Of a stretch of 64,000 nucleotides of DNA, positions 1 to 64,000 are shown in pieces (position 1 is the stretch's first letter; each line of letters starts with the position of its first letter). The position numbers and the translations under genes are program-made. The DNA lies in the NCBI GenBank assembly GCA_902728285.1, contig CACVBU010001120.1, positions 682,001 to 746,000 of the forward strand, in the 5' to 3' direction. The stretch is from Clytia hemisphaerica. Lineage: Eukaryota > Cnidaria > Hydrozoa > Leptothecata > Clytiidae. The notes beneath the pieces are model-generated. The model made no database searches. It saw only the letters and a program-made list of their open reading frames with translations, and had not been told where the DNA came from.

Positions 1-94
1 TTTCAATTTATTCAGAGAACTAGCTATGATTTTCACGCCGCCACGTCATTTTACCCGATGCCTTGAGTTCCCCTTTGTGAAGAAGCTCCAATAC

Positions 95-1005
95 CTTGGT
101 TTCAGCATCGTGTCCAGCTAAAGCAATTTTCATTAGTTCCACTCCTAATTCGTGTAATGTTTCACAAACTTCATCTATTACAGCTTGTTCCAAAGAACTG
201 TTGCCATAGAAACCAAGCTCTCTAGCAAGAAATCGACAAATAGCTTTTGATTGACAGATGACGTTATCATCCACCACTAAAGTCGGCAATTGGTGGAGTG
301 GAAATCTTTGAGCTGAAAAAACAAGTAAAAGTATTGAAACAAATCAATCCCATAATACAGTCTGTTGCTACTTTTCAGACTTAAGACAGACTTGAAGCCA
401 CAGAGCGGCTAGCTCGATGCTGTGTGGGGCTTCTCTTTCACTGCGTGATAGCGTAACTCTGTTTATACAGTGATTGCTTGATAGGACTATTTTTCGCTAT
501 TCTTGCGTAATCGTGATCGTAACGGGTGTCAAAACATTTTAGCAATGACAGAATGAAAAGAACACAACAGAAAAAAATCTGGGGGGAGCTCGATTCAAAA
601 AATGATGACGTGCGGCCCAAAATTAGGCCTTTGAAATCGGACCTTTACAGTGCAGAGAAAATTTAGCTAGATTTGAGTAAATTTGGGCGAAAAATTGACC
701 CTTAAGATGCATTTTCTCGAAAAAATTTGACCAATTTTTTGGCAATATCGTCAGATTTTCCAAATTTTAAACCTTTAGAGTGCACTTTGGGAAGCTTGGA
801 AAAGGGACCCTTAAGGGCCGCACGTACGGTCGTTTACCTTGAGTGCACCCCCTCCCCGGGCAAAAATATACATACCATTCGATTTGTTTTCCAGCCACTG
901 CTCTCGGGTCATATAATTGTCATTGAATTCAACTCCAGCAGCATGAAATATTAAGCTGATAGCATTGAAGTTTTTATTGAAGTGGTTCAAAGTATACTTC
1001 ACCAT
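95..1005 (-). CDS. Sigma-class glutathione S-transferase-like, 5' part, catalytic residues lost (runs off the left edge)
   Basis: Two exons are visible on the minus strand: 876-1005 (ATG at 1003-1005, donor GTATGT) and 95-312 (CAG acceptor, donor GTATTG). Later exons lie beyond base 1. Phases match the complete neighbour at 1898-7952, and exon 2 is 218 nt in both. Exon 2 encodes the second half of the thioredoxin-like domain, with the cis-proline region LPTLVVDD, the glutathione-binding QS pair and the start of the helical domain. Exon 1 is six bases shorter than the neighbour's. The catalytic tyrosine of sigma GSTs (LNYF) reads LNHF, and the GRAE motif after it is missing. The reading frame is otherwise open. 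Sigma GSTs conjugate glutathione or isomerise prostaglandin H2 in the cytosol. This copy probably cannot activate glutathione the usual way, so it is either a diverged non-enzymatic paralogue or an early pseudogene. Confidence 0.75.
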
Positions 1006-1897
1006 TTTGAAATTCTGGATTTATTTTTGTTTTCACTAAAATGCAAAATAAAAACAAAATACACAAATTTCAGTGAACATCTCCAGCGGAACAACCATAA
1101 AAGTGAGGAGGCTGAAGTCTCCCCAGTCTCCCCGCTTCCACCGGGCCTGGTGAATGTATAATACTTCACTCACACTAACCCTTGTACCAAGTAGTTAATT
1201 TTATAAATTTCCGAATATTGAATAAATTAGCTAGCGCTTTATGTATGAATCTTTAACATTTAAATTTTTTCCTCCCATCTCTTGCCTCGTTGAGGTATTT
1301 CAACCAACGTATTTAAAGGATCTGTGATTTTCCTCTATCAAACACTTTTGGAAAAAGCCCTTACATACGTTGCATTTTATTTTGTGGATACATCAAAATC
1401 AGGTTGTTATGTAATAGTTTAGCTAAGTCCACTATTGTTTTTTGTTAACATAAAATAAGAAAGTTCTTGAGATGACTTTGGACAAAATGAAATCTGATAT
1501 ATCCTTAAGTAATGTTTATTTTTGCATTTTGATTTTTTTGTCCCTCTCGCAATATTCATTACTTACAATTGATATAAAATAGTATAATGAACCGAATTTA
1601 GCATAAGTTTCATTTAACTAAATACAAGAGGTCCTGAAAGTGTACTTATCTGTACTTATTATAATTTACAAATGGAAGTGAACGGAATAAAAAGGCGGTA
1701 AAAAGTCAAAATATTATAAAGTAATATTATAATGAAACCATATCAAATTCGGACAATTTACTTGCTGACAAATGAATATACCTTTATAATTCAAAAAGTC
1801 TAGAGATAAATTAATTGGAAATGAAAATTACGTGCGATTAAAAATTTTCTAAAAATGAAATTAATAAAAGATGATACTAATAGTGTCAAATAGTGAA
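1006..1897. other. Spacer between the two GST genes
   Basis: AT-rich sequence with no exon I can recognise. It should hold the promoter and 5' UTR of the left GST and the 3' UTR of the right one, but I see no convincing core promoter. No long inverted repeat was found here. Confidence 0.5.
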
Positions 1898-4800
1898 TCA
1901 CTTTTTCTGTGTGTCCATGTATTTTTTGATCTTTTCAACGCCAAGTACTCGTTCACGAAGTGCTGAGATTTCTGGAAAATCCTTCAAATCTAATTCAATG
2001 AAAATCAAGATTCCAACCAGATTGAAATCAGCCAGGGAAAGCTTTAAAAGAAAACAAGCAACATGCTGAATGGACCTACCTGTTGATCAAAATCAGATAA
2101 AAGTAGGTGTTCTACATTTTACTATTGGTATTGAGCAAACACAATAAGTCTTAGAACAATGCAAAAATGTCTGATTTATTTTCTTTTATCATTGTGTAAA
2201 TTGGTCGTCTTTTTTTGAAAATTTTATGACGAAAAAAAATTTTCCGAGAAAAATTACTTCAGCCACATTTTAAGGTACCTTGCACTCTATCTTACTGTCA
2301 AAAATTTTGCACCAAGTCCAAAAAACCTTATTTTTAAGTAGTTTTTGGCCCAAATTTACCCCCAATTTTTTTTTCAAAATCGGGCTCCGTCACTTTTTAA
2401 GCATTGCTTTTTTGTATCATTGTGCAAAAAATGTAAAAAAAATAATAAGCCGATCCCGAGAAAAGCTGCTAACAGGAAAATGGTAAAACAGAATTTCCCC
2501 CAAAAAAGAAAATTCGTATTTTACGACGAAAAAAAATTTTCCGAGAAAAATTACTTCAGCCACATTTTAGGGTGCCTTGCACTCCATCTTTCTGCCAAAA
2601 ATCAGGGAAAACTAATGAAGCAATTTTGCACCAAGTCCAAAAAACCTTATTTTTAGGTAGTTTTTGGCCCAAATTTGCAAAAATCCGTATTTGAGGACAA
2701 AAAAAAATTTTCCGAGAAAAATTACTTCAGCCACATTTTAGGGTACCTTGCACTCTATCTTTCTGCCAAAAATCAAGAAAAACTAATGAAGCAATTTTGC
2801 ACAAAGTCCAAAAAACCTTATTTTTAGGTAGTTTTTGGCCCAAATTTGCCTCCCAAAAATTTTTTTCAAAAATCGGGCTCCGTCACTTTTCAGGCATTGC
2901 CATTTTGTATCATTGTGCAAAAAACTAAAAAAAACTAATGAGCCAATCCCGAGAAAAGCTTGTAACAGACGAACGGACAACGGTCAAATTAAAGGACCTC
3001 CCGGTAGGTCCAACAAAAATCATTTAAGATTTCAGTTTTGTTTCATATCAGACACATGTTTTATACCAGGCCGGCTTTCCTATGTTAATTTGTGTTCGAT
3101 TTCGTGTTGAATAAGCAAAAATTTGTTTTTCTTTCCCTCTGTCAGACTGATCTTGCTCCATATTCGTGTCAATTCAATGTGACAAAGCTTGTGAATTAAA
3201 ATTGACGAGTAGTAAGCAAACTATATTCGACGATGGTTAATTTTTTTGCCAATTTCATCATGAATATTTTTAGAGTACATTCCTAGCATGCTCAAAGAAT
3301 TATTGGGTCACACGCTCGATTCGGAAATAGGTAGCAAAAAATTGTAGGGTCAGCCCAATCAAGACAGACTTGACCAGTGAAATCCCGAGATTACCTTATT
3401 GGAACTAATTTTCGCGGTCGAAAAAAAATATCCGAAAAATTGCATTTCGCGGGTATTAATTTTCGCGGTTTTTTCCATTCTGGAATTTTTGCGGGTTTTA
3501 ATTTTCGCGGTTTTGCCTTTTTTTGGACAAATTTCTTTCATTTTCCTAGGGATTTTTCAAATTTTTCGATAAAATTGGAAAAAATTGTATTTCGCGGGAA
3601 TTAATTTTCGCGGTTTTCGACTCTCAAAATTTTTCGCGGGATCAAATTTTCGTGATTTCGACGAAAAACCGCGAAAAACGCTAAAATTAAAACCCGCGAA
3701 AATTAGTTCCAATAAGGTAATAACATCATCTCCAAAATGTAAAGATAGATTTTTAATGTCCTCAAATCTCCTGAAATCTCTCGGAATAGGGCCCTGCTGA
3801 CAGGGTAGTTGCGGCCAGAATCTTAAACGTTCATTTCCCGCGCGCAAGTTTTCTTAGCCCTCGAATTTCGCTTCGTCACATTAGAAGGCATGCGATTTTG
3901 AATTTCCCAATAATACCTTTTCTCCTGCGATAAAAGCTTTTCCATCGTTGTGTCGCTTCAAGGTTTTTGAAATGAATCCCATCAATAACTTGTATTTTTC
4001 TGAAGCGTAAAATTCTTCCAATTTTGTTTTCTAGAAAGGAACAATACCAGCTCTTTTAATGGGATTAAAATTTTACGGTTGAGCTCATCCGCGAAACTTA
4101 AGATTAGAATTCAATTCAAAAGTTTTTATTACCTTTTCACACCGGGTTAAAACGAAAATGGGAGTCAAATTCAAGGGCCAAAAAAATTAGCTTATCTATC
4201 AAAATTTTGTTGAAAACGTTCAATGTTTTTTTATATGTAAATCTACATCAAGGCCTTGAAAACCCGAGTTATGACGTCATAACTCGGTTTTTTCAGGTGC
4301 ACCTTAATTTTCCGAGTTAATTTTTTTACACAACCAAGTTGGTCAAACATACTGTCATAGACCTGCACAGCGTCACTTTCTTTAGGGAAATACCTCGTCC
4401 CCGTATATTCCAGGCTTTATTTACGTTACTGATTGACGCCGGTGAATACCCTGGTGTTGGCTGATGCGAGTTCCCCCTCTCAGTTAGGCTTCTGCTCATC
4501 CTCTAGCGAAAAAAGTTTCTTATAGAGGCTGCTTAATACTCGGTAGATCCTCTTTCCCAGAATATGCCGCTTTTCGCCGAATTTCGGCGAAAAAGCTATT
4601 TTAGCTGGCGAGTCCTTATGATGATGAATTTGTGAAGGAACTCTCCCCGTTACGGTTTAGATTTTTGATAGCCTGTAACAAACTAATAACAAATATTGTC
4701 ATTATTGATACCGATATTAAAAATGCACGTGTTAGTTTGATACAGGCTCGCTTGATTGTTCACATTTTGAATTCAACATGGCTGCCGAAGCGAAGTAGAG

Positions 4801-7800
4801 AATTTCTCTTTTTTGGAGTTTATTTTGGTTTTTGGAAGTTATAATTTAGAGTTAACAGCTTTGTATGTGCAAATTTATGTTCAGTTGTATCTATGGAATG
4901 CATTAAGGGAAAGTTGTGTCTCAGTGGCATGAAATAATGATTCAAATTAAGATTTTTTGTTTGTTTTGATTTTGGCTGATGTTTTGGTTACAAGATCTTG
5001 AAATTCTTTCAAGTTTCAACAAGTATTGTCGCTTTGGAGCCTACAATAAAGCAACAGGCATGTCAAATTTACTTTGTTCTTTGTTACAGAGCAAGATTCT
5101 TTGGTTTTCTGGAAGATTTCTTGTTTTCAAAGCTACTTTAAAAGGAGTTTAAAAAGTCAATTTTTTTGCAAGTTTTTTTCTCAAGTTTTAGCCATTGAAA
5201 ACTGACTCTGGACAAGAGTTTATACCTCTAGTTTGGCCTTGTTGGTATATCATTCCGCAAAGCATAAACCGTGCAGCTGTGATGGAATATTTCTCATATT
5301 TTTGTCGGTTTTGAGAACTTTGGAGAGATTGAGTTTTTGTTTTGGATTTTCGCAGACCCGACAGACTCAGTCAGGCTCAAATATTAGAGGATATGATTTC
5401 AGTTGATAGTTCTTAGATGTCTTGGTGATACATCTATAAATTGGAAGGAAACTTAATAAATTTTGTATAATATTTTTTCATTTTTAATGGTTTTAAGGTA
5501 CAAACTTTCTCTGATCTCAAAACCCATTTTAGAATGGTTTCTTCTTTCAATTTTTTTTTTAGTTTCTTTTCCTCAACAAGAGGAAAAAAACCTTATTCAA
5601 TACTATTATAGGGATGCAAGAGGATTTTTTCATTTATTAAGTTATTTTTTTAGAACAGAGTGCTTTCGTTTTAAGGCCTGTTTCCATCGATCGCGCGAGC
5701 GTGCACGCTAGGGCAAAATTTCCTAAAATAGCCTATTGACGTCACGAATTAAATTTTCTTGTACACAAAAGTGTACGCTCTTGTACGCTTTTGTGCTCTT
5801 TTCTACGCTGAAAATTTTCAACTTTTTTGAGCGTACAGGAGCGCACATCTCAATTGATAATTTTTAACCAATCAAGAAAGAGAAAAACTGCTGAGTAAAC
5901 AAAAAAATGTAAACATACAGATTGTGCATGTTTTTGATGGAAATCAAACGTTGATCGCGCGGAGTGTGCGGCCAAATCTACTTTAAGAATTTTGGCCTAG
6001 CGTGCACGTTCGCGCGATCGATGGAAACAGGCCTTTAAAGGATTCTTTGTTTTGATCTTTTCTCTGACTTCCTGTAAAATGTAATATTGAAGTCAGAAAG
6101 CTGATGTTTATAGAACTCAAATAACTAGGCTTTTTCATTAAACTGTTTTACACTTTTTCATAACATTTTTAATACAGACTCTCTTACTGTTATATAAAGT
6201 CAAAGTGAAGACAGAACATATTTTTTTATTATTTTCTGACTCGCCATATAAAACTCGTCCCTTTCCGTAGTAACTCGCCAAAAAAGATAAAATCGGCCAC
6301 CATAAGAGCCACCATAGCGGGAAGGCAAGCCGTACACTATTAAGTAAACCTATATAGGAGATATATCTATAGAGGTTTGCGAATCAAACTACCTCTCAGT
6401 AAGCATCAAAAAGCTGATAATACGCATAGAATGAGGTTGAATACCCCAAGTGCTACATATATTTGGAAAGCTCAATCATTCTACTTTTCGAATGCTGTGT
6501 CATAGAATTTTTTTAACAATCAAATAGAACGGAGTTTCCTCTGATGTAAACAATCCTCGAGTCCTCTCCTGAGCTAGCGTTTATGTCCTTCGAAGCCAAA
6601 AATCACCAAGTTCGAAAGTTGTAAGCCTGGAAGTATATTGTTATTACCTTAAGGCGAGAAATTTTCGCGGAGATTTATTTTCGCGAGGTAAAAAAAATTG
6701 CATTTCGCGGGTATTAATTTTCGCGAATGGATGCAAACAGAAAATTTCGCGGGTTTTCCATTCGAAAAATTAAGATGCACCTTAAAAAACCAAGTTATGT
6801 AACTCGAAAATTCGAGATGTACCTAAAATGACCGAGTTAAAATTAACTCGGAAAATTAGGGAGTACCTTAAAAAACTGAGTTATGACGTCAAAGCTTGGT
6901 TTTTTCATAACTCGGGTTTTCCAGGACTCGTCTGCATTTTTCAGATCTGATTTAAATTTTACCTACATTCTCGGGGTCTGGTGCTGTACAAAGCTATCTT
7001 GAATTTATCAAGGGTAGTCTAAATTCATTTTATTAATTCACAAAATAAGAGTTCAGTAGCTACCTTTGTTTCATCGTCGTATCCGGCAAATATAATTTTG
7101 ATCAGTTCCAAACCCAAATCATGCAATGTTTCACAAACTTCATCGATCACAGCCTGTTCCAGAGAATTGTTTCCATAGAAGCCAAGTTCCCTAGCAACAA
7201 ATCGACCGATAGCACTTGATTGACAGATAACGTTATCATCAACTTCCAAAGTTGGCATTTGATGGAGTGGAAATCTTCGAGCTAGAATTTGAAACAAACC
7301 AATCTTTAATGAAGGCTGACATTATCTTACAAAAACATAGAAGATAAGCGTGTGTACTCTGGAAGAAATAAAATGAGATGTCATACAAGCAGGTTCAAAG
7401 TTGAAGGGGTAGGCTAAGCAGAGAAGTGTACAGAGGTAGAAAAACAGCTCCTTGAAAACAATGAAAATAAGGCTCGTCATGTACCCTTAAGAGTGTTTGT
7501 TTCGGTTGATGGCGTCATCATTTGCTGGGTGCTTTATTCCACAGGAATGACAACTATATTTTTCTTTAATCCTTAGTGACTATAAATCTTTAGTCATCAC
7601 CATCAAAGCCATCAAACAGCTTTTGATTATTATTGAGCATTTATTATAAGAAACAGAACGAACAAAAAATAGTTTAACATAAAAGGTAATTAAAATTGAC
7701 ACATAAGAATGTAATGGGCTGATTGTAATATAATTTCTTCTCAAATACTGGCTCTCTGTCACATGCCAAGTCAATCACAAGATATGACTAAAAGATAGTG

Positions 7801-7952
7801 AATAGAGTGAACATACCATCTGTTTTATTTTCTAGCCATTCCTCTCTGGACATTCTGTTATCATTGAAGTCAACTCCAGCGGCATGAAACATCAACCTGA
7901 TTGCTTCTGCACGACCAGCTGTATCAAAGTAGTTCAATGTGTACTTCACCAT
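1898..7952 (-). CDS. Sigma-class glutathione S-transferase (hematopoietic prostaglandin D synthase-like), complete
   Basis: Four minus-strand exons join in frame: 7817-7952, 7064-7281, 3917-4030 and 1898-2041 (stop TGA at 1898-1900). Together they give 612 nt, or 203 residues, the usual sigma-GST length. The N-terminal thioredoxin-like domain has catalytic Tyr8 (LNYF), GRAE at 13-16, the cis-Pro segment MPTLEVDD at about 54-61 and the glutathione-binding QSSA at 66-69. The all-helical C-terminal domain ends in exon 4, with SLADFNLVG as the conserved N-capping/hydrophobic-core region. The enzyme should be a cytosolic dimer using glutathione in detoxification or prostanoid isomerisation; which one cannot be read from sequence. 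Introns 2 and 3 hold several transposons (2071-3012, 3394-3717, 5674-6035). A degenerate tandem paralogue lies just downstream on the same strand. Confidence 0.92.
2071..3012. mobile_element. Non-autonomous TIR element, TGGACCTACC family, copy 1
   Basis: Left end TGGACCTACC at 2071-2080 and its exact inverse GGTAGGTCCA at 3003-3012. The interior is built from repeated blocks: a block with TTTTCCGAGAAAAATTACTT recurs near 2236, 2535 and 2708, followed each time by a related TTGCACTC... segment and a TTTTTGGCCCAAATTT segment. There is no coding capacity; the 60-103 codon ORFs inside are repeat translations. The element lies in intron 3 of the GST gene. The same 10-bp ends bound the element at 59365-60740. 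I see no clear target-site duplication. Confidence 0.6.
3394..3717. mobile_element. MITE with TTCGCGG-rich inverted repeats, TA target site
   Basis: Arms start CCTTATTGGAACTAATTTTC on the left and are mirrored at 3698-3717, with TA dinucleotides directly outside both ends (3392-3393 and 3718-3719). The interior repeats TTTTCGCGG and GCGGGAATTAATTTTCGCGG-type motifs in both orientations. TA flanks suggest the Tc1/mariner superfamily. A related one-ended fragment lies near 6645-6730. The 60-96 codon ORFs here are by-products of the repeat. Confidence 0.65.
4264..4287. repeat. 24-bp perfect palindrome centred on TGACGTCA
   Basis: The sequence CCGAGTTATGAC and its inverse meet at 4275/4276, producing an intact TGACGTCA at the centre. 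Flanking sequence contains more ACTCGG/CCGAGT motifs, and a partial copy of the same repeat lies at about 6775-6915. It sits in intron 2 of the GST gene. It matches a CRE consensus by sequence, but its repeat context makes a transposon origin more likely. Confidence 0.4.
5674..6035. mobile_element. Non-autonomous TIR element, GGCCTGTTTCCATCGATCGC ends (hAT-like)
   Basis: Inverted arms of about 40 bp: AGGCCTGTTTCCATCGATCG at 5674 and the mirror image ending GGCCT at 6035. Both continue into GCGCGA(A/G)CGTGCACGCTAGG. The interior holds several copies of GTACGCT/GTGTACGC. Sequences just outside (TTTTAA and TTTAAAGG) look like a worn duplication but are not exact. The termini resemble hAT MITE ends. 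Located in intron 2 of the GST gene. Confidence 0.6.
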
Positions 7953-8475
7953 TATCGAATTTTGTGAATAATTTTTGTATTGACTAAAAATGAAAAAGTC
8001 GAAAGAACCGAAATCTTTGTATTATGTGCTCAAGGATCTTTGATGTGCTCACAATCACACTTTCAGATGAGTGATATAAATTTTAAAGCAGAAGTATTAA
8101 GTTTCATTTCAAATACAAGAAACGTTGCTACTTATAATTCAATAGGACTATATTTACATAAGTAACAATGACTATTTTCCATTCATATCTTAAAAGTATC
8201 GTTTACAACATTTTTCTCTGCACCGATTCATGCTATGGTATAAAATTAATTCACTGTAGGGGAAATTGTCAAACTGAAAAATGATTTTTAATTACGTGTT
8301 TTTTTATAAGCAAGTGTCTGCTCCTTGGTCAGGATCGCGTATGCTTAAACTTTCAAAGCATCCAGCCATTAGCAGGGGAAGTTTGTTCGATTTTCTAGGT
8401 CGTTCGGCTTTTTTAGTCAAAGCACTTGTTATACATTTTTGTAAAGTTAGGGGTAGGGAAATCAAAATAACATGG

Positions 8476-9358
8476 GTGCCAATTTCTTTTCGGACAAATA
8501 TGCCGGTCTCACCCGTCTCAGGCAAAACTAATAGGCTCAAAATTTAATGAAAACTTTAGCTTGAGAAAAGACCTTTGTATATTTCTGGAAAGCTCGTATA
8601 TGTGTGCTTAATTATAGGGGGACAACAATCAACAAAATGGGGGGGGGGGTCATAATTAAGTGCTATTGACCTGATTTTGCTACCCCGAGGAAAATGAAGG
8701 TTTTTGGTCAATTTTGGCACTTCGTAGAAGATTGATAAAATTGCAAAATGCCTACCCCTACAATTAAGCACACAAGAGAAGGTGATTTCAGTACCTAACT
8801 CAAGATATTGACCCTACAGAAACAGTGTTTTTCAGCCAGAAACAGCTATTTTGTCCACTTTTTGAAGCCCAATATCTCCAATGTTAGGTACAGAAATCAC
8901 CTTTACTCGCAATATACATGTTTTTTTTATAAGCATACAAAAACCCGAAAACAGGCTCAGAGATGCTTAGGCCGAAAGCTTAATAAGGCTGAAAAATGCC
9001 TGAGGGTATGCTTAAAATCTAAAGCATAAATTTAAGGAAATTATGAAAATCCGTGAAATTCCAACCAAAAAAATCCAAAATCAGAAAAAAAATATTTTTT
9101 GTAGGCTCAAGCAATGCTTGCCTTGCGATATGCTTAATTTTTCCCCATATCTGAGCCTAGATATGCTTATTAGTGCAATGCTTATAAAAAACATGTATTT
9201 CTAATCTTAATTTTTTGAGAGCTTTCCAAAAATACATATATAACAGGTCTATTGTCTCAAGCTAAAATTTTCATTAAATTTGGACTCTATTATTTTTACC
9301 CGAGACCGTCATATTTGTCCGAAAAACACGCCAAAGTGTCCAAAAGAAATTGGCACAA
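8476..9358. repeat. Inverted-repeat pair within the nest
   Basis: The block 8476-8600 (GTGCCAATTTCTTTT, CGGACAAATATG, ATTTAATGAAAA, TTTTAGCTTGAG) reappears inverted at about 9215-9358. The arms are diverged (roughly 80 percent by eye) and enclose the TA-flanked MITE at 8917-9195. A G-run of 10 (8640-8649) lies between the arms. Confidence 0.5.
8917..9195. mobile_element. MITE, CATG/CACG-T(n)-ATAAG family, copy 1
   Basis: Ends CATGTTTTTTTTATAAGCAT and its mirror ATGCTTATAAAAAACATG, with TA immediately outside both (8915-8916, 9196-9197). The interior is non-coding. Four other copies with the same terminus design are at 47237, 49631, 50166 and 56043. TA flanks and T-rich ends point to a Tc1/mariner-mobilised MITE. 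Confidence 0.7.
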
Positions 9359-9359
9359 A

Positions 9360-10946
9360 CTTTAGGCGTACAAACTTTCGCGAGGACGAAAATTCGCGAA
9401 ATTCACGACATTTACTTTCGCAAACAAGGCGTAAAATTGAGAATTTTCACATGAAAAAATGGCTTATAGGGGACAAATACTTTTTGAATTGGCTTGAAAC
9501 ACTTTTCCTTTGACTTATTAGTTTTTTTTAGCAGGCTAAAAAGTGCCATACAGTATATGGCCCCCAAAACGGAGGTTTTCATTCGAATGAAGATTCTGAG
9601 TTGTAGATTTATCAGAATTAAACGATTTTTGTTTATTTTGAAAGAATGATGGTTATAATTAAAAATAAGCATGTTTTTGCTGGTTTGAGACGGATTCAAA
9701 TTAACATATTTGCGTCTAAAGGAAATATTTTAACACCAAAATTGGATAAAAATTGCATATAACTCACTCTAGCTCCTTGGATATTGAAAATAAGTTATGA
9801 AAACGGGGTATAGGAAACTTTCTACACCTAATGCCGTTCAGAAAATGCAAATACATCTGTGACTTTAGAGGCTGGGGTAAAAGATATAGCATCTTGAAGG
9901 TCAACCAGTATTTTGGAGCCCTAGAATCAGCATTGACAAAACCGAAAATTCTAAATATGAGAAAAAGCAAAAAATCTTGGATTTCTATTCCTATCACCTT
10001 GAGTTAATAATTCATAACAAAAAAATTAACATTATATATAAAATTTTTTGCTGAATCAGCAAAGACGGCAAATTCTGTCATCTTTTTGCAAAATATAGGA
10101 GAAAATATCTTTAAAGCTTAAATATTTTCAGTATCAGTTAAGCTTTTTTTCTAAAATTTTCACAGCTTATTCCATACATGAATGGAACTATTTTCAAAAG
10201 AGATTTGTTTTCAAAAACTTGATTAAGACGTTGTTAAATCAAAATTGTCATTTTGAAAATTTCTAAATTTTCAGTTTGGACTTTGCAATATTGAAAATCT
10301 TGAAATATTTCATAAAAATCATAAATTTTACATCCATCGGGTCGTAAATTTAAGGGAAAACACAAATATGTTTATAGTTTTTCCCCCTATTACCACTGGG
10401 CTTAATAACTTGATTTTAACTACACCTCCGTTTTTGGGGCCCCAAACCTGCATTTTGACAACCAGGGGTATACTGTAAAACTTTTATCAAATAAATTTAT
10501 GCCCAAAACCCTCTAAATCGTATTTCAAAACTATGGTCAAAATTTTGTATTCATATCTTAAAGATATCTCGAGAAATCGCTAAAATTTCAAACCTCCGTT
10601 TTGGGGGCCATTAGAAAAAAGCTACCTATCTTTAAGCGATTGAAAAATATTGTTGAAATTGAAAATTTTGAAAAAGAACTTCCAGGAAAGAAAGTAGAGA
10701 TGTTAAAGGTTTTCATGTAGCAAAAATTTTTGCAAAATCTCTTTTCCTCTAGATTTGAGAGAAGTTTCAAATTTGATCGCCGTTTTTGGGGCCACATACT
10801 GTAAATGTTACAATTTATTCAAAGTTTGAAGTTTTACAGATTTTCTATTTTGTCAAGAATTTTTCGCGAGCATAAACTTCCGCGAATGACCCTTCCTAGA
10901 ATTTTCAAAGACATTTACTTTCTGCTCGCGAAAGTTTGTACGCCTA
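9360..10946. mobile_element. TIR element with CTTTAGGCGTACAAACTTTC ends
   Basis: CTTTAGGCGTACAAACTTTC at about 9362 is mirrored by GAAAGTTTGTACGCCTAAAG at about 10927-10946. A one-sided relative (GCGAAAGTTTGTACGCCTAA) lies near 23718-23738, next to the same ACTTTC(A/G)C-type motifs. The interior is interrupted by the 9549-10803 element. Confidence 0.5.
9549..10803. mobile_element. TIR element, TA-flanked, CAGTAT(A/G)TGGCCCC ends
   Basis: CAGTATATGGCCCCCAAAAC on the left (TA at 9549-9550) faces GGGGCCACATACTG on the right (TA at 10802-10803). Additional internal copies of CCTCCGTTTT-GGGGCC sit near 10425 and 10593, so more than one insertion or internal duplication may be present. Length 1.25 kb; no transposase frame. 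Confidence 0.6.
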
Positions 10947-11300
10947 AAGTATGTTATTTTGATTTCCCTACCCCTAACTTTACAAAAATGTATAACAAGT
11001 ACTTTGACTAAAAAAGTCGCACGATTTTACAGATCCCCCCCTGCTACATAGCCTATAGTCATTATATTTAACCCCAAGCCAAGTTTCTGCAAAATCTTAG
11101 AAATTTTGTAGACATTCGATTTTTTGGACACTTACCCCCCCTCCCCGAACATATTCATATTCACCCCTAAACAGAGCAGTTTTGCCCATACATTTGTAAA
11201 GCCCGAAGGGCTACTTAACCTCGGCACACTTTTCAGCAAAAGCACGATACTATAAGAACTCTTAATTATGTGATAAATCATCATGGATGACGAGAAAGAT

Positions 11301-11423
11301 GTACCAGAATTTTACCCCTTAATGCTACAAGGAAACACCAAGGAGGATAGATACGGGTGTCAATATTTGCCACAAGCGAAATACACAGCCCATTAAAAGA
11401 GGAAGTATATTTTAGAAGCAGCA
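11301..11423 (+). repeat. Isolated copy of the 192-bp satellite (about 123 bp)
   Basis: Matches the first two thirds of the tandem unit at 12599 (CCAGAATTTTACCCCTTAAT through AGTATATTTTAGAAGCAGCA) with a few differences. It lies just 3' of the RPS29 candidate last exon (minus strand). The 148-codon ORF beginning inside it shows no domain. Confidence 0.7.
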
Positions 11424-11837
11424 AAGGGAGATGTTGGAATCGAACAAGAAACAGATACAATTGCGTCGAGAGTCTGTTATTTCGGTCTAAATATCAAGTG
11501 TCATTTATGTACAGCATATTTGCACGTCATTCGACCAATCCAACAGCTTTCGTACATCAAATACATTTACTTGTACTGAAAAGAAAAATAAATAAATTAA
11601 GAAAGTGTAACCAGAAAAATAAAAGTACAAATCAAAACAAAAGTTTGATTGAAATGTCTCTTGCTTTCAGACGTAGAGTAGAGTTGAAAAATTTCCCAAA
11701 TCAAATACAAAAGAACTATCTGATCAAAAAAGCTAAAACTAAAGCACAGTCCGAATATCTGAAGGTGTTTTTATTCCAAACCGAGGGCTTTAAAGATTTT
11801 TGAAAGAAAAAACCAAGGAAATAGACCTTAGAGAAAT

Positions 11838-14800
11838 TCAATCCAAAAATAACTAGAAAATATATATTCCAGAACTTTGTGATGCCTTGGAGTTTTTACA
11901 AGATACTTCACTAATTGGTCATTTAAAGTGATGGAGATGACGCGTTCTTTAGAAAAAGTAATAATATTCTTTTATTACATCTTAACGACCAACTAAATCA
12001 AATAAGAGCTTGTAAAAACTCCAGCTTGTCCCAGAACTTTACCCCTTAAATGCGATAAAGAAACTTTATGGAGGATAGATTCTGGGGTTGATATTTGCTA
12101 CAAGCGAAATACACAGTCCATCAAATAGGAAAGTATATTTTAGAAGCAGCAATTAAATCCATATCATTAATTACTTTTGAAAATCTTACCTTTCTGAATC
12201 CAATATCAGAGGCGTATTCTTTGAAACATTGACGGCAAATGTTTAAGCCATATTTGCGAATCAATCCATGAGGGTTAGAGCAGACACGGCTGAAAAAGAT
12301 GAAAACACTTTGAATAGCACACCGTAGTGAATCTAAAAATAGACATCACTTTCTTTATTTGCCCGAGTTTCAATCCCATCGTTCATTGCGTTAATTTCTT
12401 GTGCACATTAATCACACTTATAACAAAGAAAATGTAACAACTCTCACGATTTTGAAATCAAAGTGAAAGGGATTATGGGATTGAATGTCGGACAAATTTG
12501 AAAAGTAATAATTATGACATTTGCATAACGGAGCGCTATTAGATTACAAGACAAGACAATAAAATAAATATATGCTATTCTATTAGAGGGAACAAGATGT
12601 CCCAGAACTTTACCCCTTCACACTATAAGGAAACATAAAGGAGGATAGATTCAGGTGTCAATGTTTGCTACAAGCGAAATACACAGCCCATCAAAAGGGG
12701 AAGTATATTTTAGAAGCAGCACAGTGATATATCTTAAGGTTCCTTAAATCCACTAACTTGCCAAGTATTATCCAAGAGAGATACTCAAATGTCCCAGAAT
12801 TTTACCCCTTAATGCTACAAGGAAACACCAAGGAGGATAGATTCAGGTGTCAATATTTGCTACAAGCGAAATACACAGCCCATCAAAACGGGAAGTATAT
12901 TTTAGAAGCAGCACAGTGATATATCTTAAGGTTCCTTAAATCCACTAACTTGCCAAGTATTATCCAAGAGAGATACTCAAATGTCCCAGAATTTTACCCC
13001 TTAATGCTACAAGGAAACACCAAGGAGGATAGATTCAGTTGTCAATGTTTGCTACAAGCGAAATACACAGCCCATCAAAAGGGGAAGTATATTTTAGAAG
13101 CAGCACAGTGATATATCTTAAGGTTCCATAAACCCACTAACTTGCCAAGTATTATCCAAGAGAGATACTCAAATGTCCCAGAATTTTACCCCTTAATGCT
13201 ACAAGGAAACACCAAGGAGGATAGATTCAGTTGTCAATATTTGCCACAAGCGAAATACACAGCCCATCAAAAGGGGAAGTATATTTTAGAAGCAGCACAG
13301 TGATATATCTTAAGGTTCCTTAAATCCACTAACTTGCCAAGTATTATTCAAGATAGATGCTCAAATGTCCCAGAATTTTACCCCTTAATGCTACAAGGAA
13401 ACACCAAGGAGGATAGATTCAGTTGTCAATATTTGCCACAAGCGAAATACACAGCCCATCAAAAAGGAAAGTATATTTTAGAAGTAGCACAATGACTGAA
13501 ATCCAAAAGATCAATACATTCAGAAAGGCTGTTCCCTTATTTTACCAAACCCATTCATGAAGCTTTCTCGTAATTTTCAGCAAAATTCTAAGCATTTTGC
13601 AAACTAGCCAAATAAAAATATGCACGCAAAAACATACATAAGTAAACAAAGCGAGTAACAATGCCTTATAAAATGTTGATAGACTGTGACAATGTTCTCA
13701 TCTCTCTTTTAAACTATTTCAAAAAATGTTTCGATATTTTTGAATTCACCTAAAGATAGGCGACTTCCCAAGCAATTTTAAGTACCTGAAAAGCTGATGG
13801 TCTCAAAGCATCACACTTTTTTAAATTTAACCAGTCCGTAACAGTCTTTCTGTCTGCTTAGTCCAATACAAGTCCGCTACAGAAAACCACTTACTAACAG
13901 CTTTATAAATCGACTAAGCTACCGAGTTGCTGTTTTTTGATGGCAGCTTTTAGTCTGTATTCTTTTGCCAGCATTATGTATGACAGCAAAAAGTTTTATT
14001 ATCTAGCTTCTATACTTTTTATTGACTGTGGTGATTTTTCAAAGACAGTCATCGACAGTCAATAATTATTGGGCATATAATTAGGCTGAAATCAAAACTG
14101 ATGAAATGTGAGCTGTCTAATTATTACCAAGCTTAATTGTCAAAATATTCATATAGATCTTAACGTTTGTTTGCGTAGAGTAAAATGGCGAAAGGCAAAA
14201 TAGATTTAGGCAATTTTTTTTGAAAAGCCACCCTACCAATGGATAAGCTTTCTAGAAATCCAAATGAATTACATAGCTATTACCAAAAAATCACTTTAGG
14301 ATCAGAAACGGTCAAAACCAGCTTTTTCCAATTTTCTTTGAGTTACAGGAATTTATTCCTTGTTTATTTTGATCTGAAATTTTCAGTAGAGGTGGTCAAC
14401 ATGGTTTCCTTGCTCATATCAAGGTGGCGTGGGACGGGGGTAAGAGAATTATCACCCAAAAAAGTTACTTTTTTGTTCATATCTAAATAAATAGTACCAG
14501 CCTTTTGCCCTTCAGAAAAACCAAAACTATTGGCCTTAATCGTTTGCTTTCAGTTCCTGTAGCCAGTAGTGTGACCCAAATCTCGCATCTTATTGGACTA
14601 GAGAAAACGAAAGTGAAATCACGCAATCTGATTGGATGAAACAAATTCCATGTGAACTGGCATGAAAAATAATGTCATTCTAAAACAAGATAGCAGCAAG
14701 GAAAGCACTTCCAGGGTTGCCACAGGTTTGCCAAGTTCAAAATTCCAGACTTTTAGTCTAAAAAGCCATGTTTTTCCAGATTTTTTTACCTGAAAATATC

Positions 14801-17800
14801 AGAGAATTTCCAGATATTTTGACAAAAAACCCAATATTTTCCAGACATTTTATCCATTAGGAAGGTTTTCAGTCTTTCCTTAACATCATTTGAAAGGCCA
14901 GATTGAGGAATACAACATAATGAGAAATTTAAGAATGAACACGATTTAAAGATTTGGTTGCGAGTGTAACGAGCAGAAATTTTTAGAAACTTCAAATGCC
15001 AGGGTAAAAGTTTCCTATTACCGGAAAGTTTACTAGGCTTCATTCAGGACTATTTCCTTCAAATTCTATTCTTTTCCAGACGTATGCCAATTCCAGACTT
15101 TTCTAGACCGGTATGCCAATTCCAGACGTTTTCCAGACTTTAACCTAATTTCAGACATTTCTGGCAGACGTGGCAACCCTGTTTCTTTTTGCATTGAATG
15201 AAAGGTTATAAATACTGGTTGCTTTCAAGTTTATCTTATCTTATCTCATTTACTTAAATTAGTAGAGTCAACTGCTCTAACTTCGGACTATCTGACAAAA
15301 CATGGGACAGCCATTCGGCCACCATTTCCCGAAACCTCCAAAGCCATTTGATTTGAGTTAATGAGCGGCGTATTAAAAAGTAAACGCATTGAGTAGGCTT
15401 TCAAATCAAAAGATATATGCGATATAATTACGATAGTGCTCGCTGTGCTAATCATGTGAAAACTAACTGTGCACGCGCATATTTTTAAAAACTCAGCCAA
15501 CTCATGGAAGTGAGACCGCACGTTTTTTAATTTTTTCGATATTTCAACCAGTGATGCTTCAATGTGACAAATTCAATTTCATTTAATGGCTTAACCATCA
15601 TATCATATCAATATTTTGAATATTTTTTGTAATATATATAAAAAAAAAAAAAACAGTTTTTTAGAACGTGTTAAAAATCACTTGCTCTGGAAGCACCGGA
15701 AGAGCTCCGGAACTTTCTGTCTGGAGAGAAAAATAGTGTTTTTTTTAACTGCTACGGAAAACTTTGGAAGTTACCGGAGCACTGGGAGGGTCCTAGGCCA
15801 GATCAGATATCAACAGTCCATGTTTCCACCAATCGTCCCAAGTTAGAGCAGTTGACGGTAGTAAAACTATTTAGGAACTTTTTTACAGAATTTCAAAAAA
15901 TCTGTTAGATTGAAAAGTTCAGACATTGGTAGTTCACGTTCCCAAACCGGCAGGTACAAATGCATAATAGTATTGTGTAATTTACAGAACGATTTTATAT
16001 TATAACTCCCCTTTGTAGAGGCTAAAACTGCGACGAATACCTCTTTTAGAAGAATTTCTTAAGTAAACATTCCAATCAGAAGGATTTCCCCAGACATGAT
16101 ATTTACTTTTCAAATCATGAAAACATTCGAATCATAACAACAAAGGGTTTTCCGTCAGCATAAACAATAAGAAGATGCAGCAGATCAGAAAGGTTTCCCC
16201 TTCTTCTTTCTCAAAAAAAGGTAAACACATAAGCATTCAAATGTAAAAAAATTCGTAGAAGTCTATTTTCTTAGATCTAGCTTTCGCATGAAGCTCTTTA
16301 ATTTATATTGGCTGGATATTGGCTTATCTAACAAAAAGTATTCACATGGTTAATGCTTTGTAAGATGGAAAATCCGTTGAAATTTATTAGCAATTGTTCG
16401 CAAAGATCTCTGAGAAAACTCAGAATAAAGATCTTGGGCGGCAATCAAAAATATGTTCCATTCGGGTCTTAAAACATCTTCAAATCCAACCGGTCGGTCG
16501 GACAGTCGGTAGTAAATTTTGTTGGATTTTTAAGATCTAGGAAATCCCGATGAATCAAGTTGGCAATCAACAGAATCTTATGCCGCCATCTTTAATTTGC
16601 CAAACTAAATGTGCGCGCGCACGTGTTAACCTTAAACGGGACTCAATGTGGGTTAAGTAAACAAAAAATAATGATTCAAAGACATGCTTTGTTCGCCTGT
16701 GCCCGCCATTATAGGAAAGATCCGAACCTGCGAACAGCGCCCAAAAAAACCCGACGATTTTACTGACTTTCCGAATCGGGTTTTCTTATAAATAAACTGT
16801 TGGTCGGAAGACCCGAACACAACATATTTTTGATTGCTGCCTTGCTATAAAATTTACGTTTTCAAGTTAGAAAAGTAATATAAGGAGGAGATATTTTCGT
16901 GTTTTTTTCTACACTATACTATGTTCTGTAAAATACATCTATGAAAATCAAAAAGGTGACAAGCATTTTCAGTGGATCATGGATTTTCTTCATCATTCAA
17001 AATTCAAATTTACAGCTTTATACCCTTTATTTTCTGGCAGAAAGTGGTATATTTGTTTTGTTGAAAGTATTATCTTTCAAATTCTCCTTATTATAGCCTC
17101 TAAAATTGAGATTTTTCAAATGCAATAGACTTTTTCGCCTTTCCATCTGCCATCTTGAATTGTATGCAAAAATAGAGGAACGAAAAAGCCGTGGTTGGAT
17201 TTAGTTGGAAAATATGCAAAACATATGCAAGTTTACACAAAGATTAAAAAGACAAAAAAGCACCTTATAAAGAAATATTATAATCATTAGAACAATAAAA
17301 GATGGAATTTCTTAATCCAAAAAGAAATATTTACAGAACAACAAAAGCCTTTTAGAAATTTGTTCTTAAAGACATTGCATATTCTGTTTTCATGCCATTA
17401 AAAAATTCCACCAAGACGGAGTACACACATCAAACTTTCAAAACACGCAAACTGAAAGCAGTAAAAATGAATATGAATTCATGTATAAAACATGGAATTT
17501 GGTCAATTTGTACCAAAATTACGAGGTTTTTTAAGTTTTGCCTGAAAAGGCTTATGATGACGTCATCAAAAAACTTTCAACCCCCATAACTTTTGATAGG
17601 AAGATTTTCAAGGCATGTTTTATACCTCAATTTTTATCAGCATTTCATGCTTTCTTCTACAAGATTACACTTTAATATAATGCCAATTATGCATGTAAGT
17701 TTTACATTAATACTTTCTTTTTGCATATGTTTTGCATACTTTCTAAGGTAATTTCACCACGGCAATTCGGCCACCATAATTTTCGAATACAATTCAATAT

Positions 17801-18410
17801 GGCGGATGGAAAGGCGAAAAAGTCTATATGCATTATTAAATAAATTTGTTTGGGCAATCAGCTTAATAATAAATATGTAACTTAGAAGCTTCATTTTGTA
17901 ATAATATTTTATTTAATATGCATTATGTTTTATGCATTTTGGATAAATCTCGATGAGAAAACTTGAGATTGATTTGTTTAGTTTGTGAACTGACAAAATA
18001 AAACTTGTTCATCTTCAATAAGGTATAGAAGAGTTACTAAAATTTGAGAGAATTTTGTCCAACAGAATCCCCATTACGGGAAGGTGTATTCATGACAAAC
18101 TAAAAGTAAGAAATTCTTCAATACACATTAGTGTTGCAATTGTTTTAAATGAATCTGGACAGAAATGATGCTACATTTATGTCCACACTAAACGGATAAT
18201 CGTCTAAAGGTACAACACTGATAGAAGAAGATCATGCCCCATTCAAAATTGCTGACAAAAAAATTGGTTTAAAAATGTTGTAACTAATCACGTCTCAACC
18301 GGGAAAATTTCATGAAATAAAGAAAAGGAGCTTGAGAATAAGTCTTACCATTTCCTGGAACCAGGACCGTAGGTGCGAGGATGACTGTACCAAACTTTAC
18401 TGTGGACCAT
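11838..18410 (-). CDS. RPS29: 40S ribosomal protein S29 (uS14)
   Basis: Exon 1 is 18349-18410 (ATG at 18408-18410), reading [20 protein letters not shown] plus TG. Exon 2 is 12190-12289, completing Cys21 and adding 33 residues. The four zinc ligands sit at Cys21, Cys24, Cys39 and Cys42, the positions known for RPS29. The conserved [10 protein letters not shown] segment and CRQCF follow. RPS29 is normally 56 residues ending in Leu-Asp. Residues 1-54 are certain. A 15-nt last exon at 11838-11852 (acceptor TTTTCTAG) would add LFLD and stop, with AATAAA 63 bp downstream (11770-11775); this exon is tentative. The protein is a zinc-ribbon component of the small-subunit head. Intron 1 is 6.06 kb, very large for a ribosomal protein gene, and filled with repeats. 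Confidence 0.88.
12028..12151 (+). repeat. Diverged isolated copy of the 192-bp satellite
   Basis: GTCCCAGAACTTTACCCCTT through TATATTTTAGAAGCAGCA, about 85 percent similar by eye to the tandem units. It lies in RPS29 intron 2, 40 bp from exon 2. Confidence 0.65.
12599..13493 (+). repeat. 192-bp tandem satellite, five units
   Basis: The landmark GTCCCAGAA occurs at 12599, 12791, 12983, 13175 and 13367, an exact 192-bp spacing. Units differ by only a few bases, so the array is young or homogenised. The last unit ends near 13493 after AGAAGTAGCACAATG. It lies inside RPS29 intron 1. Read on the minus (gene) strand, each unit contains a pyrimidine tract followed by CCTTGTAG, which looks like a 3' splice site. 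It has no spacers of unique sequence and is not a CRISPR array. Confidence 0.9.
14712..15181. mobile_element. hAT-like non-autonomous element, CAGGGTTGCCAC ends
   Basis: CAGGGTTGCCAC at 14712-14723 and GTGGCAACCCTG at 15170-15181 form perfect 12-bp inverted ends. The interior holds many degenerate TTCCAGAC(T/G)TTT motifs in one orientation near the right end and their relatives near the left. CAGGG termini are typical of hAT, but no 8-bp duplication survives. Located in RPS29 intron 1. Confidence 0.7.
15265..15858. mobile_element. MITE, GTCAACTGCTCTAACTT family, copy 1
   Basis: Left end GAGTCAACTGCTCTAACTTC, right end the mirror GTCCCAAGTTAGAGCAGTTG. TA flanks at 15263-15264 and 15859-15860. 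The internal segment ACATGGGACAGCCATTCGGC matches the copy at 44498-44714. The centre of this copy (15500-15800) is extra sequence, including an A-run and CCGGAA motifs, probably a secondary insertion. Confidence 0.65.
16437..16841. mobile_element. MITE, GGCGGCAATC family with 3-bp TTG duplication, copy 1
   Basis: GGCGGCAATCAAAAATATGT on the left and ACATATTTTTGATTGCTGCC on the right, flanked by TTG at 16434-16436 and 16842-16844. Internal GGTCGGTCGG motifs are shared with the second copy at 20719-21136. A 3-bp T-T-purine duplication is the habit of PIF/Harbinger elements. Located in RPS29 intron 1. Confidence 0.72.
17119..17833. mobile_element. Inverted-repeat element with ATGCAATAGACTTTTTCGCC ends
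   Basis: The block ATGCAATAGACTTTTTCGCC-TTTCCATC is mirrored at 17786-17833 (GATGGAAAGGCGAAAAAGTC). Arms of about 50 bp include GCCATCTTGAATTGTAT / ATACAATTCAATATGGC. The interior contains a 65-codon ORF without resemblance to anything. Located in RPS29 intron 1. Confidence 0.55.
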
Positions 18411-19343
18411 TTCGATGGCTTGCTGTAATCAGCTTGAAAACGTGAAAGAAAGATCCAATATGTCGGAAGGCTTTCTCGCCGGCACACGAGCGAGAAAAGC
18501 AAACGAGATTTTTAACGTTCGATTAGAAACGCCCTTGCCGCCATTAAGAATTGCCTCGTCAGCAGAAATATTTCCCCGATAATCCGACTTTTTCGGAATT
18601 TTTCTGCCGCCCCCATTTTTTTCCGAAAAAGCCAAAAAAAAGAAAATAATTTTCAAATTTTTATAAAACTTTCAACAGATAACAGATGATTCAACAGCTC
18701 ATCACAATGTAAGAGGTACTGTATACTCTGATTCCTTCAATTGTATATTTTTGAATTTTTGTACATATTTGATCATATCTTTTTAACTCACAGACACAGA
18801 CAAAAATATTTTTTCTGTCTGGCTACTACTGTAGATCAGATTCTTTTAANAGGGACCCCTCGCTTAAAAATGATAACAAGACACTCACTTCATAATCATA
18901 TGAAAAGCAACTTCCCAAAGTATTAGCATGCAAAACTCTTTCTTCGCTCCATAATTACAAATTATAAATTTGATGTTCACTCAACTTTCAGAACTTTCAA
19001 CTGGCTTTCTGAAGGCCTTCGAATTTTCTTGCGCTCTTGTCACACCAAGTTGTCGACACAAATGCGCCAGAAAATTACAGTACGAGTGTAGAGGCCAGCT
19101 CTGGTTCGAACAGTCTAGAATTCGCGCTCTTCTCCTAAGAAAAACCCTTTGCTTGGAGTCGAGTTGCGGGTTTTTATGGTATCGGTATCGGCTTCAGAAC
19201 TCCCAATGAGCCCCAGTTGTGTTGGTTTCAGTCAGATGGAGACGCCATACTGTTTTCAAAGCAATTTTTCGATATCTCTACAGGAACTAGCAGTAAGTTT
19301 TATGTTCTTTGAATATGTTGTTAGGGGTTTTTGGACCAATATA

Positions 19344-20063
19344 CCAGACCCCCGCGCTCGATAGGATCGAACATCGGAACGGCTCGATGACGGATCGATA
19401 TGTGATCGATGGATTACTTATCGATCCGGATAGGATATCGATGGAAGATTCAGCCATTAAAAAGTCTTGAGTATCGATCCTTCGTTGATCCATTATCGAG
19501 CTAGTATTTCAATCGAGTATATCGATTCGTCATCGATCGTTAATCGATTCGTCATCGATCGTTAATCGATTCGTCATCGATCATTAATCGATTCGTCATC
19601 GATCGTTAATCGATTCGTCATCGATCATTAATCGATTCGTCATCGATCATTAATCGATTCGTTCATCGTCATTATCGATCGTCATCGATCGTAATCGATT
19701 CGTCATCGATCGTTAATCGATTCGTCATCGATTGTTAATCGATTCGTCATCGATCGTTAATCGATTCGTCATCGATCGTTAATCGATTCGTCATCGATTA
19801 TAAATCGATTATGCATCGATGACGAATCGATTAACGATCGATGACGAATCGATATACTCGATAGAGTCGATAGGGTCGATAAGATCGATAAAAGATCGAT
19901 GATAGATCGATGATAGATCGATAACTAATCATAAGCTTAAAAAAATCTTGAGTATCGATCCTCTATCGATCTCCTATCCGGATCGATAAGTAATCCATCG
20001 ATCACATATCGATCCGTCATCGAGCCGTTCCGATGATCGATCCTATCGAGCGCGGGGGTCTGG
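19344..20063. mobile_element. CCAGAC...GTCTGG element with 6-bp duplication, copy 1 (TCGAT foldback)
   Basis: Left arm CCAGACCCCCGCGCTCGATA and right arm TATCGAGCGCGGGGGTCTGG are inverted repeats that stay nearly identical for about 90 bp. AATATA stands directly outside both ends (19338-19343 and 20064-20069). The interior is a minisatellite of TCGAT palindromes, so most of the element can fold into one long hairpin. There is no coding capacity. Confidence 0.8.
19523..19800 (+). repeat. 22-bp TCGAT minisatellite
   Basis: About 12 head-to-tail units containing TCGATTCGTCATCGATCGTT, period 22 bp, with occasional variants. The array is followed by inverted copies of the same unit at 19810-19860, making the array part of a palindrome. 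Each unit contains ATCGAT sites. Confidence 0.85.
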
Positions 20064-20718
20064 AATATAGTTTGATTTCTTAAACATCACAAACAAGGGA
20101 GGGGTCCCTTTAATAAAAGTAAAAGACAAAGCTTTCTTCTCACAGTTAGTGGAAGTACCTCCATTTTAAGCATGTTCAAAGTTCACAATAACAACTTTCT
20201 TTTTGTTGGAAAAGGAGGAAAATGTAGTTGAAGGTTGAAACTTTGTATGTTTATCAGAAAAAGGGTGAGGAATTCAAAAATCACAATTGCTAATTTTAGT
20301 TCTTTGATTTTCATGTAGTTTTTTTCACTTTTTTGCTTCTTTAGCATGAGAATGTCCCAAAAAAAAGTTTATATTTCTGCCGAAATGAATTTTCTTTTCC
20401 TTTGGGGTTTCTCCTCAGAAAAACTTATTCTTTACTTATATATACAGTAACTAACTTTTTGTTTTGCTCCTCCATTTCTAGAGGCCCCTTGAAAATGGGT
20501 CCTATCACCTTTTTTGACTCGTTTCAACCTTTTCCAAGCTAATTTTCTTCAAAAACAAAAATAAAACAATGCAATGTCTTCTTTTTACAAAAAAAGATAT
20601 ATCTTTCAGGGTTCGAATTATAAATTCTATCTAAGAGCTTCGTAATATTTTCGAGCATAGCAAGGTAACAAAGGAGCGCCGCAGGCGAAATCTTTTAACT
20701 GTTTGCGAAACATTTTTA

Positions 20719-21136
20719 GGCGGCAATCACAAATATCTTCGTTTCGCGTCGCCCGACCGACTCTCGAAAATTGAGTAGAATTGAGTCGGTGATTTGGTAA
20801 ATTTGTCGGACTCTTTGTGTCAATAACCTTTCCTTCGTTCAAAAATTTTATTATTCCCAATTTTTTGCAAACGATTTCTAGCGCATTCGCAGCATTTTGA
20901 CTTTGTTTATCATTACATGCGCCATTTTGGGGTCAGAGGTCACAGCGTTCAAAGGTCATAATTTTAAACCACCCATAACACGCAGTTGTTTTAGCTGCTG
21001 GCTGGCTGGCAGTATCCAAGAATGTACTCCAAAAATGGATTGAAAAATAGAAACCCGAAAATCTTTACGACCGACCGACCAACTCACTTTTTAGACCCAA
21101 CGAGGACGCAAAATGAAGATATTTGTGATTGCCGCC
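20719..21136. mobile_element. MITE, GGCGGCAATC family with TTA duplication, copy 2
   Basis: GGCGGCAATCACAAATATCT and its mirror AGATATTTGTGATTGCCGCC, with TTA at 20716-20718 and 21137-21139. GACCGACCGACC near 21070 corresponds to the inverse motif in copy 1. TWA-type 3-bp duplications and GG-starting TIRs fit PIF/Harbinger. Confidence 0.78.
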
Positions 21137-21819
21137 TTAGTATTTTGCGATGTTGTTTGGAACAAAATACGAAAGTATCACCAATTCATTTCTCTAGAAA
21201 AGCGAAGTTAAAACTTGAAGTATCAAGAGATTAAAGACAAAGCAATGTATAGTGAAGTTTTGAAGTAACGAGTAGATAAAGCAATAGATAAATACCCTGA
21301 GTATCAGAGGTTTTCAAAGAATATATTAACCTCTGAAGACCAATAATAGAAATTTTATTGCGCATGTGTCAATCTAATCACTGTAGAAAGAATCAAAGAT
21401 GAAGAGCAAATATTACCATATTAATGTCTAGCAGACTGTATCAGTATGCAGTTTACTATTTACGAATTCCCCAGAAACCTCCAAGTGTAATTGAAATGAG
21501 TTTATTTCAAAAGAAATCTTTTACATGATCCCCCAATGTATAACTACTAAACTTTTAATTATGGAAATATCACTTTAATTGAATCGAAATAATAGACAGA
21601 CTTTATGTTATGATTCTCTATCACTGACTCTTTTTACAAAGCATTGATGACTTTTTTAAGTTGTGCTTTCAACGACGGGAATAAAAATATCAACTTTGAA
21701 CTTCATCCAAGATCTTGGATGGTCGTCATGGTTACTTTTGTCTTCGTTGATTGCGCGCTGAATAGAATCTCTATTCGTCGGCACAGCGTCAATATATGAT
21801 TTTGACCTGTGCTATTCAC

Positions 21820-22371
21820 GGTAATAGATAAACGAATGAGTAAAATAGCAAAGTGGCGAGTTGATAAAGCAATAGATAAACGAGTGAATAAATTAGCGAG
21901 GTAGCAAGTTTATAAAGCAATAGATAAACGAATGAAGAAAGTTGGAAGGTAGCGATTTTATAAAGCAATAGATAAACAAATGTGTGGAGTAGCGAAGTGG
22001 CGAGTTGATAAATGCAATAGATAAACGAATGAATAAAGTAGCGAAGTGGCGAGTTGATAAAGCAATAGATAAACAAGTGAATAAATTAGCGAGGTAGCAA
22101 GTTGATAAAGCAATAGATAAACGAATGAAGAAAGTTGCAAGGTGGCGATTTTATAAAGCAATAGATAAACAAATGTGTGGAGTAGCGAAGTGGCGAGTTG
22201 ATAAAGCAATAGATAAACAAATGTGTGGAGTAGCGAAGTGGCGAGTTGATAAAGCAATAGATAAAAGAATGTGTGGAGTAGCAAAGTGGCGAGTTGATAA
22301 AGAAATAGATAAACGAATGAAGAAAGTAGCAAGGTAGCAAGTTGATAAAGTAATAAATAAACAAATGGGGT
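21820..22371 (+). repeat. 48-bp minisatellite, about 12 units
   Basis: Units contain GCAATAGATAAAC(A/G)AATG and GCGA(A/G)GTGGCGAGTTGATAA, with a mean period close to 48 bp. Because 48 is divisible by 3, frames stay open on both strands (up to 175 codons). The translations are pure repeats (for example SFVYLLLYQLAT on the minus strand) and are not evidence of a gene. Some 15 bp beyond the last unit lies GTTAGGGTTAGGGTTT. Confidence 0.9.
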
Positions 22372-22574
22372 TCGATTATTATCAGTTAGGGTTAGGGTTT
22401 GAGCTCGAGAGTCACAATATAAGGCTGAAGGCCTTCTTAGGGGCATTTGTACCCTGTGACTTAACTTAGGATCCCGTAGGCACACCGGTAGGGTTGGGAG
22501 CTTTCTTAATTAAGGTCTGTAAATTACACGCTATAGGTATCTTTAGGTATTTGTGAATGACAGCTTCCTGTTGT

Positions 22575-22657
22575 GTCTCGTTGGCGCAAGTGGTTAGGCA
22601 TCAGGTTTGTAAACCAAGGTTGCTTGCATTTTGGTGGTTCGACCCGGGGTTGGAGAC
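22575..22657 (+). repeat. tRNA-like remnant, possible SINE head
   Basis: GTCTC at the start pairs with GAGAC at the end. An A-box-like TTGGCGCAAGTGGTTAGGC and a B-box-like GGTTCGACCC are present about 46 bp apart, with a GGTTTGTAAACC anticodon-arm-like stretch between. The T-stem does not pair and the anticodon arm is irregular, so this is unlikely to be a functional tRNA. A duplicated GGAGACCTGTTTCAGG follows it. Confidence 0.45.
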
Positions 22658-22689
22658 CTGTTTCAGGCCGGAGACCTGTTTCAGGAAAA

Positions 22690-24060
22690 TACAATTAGAA
22701 AACAACTAGAAACACTTGAGAAAAACAGAAAATCAGGATAGAAGATAAGAAAGTAGAAAATAGGGGGGAAATAAAGACGATGCATCCTGGAGTATGATAT
22801 TGTTTGCCAACCAACAGAACAGGTTTTAGGTTTTTTATCCAGGCAAAAATGCCCGAAATTGGCCCATTTTGGGCATAAAAACGGCCGGAGAATCGTCAAA
22901 AATTGAAAAAATCAAAAAATATCTCAGATTTGTGTTATTTGGGTCCAAAAAAATTAAGAACCACTAATTTGGAGAAGAAAAGTCTCTACAGCCCACTGCT
23001 AGTGGTATAAAAATCTGAACTTTATTTTTTAACGTACTTTGAAGACCTCATAATATTTTAGGACCCTCCCGGCACTCCGGAAAGTGCCGTTTTTCGTGCT
23101 CACTTTCAGTGTTCTGTAGCACAATATTCGGTAGTCTGAATTGCAGAACTCTACAAAACCACAGGTACAGTGATCTACCACCCGTTTTCCAGTTCGGTTA
23201 TTTTATTTCAGTGTATTTTATACAGAATCTTGGTGAGTTAATAATTTCTTTGATTGACATTGATTTGCGCTCAAAAACAATAATTTCAAACGTTTTCAAT
23301 AGAATGTTTATGAACCTATTATGCCTATTGACATTGTCATTCATGACCTTTATAAACTTAATTTCAGCAAAAATTCTTATTGTGCTGAATAAGATGCTTT
23401 CAGTATCGCCAGATGGAAATTTTCACTAGGAAAATACTTCAGAGAGCTGTTTTAGAGGTGTAAATTTGACTATTGTCATTGATTGTCATGGTATTGACAA
23501 AATGACATTTACTTTCACAAATTCAAGGACAAAATATTTTTCACGAATATAAACATTCACGAATCAGGTGACCAAAATGAAAATTTTTACATGAAAAATG
23601 GCTTTAAAGTTTCCAATAATTCATTGCGAGTATGAATTTTCGCGAATCACTTCTTTAAGAATATTCAAAGACATATGTAAATTACTTTTACAAAAAAGGC
23701 CAAAATGCACAAAAAATTGCGAAAGTTTGTACGCCTAAAGTATAATGAAATTAAGATATTTTTACCCTGAAGCTTTGAAAATCACAACGAAATTCTCTTA
23801 CTGGTATATCGAAAATTAGAACCCTCATATGCATCCTATTCTAGCCTAAAGTTTTTGCAATTTTTGACTTGCTGCAACTGATTTGACATGAGGAACTACT
23901 GTATAACCCTCGTTTTAGTTTAAATAAATGTAGGTGTAGGTGGCCCTTTAACGAAAGCTATTTGAATTTGTTGGTACCAGCGACTATGGAACCTTTTAGC
24001 TCTCTCCTAGCAGTAGGTTTTTTGTATAGTGCTATTGTCTTAGTTCTGTGAAATTTCTTT
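22690..24060. other. Intergenic stretch upstream of the SNAP-25 pair
   Basis: No exon recognised. It contains a one-sided relic of the CGTACAAACTTTCGC element (about 23510-23740) and short hairpins such as CGGCACTCCGGAAAGTGCCG near 23073. The promoter and 5' UTR exon of the first SNAP-25 gene are presumably here, but I could not define them. Confidence 0.4.
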
Positions 24061-24136
24061 TTCAGTGAAGAATTAATAATAAGAAGAAGATAATCTAATA
24101 AATTGTTTTTGGAGACAATCAAAATACAAGTACAAC

Positions 24137-26113
24137 ATGATGACTGAAGAGGAACAAATGAGAATGGAATTGCAAAGAATGCAGAGGAGAGCTGATGAAG
24201 TCACAGATGAGGTTAGATGTTGTTTTTAAAGTCCATACACTGTCAATGTTTAATTGAAGTTTATACAGTGTAGATTTCCTTTTTGAAGACTCTATCAAAA
24301 ATAAAAGGGTTGGAGTGCTCTTTTGACGTAAATAGTAACCACTACTTCCATTGGACTAGAGTGGTAAAGTAACATCATTTTAGTTGGACATTGTTAAATA
24401 TTATTTGAAACACTCTGCTCTGTTATTAATGTTTTATTTTTTCATATTCTTAGTCTCTTGAATCAACTAGACGAATGCTTGCATTAGCTGAAGAGGTAGG
24501 TACAATATTTTTAACTTTACATAGCACTATGGTATATTTCAGCATTTTACAAAAAAAAGATGAATTGCAAAAACATTATGTATTTGAAATGATTCAATAT
24601 AATTGCGCACCGCATCAAATGTAGAATAATTTTCTTAATTTCTCTTTTAGACCCAAGACACAGGAATAAAAACACTAGTAGCTCTTGATGAACAAGGAGA
24701 AAAACTGAATAGAGTTGAAGAAAATTTGGATCAAATCAATGCTGATATGAGAGAAGCAGAGAAAAATTTGACTGGTCTTGAAAAGTTTTGTGGTTTGTGC
24801 GTTTGTAGTTGTAGAAGGTAACAGATACTCTTGATGACTGCACAATTAAATGAACATGATCAACACAAAACCTCAGCACAATGCATTTTGTCCAAGATAT
24901 ACAAAAAATTATCAAATCTTTGAATTATTGGTCGTTGCTGCAAGCTTTTATGGAACTTTCAATATCAAAAATTATTAAATGGTTTACAAATTAAGTTTCC
25001 GTGCATAGTAAGATTGAATTCTTATTTAAGGAGATTTTCATATTAATTTTGCTATTATATACTATATAATAACCCCTGGTTATATCTATAATTATTGCAT
25101 TTTATTGTTTACTTTCCAGGAAGCAAGACTTTGAAAGTTCTGAACAATACAAGAAAGCTTACAGTAAAGGAGACTCAAGTGGCGGGGGAGCCGGAAGTTC
25201 TGGACGGAACAATATGCAAGGAGGTTATGATAAAGCTCCGGCTACAGGATACATCCAAAAGTATATATCTTTACTGTTGAGAGGGAAAGAAAGGCACATG
25301 GGTTTGAATAAATTTATCACACTTTGGAGTTTTCAGTATGATAAGAAATTGCTTACAATTCTATCAAAATTACTTGTAACTTTGAAATAAAGTGGTTGCA
25401 TTTTCTTCCTTATTTTTTTAGAGTGACTGGAGACGCAAGAGAAGATGAAATGGATGAAAATATCGGGTTTGAATTTTTAACTATGCATTTTTTTCTTGTG
25501 TGATTCATTACTACATAAATCTGCTGTTCATGTTCATGTTTGTTTTTTCATATTTTTCATATCATAACTAACTATGTATTCTTATAATTACAACTATATT
25601 TCTTTTAGCCAAGTTGCAGGCATTGTTGATAACTTGAAATCTATGGCAATGGATATGGGAGGTGAACTTGATAAACAAAATACTCAAATTGATAGAATTA
25701 CTGATAAGGTAACATTATTTCATATTCTTCATTTTACACAACTTCTTCTTTTACTAAACTACAAAATGTGAAATTTTCTCCAACCACGTCGTTAATAATG
25801 GTTGATTCTGTAGTCTAAATTATATGTTTTAGATTTCCTTAAAACTGAATACGTTTTGCTCTTTTTGTAAAGGGACTGGATTTATTCATTTGATTAAACA
25901 GAATTCTTTCAAGTTTCCTTTGATCAGGAATGTCAAACAGAGAATTTGCTAACTCTTGTAATATTTTCCTTATGTAATTAATACACTATAGTATAATTCT
26001 TTTCTGATACTTTTTCTGCCTCAAACATTGTGTTTTTCATTCTTTAGGCAACTGCTAATGAGTCAAGAATTGATGTTGCCAACAAAAGGGCTGAGAATAT
26101 TCTGCGAAAGTAG
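24137..26113 (+). CDS. SNAP25: SNAP-25 (Qbc-SNARE), tandem copy 1
   Basis: Seven exons: 24137-24211, 24454-24495, 24651-24817, 25120-25260, 25422-25466, 25609-25708 and 26048-26113. They give 636 nt, or 211 residues (family about 206). The first SNARE motif (about residues 10-85) includes SLESTRRM and the central-layer glutamine Q54 in LDEQGEKL. A palmitoylation-type cysteine cluster [10 protein letters not shown] follows, with Cys86, 89, 91 and 93. A Gly/Ser-rich linker leads to the second SNARE motif (about 145-208), with central-layer Q180 in LDKQNTQI. The protein should anchor to the plasma membrane by palmitoylation and pair with syntaxin and synaptobrevin in exocytosis. A polyadenylation signal is at 26809-26814. 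The start was chosen because the first ATG follows an in-frame non-coding stretch; a second Met directly follows. Confidence 0.96.
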
Positions 26114-26808
26114 ATTGGGCTTGAATTGAAAATATGGTTGCGGGCTCACAAAATCAAATTATGCCAAAGAAATTAGTCCAGAGAGGCACGCATTTTAGAA
26201 TGTTTTTAGAAGTAGATATTAATTTTCCATTCATGTGCTTCCTTAACCACAGCCAATATGTAGGTTAAAGGAAGTGCTATAGAACACCCACTAGACATTT
26301 TCTACATTTATCACGTGTAGCTTCCTTGAAGAAGGAAGTAGGATTGTCTATCAATTTGCATTGTGTGTTTATTCTTTTGGTGTCTTTGAAGTTTTTTTTC
26401 GAGGCTCTCTTCTATATGTACAAATTATAGAATGTAGATTTTTTGACATCGAAATTATTTATTAAGCAATCCTTTTTGCTTCTCTTTTAAATATTATTTA
26501 GCAATATTATAACCCATCCAGGGACAAAGTTAATCATCTAATTTTGAAACACTGACAATTATTATATTTATTCATATTATTTTGATTTAAACTAACAACG
26601 TAACGGTTGGGGTGCATGGTTTTGATTTGTATCATTTTGTTCTTCTATTTAACTATTTAGGCCATAGTTTATAATTTTTAGGTTCAGTTTATTATCTTGT
26701 TGTCAATATCAAGTTTGAATGGGTGCACCTTGTTATATTTATTTTTCTTATTTTTTTATTATTTTACCTTAGGTCGATGTTGGGTATTCTTGTTGCCAAA
26801 ATTTGTAC

Positions 26809-26814
26809 AATAAA
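26809..26814 (+). promoter_or_regulatory. Candidate polyadenylation signal of SNAP-25 copy 1
   Basis: AATAAA in an AT-rich stretch about 700 bp after the stop codon, giving a long 3' UTR and ending about 570 bp before the start codon of copy 2. Nearer canonical signals were not seen. Confidence 0.5.
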
Positions 26815-27385
26815 AGTTAATGTCTGATTTTTTTCTTAAAAGATTCAATATATATTTTTACACTGAAACTTTGAGGAATACATTTTTGCTATTTTTATCC
26901 AGGGGATTTTTAATGAACAATATTATAATTTTTTTGCGATTCAATATCATATTAATAATTTTGCGAATTCGCCTCCAAAGCAATATCAAGGCAGAGAATA
27001 ATCTGAAATAACACTTGTTCGTTTAATAATTGTAACCTTAGTAACAGATGCTCTATTGACTGGACTAACAAAACAAAAAAGGTATGTTTAACAATAATTA
27101 CTCATTAATTTCAGTTAATTAATCTCAATTTCATTTTTTTCATATTCTTGTTGCTTTTGCAATCTTATAATGTTTAAAAACTTTACGGTAATTTCATTGA
27201 GGCAGCTGTCTTCCTGACTAAACCAAGAACTAATTACAATAGCTAGTAAAATTCTGGTTTGGGGATCTCATTAATTTTGATTCAATAGTGATATTGTTTG
27301 AATTGTATGAATTGTTTTGTCCACAGAAAAAAAAAACGAATAAAAAGAAAACAATAAGAACAACAGGAAAAAAAAATCAAGGAAG

Positions 27386-30300
27386 ATGTTGTCTGAAGAT
27401 GAGCAAATGCGCTTGGAATTGCAAAGAATGCAACGTCATGCTGACGTCATCACCGATGAGGTATAGGAGGCTGAAACTCTTTGTTTTGCTTTTATGTGAT
27501 TATAAAAAAATACATTGCCAGAGTTTTATGACAATATCCAGCGCAACTTTGACCGAGTTACAGTTTTATTTAGAAAGATTTGAAAGGCTTCGTGTTTTAA
27601 AGTGTAAGTTCAATTATTTAAAACATATTTCTTTTAATATATTTTTCAGTCACTTGAAAGCACACGGCGCATGGTCCGCTTAGCAGAAGAAGTAAGTATT
27701 ATCTTTCTTATAATTTTGCTACACCTCTTCAAACTCATACCACAGACAAGACTAATCCACGGGATGTTAGACTGGCAAATTCCAAGCATCTGCAGTGTAT
27801 TGTAATGCCATGAATATACCCTTGCCAGTAAATGAATCTCTACACCAGTGGATCGTAATATTTCATTTGGGTCAAAATAAGACTGTTGAATAACTAGGCG
27901 AAAATGATTTTCTAACAGTTGCGATCTTTAAGGTTGGGCTTATCATCATCCTTAAGTATCTTGGATTTGTTAATCAGACAAAAATCGAAATCGTTCCTTG
28001 CTCAAATTCTTTTTATTCTACTTTAGACCCAAGACACAGGGATAAAAACACTAGTAGCTCTTGATGAACAAGGAGAAAAACTGAATAGAGTTGAAGAAAA
28101 TTTGGATCAAATCAATGCCGATATGAGAGAAGCAGAGAAAAATTTGACTGGTCTTGAAAAGTTTTGTGGTTTATGCATTTGTAGTTGTAGAAGGTATTAC
28201 CTCTTAAAATCTCAAGACAGAGCCTATTAAGAAATGCTCAAATTTTAAGGGACCGGCGTGTGATTTATGAGATAAATGGTTTTCCTAAATCCTAATCATC
28301 CACTCTAGCCAGCCGATAAATTTGTTAGATCCCAACCGACTAAGCAGTGCAAAGGAATAATCTGTTGAACCAATCATATACCACTGAGATTGCTTTCGTT
28401 TCCAATGTAATATCCTTGTTTAGTCTACGACTCACAGTTGTGGAAATTTTAATGATTTCCTGAGTTCAGGAAAGTTGATCTTGTGCTTTATATTGACGGA
28501 TTCCATATGGTCATCTCTAAACTAGCCTATACTAGACGTCACCCGCGTTCTTTAACGCAATTAACGTATATTCCACTTTGCGACTTTTTCGAATGTTTTG
28601 ATCCCGGGTTTTCGGGCTCTAAACATTCGATTTTTCGACGTCACTTGTAACTTTCGAAGCTCCTGCAGTAGCAAAATAATCGAATTTACGTCAAAGCACT
28701 TGAAAGGCTTCTTTTTTTCTAAAATCGTCAAGTGGAACTCACTAAGAAACGATATGAGAAATCCCAGTTTTTAGTGAGGTGCTCGCTATCTCTAAACAAA
28801 TCTTTAAAAATTTAAAAATACTAATTTCAGTCTAATAATGTAATACATTGAATTCTTTTCCGCAGGAAAAAAGGCTTTGAAGATAACGAGCAGTACAGAA
28901 AAGCATATTCAAACGATAGCAGCGATGACAAAAATCATTCGTTTGGTTCAAGCTCTGATAGAAATGCATCAGGTGCTCCAAGTAGTGGTTACATCAAAAA
29001 GTATGTTTTGGGAAGATCCAAGAGGATGCCTACCTACATTTTTTAAGAAAGAGGCACCTTACCCATAGATTTATAAAGCCCGAAGGGCTAGATGTAAAGC
29101 TTTTGCTGAAAAGTGTGCCGTGGTTAGGTAGGAAATCCTACCTAAGTCACGTGACAATACAATAGAATGTCAGCGATTGACCTATCAGACGCTTCGCGGG
29201 TTTTCGAAAACAATAGCAACAATATTTTTTCCGATATTCACTTTTTTTTTTGCCTGCGATGGCTTAAAGCCCGACATCTAGCCCTTCGGGCTTTATAAAT
29301 CTATGGCCTTACCCCAAGTAGACTTTATTGGCGTGGTCGACTTTTGAAACACGTATTTCAATTCTAGACATGTTTAGTCTCCCTAACAAATCCATTAGCA
29401 AAGGGAAGGGCTTGGAGAGTAATCTAAAACTTAATTACTCCTCTCATTCCTTTACAGAGTGACTGGAGATGCAAGAGAAGACGAAATGGACGAAAATATT
29501 GGGTTTGGATTTTCTTTTTAAATGATTATTTGATTTTTTCTTGATCGGTAAACTCTTCATAGAATATTCCTATAAATGATGGAGTAGTATGTATTATTTA
29601 ATACACATGACCTATAGCGGTAAACACATCAGGGACTCAGAAGAAAATTCTTTCAAGTTTACAATTATACTTAGTCTTATATCAAATTCATTCTTCTCGG
29701 ATAAGGTCGAAAGATTTCTATTCTAGAAAATTAGTTTTTTTAAAAGCAAAATTAAAAAAAAAACATGAATCTCATTAGGCTGCGCGGGCACATCCCTGAT
29801 GAGATTATGCGAATTAGACTCGAAAAGACTCTGCTTGGCAAATTTTTTTATCTAGGCAAGTTTTTTTGTGATGTGACGATTTTAACTTTGTCACAAAAAT
29901 TTAATAACAAAGCAAATTTACCCCCTTGTTTACCGTAATATTCTTTATCGGTGAAGCAACAACGATGAAGAATGAGGGATGCTGGCTGTCGAAACGGTCA
30001 TGTCTCTAAATTTTCATTTTATTTAAATCTCGTAATTATTTTCAGTCAAGTTGCAGGGATCGTAGACAACCTTAAAATGATGGCAATGGATATGGGAGGT
30101 GAACTTGATAAACAGAATACTCAAATTGAACGTATAACTGATAAGGTATTGTCTAATAGTTTAATGTTTTTCTCTAACTTTATGGTCAGTCTGTCATTAA
30201 TATAAAACTGTGACATAGAATCAATATAAGTTGTTATTGTTCGCACACATGCTGTTAAAATCGATTTGCTTCCCGGATGTCTTGTCAAAGGTCTTTAGTT

Positions 30301-30564
30301 TAACAGTCAAAGCTTTAAAGTTTGTCTCGAGAACCATGTCTGACAGACATTGAGAGAGAATTTAACATTTACAATAACCCATTCAATGGACCCTGCTCCT
30401 GATTAAAAAACTAATTGCAAAGAACTTCTTTCTATCTTAATTATATTTTGCTAGTCAAGCAGTGTTATTATATTTTTTATTTTCTCAATTATTTCCAGGC
30501 GACATCCAATGAGGTTCGACTTGATCGAGCCAATGAAAGGGCTGAAAGAATACTTCGAAAATAA
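27386..30564 (+). CDS. SNAP-25 (Qbc-SNARE), tandem copy 2
   Basis: Seven exons with the same phases as copy 1: 27386-27460, 27650-27691, 28027-28193, 28866-29000, 29458-29502, 30046-30145 and 30499-30564. They give 630 nt, or 209 residues. Both SNARE motifs, the central-layer glutamines (LDEQ and LDKQ) and the cysteine cluster CGLCICSC are kept, so the protein should work as a Qbc-SNARE. The linker exon 4 is the most diverged (Asp/Ser-rich rather than Gly-rich) and two codons shorter. Exon 3 differs from copy 1 at only four of 167 bases, while exons 1, 4 and 7 differ widely. Intron 4 carries the MITE at 29063-29306. Two functional genes with divided expression seem likely. Confidence 0.95.
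29063..29306. mobile_element. MITE with CCATAGATTTATAAAGCCCG ends and CCTTAC duplication
   Basis: Left end CCATAGATTTATAAAGCCCG, continuing into AAGGGCTAGATGT, is mirrored at 29274-29306. CCTTAC lies directly outside both ends (29057-29062 and 29307-29312), a 6-bp duplication. A one-sided relative (AAAGCCCGAAGGGCTA followed by GCACACTTTTCAGCAAAAGC) lies near 11192-11245. Situated in intron 4 of SNAP-25 copy 2. Confidence 0.72.
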
Positions 30565-31718
30565 TGAAAAGTTAGCAATAAAATTCTCCTCAATAAGATG
30601 TATAATTTATTACACTGAAGTATCACCGATTCCAAACTTAAGAGCCTCGTTTCGAATTTTGAAAGCGTGCTTTCTACCAATCGTTTATTTTTATAAACTT
30701 GAATAATAATAAATTAATAATAAACTTTTATATTTACTTTTACGCTCAAACCGAAAAATCCTACTTTGTTTATGTGATACAGTATGTTTTCCAATTTTTT
30801 TCTTCTATGGGTTAAGTATGTTAAATTTGACTATCCCCTCTTTAGAAGTGCCTTCAAGTGTCAGGGACGTCTTCTGTCAAATCTTTTTTTCTTTCTCCAT
30901 TTATTCTTTTCAGTTTTTGAGTATCGTCATTCGGTATAGGTACAATTTAGTTTTGATAAACCTTTTTTTCTTTACTTTTTTTTTGTTATTATTACAGATT
31001 ATTTTTATAATTTTTTTAGCTTTTGTATATTCGATTATCCTTTAAATTTTTAAAATAATTTTTTAAATTACAAAGTTTATCAGTCAATTAATGGTATCGT
31101 TATTTCAAAATTGTCAATCATTTTTAATTGATTATATTTTATACATATATTATACTTCATATTTTGATACAAAAAAATAATCCCCTATCATTGTGATCGG
31201 CAAGTTAAACGACTTTTGTTGATGTTTGCTAATGGTTCGAAAGTTCCAAAGTCATAAGCATAATGTCATTATTTTCATAAAGTTTCTATAAAGTCAAAAT
31301 ATAGCTAATCTCATAATAGATCATCCATTATGCGCACACTGCTTTATTCTAAAGGCGAATGTGATTTATATCAGTTGCTCATTTTAGACAATCAAAACCC
31401 CGTTGATCTTGCTTGTGAAAGTGACTACGTTTTAATGTTTATGCTTGTGTTAAAGATTGGCGTCTGTTTTAGTGCGATTGTTTCGCTTCAGCCAATCACA
31501 TTCAAAAGCTCACCTAATATGGCCCGCCAACCTGGGCAGACTCTCTTACCGGAGTGTCATGCGTGAAGTAATCAGAATCTGACCGGAGATTAAAATATGA
31601 CTGACGTCTTTTATCCAGTATAATTTACGATTCAGAATTTTGAAAAATGAACAAAAATAATATCTTTATCTTTTTAGTGAAGTAAATAAGAAAAATGCTA
31701 TAAAAATGTAACAGAGAG
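30565..31718. other. Convergent intergenic region between SNAP-25 copy 2 and the transporter
   Basis: Both neighbours end here (plus-strand SNAP-25, minus-strand transporter), so it should hold both 3' UTRs. AATAAA-like signals occur near 30705. Very AT-rich, with T-runs at 30960-31020. The 78-codon ORF at 31330 has no resemblance to a known protein. Confidence 0.5.
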
Positions 31719-34700
31719 CTAAACGTTGGGAGCAATGGCAAACGAAAAAGCGGCGCCACTAGTCAATCCGGCCACCAATGAGAAAACGATGAGGGTGGCG
31801 GTGATCTCCTGTTCGTGCGGTTCCACCATGCTGAAAGAGAAAGAAAACAGAATGAATGTAAGTTCGATTTTCGGTTGAATTTGAACTTAAAGCTTTGTCG
31901 TATAAACAAGCTGAAAATTTGATAATCGAATCAATCAGATTTCACAATCGAAATCGAAAGGGAATCGATCAATGACTAAATTTTAATTAATCGAATTAAT
32001 CGATACAAAAAAAGAAAACAAATCGATTAATGTTCCATAGTTTGTCGATTATCATTCGATATTTATTTCGATTGGAAATCGATGACCGTTAAAGTTTGGG
32101 TCGATTATTAGTATTCTTGATTCAATCGATTGAGTATCGAACTATTCGATGCGGGAAGTAAAACAAGTTACAAGTAACGCAGATGTGATCATGTGCTTTC
32201 TGTTGTGTAAGCTCACATTTTAGACTTCTCCTATAAAGGAGCCTGTAGACTATATTGTAGTTACAAGAAGCAGTTCTCATTCAATCAGTTCTTTTACATA
32301 AGAACATTTTCGTTTAGTTTCGGTGAAATCTGCCCATTTCTTTTATAAAAGGAATCAACCACTGACCTTTATATATCCATGGGCCAAGCTACATCCGCCA
32401 TCTTTGATAGAAGTCTTTTTTGAAATGGTACCCGTAAAGAAGCCATTGTAGTGTTAAAAATTAACTTCTAACGGCGTTATGAAGTAATTTTTCGAGGAAA
32501 AGTAGATCTAACGCTCTGGATGCATTTGCATCGCTATTGAGTAGTGCCGCCATTAGGGTACCACTTTTCAAAAAGCTCCGATCAAAGATTTTGCTAGGGT
32601 ATATAAAGGTCAGTGGAATCCAAACGACTGATCTACTCAATGAAGTAAGTCAAGATGAAACCTTTTTCTGACAGAAAGAAGCAAGAGAAATGACCAGAAA
32701 AATTGTCATCACTAACCTTGGTCCGTAAATAAAAGGGAGACTTCCTAAATAGCCTCCCGTGAACGCAAATAAAGCCATGAAAATGATCGGTAATGAATCG
32801 TGGCTGAACGCTACAGGGATGTTTGATAACCGTGGTTGCACGTTGCAAAATAAGAATAACGGAATGAATAATACTCGTAGTGCGGCCAGGACGACTAACA
32901 ACCAAGGTCTTTCATTGGTGGGCTGAAATGATGTAAAAAGGAGGAGCAATTAGTTTGTTAGTATGATGGAAAATTTTTCTATTTTCGATTGCTTAATGTC
33001 GTTTGGTGGTGGCGTTTTTAAGGGTGCCAAAAAGAAGTTGTCTGTACACAGACACAGTATCTACGGCTAATTTTAAAATTCATTCCGGTTGAGGGTCTGT
33101 TGTCATTGTCTTTTTTCATTTAAGGTTTTTCAAACTGACCGCTGCAATAGAGTGTTGGTGAAAGAGGGGAGACGATGTGAGAAGTGTTGCTATTTACAAA
33201 TCATACTTCATCGTAGAGGTCTCCGTACGGGAATTTTTTCATCAAACAAACAATGCGCATAGAGTGTACTACGAAGCGATGAAGTGAGATACACTCCGGT
33301 ACAGAGTAAAAAGTAGAGGCACAAGCCGGCACAAGAAATTGCGCCACTTTGTTTGTTTAGCTACCACACTGCTGCTTCTAATGAATGACACAAACTCGCT
33401 TGAAAGATCTTAATTTCCATTGAAATAAAAAAATACTTTCGTTTACCTTTTGAAAGAAACTGACCGCTGATTTTCCAATATAATCAAATAAATTGTAAGT
33501 TAAGAAACATCCAACCAGCACGAAGAGCGATTCTAAAGAATAAAATCTAAGCGTATACAGTACAGAACAAGTTTTAGACTTTAAGTTTGAAGTTGAGACA
33601 TAATTAGCATGTCATTTCTAGATTCAGCAATCTCAGATTTTCATATACCCCACGTATGAAAGTCACTGGAATTCTTTAAAGATTAAGAAAAAGTATCATT
33701 CCTCGGATGCATACTTTAGAACGCCATGATCGTATAGCATGGCTAGACTGGAAGTTATCTAATTACCCCGTTTAATAAGGTTTTTACGGTTTCCTGGAAG
33801 CAAAAGTTCTTAACAAAGAAGTTACGTAGTGCCCTCCTTTAATAAGATTTACAATGAAAATGAAAAAATAATTAATTACCAGTCCATTTGTTCTGATCAG
33901 TCCACGTGGATTCGATGCGAGCGGTCAGGGAAGGGAAAACAGAGAGAGTGACCAGGAAAGTGATGTAGACTGTCAACATCATACATTTGATTTTCTTAAT
34001 GATGCGTAGGTAATTGATATCCTTGTTGTTGTTGTTGGTAGTCTCGCCTTCTTTTTCTTGTTTATCATCCTCTTTGGTGTCTTCTTTATTTGTTATAGTG
34101 CTGTTTAAATGACATTCGTTTTCTGTGGTTGGAGAATTAAGGATTAGAAAAGTTAATTGGGAATCGTGTGAATCGGACTTCGATTAGAAAACCTAATTTG
34201 GAATCGTAAATTGGAATTGTTGATTTACATGCTGTTGATTGATTATGGGTTTACAGGTTTTAACATCCTGCATTATGATATCTGGCTGACCTTTACCATT
34301 TTCTTTCTCAGTGTTATGATTGGTTCAACCTATGTTTAACCCATCTTTCTGGCATCTTAACTTTCGTGATGATAGTTTGTCAATTTTATAATATATTTTC
34401 ACCCCCATAAAGTGATATAAAGTAACCTACCACATTCACAAGTGCAGAAACAAACTCCTTTCGTAATGTTGGTGTAATATTTCACGATGGGCTGAAAAAG
34501 GGAAAGTCGCAAATTGAGTAGAAATTTCGGTGGAAATTTAATTTAGCGGGTGCCTGGAAAAAGTAAATTTGACAGGAATTACTACTTTTGCGGTTACAGG
34601 ATATTTTTGGCCGAGAATCGTTATTGAATGAGAGAATAATCTCTTTTAAGGCGAGAAGTTCGACTTTGGAGAATGTATGGAAAAAATTGAATTTGGTGTA

Positions 34701-37700
34701 TGGCGCAAAAATAATTTTCAGCGGGGACTTAATTCGGCGGATTTCAGGGAAATCTGGCAAATCGGTTATTTTGTCTTTGATAATAACTAGAAGACGCTGA
34801 CCTATTTTGAATATTTTGTGCGTCAATCAGCGGCCTATCGATTTAAATTTTACTTTAAAAGTGGCTTGTCAACTATTGGAAAATTAACATTATTTTGTCA
34901 TCGTTAACTTACCAGTCGTTCAAGGTAAACATAGGCAAGCAGTGAGATGATCATTGCAAATATACCAGTACAAAAATATCCAAAAGAACTGTCCGTAATC
35001 TTTGAACCACCTAAACAAGATTCAAGATTTTTTATTTAAGAAATTAAATTCCAATGTGATGATCTCTATGATCTGTATCTTTGTCTACACATGGCATATC
35101 TATAAGCGTGTGATCTATGCCAAATTCTAATGTTTTGTACCTAGTCGATACTAAAAGAAACAAATCAAAATAAGACTTGTTTAGGCCATAAGGCCATGCT
35201 TACAAGAGTCTTTATCGTTCTTAAACTATCTATTCTGAATCGCAGACCTCTATAAAACCTATAAAATCACAGGTAGTATTGTCTATAAGTAGCACGAGTC
35301 TGTTAGTGGACACAGCAGCCTAGAAACTATCTGTTCATCGTTGATTTTATCCAACAAAATAGTTTAATCTCGTTTTGGAAGATTACAAAATAATAAATTC
35401 TTAGAAGTCACCTACCTACAGAAGACAAGATACTAACAATACAAACAAAGAATCCTCCAAGACCTTGTCCAGCCATCACTGCTTGAATATATCGTGGTGG
35501 CATCATCCCGGCAAGCCCGAACAATGCACCCTGCAACATAGCACCAAATCCTGGAGAAAATATTATAAAATATTTCAAGTTATTTCGAGAAAATTATGAA
35601 AAAGTGGATTCCACTTCTTGTATTTTTGTAACCCAATTTCCTTAACTTGCATTTCCGTGTCGCTTCACGCGTCAGGTAAAAAGGAACCATGGAATGGCCC
35701 GAACATACCCGAACATTTTCAGGTCATATTCAGGCCAAAATAGTAAAAATATTCTTTGACTCGATGAACATTGGTGCCAAGTTCAGGCCAAAAAAACCGA
35801 CCCGGCCCGAACATGGACAGGTCAATTCGAGTGGCCCGAAAAAGTCCGGGCAATACCGTGGGTCGTGGTATAAATTCACGTAATGACTTTTTGAATTTGA
35901 TGAATTCATTTCTGACGTCAAATATTTTTATCGAATTCCTACAACCTTCAATCAGCTACTAGAGTTCCCTTTCAAAGTTTCGCTTTTATTCGAAAACTTC
36001 TATTGTGTTTAGCGTGTTTTGTTGATTAGACAGGCTTTCTTTGATGACTCGAATGATATGGAGAAAAGCCTTATATTGACTTACCTGAGATGAGAACCAG
36101 AATGATCATTGTTGCTATGAAAAATTCTTCTGTCCCTGAAAGTGAATAATAAGTACTAGTTATCGCATGACTTCGAGTGCAATACGAGAAATATTTTACG
36201 AGTACCGAGATTTTTCCGTAATATTTTTCCGAGCCTTTAGGCGAGGAAAAATATCGGTAAAATCTCGGAACGAGTAAAATATCGAGTATTGCACGAGAAG
36301 TCATGTGATAACTAATTTATTGTCAACTCAAAAAAATTGTCCTGATAAAAATCTCTTTTGTTTTTGTTGTTTTAAAACTTACTTCCGCCTTGCTTCTTTC
36401 TTCTGTGTAGTTTCGAATGTTTTTATTCGAAAATCTAATTCGAACGTTAGATTCGAACAAAAAAATTCGATATGTTCCCGCAGAAAATATTCACACAAAA
36501 ACAAAACAGAAAAGCATTTTTCGATCATTTTCGACCCAGAAGTTTTGTTTTGAAGAGTTGCAGATTCAGAGATGTATTTGAAAGTTTCTAGATTGATAAT
36601 TCAAAATGCAGATGGTGTACAGTATTGTTTCGATAGACAAGAAACCCCCCTTCATCATTGGATTAATCAGATTGATAATATTCAGTCTTTTTCAATGTTT
36701 TTGTTTCGATGCATGGAAAAGAATAGCAGAGGAAAGGAGTCCCATGATGGAAATGTATGCTTGTAATAATGGTTAAAGAGCAACATTTTTTCAGGAGCAA
36801 TACAATTTGTATACTTTCTTGATTATCGTCAAGCTTTAAATGTTTTGAATTTTAGAAGGAAGATGTAATGATTGTTGAGTTGAAAATTCAAGGACGTACC
36901 TCGTCGAGAACGAGAATTGGGAGAGAACTTTTATAAAAATCACTCGTCATTTGGTTTAATACAAGACATTTCACTTCCCTTGCTTTGTTATGAGAAATTT
37001 TATTGGCAAACATTCAAGAATCTCAAGTTTTTTTGTATGCATGGATAAAAAACTGTTTGGTTTATCACACGAACGAATTTTATACCAAAAGCTGAAAATA
37101 TTTGGGTGGTCTCTCAAGTAGTTTTATAATTTCTTAGTTCATCAGATTTGATTTTAGTGTCTTTTATGGAAGAACTCCAAAGTAAAAGTTAATCTGAAAA
37201 TATTTTTGTTGCGTTTTCCCTTTGACTCCCAAGTCAGTTTCTCCGAAAGTCAGTTCTTTTCGGCTGTTTTGTTTTGATTTTTCTCCCGCCGCTTACCCAG
37301 TCCCCCAAAAGTCAACGCGGTCATATTTCCATACTAGAGAAATATGAAATATCGCAAATATCTCGATGCTCTCGACCAATCAAAACGCTGATATTTTTTT
37401 GGGTCGGCAATAAATACAAATACTAAATTGCACACCAACGAATTTTGCTGGGTGAAAAATACTCTAGCCTTACATTCGGATCTTCTGTTGTTTCTTGTTG
37501 TTTTCCAAGTCTCCTGCTGTGTATTTTACCTTCTTATTGCCGACCCAAAAAAATATGAGCGTTTTGATTGGTCGAGAGCATCGAGATATTTGCGATATTT
37601 CATATTTCTCTAGTCTGGAAATATGACCGCGTTGACTTTTGGGGGACTGGGTAAGCGGCGGGAGAAAAATCAAAACAAAACCACCGAAAAGAACTGACTT

Positions 37701-40700
37701 TCGGAGAAACTGACTTGGGAGTCAAAGGGAAAACGCAACAAAAATATTTTCAGATTAACTTTTACTTTGGAGTTCTTCCATAAAAGACACTAAAATCAAA
37801 TCTGATGAACTAAGAAATTATAAAACTACTTGAGACCACCCAAATATTTTCAGCTTTTGGTATAAAATTCGTCCGTGTGTGATAACCAAACAGTTTTTTT
37901 TATCAATGCATACAAAAAAAACTTGAGATTCTTTGAATGTTTGCCAATAAGATTTCTCATAACATAGCAAGGGAACTGAAATGTCTTGTATTAAACCAAG
38001 TGACGAGTGATTTTTATAAAAGTTCTCTCCTAATTCTCGTTCTCGACGAGGTATATACGTCCTTGAATTTTCAACTCAACAATCATTTACATCTTCCTTC
38101 TAAAATTCGAAACATTTAGAGCTTGACGATAATCAAGAAAGTATCCAAATTGTTTTTCTCTTGAAAAAATGTTGTTCTTTTAACCATTACATACATTTCC
38201 ATCATGGAACTTCTTTCATCCTCTGCTGCTATTCTTTTCCATGCATCGAAATAAAAACATAGGAAAAGACTGAATGTTATCAATCTGATTAATCCAATGA
38301 TGAAGGGTTTCTTCTCTATCGAAACAATACTGTACACCATCTGCATTTTGAATTATCAATCTAGAACCTTTCAAATACATCTCTGAAAATCTGCAATTCT
38401 CTTCAACACAAAACTTCTGGATCGAAAATGATCGAAAATGCTTCTCTGTTTTGTTTTTGTGTGAATATTTTCGGCGGGAACATATCGAATGTTTTATTGT
38501 TCGAATCTAACGTTCGAATTAGATTTTCGAATAAAAACATTCGAAACTACACAGAAGAAAGAAGCAAGGCGGAAGTAAGTTTTAAAACAAAAACAAAAAT
38601 AAATTTATATCAGGACAATTTTTTTGAGTCGACAATAAATTAGTTATCACATGACTTCTCGTGCAATACTCGATATTTTACTCGTTCCGAGATTTTACCG
38701 ATATTTTTCCTCGCCTAAAGGCTCGGAAAGATATTACGGAAAAATCTCGGAACTCGTAAAATATTTCTCGTATTGCACTCGAAGTCATGCGATAACTAGT
38801 ACATATTGGGAATGAAGGCATTTCATGATTATTATTCCAAGTTGAGCTATCAGGGCAAACGGTATCAACCCTTAGATATTCTTACTACAAAAGTGGTATT
38901 GAAATCGCCCTCCCCTACCTTCGGGTAGACAGCTATCGAAAAAGGAGCCTCCGATTGTGGTAATACCTAATAATTGGTACTTACAAGTGGACGTGTTAAC
39001 GAGAACGAAGGAGGCAGTGATGGTGAAGGAGATCAACAACATAAAGATTGAAACCACCATCCGCACAAAACGAGAACATCTAAAGAAAGGAATGTTTGGG
39101 ATATTAATGATAGAATATTTTTTCCGATTTTTGGTAAATCTTTGTCTTCCGTTGCAGAATTACCTTGTTTGATTTAAGACAGCATATTTCAAGCGACTCA
39201 CTCTGCCGATAAGGTGGATGCATTCATCGATTAAGAGTATCGATTTCTTACTTGAGAAAACTATTGTCGAATTGATTGAAATCGCTTTAAAATGACGAGC
39301 CCTATAATCAGAGCGTTGCTCATTTTTTTCGTTCGAAATCTCTCGTAGAATGAGAACGAACGAAGCTATTCTCTATAATTCGGGAAATTCGATGAGGTCA
39401 AAAAAAAAAAGAAGCTTTCTCTCTGTGTACGCTAAATGAAATCCGATAAACTCAAAATTTCTTACTTGTGAAAGAGGAAGACGTTAAGGATCATTATGAA
39501 CATGTTGGGTCCCATTGAACCAACGGAAAAATAATTCTGAAAAGTACTCTCCAAGTTTGGCTTGTTCTTCAACTTGGCTGAAAAGTACTAAAAGAAAGAG
39601 AGCAGTATATGATGTCATTGATCTACGAATTTGTATTTATAGGTGCTGTTATTGAGCCTTGATATTAAAGCCTCTGACCCAGCTTTGTTCCACAATTTCA
39701 ATAAAACGAATATGACCTAGCACTGTGTTATCATAGTAGGCTGTCAAGGTTCCATCCTTTGCCATAAGTTTTTTTTCGAAGCGTTTTGATAAAGAAAAAA
39801 CAATTGCTGACGTCAGCATATTTCAGTAAAAATGAATACTTTGCATTTTTGCTGACCCTACCAACCCAAAAAAAACAAATTTTCTTTCATCGTTATACAC
39901 TGTTAAAGGTGAAAAGCTGTTGCCTACTTGAAATAACTCAAGATTTACTTTCTATGATGAGGTTATCGAAATAGGGTAAAATTATTGAGGTTGCTTTAAA
40001 GATTTTTGATTTTGGAGAAAGTTAAACCCTCTGACTATGCCAATTTCATTTTCTATATCAAAAGGTTTTAAAGTTATCAGTCAGACAGAGAATCACAAGT
40101 TGTGTTTTTTATGACACATATATATTTCAACTGACCAGAAGACCGCGAGATTAGTACCCCCCATTAAAATTAGAAGTTCTCTACACAGTACAATACAAGA
40201 TAGCGAATATCAGAAAAGAGAGGATTTCAAATAGATGACTTACTGCGTTGGCGGTGATGAAGAAATTCCATGGCAACAGCGTCGTGCATCCAAGTAAATA
40301 GAAAATTTGATATGCTATGTGGTACCTGTAGGAAAAAATTTGTATGTTTTAAAAAAGAAATTCTTCCAATTTTGCTCTACATCTTCCATGGACATTGGTA
40401 GATTTTATTCCTTCATTGTCTTTGTGGTGGGTCTAAGACCATGTTCAGACGTTACGGTTCCGTTTCGCTCCGGTGTGATTTTCGTTACGGATCGAGAGTG
40501 TTCCCATTAGTTTCGGAACGTTTCGGAACAAGAAAACGGAGCAGTTCCGTTCTGATGAAAATAGAGGAGTGAAACCGTTTCGATCTGTTTTGCTTTGTAA
40601 CGTCTTCTTTTGACGTATTGAATTTTGACGTTCACGCTTGTTTCGGAACCGTTTCGTTTTGGAGCGATGAAACGGAACCGTAACGTCTGAACATGGTCCA

Positions 40701-41189
40701 AATTAACATCCTTTCTAAGGATTTCGGGTCTGCTCCTCAACACCCGTTATATTGGGAAAAACTAAGATTTCGTGATTTCGCTAAGAGGTAGCAAACTCAA
40801 AAAGCCCTATATTCTAACAATTTTTGGCTTCGATAGCCTCGAACTATCAAAATTATCCCTAACGCTTGATATGTCTACTCTCGGATACCTAATAGCCGGG
40901 GGGTTGGAATAAGCGGAGGGTTTGGAAAAAATCTCAAAACTTAATAAGCCGGGGGTTGGAATGAAAATGTCCTGGTTGGAAAATCTTCGAAAAAGAAGCT
41001 AATGCAGTAGAATTAGGGCAAAAGAGGGAACTTTCAAAAAAATTTCCCAAAAATCAATAAGCGGTTTGGAATAAGAATGTCCTGGGTGGAAAGTTTTCTA
41101 AAAAATTAATTAGCGGCCCCCTCCCTCGGCTATTAGGTACCCGAGATTACTCACCTATCTTGAGGTACCTTCCGTTCACAGGTGCTCAT
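31719..41189 (-). CDS. Equilibrative nucleoside transporter (SLC29 family)
   Basis: Twelve exons join without a phase error: 41155-41189, 40244-40325, 39466-39587, 38985-39079, 36085-36135, 35416-35550, 34913-35010, 34431-34491, 33880-34122, 33447-33532, 32717-32922 and 31719-31830. They give 1326 nt, or 441 residues (human ENT1 is 456). Family landmarks in order: PQDRYH then LLPWNFFITA (TM1, residues 8-39), FGAMLQGALFGLAG (from about 129, TM4), a charged Asn/Glu/Lys loop (about 227-262) between TM6 and TM7, SVFPSLTARI (TM7), CNVQPR (TM9-10 region), FIYGP and the C-terminal SGAAFSFAIA helix. The protein should move nucleosides down their gradient across the plasma membrane. A cysteine-rich CFCTCEC lies just before the loop. 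The start ATG gives an N-terminus like other ENTs; there is no signal peptide. Confidence 0.95.
31920..32155. repeat. TCGA-rich palindromic stretch in a transporter intron
   Basis: Dense TCGAT/ATCGA motifs in both orientations (for example TTAATCGAATTAATCGAT near 31985-32002). Composition resembles the interiors of the CCAG...CTGG elements, but I found no matching ends or flanking duplication, so it may be a decayed copy. Confidence 0.35.
36153..38802. mobile_element. 2.65-kb near-perfect palindrome (foldback element)
   Basis: The left arm from GTACTAGTTATCGCATGACT (36153) to GGGTCGGCAATAA (37413) is mirrored from TTATTGCCGACCC (37534) to GATAACTAGTAC (38802). Arms are about 1.26 kb and appear well over 90 percent identical by eye. 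The loop is about 120 bp. GTAC at both ends is self-complementary, so it could be a 4-bp target duplication or part of the arms. No frame in the arms resembles a transposase. A single terminus-like relic (GCACTCAAAGTCATGCGATG) occurs near 46215. It lies in intron 4 of the nucleoside transporter. Confidence 0.8.
40437..40698. mobile_element. MITE with GACCATGTTCAGACGTTACG ends
   Basis: GACCATGTTCAGACGTTACG at 40437 is mirrored by CGTAACGTCTGAACATGGTC ending at 40698. Arms of about 35 bp continue into GTTCCGTTTCG. The interior repeats TTTCGGAAC motifs. No exact flanking duplication. Located in transporter intron 1. Confidence 0.65.
40879..41146. mobile_element. MITE with TCTCGG(A/G)TACCTAATAGCCG ends
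   Basis: TCTCGGATACCTAATAGCCG at the left is mirrored by CGGCTATTAGGTACCCGAGA at the right. The interior has repeated GGTTGGAA(T/A) motifs. It ends only 9 bp from the first coding exon of the transporter. Confidence 0.6.
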
Positions 41190-42030
41190 TTTCTCATCAG
41201 AGAACTCAACGCCATTGTTTGCTTCCCTCTCTCACGAAAAGTTGGAAAGAATTCACAGTTCCTTTCCAAAAACTATTTGACGTCATATATATTTATATGG
41301 TTGGTGGCTTGACGTTAGAATTTTTGATGTTATATAGTGCTTCAGATAATTATTTTATCAATTTCGCCTTAGCGAAAGTATTACCAGTGAACTGTTATCA
41401 GATAGAATAATATCTCACTTTGGCTACTTCATCATCTATTCAGAGTCCCTTTGTTAAAAGTGATTATTGGTCGTAAAAACAGTTTCTCAAAATCTGATGG
41501 TAGATAGAAATCTCTTTATAAGGGTATGTTTGCACGTTATTTTTTAGTTTTGGAAAACGATTGATATTTCCAAATCTATTTTAGCTTACAATCTGGAATT
41601 TTAGGAGCTGAAATTTAGTGATTCCATCGATTTTAACTCCTAAAATTAAAAAATCAATTTTAGTCTATACAGAAAGAATAACTAATTTAGGTGAAAACTT
41701 GACACCCGAATTTCTGTTCTTAGAAGTGCGTTTTTAAATAGTTTTCAACACTGGTGAATCTATAAAATAACCTGATTTCAAATATGTAATTCTTATTTGC
41801 ATTGAGGGGACCGAAGTGCCCGAAATTTCCAGTTAAAAACAATCAAATTATGTGCATAATTTTTTGAGAATTCAAAAGAATCCAATCAAGCATGAGAATA
41901 TGTAATTAAAATACGATAAGAACAAAGAAATGACATTATCATTGCACACGTGCAAATTAATTCCCATTGCAACTAAGGGACCCCTTACAGACACGCTTCA
42001 TATTGAGGAAAAAAGCATGAATTCATTTAA
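41190..42030. other. Upstream region of the transporter gene
   Basis: Expected to contain the 5' UTR and promoter of the minus-strand transporter. An in-frame open stretch continues upstream of the chosen ATG for some codons (NNGVEFSDEK), so a longer N-terminus is not excluded. No clear TATA or initiator. AT-rich and otherwise featureless. Confidence 0.4.
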
Positions 42031-42157
42031 TTCTATCTGATAATAATTCTATGGTAATTACAATCAGCATTCTGCGGCGGCGAGGAAAAAATTTATTCTA
42101 TCTGATAATAATTCTATGGTATTACAATCAGCATTCTGCGGCAGTGAGGAAAAAAAT
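42031..42157 (+). repeat. Two-unit tandem duplication, period 65 bp
   Basis: TTCTATCTGATAATAATTCT starts at 42031 and again at 42096, each followed by ATTACAATCAGCATTCTGCG. Copies differ by a few bases. Confidence 0.85.
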
Positions 42158-42299
42158 TAGAAAACGAAAGTACTGGATACGGTGGACGAACTCACTAAAA
42201 TTAATTTACAAATTACACGCTCATATAACCACGGACGATTTTCGCGGATTACGTCATATATCTTTGTGTCTTTAGCTTCACAGTTTGGATTTTTCCTTT

Positions 42300-42885
42300 A
42301 TTTTCTTATAAGCATATACTTTATAAGAATCAAATCAATAACTCTTGATAGATGGTGATATACTCTTCGGGAATTAGTTCTTACAAAGTAAACAAGGGAT
42401 GGCGCGTAATATAAGCATATTTATTTTTGTTACAAGCATATACTTTATGAGAATCAAATCAATAACTCTTGATAGATGGTGATATACCCTTCGGGAATTA
42501 GTTCTTACAAAGTAAACAAGGGATGGTGCACAATATGAGCATATTTATTTTTCTTATAAGCATTACTCTTGTCTCCCGAATAGACCCCCCCCCGCTAATT
42601 GTTAAAAGAAAAAAATCCATCCCCCCGTTCTTATTAAGACCCCCCCCCCCCCCGCTGATTAAATTCGAATAATTCAATATTTTATTACAGTGTAGATAGA
42701 CCTTAAACTTGTTAAAATTTTCCTTTTTGTTAGTATTGGTTCTTATTTTACGTGTTTATTTGCTAAAGTTTCTTTTTTGTTGTTGAAATTTTCCTACACC
42801 CCTGCTTATTCGGACCCCCCATCTATTCGGGAGACAGGAGTAACTTCATAAGAATCAAATCAATAACTCTTGAAATACGGTGGTT
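42300..42885 (+). repeat. 124-bp tandem repeat, third unit split by a MITE
   Basis: AGCATATACTTTATAAGAAT at 42311, its second copy at 42435 and the start of a third at 42559 show a 124-bp period. The third copy is interrupted after AGCAT by the element at 42566-42840 and resumes at 42843 (ACTTCATAAGAATCAAATCA). Confidence 0.8.
42566..42840. mobile_element. MITE with CTCTTGTCTCCCGAATAGA ends, TA target site, poly-C interior
   Basis: Perfectly placed insertion: TA at 42564-42565 and 42841-42842, inverted 19-bp ends differing at one base. The interior holds C-runs of 9 and 15. The uninterrupted tandem units on its left show what the site looked like before insertion. Confidence 0.8.
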
Positions 42886-43496
42886 CTTAAGAATTAAACA
42901 ACCATTGTTCTTAAGTTGGTTAATTTTTTTAGCGATTTTGAGCCTCGTTGTTCTTATAAAATTGTTTCATCAAGGCTCGATGTAAAGTAGATTTCAGATT
43001 AGCTTCCATCTCTACTTCTTTTTTTTCCCGTGCAGTTTTAACTTTAGGCGAAATTTTCGACTTCAAGTCGTCTTGTCGTTTTATATAGCGAAAGTATTAC
43101 GATAGTCTTTCTGTGTGGCGAGAAAATTTTTTGGGCGCAAATTATGGCGTGGGCGTTTGGCTGCGGGCGTACTACGGCCAATATTATAAAGGTGGACTCA
43201 CTCACAAAGATAAAAAACAGCGCTTTTCTTGATAGTTAAAATACTCTAGTGCAAGACGTGTAACCAAGCCTTGTAAACATTCATCTTCATCATGAGAACT
43301 TTTTAATGGCTGCTGCTGTATAACTTTTTATCATGTTTTCTTATGTTTTATGGTCTTTTGTAGAGTATTTGAAGAGGTTTATTATTCGTTTACTACTAAG
43401 TATTTTATGTTTGTGTAGTTAGTGAATGCACCAATAAATTGATAATGCTCAGTAAAGTAGTACTACAGAAAGAGTTAATTTTACACAACAACATAA

Positions 43497-43912
43497 CCAG
43501 ACGATCTCAATCGAACGGAATCGACGATCGAACCAGTCGAACCAAATCGAACGCAATCGACCGATTGAAATTCGATTGTCGAACGCAATCGAATCTCAAT
43601 CGAATATTACCGCAATTTTCAGATTGATGTTCGATTGCGTTCGATCGTCGATTCATTGACCCCCGGATTGTTCATCGCATAATTTCTACGGGAAATCGAA
43701 AGTAATTTCATTCGGCTTGTGATGTTTGAGAGCTTGGATGTTGGGAAGCTACAAGAATAAAGCCAGACGATCTCAATCGAACGGAATCGATGATCGAACC
43801 AGTCGAACAACAATCGAATCAATCGAATATTACCCAGAATTTTGATGTTCGATTGCGTTCGATTTGGTTCGACTGGTTCGATCGTCGATTCCGTTCGATT
43901 GAGATCGTCTGG
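43497..43912. mobile_element. CCAGAC...GTCTGG element with 6-bp duplication, copy 2
   Basis: CCAGACGATCTCAATCGAAC at 43497 is mirrored by GTTCGATTGAGATCGTCTGG ending at 43912. Arms match for more than 60 bp. ACATAA stands outside both ends (43491-43496 and 43913-43918). A third copy of the terminal sequence begins inside at 43763, so the element holds an internal partial duplication. The interior is dense in ATCGAA/TTCGAT. Confidence 0.82.
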
Positions 43913-44105
43913 ACATAAACCCTCTTCTTCAAAAAACTACAAACAGCACAGGTATGATATTTTTTTCCTTTTTTCACCAGATAGTTATGTGTTTAATGTT
44001 AACCAATTGTGATGTAAGTTTGATGACAGTTTTTTATCTGATGAAGTTTGATTGTTGTTCGATGAGTTTGGATTAAGAAAAAGTTCCAGCTTTTCCTCCC
44101 CGATG

Positions 44106-44401
44106 CCAGCGCCAGGCGATGATGTCAACCTAACTCTATCAAACCAATTTTGGTAATCGAACCATCAAATTTCATCAAACGAAATCCAACAATAGGTGTT
44201 AGATTTATGGAACCTGATCGAACAGTAATTGAACTTTACCGGAAAATCTTCAGTTTGATGTTTGATTATATCGCAGTTCGATTAAGTTCGATCAGTGTTT
44301 TTGGTTGTTTTTGTAGCTCAAATGGTTCCAGTTATTGCTAGCGGAACAGCTCAATCGAACACATGGTTCGGTAATCGAACAGTTCGATTGACATCGCCTG
44401 G
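44106..44401. mobile_element. CCAG...CTGG element with 6-bp duplication, copy 3
   Basis: Left end CCAGCGCCAGGCGATGATGT, right end GACATCGCCTGG, with CCGATG directly outside both (44100-44105 and 44402-44407). The left end has an extra CCAGCG step. The interior again carries TCGAAC/GTTCGA palindromes. It lies 187 bp from copy 2. Confidence 0.72.
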
Positions 44402-44497
44402 CCGATGGGGTGATAGATATTGGCCTGCTCTTTAAGGTTTCAGCGTGGGTGTCTGCTAATAAGCCGTCAAAGTGTAAAAAGAATGGGCAACAAGGTA

Positions 44498-44714
44498 CCG
44501 TCAACTGCTCTAACTTGGGACGATTGGTCGAAACATGGGACTGTTGCATATCTGGTCTGTATTTTCACTTACTGTAAAATCGAAAGAGAAATCATGTATT
44601 TTTAAATACGCCGTTCCTTAACTCAAATCAAATGACTTTGGATGTTCGGTGAAATGGTGGCCGTATTGCCGTTCCATGTTTTGTCAGATAGTCCCAAGTT
44701 AGAGCAGTTGACAG
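44498..44714. mobile_element. MITE, GTCAACTGCTCTAACTT family, copy 2
   Basis: CCGTCAACTGCTCTAACTTG at the left and CAAGTTAGAGCAGTTGACAG at the right, with TA at 44496-44497 and 44715-44716. The internal AAACATGGGACTGTTGC and GGTGGCCGTATTGCCGTTCC match copy 1 at 15265-15858 in order. Confidence 0.75.
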
Positions 44715-44719
44715 TAATA

Positions 44720-46240
44720 AATCAAACTAATTGAGCTTCAATCAAACTTCACCGATCTTGATACCCTTTTGCTAATCAGGATTTTCATTTTGAATCATTA
44801 AAAACTCTAGTGGTACCGTTGTTTTGTATGAGATTCCCTTTTCCGCACTCTGGAATCTTTCCCCTATATCTATTTTAAGGGATAACTGGCAAGAGATTGG
44901 GGTGGGTTTGTTTTAATGGGATGCAGTTAGACCAGTAAAAGGAGTCATTGTTGTGATTTGCTAGAAGGGCCATTAATCGATTACGTATAATATTGATTCT
45001 TTCACTGTTTTTAGCATTTACTGCTTTCACTGGTGTGTAAACATTTATTTTATGATTTTATGAAATATTTACTGTCAACCTAGAAATAATTAATATTAAA
45101 GGTCTCTATTATAGCATTGGAAAATAATTGAAGATTGAAAATAATTGCATCACTTTCAGTGAGGTTTAGTCAATTTGTATCTGGTGGGAAAATTTGAGTG
45201 ACAGGGGGTGGTAAATAAATCCCCATATTCTATCTTGACCGAAGTCTGTATCCTTAAGTTACGAGCTTTTCTTAATATATTTTTATATGGATTATTGCGT
45301 TGAGATTTTGGAAAATCTCAAAGAGTATTATTTCTTTAAAGTTGGCTAGTTTTTACCCTGCCATTTTCTAGTTCAGAAGCTAGAGCTCAACTACACAACT
45401 GCTTTTTGCCTTTAGTGGCCTCTTGATTGTCCATGGAGTCAACTGATGCTTGTCTGAAGGTTAGACCTGCTGTCCGGGGGGTTAGACCTACTGTCTATGG
45501 GTCAAAAGTCACAGGGTAAATTTCCAAAAAATGTTAAATCCTCAAACCCCCCTCCCCTCCAAAATATTCTGCAATATTCAAATTTGTTCTGGAAAAGCCC
45601 AATGATTTTGATGGTGGTGCACCATCATTCATATCAGAAAGATTGTATACAACAGATTTTTCTGACTAATGTAGCTGTTTTCTCAATTTTAGAAATATTC
45701 TACTGTTTATAGAAAGAAGTTGACATAAACTTTGCGCAAGTGAAATCACAAGTGACTTATTATCAAAGCACAAAATGAAGTTTCTGGCATCAAAGAATGA
45801 AAAGCTCATTTTTTCTTCTTTATTTTCAAAAAATTTGGAAATTTTTTTCTCAAGTATATTGCAGTTCTCTGATTTATTCTGAATATAAAGATCTTTTTTA
45901 CGCTTATAAAAAGGAATTTTTTAGTCGCATTTTTTAAAGAACCTTTTTGTTTTTAATGGATTAAGATTTTTCATAAGAAAATAGGGTATCTACGACCTGT
46001 GTGTACAATACAATGTGTATATTTTGTGTAACGCTTCATTCAAAATCCATAATGCTGCCGGAGTCACGTTTCACGCGTCTTCGTCGTTGATGTTCTAATA
46101 TTATGCGAAATTTTCGACTTTAAGTCGTCTTGTTTTATTCGTTTTATTCGTTCCAGATTATTTTTTCTGGTATTAAAATATTACAGATGAAATATATTTT
46201 GTAAAATATATTTTGCACTCAAAGTCATGCGATGATTGAT
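44720..46240. other. Intergenic, no gene seen
   Basis: AT-rich sequence with short ORFs only (71 codons at most). CGAAATTTTCGACTT-AAGTCGTCTTG near 46106-46131 also occurs near 43049-43075, a dispersed repeat with a small hairpin. No exon could be supported. Confidence 0.4.
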
Positions 46241-46241
46241 A

Positions 46242-46418
46242 AAGTGAAGTCTCCTTTAACTTGAACTTCTATAACTCGAATATCTCCTTAACTCAAACGA
46301 GTTATATGGTCCATTCAGCTATAACTATGCCTTATAAACCTTACTCCATAACTCGAAATTTCCTTAACTCGGATAACTTTTTGTCCCCCGTGTGGTTCGA
46401 GTTCTGGAGACTCCACCG
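46242..46418. mobile_element. Pogo/Tigger-like MITE, TA-flanked
   Basis: GTGAAGTCTCCTTTAACTTGAAC-type left end and GTTCGAGTTCTGGAGACTCC right end, with TA at 46240-46241 and 46419-46420. The interior repeats AACTCGAA/ACTCAAA. G-TGGAG-TCTCC-AACTCGAA ends resemble pogo-group elements. A weaker relative is near 49022-49100. Confidence 0.55.
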
Positions 46419-46558
46419 TACTTATTAGATCACTCGATCAATCTTTCAACTCTCTTACAAATCGTACAAATTAAGATTACAAATAGGAGGGCAGTAGAAA
46501 GTTATTCAAGCTATTCAATTTTTTGCTAGTTTGTCCCAAACCTATGTAACTAGATAAG

Positions 46559-47044
46559 ATGCTTTTGCACCTCTCTTCGAAAAAATGGCTGAAAACAAAT
46601 AAAAACATCAAAATTCATGAAAATTACATCAAAATGGATAAAGATCAGCCTTTCGAAGCAGCCTCATCACCTCGAGCTTGCATGCTGCCAAGACCTGGAT
46701 CGATTAGGATGCAAAAATGTAAAAGATCAGTTCGTTACGAGTGCACACCGCTACCTTTGTATCAACTACAACTATTCGTGACATCCTATAACGATGGAAA
46801 AAATCAAAATATAGCCGCATTCATTCTTTTTTACCGTTCAACATTAACGATCATTGTTATGTTCAAACTGCGTGAGATAACGAAGAACCTAAGAAATAAA
46901 GTGAATGAACTTAATAAAAAGAAAGACGACGTTATGCAAAAACTGAACAACGAGGCCAACACCAACACAAAAATCCACGACTCCATCAAAAATGACCTCT
47001 TCTGGCAGGAAAATTACAAGAAATGGAGGGTCGAACTCCATTAG
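46559..47044 (+). CDS. Doubtful intronless ORF, 161 codons, unknown
   Basis: The longest unexplained open frame between the transporter and the Kazal gene. The N-terminal half has no pattern I recognise. A hydrophobic stretch (about residues 84-102, FILFYRSTLTIIVMF) is followed by a charged, coiled-coil-like segment (about 104-150) rich in Lys, Asn and Glu, ending NYKKWRVELH. An in-frame Met at codon 26 could be the true start. There is no paralogue in the window. It could be a single exon, a small membrane-anchored coiled-coil protein or chance. No polyadenylation signal is evident directly after it. Confidence 0.25.
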   Translation: MLLHLSSKKWLKTNKNIKIHENYIKMDKDQPFEAASSPRACMLPRPGSIRMQKCKRSVRYECTPLPLYQLQLFVTSYNDGKNQNIAAFILFYRSTLTIIVMFKLREITKNLRNKVNELNKKKDDVMQKLNNEANTNTKIHDSIKNDLFWQENYKKWRVELH

Positions 47045-47236
47045 CTTTAAAGATAGTACGGATTTGTAGAAATTTTTTTGACTTTAAAGAATATATATAC
47101 ATTAACATTCAAGGCTACTGCCTTTGTCAAACGACGAGGGTGTGCCGCTAAGGTTCGAGAGAAGGCTCCTATTTTGGACTAGTCTTTTAAAAGTTCGCCA
47201 GAAAAGAGACCTTGTTTTTGAAGATTTTGTGAAGTA

Positions 47237-47576
47237 CACGCTTCTTTTTTTATAAGAATGGTGTTTTTTCATTTTATGATGGATTTATTTATATTAATTT
47301 TTTCGTGAAAATCATCCTGAAATATTTTTACAGCATTTTTAGGGACTTTTAGGTTAGGATCTTGATTCAGACTAGATTTAACATTTAATACAAGCATCTA
47401 AAGCATAAAAAGTAGTGAGCCTTACTTGGGGGTAATTGGTAATTTATGATTGAGAATGCTCTAGAAATGATATTCTTAGCTTCAGCTGCCAAATTACATG
47501 ATGATGATATTCTTGGCATATTCTTAATTTTTTGGCCAATTTCATCATGAATATTCATTCTTATAAAAAAAGCGTG
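47237..47576. mobile_element. MITE, CACG-T(n)-ATAAG family, copy 2
   Basis: CACGCTTCTTTTTTTATAAG and its mirror CTTATAAAAAAAGCGTG, flanked by TA at 47235-47236 and 47577-47578. The interior shares ATTCATCATGAA-type and TTCTTAATTTTTTGGCCAAT segments with the copy at 49631. Confidence 0.75.
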
Positions 47577-47885
47577 TAGCTTTCACAATCATGCCCAGGG
47601 CCGATTGGGTAGAGAAAGTACCGGTAGCATGTTTCCGTACCTTCCGGTTTTTTTGCCTTAACAACTTAAAGAATGACAAATAAACAAAGATATTCATTAA
47701 ATTGACATCATCTATTTCAGAATTTTAAAATGTTCGAAGAAGTAATAAAAAGTATAAAAATGGTTAAAAAAGTTGAAAATAAATTTTCCAAATACTGATT
47801 TTCATCTTCTGCATGATCCACAGCAAAAGATTTGAGTTAGTTTACACAATCAGGGAATTAGTTTCAATCCATCAAAATGTTTTCA

Positions 47886-50800
47886 TCAACCGCCGTAAGT
47901 ATCTAAATGAAAAAATATATATATATAGAAGGAGCGACAGCCGAGTTGTCTGAGCCGTTATAACTACAAAAAAGAATTAGAATTCCCGCTCCTTCCAATG
48001 TTCCGTTCAGCTCATAGATGACCGAGCCAGCTTTTCGTGACCCCGTGAAAACAATTGAAGAATGTTCTAAAAGTGTTAGGGCTATTTGCGTAAAATATCG
48101 ACTCAACTATCAGAATATTAAACTTCTTAGATGCCTAGGGCTTTCAAGGTAAAAAAAGACGATAGTAGTAATAAAAACAAACTCTTTATCAGTCAAATCG
48201 AAAGTCGTCGTTGCTAACTCAAACGAATATTTTTACTGAAGGACGCGGCTGAGACCATAGTCCGTATAAAAAAAACACCGGTCTGGAAGCCTTTTGTTTC
48301 TTTCTATTGTTTCAAACTTGAACTTGCGTTGAGAAATTATTCTGTTTTGCTCACTTTTTTATCATGTGATTAACTTTTCAACCAATCCCAAGAGTAGTAG
48401 TACAGTATTTGGGAACGTGATCAAAAACTGAACAAATCGACTTTTATAATCGTTATCAACAAAGGAAAAAGTTAACAAAAATTTATAACAATAGGCTTCC
48501 AGATCAGTGTCTTTTATAAGAACTATGTTAAGACTGAGAAGAGTATATCTCAAAAAGTAGTTCCCTCATAGAGAGAAAGGTTAAAGAATAACTCACATCT
48601 GCTGATTTCGCAGGCGTGTACACATGAGTTCTTGCATATCTCAATACACCGTTGACCTTTTTTACAAGGTTTTGCATCACAAGCAGCTTGGACACATTGT
48701 CTGTTTGGGCAAACTAAAAGGAAAGGCGGGAGTAGGGTTATGAGATATGATCTCGTTTTTCATACACCTTTTCAACCGTAGCCGCCAATTGCCGCGCGGG
48801 TATTTTTTGTCCGCTTTATCCCACTAAAACCGTCCCAGTCCTTTTTTCGCACCTATAGACAATAGAAAAATGTGTCAAAAAAGGATTGGATCGAGTTTAG
48901 TGGGATAAAAGTGGCATGCGCCTGACCGCGCGACTGCGGTCAAAAAGATGTATATATTGTTAGATTTGACCTGGGATGGAGGCTTTTGAACTATATGCGT
49001 GCATTTAAAATATAAAAGGAACAGTCGAGTTTCCATAACTCGAACACGCACCTGAAAATGTAATTTTGCTCGAATTATGGAAATTTTAAAGTGAAGTTAG
49101 GTTTATGAGGCATTGTTAACTGAAGGGACTTTAAAGATTCCACCCATTATTATGTTTGCTAGCCCAGTTTGGGTCAAATTTGTTATGGCTTTTTGAGCGA
49201 CTCCAATATCAAAATATGGAAATTATAATTATTTATGGTATTTTTCCCGACCATCTTTGTTGAAAGAAATTGAATGCACCAGTGCTCAAACTAGAACCCA
49301 TTCCCTTTGTTGTCTTTCTTATGATTTTGATAGCACTATCTGCGCGATTTATCACGCCCATCAGTAAAATAAACCAAGTGGTACAAATAGCTCTGGGTAC
49401 GACGAGATTGACCAGTGTTTTGTTAATAGAACTTACCTTTAGGTTGGCATGAGTAAGCACATCTTGAGAAATTTGGTACACATCTGTACCCGTAACGGCA
49501 TCGGATTCGGGAACACGGGTTGTGATACGGACAAACTGAAAAAGGAAGGAAATATCAGTTTGAATTAGTTACGTTACCTCTGCGGCTGTAATTTTAACCC
49601 AGCTGGCAGACAACAAAGTTTCAACGTTTACACGCTTTTTTTTTTATAAGAATACACTTTATAAGAATGTCCATGATGAAAATTGCTAAAAAATTAAGAA
49701 TATGCTAAGAATATCACCATCATGGAATTTTGCTACTCAAGCTAAGAATGTCATTTTTAGAGCATTTTAAATTATAAATTGCCAATTACCCCCAAATAAT
49801 AAGAATGCTGTAAGAATATTTTAGGATGATTTTCCCAAAAAAGTTAAGAATATCCATGATGAAATGGATTTACACCATTCTTATAAAAAAAAAAGCGTGT
49901 ATTTAAAGGTTTTGTTTTTTAAATAAGAGTGAAATGGTTTGCTTACACACAAATTTTGCGAAAACGTTTTACGAAAGAATAATAATTTATTCAATTAATG
50001 AATTTTACCTGGGCATTTTCCATCACTTTTCTTATCAACTTTTCCTTTAGTTTTGCAGAATTGATAATTCAATAAGCATTCATTGTCATAAGTCACTCCA
50101 TCTGTACCGCAAACTGGTTTCAAGATTTTTGGACAAGCTTTTGAGCAAACTGTAAAGATAAAATACACGTTTTTTTTTTATAAGAACAAACTATATAAGA
50201 ACATAAGGCTTCGAGGCCCAAAAATTTAAGAACATTCTAAGAACATTCTAAGGCTTTGGGGACTTAAAAACATGCATTTTCTTAAGAAATTACATCAAAA
50301 TGCTCAAAAAATGCTGAAAATAAGAACATTTTAAGAACATTTTTAGGCTTCAAATCCAAAAAACTAAGAACATCCGAAGGCTTCGAAAATTTTTGACGTT
50401 CTTATAAAAAAAAACGTGTATAAGAAATTACAATTAAAGGTCGGTTGTCTTAGCCTAGCCTATATAGCCTAGCAAGCGTGTGTCTTTCCTTGGACACAGG
50501 AACGCGGGAATAGTGCTTATAAAGAGTTTTTATAAAAAATAGAAACTGCCGCGGGAGAGTGGTTTGGAAAGACAGTGAACATATAGAAAAATAGATCCTA
50601 TTGCAAGTTTAAGCAGCGAAATACAACGACGTGGTTTACTAGTCTATTCAAAGAGGGTTAAAAGTCCCTATACAAATTCAAGGATGGTACCAGGGTATAA
50701 CTAAAAAACAGGGTATAAATAACAACGCAATAAATATTCTTCATGAAAAGGCTGAATTTCATTTACTGCTGCTATCGTATTTTCTTTCACTCACAATGGG

Positions 50801-53080
50801 CATTTTTGAGCAAGTCTTCCCATCTTCCCAGCTGACACACAATGTTGTTTTAACGTTTATCTAATGTTCATATAACGTTAGATGAACGTTGAAACAACGT
50901 TGTGTGCCAAGTGGGTTACTGTTATTTTGAATAGTCATCTGAAAAGACATAACATCGAAAAAACCTCAATTTAACGTTAGATGAACGTTTCTAAGAACAG
51001 CTTCTTTATAATATTACTCACCGCATTTGGTGACACATTTTAAAGGATCATGGAAACATCTGGCGCCTTTGGAACATTTAGCTGTGGTGCAATCAACTGA
51101 ACAACATTTGCCATCTTTCTTTTTCTGGATTTTTCCTTTGCTCTTACACGTGGCATATCTCAATAAGCAATCATTGTCATAAGTCACTCCATCGGTACCG
51201 CAAACTGGCTTCAAGATCTTGGGACAAGCTTTTGAACACGCTGTAGGGGAATGAACAGAATTCATAAAAATGCTTGCAAATGCCCAATAGAAAGCCATAC
51301 GCCAAGGAAAGTCTTTTTGTTCTAGATGTTGGTTACTTAAAAGCTTGGAATAATATCTGAAAAATTGAATCATATGACCGACTTTCCATAATGACAATCT
51401 TCATATTTACTGTCTAAATATCACCGGGTCAAAATAGACTTTTCCAGAAAAAAATTGAATATGCGGGTGGAGGATTTTCAGTGATTTACCCCCAGGAAAA
51501 AGTGACTTTTGGCTCCCCGGATAACGGGTTTTACCGCCGGACAAGCATCAGTTGACCCCCCGGACAGAGCAAATTTACACCCCGGACAAAGGCAAATTTT
51601 GATGATTTTTCGCTACCCCCCGGACAATATATATCCTCCATCCCCATGTACGGGCATTTTCTGAAACAGGCCGATGTGCTTTCAACAAGCTGAAATCATT
51701 TCGTTATACGTATGTTCCCAAAAAACTAAGCCAACTATTTCCATGAAATCGAGGGAAAGTTTTGATTAGAACCTTACCGCATTTAGTTTTGCAGGTTCGT
51801 GGATTGTGAAAGCACCGGGCACCATTTGCACATCGGACATTGCGGCAAGTCTTTTTGCACGGACATCTTCCGTTTCTCTTCTTGGTGATCTTTCCTTTGC
51901 TTTGGCAAGTGGCGTAATTGAGGAGACATTGGTTGGCGTAGGTTACACCGTTTGATCCACACACTGGTCTGTAAATTTTTGGACAAGCTCTCGAACATCC
52001 TTAAAAGAACCAAAATTCATTATTAATTGTTGTATATGTTTGTGTGAGCATTGGATTTTAAAGTACTCTAAGTATGTAAAAGAGTTCCTTGGAGTTTTAA
52101 TATAGTCTATAACCCTTAACGTTTTGACCTACTGTTTATGGTATTTTTTTTCAAATTAGAGATACGTACTGCAGAATCTTCTGCAAGTTTTCTTATCTTG
52201 GAAGCATCTAGCCTTATTCTTGCATCGTACTCCACGACAGCTTTTTCTACATGACATGAGGATTTGCAAGTCTTCTGGTTCCAGACGCATTTTCTTCGAG
52301 GTCCACACAGAGTTGTTGGACAAAGATTCTGGCAAGGACATTTGCCATCACTTTTCTTGGAGATGGGTTTACCACCGCTTTCCTGGCTTTTACAGCTTGC
52401 TACATTCAATTCGCAGGCGTTTCCATAGGTTTTACCATCAGATCCACATACTGGCTTGTATTCTTTGGTGCAGATTGTTGGACAAACTGTAAGAAAGAGA
52501 TTGATTGTTTCATTTATGGGATGATTCAATTGGGATACTGAATGAGAAAGGGATTCACATTTTTTTATAACGTCTAATATTCGATAAAAACATATACTTT
52601 TGTTCTGCATAACCAACCGGCTCGACTCGATCACTTCTTCACTCGATTTGTTTATTTTGTATTGACAGAAGTGTAACGAGAGATTAAACTAAGGATTAAA
52701 TATAACAAAATCCGGAGTTAAATTTCTTTGGCTTATTCGAAAGTAGATTGTAGCTGGTTTTTTTGTACGAGAGAACGCGAATAAAGCGCGGAAAAATCAC
52801 AAGGGCCAAATATGGATAAATGAATTCAAGAAGTTGAACTAAAAAACTTACCACACTTAGTTTCACAGGTCTTTGGGTTATGTTGACAATTTCCATATGC
52901 ACAAAACACATTGGCACACGTGATACTACAAACACAAGCAGTTGTACATTTCTTCTTATCTACAACACAATGTTTTCCTTTGCCACAATTAACGTATCTA
53001 CAACTTTTGGTACAGTGTTTTGCAAGTGACAACTGCAAGACACAAAGCAAGCCCAAACTGAGCAAAAATAGTTTATGCAT
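47886..53080 (-). CDS. Secreted protein alternating Kazal domains and a six-cysteine motif (protease-inhibitor type), with one frameshift
   Basis: Exons: 52852-53080, 52170-52486, 51778-51999, 51022-51240, 50009-50149, 49437-49535, 48597-48713 and a tentative last exon 47886-47902. All internal junctions are phase 1. The signal peptide is [20 protein letters not shown]. Two six-Cys motifs follow (C-x3-C-x4-C-x4/5-C-x6-C-x3-C). Exons 2-5 each start with a Kazal domain ([14 protein letters not shown] and three close variants). Exons 2-4 end in one or two six-Cys motifs, exon 6 is another, and exon 7 is an irregular one. Kazal domains inhibit serine proteases by a substrate-like loop; targets are unknown. 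A tandem CATGACATGA at 52250-52259 shifts the frame inside exon 2, so this allele or assembly does not encode the full chain. Without the shift the chain would be about 451 residues. Confidence 0.88.
47931..47996 (+). repeat. Degenerate tRNA-like sequence
   Basis: GGAGCG at the start pairs with CGCTCC at the end. GCCGAGTTGTCTGAGCC resembles the D-arm of Leu/Ser-type tRNAs, and TTAGAATTCCC resembles a B box. At 66 nt it is too short, and no anticodon arm forms. Probably a SINE or tRNA relic, in the last intron of the Kazal-type gene. Confidence 0.4.
49631..49899. mobile_element. MITE, CACG-T(n)-ATAAG family, copy 3
   Basis: CACGCTTTTTTTTTTATAAG and its mirror CTTATAAAAAAAAAAGCGTG, with TA at 49629-49630 and 49900-49901. 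Interior with TAAGAAT repeats. It abuts a half copy of the CCCAGCTGGCA hairpin element (49598-49630). In intron 5 of the Kazal-type gene. Confidence 0.78.
50166..50418. mobile_element. MITE, CACG-T(n)-ATAAG family, copy 4
   Basis: CACGTTTTTTTTTTATAAGAAC and its mirror CTTATAAAAAAAAACGTG, with TA outside both ends (50164-50165, 50419-50420). The interior consists of TAAGAACAT(T/A) repeats around AGGCTTCGA. In intron 4 of the Kazal-type gene. Confidence 0.78.
50827..50915. mobile_element. CCCAGCTGRCA hairpin element, copy 1
   Basis: CCCAGCTGACACACAATGTT pairs with AACGTTGTGTGCCAAGTGGG; almost the whole 89 bp folds into one hairpin through TTTCAACGTT/AACGTTGAAA-type repeats. A further fragment (AACGTTAGATGAACGTTTC) lies at 50973-50991. 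In intron 4 of the Kazal-type gene, close to its exon 4. Confidence 0.7.
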
Positions 53081-54570
53081 ATTGAACTGCTGTCTCCTTG
53101 ATAAAACTAGGCTGCAATAGATTGGAAAATTTATGCACCAATATCGACCGACACACCTCTACAAATTGATGTATATGCTCTCTATCTCCTCCTATTTATA
53201 CCTTTATCATTTCGCTCAATTTGCGTGGGTTAGATATTCATCGAAACTGCAATATGAAAACGAGGCCATCTATCAATTTTTAATTGCACACCAAATGTGT
53301 TTTAACCTCGTTTCTAAGATCTATAACAAGGAAGTTATTATGGAATCAATCATTTTAATGTCATTTGTCGCTATTGTATATTTGTTCCATTTCTTATAAG
53401 AAATTAATATCAAAGTATTTTGTTCTTATCCAATTTATCGTCAAAGTGTATATAGGATGTCCTATGAAAATCCCTAAAACAAAGAATTTTCAATCAGACA
53501 TTCAGGCCACTTGTATCTCAAAATTTTAAGTGGGATCAAATGATTACTTAGTCGGGGGAAATTGATTCCTTGTCACAAAGTCAAGGTATTTTCTTACAAA
53601 AAAAGACAATGAGATGATATATGGAGAACGTCAATAGCAGACTATATCTACTCACAATTTGATATTGTCATCGACTGTGAAAAAAACAAATATAGTTTAT
53701 TGACTCAAAACCTCTAAAGACCTCTTTAGGTTTTTTATAGAAATGATAAAACTAAAATTACGCAGACATTTTTTACCATCGGCTTTAAGGATTGATTTGG
53801 TCAATTTTTCGTTTATTTGAAGCACGTACCATTGTCATGTTCTGCTATTATTTATTAGACTCGTCTAGTAAAATGGGTTAGATATCCCTATAGTTACACG
53901 TGGGTCGCTTTCCTAGTCTTTCCTAACTAGTTCTTCCCACATCGAGTCCAATAACTGTCAGTGCAAAAACTAAGTACGGCTATTTGACCTGAAATTTCTT
54001 AGGATTCAAAATCCTTTTTGAAGAGCTTCCATTCATTTTCCAGGATATGGGTTTGTGTTCACCACTCATTGAAAAATGATCTCATTATTTTCAAAATATG
54101 CTTGTTTTAGCTTTCAGCATATCTGAAAGGATTTGAAACCACAAAGGAATCGCATCGTTCCTTAAATTCCTTCCTAATTATAATTTTGAAACTTGTTGTG
54201 AAAAAGATTAATCTCTCAGCAAAAAGATTAAAAATTCGAAACACATGAATAAATTTCGAATAACAATGTTAAGCAATTCAAAGCAAAGGTTATTGAGTGA
54301 AATTTTTCTTAGAATTTAGATTTAGACTTTAAAGAATACGTCAAAACTCCAATCCACCCTCAAGACAATTTGACATTTGTTCAATTGTAATCGATCAGTA
54401 AGTAAGTCTGCAACCACAGTCGAAGGCGACCCGAAGGCTCGTCTTTTGATAGCTATCTACCGGAAGGTAGGGGGAGTCACTCTTTCTCCTTGGATTGCTC
54501 CACTTACTCTTTAAATAAACCTTCTCTTGCATTGCTGAGCGTCAAGCAGAGATACATCTAGTAAAATTTT
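53081..54570. other. Upstream region of the Kazal-type gene, no other gene seen
   Basis: Should include the promoter of the minus-strand Kazal-type gene; I see no diagnostic element. Short ORFs (up to 88 codons) lack resemblance to proteins. GATAGCTATCTACCGGAAGGTAGGG near 54460 has a mirror-image relative near 38903-38935, a dispersed repeat. Confidence 0.4.
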
Positions 54571-54574
54571 GTAA

Positions 54575-54642
54575 GTCTGACCCGGCTGCAGATTAAACCA
54601 ACGGCCTTGCGCACCGCAGCCAAATGCTCTACCTCTGCACTA
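54575..54642 (-). repeat. tRNA-like remnant, possible SINE head
   Basis: On the minus strand AGTGCAGAGGTAGAGCATTT resembles an A box and GGTTTAATCTGC a B box, about 30 bp apart. The arms are not regular enough for a functional tRNA. Confidence 0.4.
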
Positions 54643-56042
54643 AGAAATTCGATTTAATGTTATATAAATAAGTTGTGCGACCTGCTTTTCACAAAAACGC
54701 TAGATTGAAAATATAATTGATTGCCAAGGTTTTGAAAATGGTTTCACATCGATCACGTGAAAAGAAAGTAACGTTATTTTGACCCTGTTGTGTTGTCGAA
54801 AGCAAAAGGTATCAAACAAAAGTCCGAGTCGATATAGAAGCAAAAGTGACTATAATTGTTTATAGAATTCGAATTAGATTGCGGGTTTGTGATTGTTGAA
54901 AATATATTCAGGAAAAAAGTTGAACAGCTTTCGAAAATGAAGAAGAATAAGATCATGCCTGAGAAGAGCTCATTTTATACGGTCAAATTTTCTTTCGATC
55001 CACGTGCACGTGATGTAGCAATTAATACCCACGCTTAACGAGTAAAGGATTTCGGAAAACTCGCCAAAGAGAAAACTACCCGGTGTCATTAGAATTGAGA
55101 AAGTCATTAAACAGTTTCTTATTACTCCTGACAAAATTTTTTCACCAGAATGCGAAAGCATTTAAGAATAGACTTGACGAGACAGGATTACAGGAAAGCT
55201 ATACATATAGGTCATGTAAAGTAAAATAGGCGTAGCCTTAGCACGCATTCTATACAACGCTGGTTACAAGTTTTCATGTGATTTTTCAAATTATGCTTTT
55301 ATCGCTAATTTATAAAACTCTTGCTAGATATAGTGAGTACAGCACTTTTGAACCTCTCTAATTCGATCTCAAGGGTGGAAAGTCTTTTTCGAATTAGAAG
55401 GAGTTTCATCTTATTAAGAATATTTCTTGCGACTCTTCAGCTGAAAAGAACGCTTCAGTAAGGCCTATGAAAGTCATAGTTTTCATCGTTCAAAGTCATA
55501 GGCTTCCTCCGTCCAGTGAGCCCTAAAAATGTATAGCTCATGGGCTATAACACCAGTACCAGTTGTTAGGCACGCCGAATTTCTTGCCAAACAAACTGAA
55601 TTAATAGCTTCCTTGTGTATAATATTTCCAACAAAGTCGCAACCAAATTACTTCGAATTATTTTCGGTCCAATCAGCTGCTCAATGAGGAAGTTATAATC
55701 TGGATCGAAATTTTCCTCATTTGGCTCTCTTTAAACTCTATTATTTCCAATGTGGGGGGAAGTCGTTATCTCGAATTTAAATTTAATTTCCAAATTTCCA
55801 CGAATGAAAGTAACCTAATTTACAAATGAACTTATAATTACTTTTTTCCAAATCTTACTTGAAAAGCTTGGCTACCCTTGTCGATTGACGGAGATGCTGA
55901 GATCCAAAAATTAACCATGTGAAAAGGTCTGACAACGAATCCTACTTACGAACTAAACATACGTTCAAAAAGGTGGGAACCAAGGGCAGATACTTCATGG
56001 ATTTCTTCTTCTCGTATAAATGAATCATGTCTCATACAACTA

Positions 56043-56291
56043 CACGTTTTTTTTGTAAGAACATCCAAAAAATTTAAAGCTTTCGGGTGTTCTTAACTTT
56101 TTGAGTTTTAAGCCTAAAAATGTTTTTAACATATTCTTATTTTCTCCATTTTGTGACCTTTTTTACCCATTTTCTTAAAAAATCGGGTGTTTTCGAGTCA
56201 GCAAAGCCTTAAAATGTTCTTACCTTGTTCTTAGCACTTCGGCCATCGAAGCCTTAAGTTCTTACATAGTTTGCTCTTAGAAAAAAATATG
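56043..56291. mobile_element. MITE, CACG-T(n)-TAAG family, copy 5 (worn)
   Basis: CACGTTTTTTTTGTAAGAAC on the left; the mirror GCTCTTAGAAAAAAATATG on the right is diverged. TA outside both ends (56041-56042, 56292-56293). The interior repeats GTTCTTA(A/C) around AAGCCTTAA. Confidence 0.6.
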
Positions 56292-56343
56292 TATTATCCC
56301 CTTACTCGTAAGATTCTTGCAGTTTTTTAATATAATGAGTAAA

Positions 56344-56441
56344 CCCAGCTGGCACACAACGCTGTTTCAACGTTCATCTAACGTTTTACGGACGTTATGA
56401 ACATTAGATAAACGTTGAAACAACGTTGTGTGTCAGCTGGG
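56344..56441. mobile_element. CCCAGCTGGCA hairpin element, copy 2
   Basis: CCCAGCTGGCACACAACGCT pairs with CAACGTTGTGTGTCAGCTGGG, and the inner arms repeat AACGTT in both directions, so the 98 bp form one hairpin. Nearly the same as 50827-50915; half copies lie at 49598-49630 and 61196-61240. Confidence 0.75.
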
Positions 56442-57862
56442 AAGGTACAGACAAAATGAGTATTTTTTTCCTCAAAAAGAAAATATCTAGCCAGAATCGT
56501 CCTAGTTGGACAAAGTATTAGGAAATGTTGTAACAAAGAGAAAGGCTTTTGTTACAATTATTTATCGAGAAAAATTATACGAGAATGGTAATTTCAAAGG
56601 GCGCAGTTGGGTGTTAGCCTTTTGGCAAAAAGAGAATTTATATCAAACGCGCATTAAATTTTTATCAAGCATAGAAAATGAAAAATAAAAGAAATTTCTC
56701 GCAGCATCTTACAAGCTGTGAAGTAAGTGGCCAAAAGAAAAAGAAAAATTTGTAAAGAATTATTTTTTTTAGTCCAAAAGTATCAAAAAAGAGCAAAGAA
56801 AGGTTTTGTAAAGGGAAGCGAGAAAGATAGGACAAGTGGTTTGGGTGTGATTTTTTTTCTATTTGTCTCCTTCTTTCGAAGAAGAGTTTCGATATAAATT
56901 GTCATGAAAACAAGGCGACAGGTTCACAGGACCGAATTCTGTGCTTTGAAGGGATTTGAATATTGAGTAGTAGTGAGAATAGGTATCGGCATCGACAGAT
57001 AATACGCGACAACGAACGAGCTTTTTGCAGCTACGACATTTTTAGACAGGCAAACTCGTAAGCAAGCCAGATATACCCTGTGTAGAAACATCAGCTTTAT
57101 CGTAGCGCTATGAAGGCGGCAGTGATCCCGCCCTTCGTTGTAAGTTTGTTATAAATACTTATGCTCGCTGGTAGGGGTGTGTACTTCACACAAATTCAGC
57201 ATTATTTCTGACTCTTATTATTTGTCTTATTTGTTCTGAAAGAGTATATGAAAAGATGATACAATTCTCGTTGATCTCTTATCTAACAGCCTCTTCTAAA
57301 GATTCAGCAAGGCTCAAATTTCTCGAGAAAACATATGTCAAAGGAGGGAGAGAGACTTTTCAGACTCCTATCCTAAGAAACTTTTGCGAGCAAACAAGAT
57401 TTGAAAACCATATCTTTCTAAAACAAAAGGAAGTTTGAAGAAAACAAAAGCAAAATTTCCTTTTATTTTGAGACACGAATTTTTTCAAAAAATTTACCCA
57501 AAAAATCTGAAATTGTACATTCGAGAGAATTAATGAAATTATGACGTTTTATATTTAAAGATTTTCAACATCTTATCTAAGATTAGCCTTAGAATATCCC
57601 TTTTGATTTTTTGTGAGTTTCAATTTTTCGTCTGCTAAGTCTCTGAGAAGCTCAGAGTTTCAAATTTCTTTAGGTTACTTTGCTTAGCTTGCTCTTTTTA
57701 TGATATTACTTTAAGTTATTTGATTGCGTTTGTTAAAGTGAATACAATGATATATCACATAGTCCAGTTCTGTTCTTTTAATTAAAATTTTTTGATAATT
57801 TCATTTTCCAAGGAAAGTTTTTTTCTAAATTATATAAAAATTGAAAATATTGAAAAATCGAG

Positions 57863-58480
57863 ATGAGATATTTGGTTGGTAATTTTTTGACGAGTTGTAT
57901 GTTCAAGTTAATACTTGTCATTTTCACATTTTCAACGGAGGTCTGGGCTCTATGTAACCATGGTACTGAGTATAAATACACATGCAGAAAATTACCGAGT
58001 TATAACTCGTACCAATGGGCCAGGTGTTATAAAAACTCTGAAATCAAAACATTTGGCAAGAACCATACAAACGGTTGCTTTGATGATAGCAGACAGTTTT
58101 GTTATTACCCTTGCCAAATGGAACGCCATGAGCAATTTTACGGATCTGTGAGCAAAGACTGTAAATGTGCCTTAATGGGCCACCCACCGCCTTGTAACGA
58201 GAGAACGCGCGGGCAACAAACATGTCGCTCCGTCGAAGGTTATTTCGGGTTCACTAAAATGACTTGTTGGGATAAAAAATATATCAGACGTATCACAGGT
58301 AATTCGTACCCCTGTGGTGCTGAGTTTTGTTGGTTGCCATGTGAACGAGAGAAAAACCAGAAATCGAATGGAGACGTTTCGGCAGAGTGTTCGTGTACTT
58401 ATTCCAATGCTTGGAGGAGAGGAGGAGATTCGAAATTATTATTGACATTTTTGGTTGGGTTCTATGTGTATAATTCTTGA
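57863..58480 (+). CDS. Secreted cysteine-rich protein with two eight-cysteine repeats, probably membrane-tethered; unknown family
   Basis: Intronless frame of 205 codons. An internal Met at codon 13 starts a typical signal peptide (MFKLILVIFTFSTEVWA, then LC), so translation may begin there. Two repeats follow, Cys31-Cys102 and Cys111-Cys178, each with eight cysteines spaced C-x9-C-x13-C-x15/16-C-x4/7-C-x3-C-x15-C-x-C. Shared residues include F-C-x2-P-C and G-x-V-S. Linker GHPPP. The C-terminus (RRGGDSKLLLTFLVGFYV) has a small-residue site followed by a short hydrophobic tail, as in GPI-anchored proteins. I do not recognise the family. It lacks Kazal, EGF, ShK or WAP spacing. The even cysteine number suggests four disulphides per repeat. 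Possible uses are cell-surface recognition or defence, which is inference only. A possible polyadenylation signal (AATAAA) lies near 59262. Confidence 0.75.
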   Translation: MRYLVGNFLTSCMFKLILVIFTFSTEVWALCNHGTEYKYTCRKLPSYNSYQWARCYKNSEIKTFGKNHTNGCFDDSRQFCYYPCQMERHEQFYGSVSKDCKCALMGHPPPCNERTRGQQTCRSVEGYFGFTKMTCWDKKYIRRITGNSYPCGAEFCWLPCEREKNQKSNGDVSAECSCTYSNAWRRGGDSKLLLTFLVGFYVYNS

Positions 58481-58643
58481 TTGAAAACCATCATGGTCAC
58501 CAGTTCTAATGACAAGGAGATAGCTCGTATACAAACCAATGGAAATTGAGTAATTTCCGCTCACCAATTAATTCAATGCTACCAAGAAATTTGATTGCAT
58601 GGAAACTGAAGAGCATGAGTGAAATATTACACGTGGTTTCAGT

Positions 58644-58790
58644 AGTGTAGACAGGAGGGGCGCAAAATTTGTGTAGGAGAGCACTGATCTTTATGGCACT
58701 GTAATTATCTATTCATATTATAAAAAGATAATTACTGTGTCATAAAAATCTGCTCTCCTACACAATTTTTTCGCCCCTCTTGTCTACACT
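58644..58790. mobile_element. 147-bp MITE with AGTGTAGACA(G/A)GAGGGGCG ends
   Basis: AGTGTAGACAGGAGGGGCGC is mirrored by CGCCCCTCTTGTCTACACT. Arms of about 60 bp include GTGTAGGAGAGCA; the centre ATAATTATCT/AGATAATTA is also palindromic. In the presumed 3' UTR of the eight-cysteine gene, so its transcript may carry this hairpin. Confidence 0.75.
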
Positions 58791-59364
58791 TCTGGTAATA
58801 GAATGAAGGTTAAAAGGTTACAAGACTGAGAGATAATGTTAGAGTTAAATATAAACATGCATTTGTAGAAATTTTTAGTCTGCGTTTACACTAAGTGTGC
58901 GCTTTTGTTATTTGAGGGTTTTTATGACGTCGTAGTTGACGGTTGTTTGAAGTCGGCAATTTATAATGATATGATATGATAATTTATCTACAAGGCTTTC
59001 GGACTTTCTGGGAAATTGAAAAACGAATAGTGTAATCATGAAACTTTGTAATTTCAATGAAAATTAGCTTTATGTATTTTTTTGTGATTTTTAGGCAATT
59101 TTGGGTAAAAAATGTCCAAAATTTGTCCTAATTTTACTAGCTAATTTGCATGAATTGACAGGATGGCCCATGGCAGCAAAAAGTGCACATCCATCATCAT
59201 GAACAGACTTGAGAAGACCTAATGATTTCATAATCTGTACCGTAAACTAATATTTCCTTTCAATAAAACTTTAAAATTACATAACTATTTCAAAAATCCA
59301 AGTTGTTTTGCGTGTCAAGCTGAAATACCCAAGAAATACCCCGTCTTTCTCTGCCTGATATTTT

Positions 59365-59411
59365 TGGACCTACCCCGGTGGGGTGGAGGTCCTATAAATT
59401 AACCCGTGTTC

Positions 59412-59443
<32 letters not shown>

Positions 59444-60740
59444 CCAACTTTTCTCGAGATTGGCTCATTCAATTTGCCGGAAATCGTCGTTTTTTCACAT
59501 TTCCGTCACATTTTTTCAAACTTCTTTAATTGTTTCTTTACAGAAAAATGTTCTTTATGATGATGCCCAAAACTTAGCATCGTTTGATTTCCAAAAATAT
59601 CATCCTTTGAATCCGGAACTCCTTAAAAATCGCCGGAACAGCCGAAAACCGCGCGTAAAACGGTTTTCCTTCATTTTTTCAACTTATACTCCACAGATTT
59701 CATGATTTTTTGCACAATGATGTAAAATGGCAATGCCCAAAATGTGACAGAGCCCAATTTTCAAAAAAGAAATTTTTCCGGCCGGTAGAACCGGAAATGT
59801 CCCGAAAAAAGCGGTTTTTTGAGATTTTCTCGAGATTTTATCATTAGTTTTTGCGATTTTTTGCACATAGATGCACATTAGTACTGCCGAAAAGGTGTCG
59901 AAAACCGTTTGCCGAAAAAAAAATTTTTTCCGGTCTGTAGAACCGGAAATGTGCCGGAAATCGTCGTTTTTTCACATTTCCGTCACATTTTTTCAACTTA
60001 TTTAATTGTTTCTTTACAGAAAAATGTTCTTTATGATGATGCCCAAAACTTAGCATCGTTTGATTTCCAAAAAAATCATCCTTTGAATCCGGAACTCCTT
60101 AAAAAAAATCGCCGGAACAGCCGAAAACCGGCGTAAAACGCTTTTCCTTCATTTTTTCAACTTATACTCCACAGATTTTCATGATTTTTTGCACAATGAT
60201 GTAAAATGGCAATGCCCAAATGTGACAGAGCCCAATTTTCGAAAAAAGAAATTTTTCCGGCCGCTAGAACCGGAAATGTCCCGAAAAAAGCGGTTTTTTG
60301 AGATTTTCTCATTAGTTTTTTGCGATTTTTTGCACATAGATGCACATTAGTACTGCCGAAAAGGTGTCGAAAACCGTTTGTCGAAAAAATTTTTTTTCCG
60401 GTCTGTAGAACCGGAAATGTGCCGGAAATCGTCGTTTTTTTCACATTTCCGTCACATTTTTTCAACTTATTTAATTGTTTCTTTACAGAAAAATGTTCTT
60501 TATGATGATGCCCAAAACTTAGCATTGTTTGATTTCCAAAAAAATCATCCTTGAATCCGGAACTCCTTAGAAATCGCCGGAACAGGCGAAAACCGGCGTA
60601 AAACGGTTTCCTTCATTTTTTCAACTTATACTCGACAGATTTTCATGATTTTTCGCACAATGATGTAAAATGGCAATGCCCAAAATTATACATTACTTCC
60701 ATTAAATTCTAATTATTCGTTTTATAAATAGGTAGGTCCA
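59365..60740. mobile_element. Non-autonomous TIR element, TGGACCTACC family, copy 2
   Basis: TGGACCTACC at 59365-59374 and GGTAGGTCCA at 60731-60740. The interior has a long tandem repeat: GCCGGAAATCGTCG occurs at about 59476, 59953 and 60421 (periods about 477 and 468 bp), each followed by TTTTTTCACATTTCCGTCAC and TTCTTTATGATGATGCCCAA. Frames on both strands are repeat translations. Ends match the element at 2071-3012, whose interior has a similar layout (repeated TTTTGCAC, CAAAAA blocks). Confidence 0.7.
59411..59443 (+). repeat. (TTAG)n microsatellite
   Basis: About eight tandem GTTA units near the left end of the TGGACCTACC element, preceded by the small hairpin GGACCTACC-CCGGTGGGGT-GGAGGTCC. 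Confidence 0.85.
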
Positions 60741-61239
60741 TTAAAGTATTACTTGTTTGTGTTTAGTTCCACCAAGCATGGATAAAATGAAGGTTCGAAA
60801 TTCAATTTGGATTTGGAATAACTTTGTTTATTTACAAAGGGGTACTGAACCCATAAAATTCACAAAATTTTCCTTTGTTTTTCTCCTTTTTAGTCCCGGT
60901 AAGGGTCCAAGGATCGAAAGTCGGGCGATACCCCTCCCCATCAGCTCACAAGCCTAGTACCCCTCCCCCGGGTACTGAACCGCCCACCGCTGGTTAAATT
61001 CGATTTTTTCAATATCTTTTTGTAGTATAAATTAAACCTATAAAACTCTAATTGCTTCAAAAGAAAGGTCTATAATAAGAGGCACAAGTTTCAGGCAATA
61101 CCAATTCCAAAATGCAAAATTTATTTAATCAAATCAGCCCCAACTGCTCCAAAGACCTTCCTCGTCTGTTAAAAAAGTATAAAATTTCAGAAAACCAGCT
61201 GTAATACAATCTTGTTTCAACGTTTATCTAATATTCACA

Positions 61240-64000
61240 ACGTCCATACAACTACAGCATAGCGCATCTTAACATACAATCTATTAAAAATAAGACTGCC
61301 CAACTTGAAGCCATGCTGCTAAAACACAAATTTGATATTCTAACAATCTCTGAGACATGGCTCGTTGACAATCCTGCACTGATCAGACAACTCAACTTCT
61401 CCGGTTATCATCCTTTCAAGTACAATAACAGAAATGGTAAACGTGGGGGTGGTGTTGGAGCCTACTTTAAAGACGGCATCAAACATCGCCCAAGAACTGA
61501 CATTGATAAGAAGGACACAACGATCGAACACCAGTGGTTTGAAGTGAAGGGAAAGAAAAGTCCCTTTCTTATAGCCGTCTTCTATCAACCAAGTTCCGAA
61601 GATGTCGACAAACGCGCCTGGCTTCAAAAAATTCGAAATATTGATATCATACGTTCACACCATCTGGTCTGATCCAATTGTGATCACTGGTGACACAAAT
61701 ATCGATCTTCTGAAAGAGAACTACAACGTTGCTAACGAATATAAAGATACCCTAGATCGTGCACCTTTCGTCATCTGCAACCTCAGGAAACCAAGATTCG
61801 AACCAAGGTTTAAATACATACGTAATGAAAAAAACTTCGATATACATGCGTTTAAAAACGATATCGCACAAGTACCATTCAATCTAGTTTATGCTTTCGA
61901 CTCCGCCGAGGAACAGCTTGACATATTCAATGAACTGTTTACTTGCTGTTTTAGCCGACATGCACCACTTGTAAAGCAGAAAATTACACGTCCGCCAGCT
62001 CCATGGTTGAAAGATCTCAATATCGGCGAGAAACAAAGAGAAAGAGATTACCTCCGCGCTAAGTGCCATGCCCCCGATGCCGAAGAGGGAGAATGGAACC
62101 TCTACCGTAAAGCTCGTAATGAACTAAAGACTCTCATTCGTGTAACCAAATCTTCTTTCTTCCGTCGTGCCCTATCCTCTAAACGACCGAAAGAGGTGTG
62201 GTCTACCATTCATCGTATCCTCAAGCCGAATCCTCAAAAGATCCACGCTGAGCCTGACACCCTCAACCAACACTTCAACACAACTGCTGGGAGACTACTT
62301 AATTCACAACCGAAACCAGAGCAGCTCCTTCACCAACTCATTGACGATCTACCTGAATTTGATGACGCGTTCACCATTGCCCAAGTCTCCTACGCTGATG
62401 TTCGTAAAGCCATTAGAAATCTTCGGGACGATTGCTCAACCGGTCACGACCAAATGCCATCAAAATACATAAAACTGTCCACAGATGAAATCTGCAGCCC
62501 GATATGTCACATCATTAACACCTCTATTCAACAATCGATCTTCCCAAGTCAATGGAAAATATCAAAAATCAGCCCAATTCCTAAAATTGAATTATCGAAT
62601 GAGCCAAGTGATTATCGTCCAATATCGATTTTACCCATTCTATCAAAAGTTTACGAGAAACTCATCATGATACAAATGACAAACTTTCTTGAACGCCAGG
62701 AACTCTTGTCACAATACCAATCTGGCTTTCGTAAGGGCCATTGCACTATAACCACATGTATTAAAATCAAAAATGACATTCTGAAAGCTATGTACCACGG
62801 AGAGATCACACTTGCTGTTCTTGCCGATTTCTCGAAAGCATTTGACACCGTTGACTTTGAAACTCTGATAAAAAAGCTTCATTCACTCCACTTCTCGAAG
62901 AAGTCCTTACGTATTCTTGCAAACTACCTCAGCAGTCGACAACAGTACGTACAAATTGATGATAAGAGATCACCCGTCTTAACTGTCACTAATGGTGTGC
63001 CGCAAGGGAGCATATTGGGTCCCGTCCTCTTTAACATCTATGTTCACGACATGGCATCTAAGACCAACGCCAAATGTGTTCAGTATGCCGACGACACCAG
63101 CATCTATCGTCACACCAAACCTGCCAACCTTGAACTATGTAGTCAAGAAGTTCAGAACGATGTCAATGTTATCGAGGAGTGGTCACGCGACTCAAACTTA
63201 ATCTTCAATGCAAAAAAGACAAAATCGATGCTCTTTGCCACCAGTCAAATGGCACGAAGACACGACTTTACTTTTGAGATAAAATCAAACAACGAAATGA
63301 TAATCGAGCGAGTTCCGTCATTCAAACTGCTTGGTGTCACGTTTAACGAAAATCTCACATGGAACGCCCATGTTAAAAATGCGATAACAAAAGCTTACGG
63401 AACACTTAAAAGTCTCGCGCTGATTAAACGTTATCTACCATACCGACTTCGTTGCCAGCTTGCCGAGACCCTCGTCCTAAGTAAACTGGACTATGGTAAT
63501 GCTGTCTTCAACAATGCACCAGACTACCTTTTCAAAAAACTACAAAAAATACAAAATGCCGCTGCCAGCTTTGTAAGAAAGAGTTATTCGCGGGAAACTG
63601 ATGTCATCGCTATGAAATGGCTTCCGGTAAAGGAACGCTCGGACTACAGTATGGCTAGACTCGCATGGAAATCCGTTAATATGAGTACCTGGCCAAAGTT
63701 TCTACCAATGGAAAAAATGAGCAACCTATTACTAGGAACGACCGTATCGGTGGTACTAAATTGCGTGAATCTTTGAATATTAATGGCTCGTTTGAATTTG
63801 AAGCTCCAAGAATTTTTAATGACCTTCCTGTTACATGTCGTAACTCACTTGAATATAAAGTTTTCTGCAAAGAGGCGAAAAATTATTTCCTAGATAAAGC
63901 TCTTGCTAGAAGCCTGCAGTAGTACAAGCCTTATTTAAGCTTTTTCTCGGCTTGATATCTTCTGCTATCTTCTCAGCATAAGCTTTTGTTTTACATATAC
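61240..64000 (+). mobile_element. Non-LTR retrotransposon (CR1/jockey-like LINE), 5'-truncated
   Basis: One element contains the pseudogene described below plus its 3' tail, and extends to or past the window edge. Its 5' end is fused at about 61240 to a half copy of the CCCAGCTG hairpin element (61196-61240), so the insertion broke that element or landed on it. Upstream ORF1 is absent, as expected from incomplete reverse transcription. Confidence 0.75.
61242..63922 (+). pseudogene. Endonuclease-reverse transcriptase of the LINE, with two frameshifts
   Basis: The N-terminal part reads as an APE-type endonuclease (AHLNIQS, ISETWL, GGVGAYFK, VFYQPSS, VITGDTNID). Its frame breaks at an A6 run (61625-61630) and resumes in the frame of the 724-codon stretch ending at 63776. 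Between DTLD and APFVICN (about 61760-61775) the region that normally carries the final SDH motif of the endonuclease is missing. RT motifs follow in order: SDYRPISILP, GFRKGHCT, LADFSKAFDTVD, NGVPQGSILGP, YADDTSIY and LLGVTFNENLTW. A second frameshift falls near another A6 run (63712-63717), after which the typical C-terminus (RIFNDLPVTCRNS) runs to TAG at 63920-63922. The catalytic YADD is intact, but the copy should be dead. Confidence 0.88.

Follow-up and report, generated by a model that had tools for sequence, protein, structure and literature searches.

In a 64,000-nucleotide stretch of Clytia hemisphaerica DNA (hereafter the window), three elements termed A, B and C are, as a whole explanation, very probably non-autonomous cut-and-paste DNA transposons of the MITE/foldback type, belonging to at least three related families. 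They show features of that type: terminal inverted repeats with fixed ends, flanking duplications constant in length and unrelated in sequence, and no transposase gene in the frames scanned. The CCAG...CTGG boundary and its 6-bp footprint are firm, given end motifs whose reversed controls are absent from the genome, exact 6-bp duplications in 50 of 65 end pairs and empty sites with a single 6-mer. A and B are copies of mobile DNA inserted here, each with six host bases duplicated, and element C arrived within another repeat. The original prediction therefore stands in part: A and B are exactly as it described them, while it was wrong on the start of C and on its independence.

Elements in the window and their families

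The features are collected in Table 1. When the first 20 bases are compared, end versus end, 20 of 20 match in element A and likewise in element B, and the predicted ends and flanks of both are exact. Element C had been placed from 44106, from where only 8 of 20 end bases match; genome matches to an element started there begin mostly at query position 6-8, with a minority at 1. Its true start lies six bases further on, and the extra CCAGCG is replaced by a shorter CCAGC in three of ten genome copies. The arms of element A measure about 105 bp with 95% complementarity, and its 22-bp units could possibly be repeated binding sites. The third terminus of element B recurs in 25 of 28 genome copies, and thus belongs to the fixed layout of family B.

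Table 1. Features of elements A, B and C, in positions of the window.
Feature	Positions	Strand	Remarks
Element A, left duplication AATATA	19338..19343	+	identical to 20064-20069
Element A, 720 bp, very probably a foldback-like non-autonomous transposon	19344..20063	+	ends, genome relatives, duplications
22-bp tandem unit ATCGATTCGTCATCGATCGTTA, 13.3 copies, within element A	19521..19810	+	Tandem Repeats Finder
Element A, right duplication AATATA	20064..20069	+	
Element B, left duplication ACATAA	43491..43496	+	
Element B, 416 bp, 64-bp perfect terminal inverted repeat	43497..43912	+	
Element B, internal third terminus, bounding a 150-bp palindromic sub-unit	43763..43912	+	no duplication of its own
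Element B, right duplication ACATAA	43913..43918	+	
Element C, left CCGATG, belonging to the host repeat	44100..44105	+	
Extra CCAGCG between duplication and inverted repeat of C	44106..44111	+	
Element C, 290 bp, true start CCAGGCGATG	44112..44401	+	
Element C, right CCGATG	44402..44407	+	

The dense TCGA hairpins noticed at the outset were borne out by density (76, 62 and 24 TCGA per kb in A, B and C, versus 3.95 in the remainder of the window) and by folding as single-stranded DNA, with z values against shuffles of -20.2, -16.5 and -5.0, the last with C taken from 44106. Chance pairing of the ends was rejected: among 748 CCAG...CTGG pairs lying 60-3000 bp apart in the window, identical 6-mer flanks occur in three (A, B, and C from 44106) where base composition predicts 0.30, and the reversed-motif controls gave nothing genome-wide.

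All three belong to large repeat families of the source genome (417 Mb). The end motif of family A was found at 382+363 = 745 places and that of B/C at 1740+1707 = 3,447, with 0+0 for each reversed control; a rarer end variant occurs at 293+293 places and gave further wide pairs (e.g. C82:248531-251484, C128:2155365-2158080). In viral contigs neither end pattern had an exact match. Common to the families is an end sequence starting CCAG(A/G)C, with arrays of TCGA words. Identity to relatives, over the main matches among the 40 scored and with the self match excluded, was 81-97% for family A and 83-92% for family B. The suggestion that interiors differ while following one grammar is correct between the three families and fails within each of them, where copies are alike. 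Lengths range from about 0.3 to 5.4 kb, and copies not selected by length are mostly shorter than 1.5 kb.

Target duplications, empty sites and the case of element C

Among 65 end pairs of A or B type, 50 were flanked by exact 6-bp duplications, the remainder comprising one of seven bp, five of six bp with one mismatch and nine with none or worse. This supports a transposon group defined by CCAG...CTGG ends and 6-bp duplications; many genome copies sharing one duplication length were also what the original prediction had proposed to look for, and seven bp accounts for just 1/65. The 50 of 65 combines 42 of 56 two-ended copies among L001-L063 (7/63 loci were left out, having no end pair), five of five in L064-L067 plus L077:415-953, and three of four additional end pairs. 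Sampling took the 30 loci with the highest scores from 892 candidates and likewise 30 from 1,708, which under-represents decayed copies, and long copies were selected because both of their ends were listed. Left out of the 65 were ten C copies, which represent one shared insertion, and a further A copy in L060 (345-1285), flanked by exact GCATAA; L058 was omitted for want of a pair, but its copy enters the count as L066. By family, the duplication was exact in 26 of 28 A copies with both ends and in 16 of 28 B copies; of the 12/28 B copies that were not exact, four were one base off. The B count takes the outermost pair within 700 bp, while choosing by fewest end mismatches gave 6/28, a misleading figure, as the internal terminus was often taken.

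The duplicated 6-mers are mostly different (42 distinct among the first 47), and when flanks were paired between different copies an exact match arose in only 2/600 cases for A and 1/756 for B. A central TA is present in 19 of 47 duplications, showing a target preference that is palindromic, weak and centred on TA (NNTANN). Paralogous empty sites with a single 6-mer were found for L034/L037 (96% over 237 bp), L029/L048 (89% over 244) and L041/L027 (93% over 151), and that of L042/L006 is uninterrupted (92% over 210), with a 6-mer differing by one base. Other candidates were uninformative (L032, a tandem array; L051, within another A copy; L054, a self match), matched over 40 bp only (L039), lacked conservation of the 6-mer region in their matches (L043, L063), or showed a one-base difference at the 6-mer in a short or weak match (L009, L064).

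The duplication of element C had been counted as one of three independent ones. It is not independent, since one pair of flanks, essentially CTCCCCGATG before the element and CCGATGGGATGATAG after it, surrounds each of the ten C copies fetched, and the host repeat occurs without the element at 139 places, with a single CCGATG. The window flanks of C, once joined, align at 85-89% to three such empty copies. Element C is one old insertion, later amplified inside the host repeat. This, together with a long pair (C39, 4366 bp) that is an inverted duplication, as its outer flanks are reverse complements of each other, is what speaks for the view that the elements are not transposons in their own right and are palindromic segments spread only in other repeats or by local duplication. 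As a general account it is very improbable: the flanks of A and B carry mostly different 6-mers, and for both families the clean empty sites refute it.

Transposase search and candidate drivers

Seven widely spaced end pairs were read whole, namely C25 (4230 bp, L061), C208 (5365, L062), C197 (4444, L063), C693 (3036, L064), C768 (3500, L065), C895 (2506, L066) and C56 (2757, L067), and all seven have exact 6-bp duplications. These long copies (2.5-5.4 kb) contain LINEs, other repeats and repeat arrays, and one holds homeobox exons; C35 (2736, L109) also contains a LINE (RVT_1, 63 bits). A longer relative with a transposase, which the original prediction had also proposed to look for, did not emerge: Pfam detected none in 38 frames of eight long copies (L061-L067, L109), where its matches were to reverse transcriptase, endonuclease and HeH/LEM. 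For frames of at least 70 codons the scan covered 6/6 in L061, 4/7 in L062 and all 22 in L064-L067, plus three of the repetitive frames of L063 and 3/4 frames of at least 100 codons in L109; a spliced transposase with exons shorter than 70 codons would be missed by such scans. Nine mid-length copies had no frame above 165 codons. No copy read showed a transposase, and no autonomous element with these ends appeared among the end places listed, which number 100 in each of three listings and 35, the full set, in a fourth; an autonomous copy could lie among the remaining places.

Domains of hAT, P and Mutator transposases all occur in the genome, none of them linked to CCAG...CTGG elements. The driver is most likely hAT6-like or P-like, although each of the two, taken singly, is put forward tentatively. 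In favour of a hAT enzyme that makes 6-bp footprints, hAT dimerisation domains are common in this genome (99 matches), the hAT elements L074 and L077 show that duplications of non-canonical length (5 bp) are made here, and the end CAGGCGCCGCGG of L077 resembles by eye the family A end, (C)CAGGCGTCCGCG. hAT ends read CA...TG. However, none of ten fetched hAT loci, out of the 99 matches, has CCAG...CTGG with 6 bp around the domain, and the five with clear ends show CAG...CTG with either 8 bp (L069, L071, L072) or 5 bp (L074, L077). The footprint length itself agrees with hAT6, a hAT group with 6-bp duplications as described in the passages available of PMC12730594, while arms of 64-105 bp exceed the 10-25 bp that the accessible text of PMC3942097 gives for hAT. 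With the same degree of reserve, the enzyme could be a P-superfamily (THAP-type) transposase and the elements counterparts of the foldback-like Galileo, which, according to passages of PMC4168063 and PMC4079207, has long variable arms whose internal tandem repeats provide additional binding sites, and a target that is palindromic and contains TA words; those passages give its duplications as 7 bp, rarely 8, whereas here they are of six. The P-type RNase H domain has at least 150 matches (the best 150 of 247 candidates), and many of these fall in long open frames, but a coordinate check covering part of the lists placed none between two listed termini, and the nearest listed terminus lies 3.5 kb away and faces away (C128).

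Long arms and the inclusion of host gene pieces, both seen here, are typical of Mutator, and the MULE domain has 91 genome matches, although 3 of 14 control prokaryote genomes match it too. Mutator families usually make 8-10 bp duplications, so a strict 6 bp would be unusual, and we consider a Mutator-like transposase improbable, even if the accessible parts of PMC4079207 assign foldbacks mostly to Mutator and those of PMC10045372 give 4-10 bp for MuDR duplications. A new superfamily without description so far, making 6-bp staggered cuts at elements with CCAG ends, is possible, if rather unlikely. The pairing of ends and duplication fits neither IS3EU/GingerRoot nor Dada, judged by the descriptions consulted, and CCAG...CTGG with 6 bp has no description in the literature surveyed (titles and abstract openings, outside Repbase). 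The comparison, however, drew on open-access passages without Repbase and on some superfamilies, hAT6 ends not among them. A fuller form of the new-superfamily reading, an undescribed DDE superfamily with a 6-bp stagger at NNTANN that recognises TCGA arrays and whose elements acquire host sequence between their arms, homeobox exons among it, is unlikely.

Proposed mechanism and relation to known elements

For the preferred reading as non-autonomous transposons, a DDE-type transposase encoded elsewhere would bind TCGA-containing words that recur close to either end, excise the unit and insert it at a target cut with a 6-bp stagger, the repair of which would give the duplication. As no autonomous partner was found, the cut-and-paste step is argued from structure. 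Lengths may vary because 22-bp tandem units are gained or lost, because other insertions nest in a copy and because host DNA is now and then included, and element C would have spread at least partly by hitch-hiking in an unrelated repeat. Arm likeness within a copy versus between copies was 0.975 vs 0.968 in A and 0.926 vs 0.926 in B, the within-copy mean being reached by 7/2000 and 916/2000 shuffles, respectively: arm homogenisation is absent in B and slight in A, where subfamilies are a candidate cause of the excess. There is thus no clear sign of the selection for hairpin structure that had been proposed.

The CCAG...CTGG copies would work like foldback/MITE elements such as Galileo and Tetris. 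From the passages available, Galileo (P superfamily, Drosophila) shares the long variable arms, the internal tandem repeats in some copies and the palindromic target, and differs in its known transposase, the GTATTAC consensus and 7-bp duplications (8-bp in three copies). Tetris, a foldback of Drosophila virilis, is likewise described as non-autonomous, with tandem-repeat arms, a variable middle and an autonomous partner that was not found, unlike the present elements in its 8-10-bp duplications, a repeat unit of about 220-bp and three complete copies. The original prediction had named Polintons and Dada as the groups with 6-bp duplications, and its view that the ends resemble neither was upheld; the list was incomplete, as duplications of that length are also given for IS3EU/GingerRoot and hAT6 in the parts consulted of PMC10045372 and PMC12730594. 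Polinton/Maverick shares 6-bp duplications and long inverted repeats, but is given as 15-40 kb in size and as encoding a protein set of its own (passages of PMC8969392), against 0.3-5.4 kb and no such genes in the scanned frames here. The Dada families U6 and U1 are described in the accessible text of PMC3706591 as having no terminal inverted repeats, which are present here, and Dada as inserting in multicopy small RNA genes, whereas an Rfam scan of the window gave no match. IS3EU/GingerRoot ends are TA..TA, occasionally TG..CA, in the passages of PMC10045372, and not CCAG...CTGG; hAT6 (Kapitonov and Jurka, 2007, as cited in PMC12730594) is defined by a hAT transposase, and no hAT gene was found inside the elements. 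The internal terminus of family B is reminiscent of the terminal units of KolobokP composite-like transposons, described as excisable, so that a copy can consist of one internal part and one unit; Kolobok differs, as far as its description was available, in TTAA 4-bp duplications and RR..YY ends, and the varied 6-mers here likewise depart from the TTAA of piggyBac/Kolobok.

The case of element C illustrates that one insertion spread inside another repeat can pass for an independent insertion. The combination of CCAG...CTGG with a strict 6 bp can serve to trace the transposase, and the numerous copies that have empty sites offer insertions that could readily be dated or used to study target sites. 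If the driver belongs to a known superfamily, these families would be one more non-autonomous group; otherwise, they would point to a new kind of transposase.

Genome copies, duplications and empty sites

Searches of the assembly (417 Mb, 951 contigs) gave 892 first-look candidates with element A as query, 1,708 with B and 389 with C, and 40 were scored for each. Allowing two mismatches, the 27-base end motif of A was found in 382+363 places in the genome; allowing one, the 20-base end motif of B and C was found in 1740+1707. The reversed patterns used as controls were found in none. As these are counts of ends, and most B copies have three, copy numbers must be lower.

Direct reading of A and B agreed base for base with the coordinates originally predicted. 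Three of the 748 CCAG/CTGG pairs lying 60-3000 bp apart in the window had identical 6-mer flanks, against 0.30 expected. Loci were then read for the best 30 candidates each of A (of 892) and B (of 1,708) and for three long A copies, and both ends were present in 56 of these 63. Among 28 A copies the duplication was exactly 6 bp in 26, seven bp in one and with one mismatch in one; among 28 B copies it was exact in 16, with one mismatch in four and worse in eight. Exact 6-bp duplications also flanked four further long A copies and a B relative (L077:415-953) found by chance beside a hAT gene (5/5), and three of four additional end pairs, the fourth (contig C39) being an inverted duplication. Overall, 50 of 65 end pairs, in a sample skewed to well-preserved copies, had exact 6-bp duplications, which bears out the expectation that a genome search would recover copies flanked in this way; flanks paired across different copies agreed exactly in 2/600 (A) and 1/756 (B) cases.

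The first 47 exact duplications comprised 42 distinct 6-mers, with a central TA in 19 (binomial p ~1e-7 against base composition, post hoc and ignoring dinucleotide bias). Their pattern shows approximate symmetry, the outcome expected of a transposase with two-fold symmetry. For empty sites, the flanks of 49 insertions were joined minus one 6-mer and compared with other sequence from the genome loci. Most lacked an informative match, and three matched uninterrupted with a single 6-mer: L034 against L037 (96% over 237 bp, TATATA), L029 against L048 (89% over 244 bp, TCATAA) and L041 against L027 (93% over 151 bp, TATAAA). L042 against L006 was uninterrupted too (92% over 210 bp), the 6-mer differing at one base. 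Such matches indicate insertion with duplication, beyond mere flank similarity. Fixed ends, a 6-bp duplication and empty sites are established for these families.

Features of the window and of other genome loci
Feature	Location	Strand	Observation
Element A	window 19344-20063		flanks AATATA
Element B	window 43497-43912		flanks ACATAA
Element C	window 44112-44401		flanks CCGATG
TCGA-rich patch	window 31860-32150		16 TCGA/300 bp, no CCAG ends discernible and no strong inverted repeats; may be a decayed relative
Imperfect palindrome	window 36148-38807		~2.7 kb, arm blocks 85-99% complementary; probably a further foldback or inverted duplication
Kazal-type inhibitor	window 51000-52700	-	three exons
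LINE	window 61232-63776		endonuclease and reverse transcriptase frames
Homeobox exon-like pieces	L061:~1886-2065, 2783-2841	+
HeH/LEM-like frame	L061:1184-1660	-	159 codons, domain at its end
hAT5-like hAT elements	L074:596-4799, L077:1245-4489		5-bp duplications, alongside 8-bp hAT elements in the genome
Inverted duplication	C39:4306-8671		~4.4 kb across, biological or assembly artefact; outer flanks of two element ends exact reverse complements over 20 bases
P-type transposase matches	C870:32974-47261		six, at a regular ~2.8 kb spacing, two in-frame TAA each; resemble tandem copies of a decayed P element

Element C and the interiors of family A

The inverted repeat of C begins six bases inside the predicted start, CCAGCG at 44106-44111 being surplus. 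Nor was its duplication independent evidence of insertion: the 10 copies fetched with ends (of 40 scored, 389 candidates) all have the same flanks save scattered substitutions, and empty host repeats are abundant. The script for exact 6-mers accepted eight of them, and two have mutated end or flank bases. The C-less host repeat occurs at 139 places in the genome within three mismatches, 44 of them exact (control 0), and the window flanks joined across C match three empty copies at 85-89% over 175-181 bp. Given shared flanks and empty host repeats, the fetched copies derive from a single insertion into that repeat that duplicated CCGATG, the compound being amplified afterwards.

The shortest A copy read is 624 bp long and the longest 5,365 bp, with closer end pairs among the listed ends (e.g. 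~240 bp at contig C41). Their first 100 bases are 96-97% identical between copies and the middle is variable, with 22-bp tandem units and nested repeats; L062 contains a LINE (RVT_1) and L063 inverted repeat arrays. In L061, a 4.2-kb element with an exact GTTGAT duplication, the homeobox pieces joined manually match a homeodomain (28.8 bits, cut-off 22.9), and the minus-strand frame scores 32.9 bits against HeH/LEM (cut-off 28.9). The first exon region has one other genome match (93%, contig C811) among the best 40 scored of 750 candidates. The natural reading of these exons is a putative host-gene capture, in either direction. Outer-end 6-bp duplications were exact in all seven long A copies, so the entire unit moved, or was enlarged after moving.

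Candidate transposases and mobilisation

Pfam scans found no transposase in the copies scanned, and mobilisation may occur in trans, by a DDE transposase encoded elsewhere. The genome has 99 hAT domain matches, 91 MULE matches and, among those scored, at least 150 P matches. Ten hAT loci were read; three had clear ends with 8-bp duplications, two with 5-bp duplications and none CCAG ends with 6 bp. By the published descriptions consulted, hAT6 shares the 6-bp length (PMC12730594), MuDR duplications span 4-10 bp (PMC10045372) and those of Galileo, a foldback-like P element, are 7-8 bp (PMC4168063). Published definitions led us to reject IS3EU/GingerRoot, with TA..TA rather than CCAG...CTGG ends (PMC10045372), Dada, defined as lacking inverted repeats (PMC3706591), and Polinton, of 15-40 kb (PMC8969392). 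MITE families with 5-6-bp duplications are described from a fungus (PMC4522978), which means that a 6-bp duplication is in itself no novelty among MITEs.

By analogy with Galileo, whose arm tandem repeats are reported as repeated binding sites (PMC4079207), the TCGA arrays could act in the same way. Long arms suffice for hairpin strength, which makes separate selection for hairpins unnecessary. The core of the original prediction, a transposon group with a 6-bp footprint, stands, without element C and hairpin selection. The CCAG...CTGG elements are genuine non-autonomous transposons of foldback-like type and form a large group with well-defined boundaries; its combination of ends and 6-bp footprint is unusual when compared with known groups by their published descriptions.
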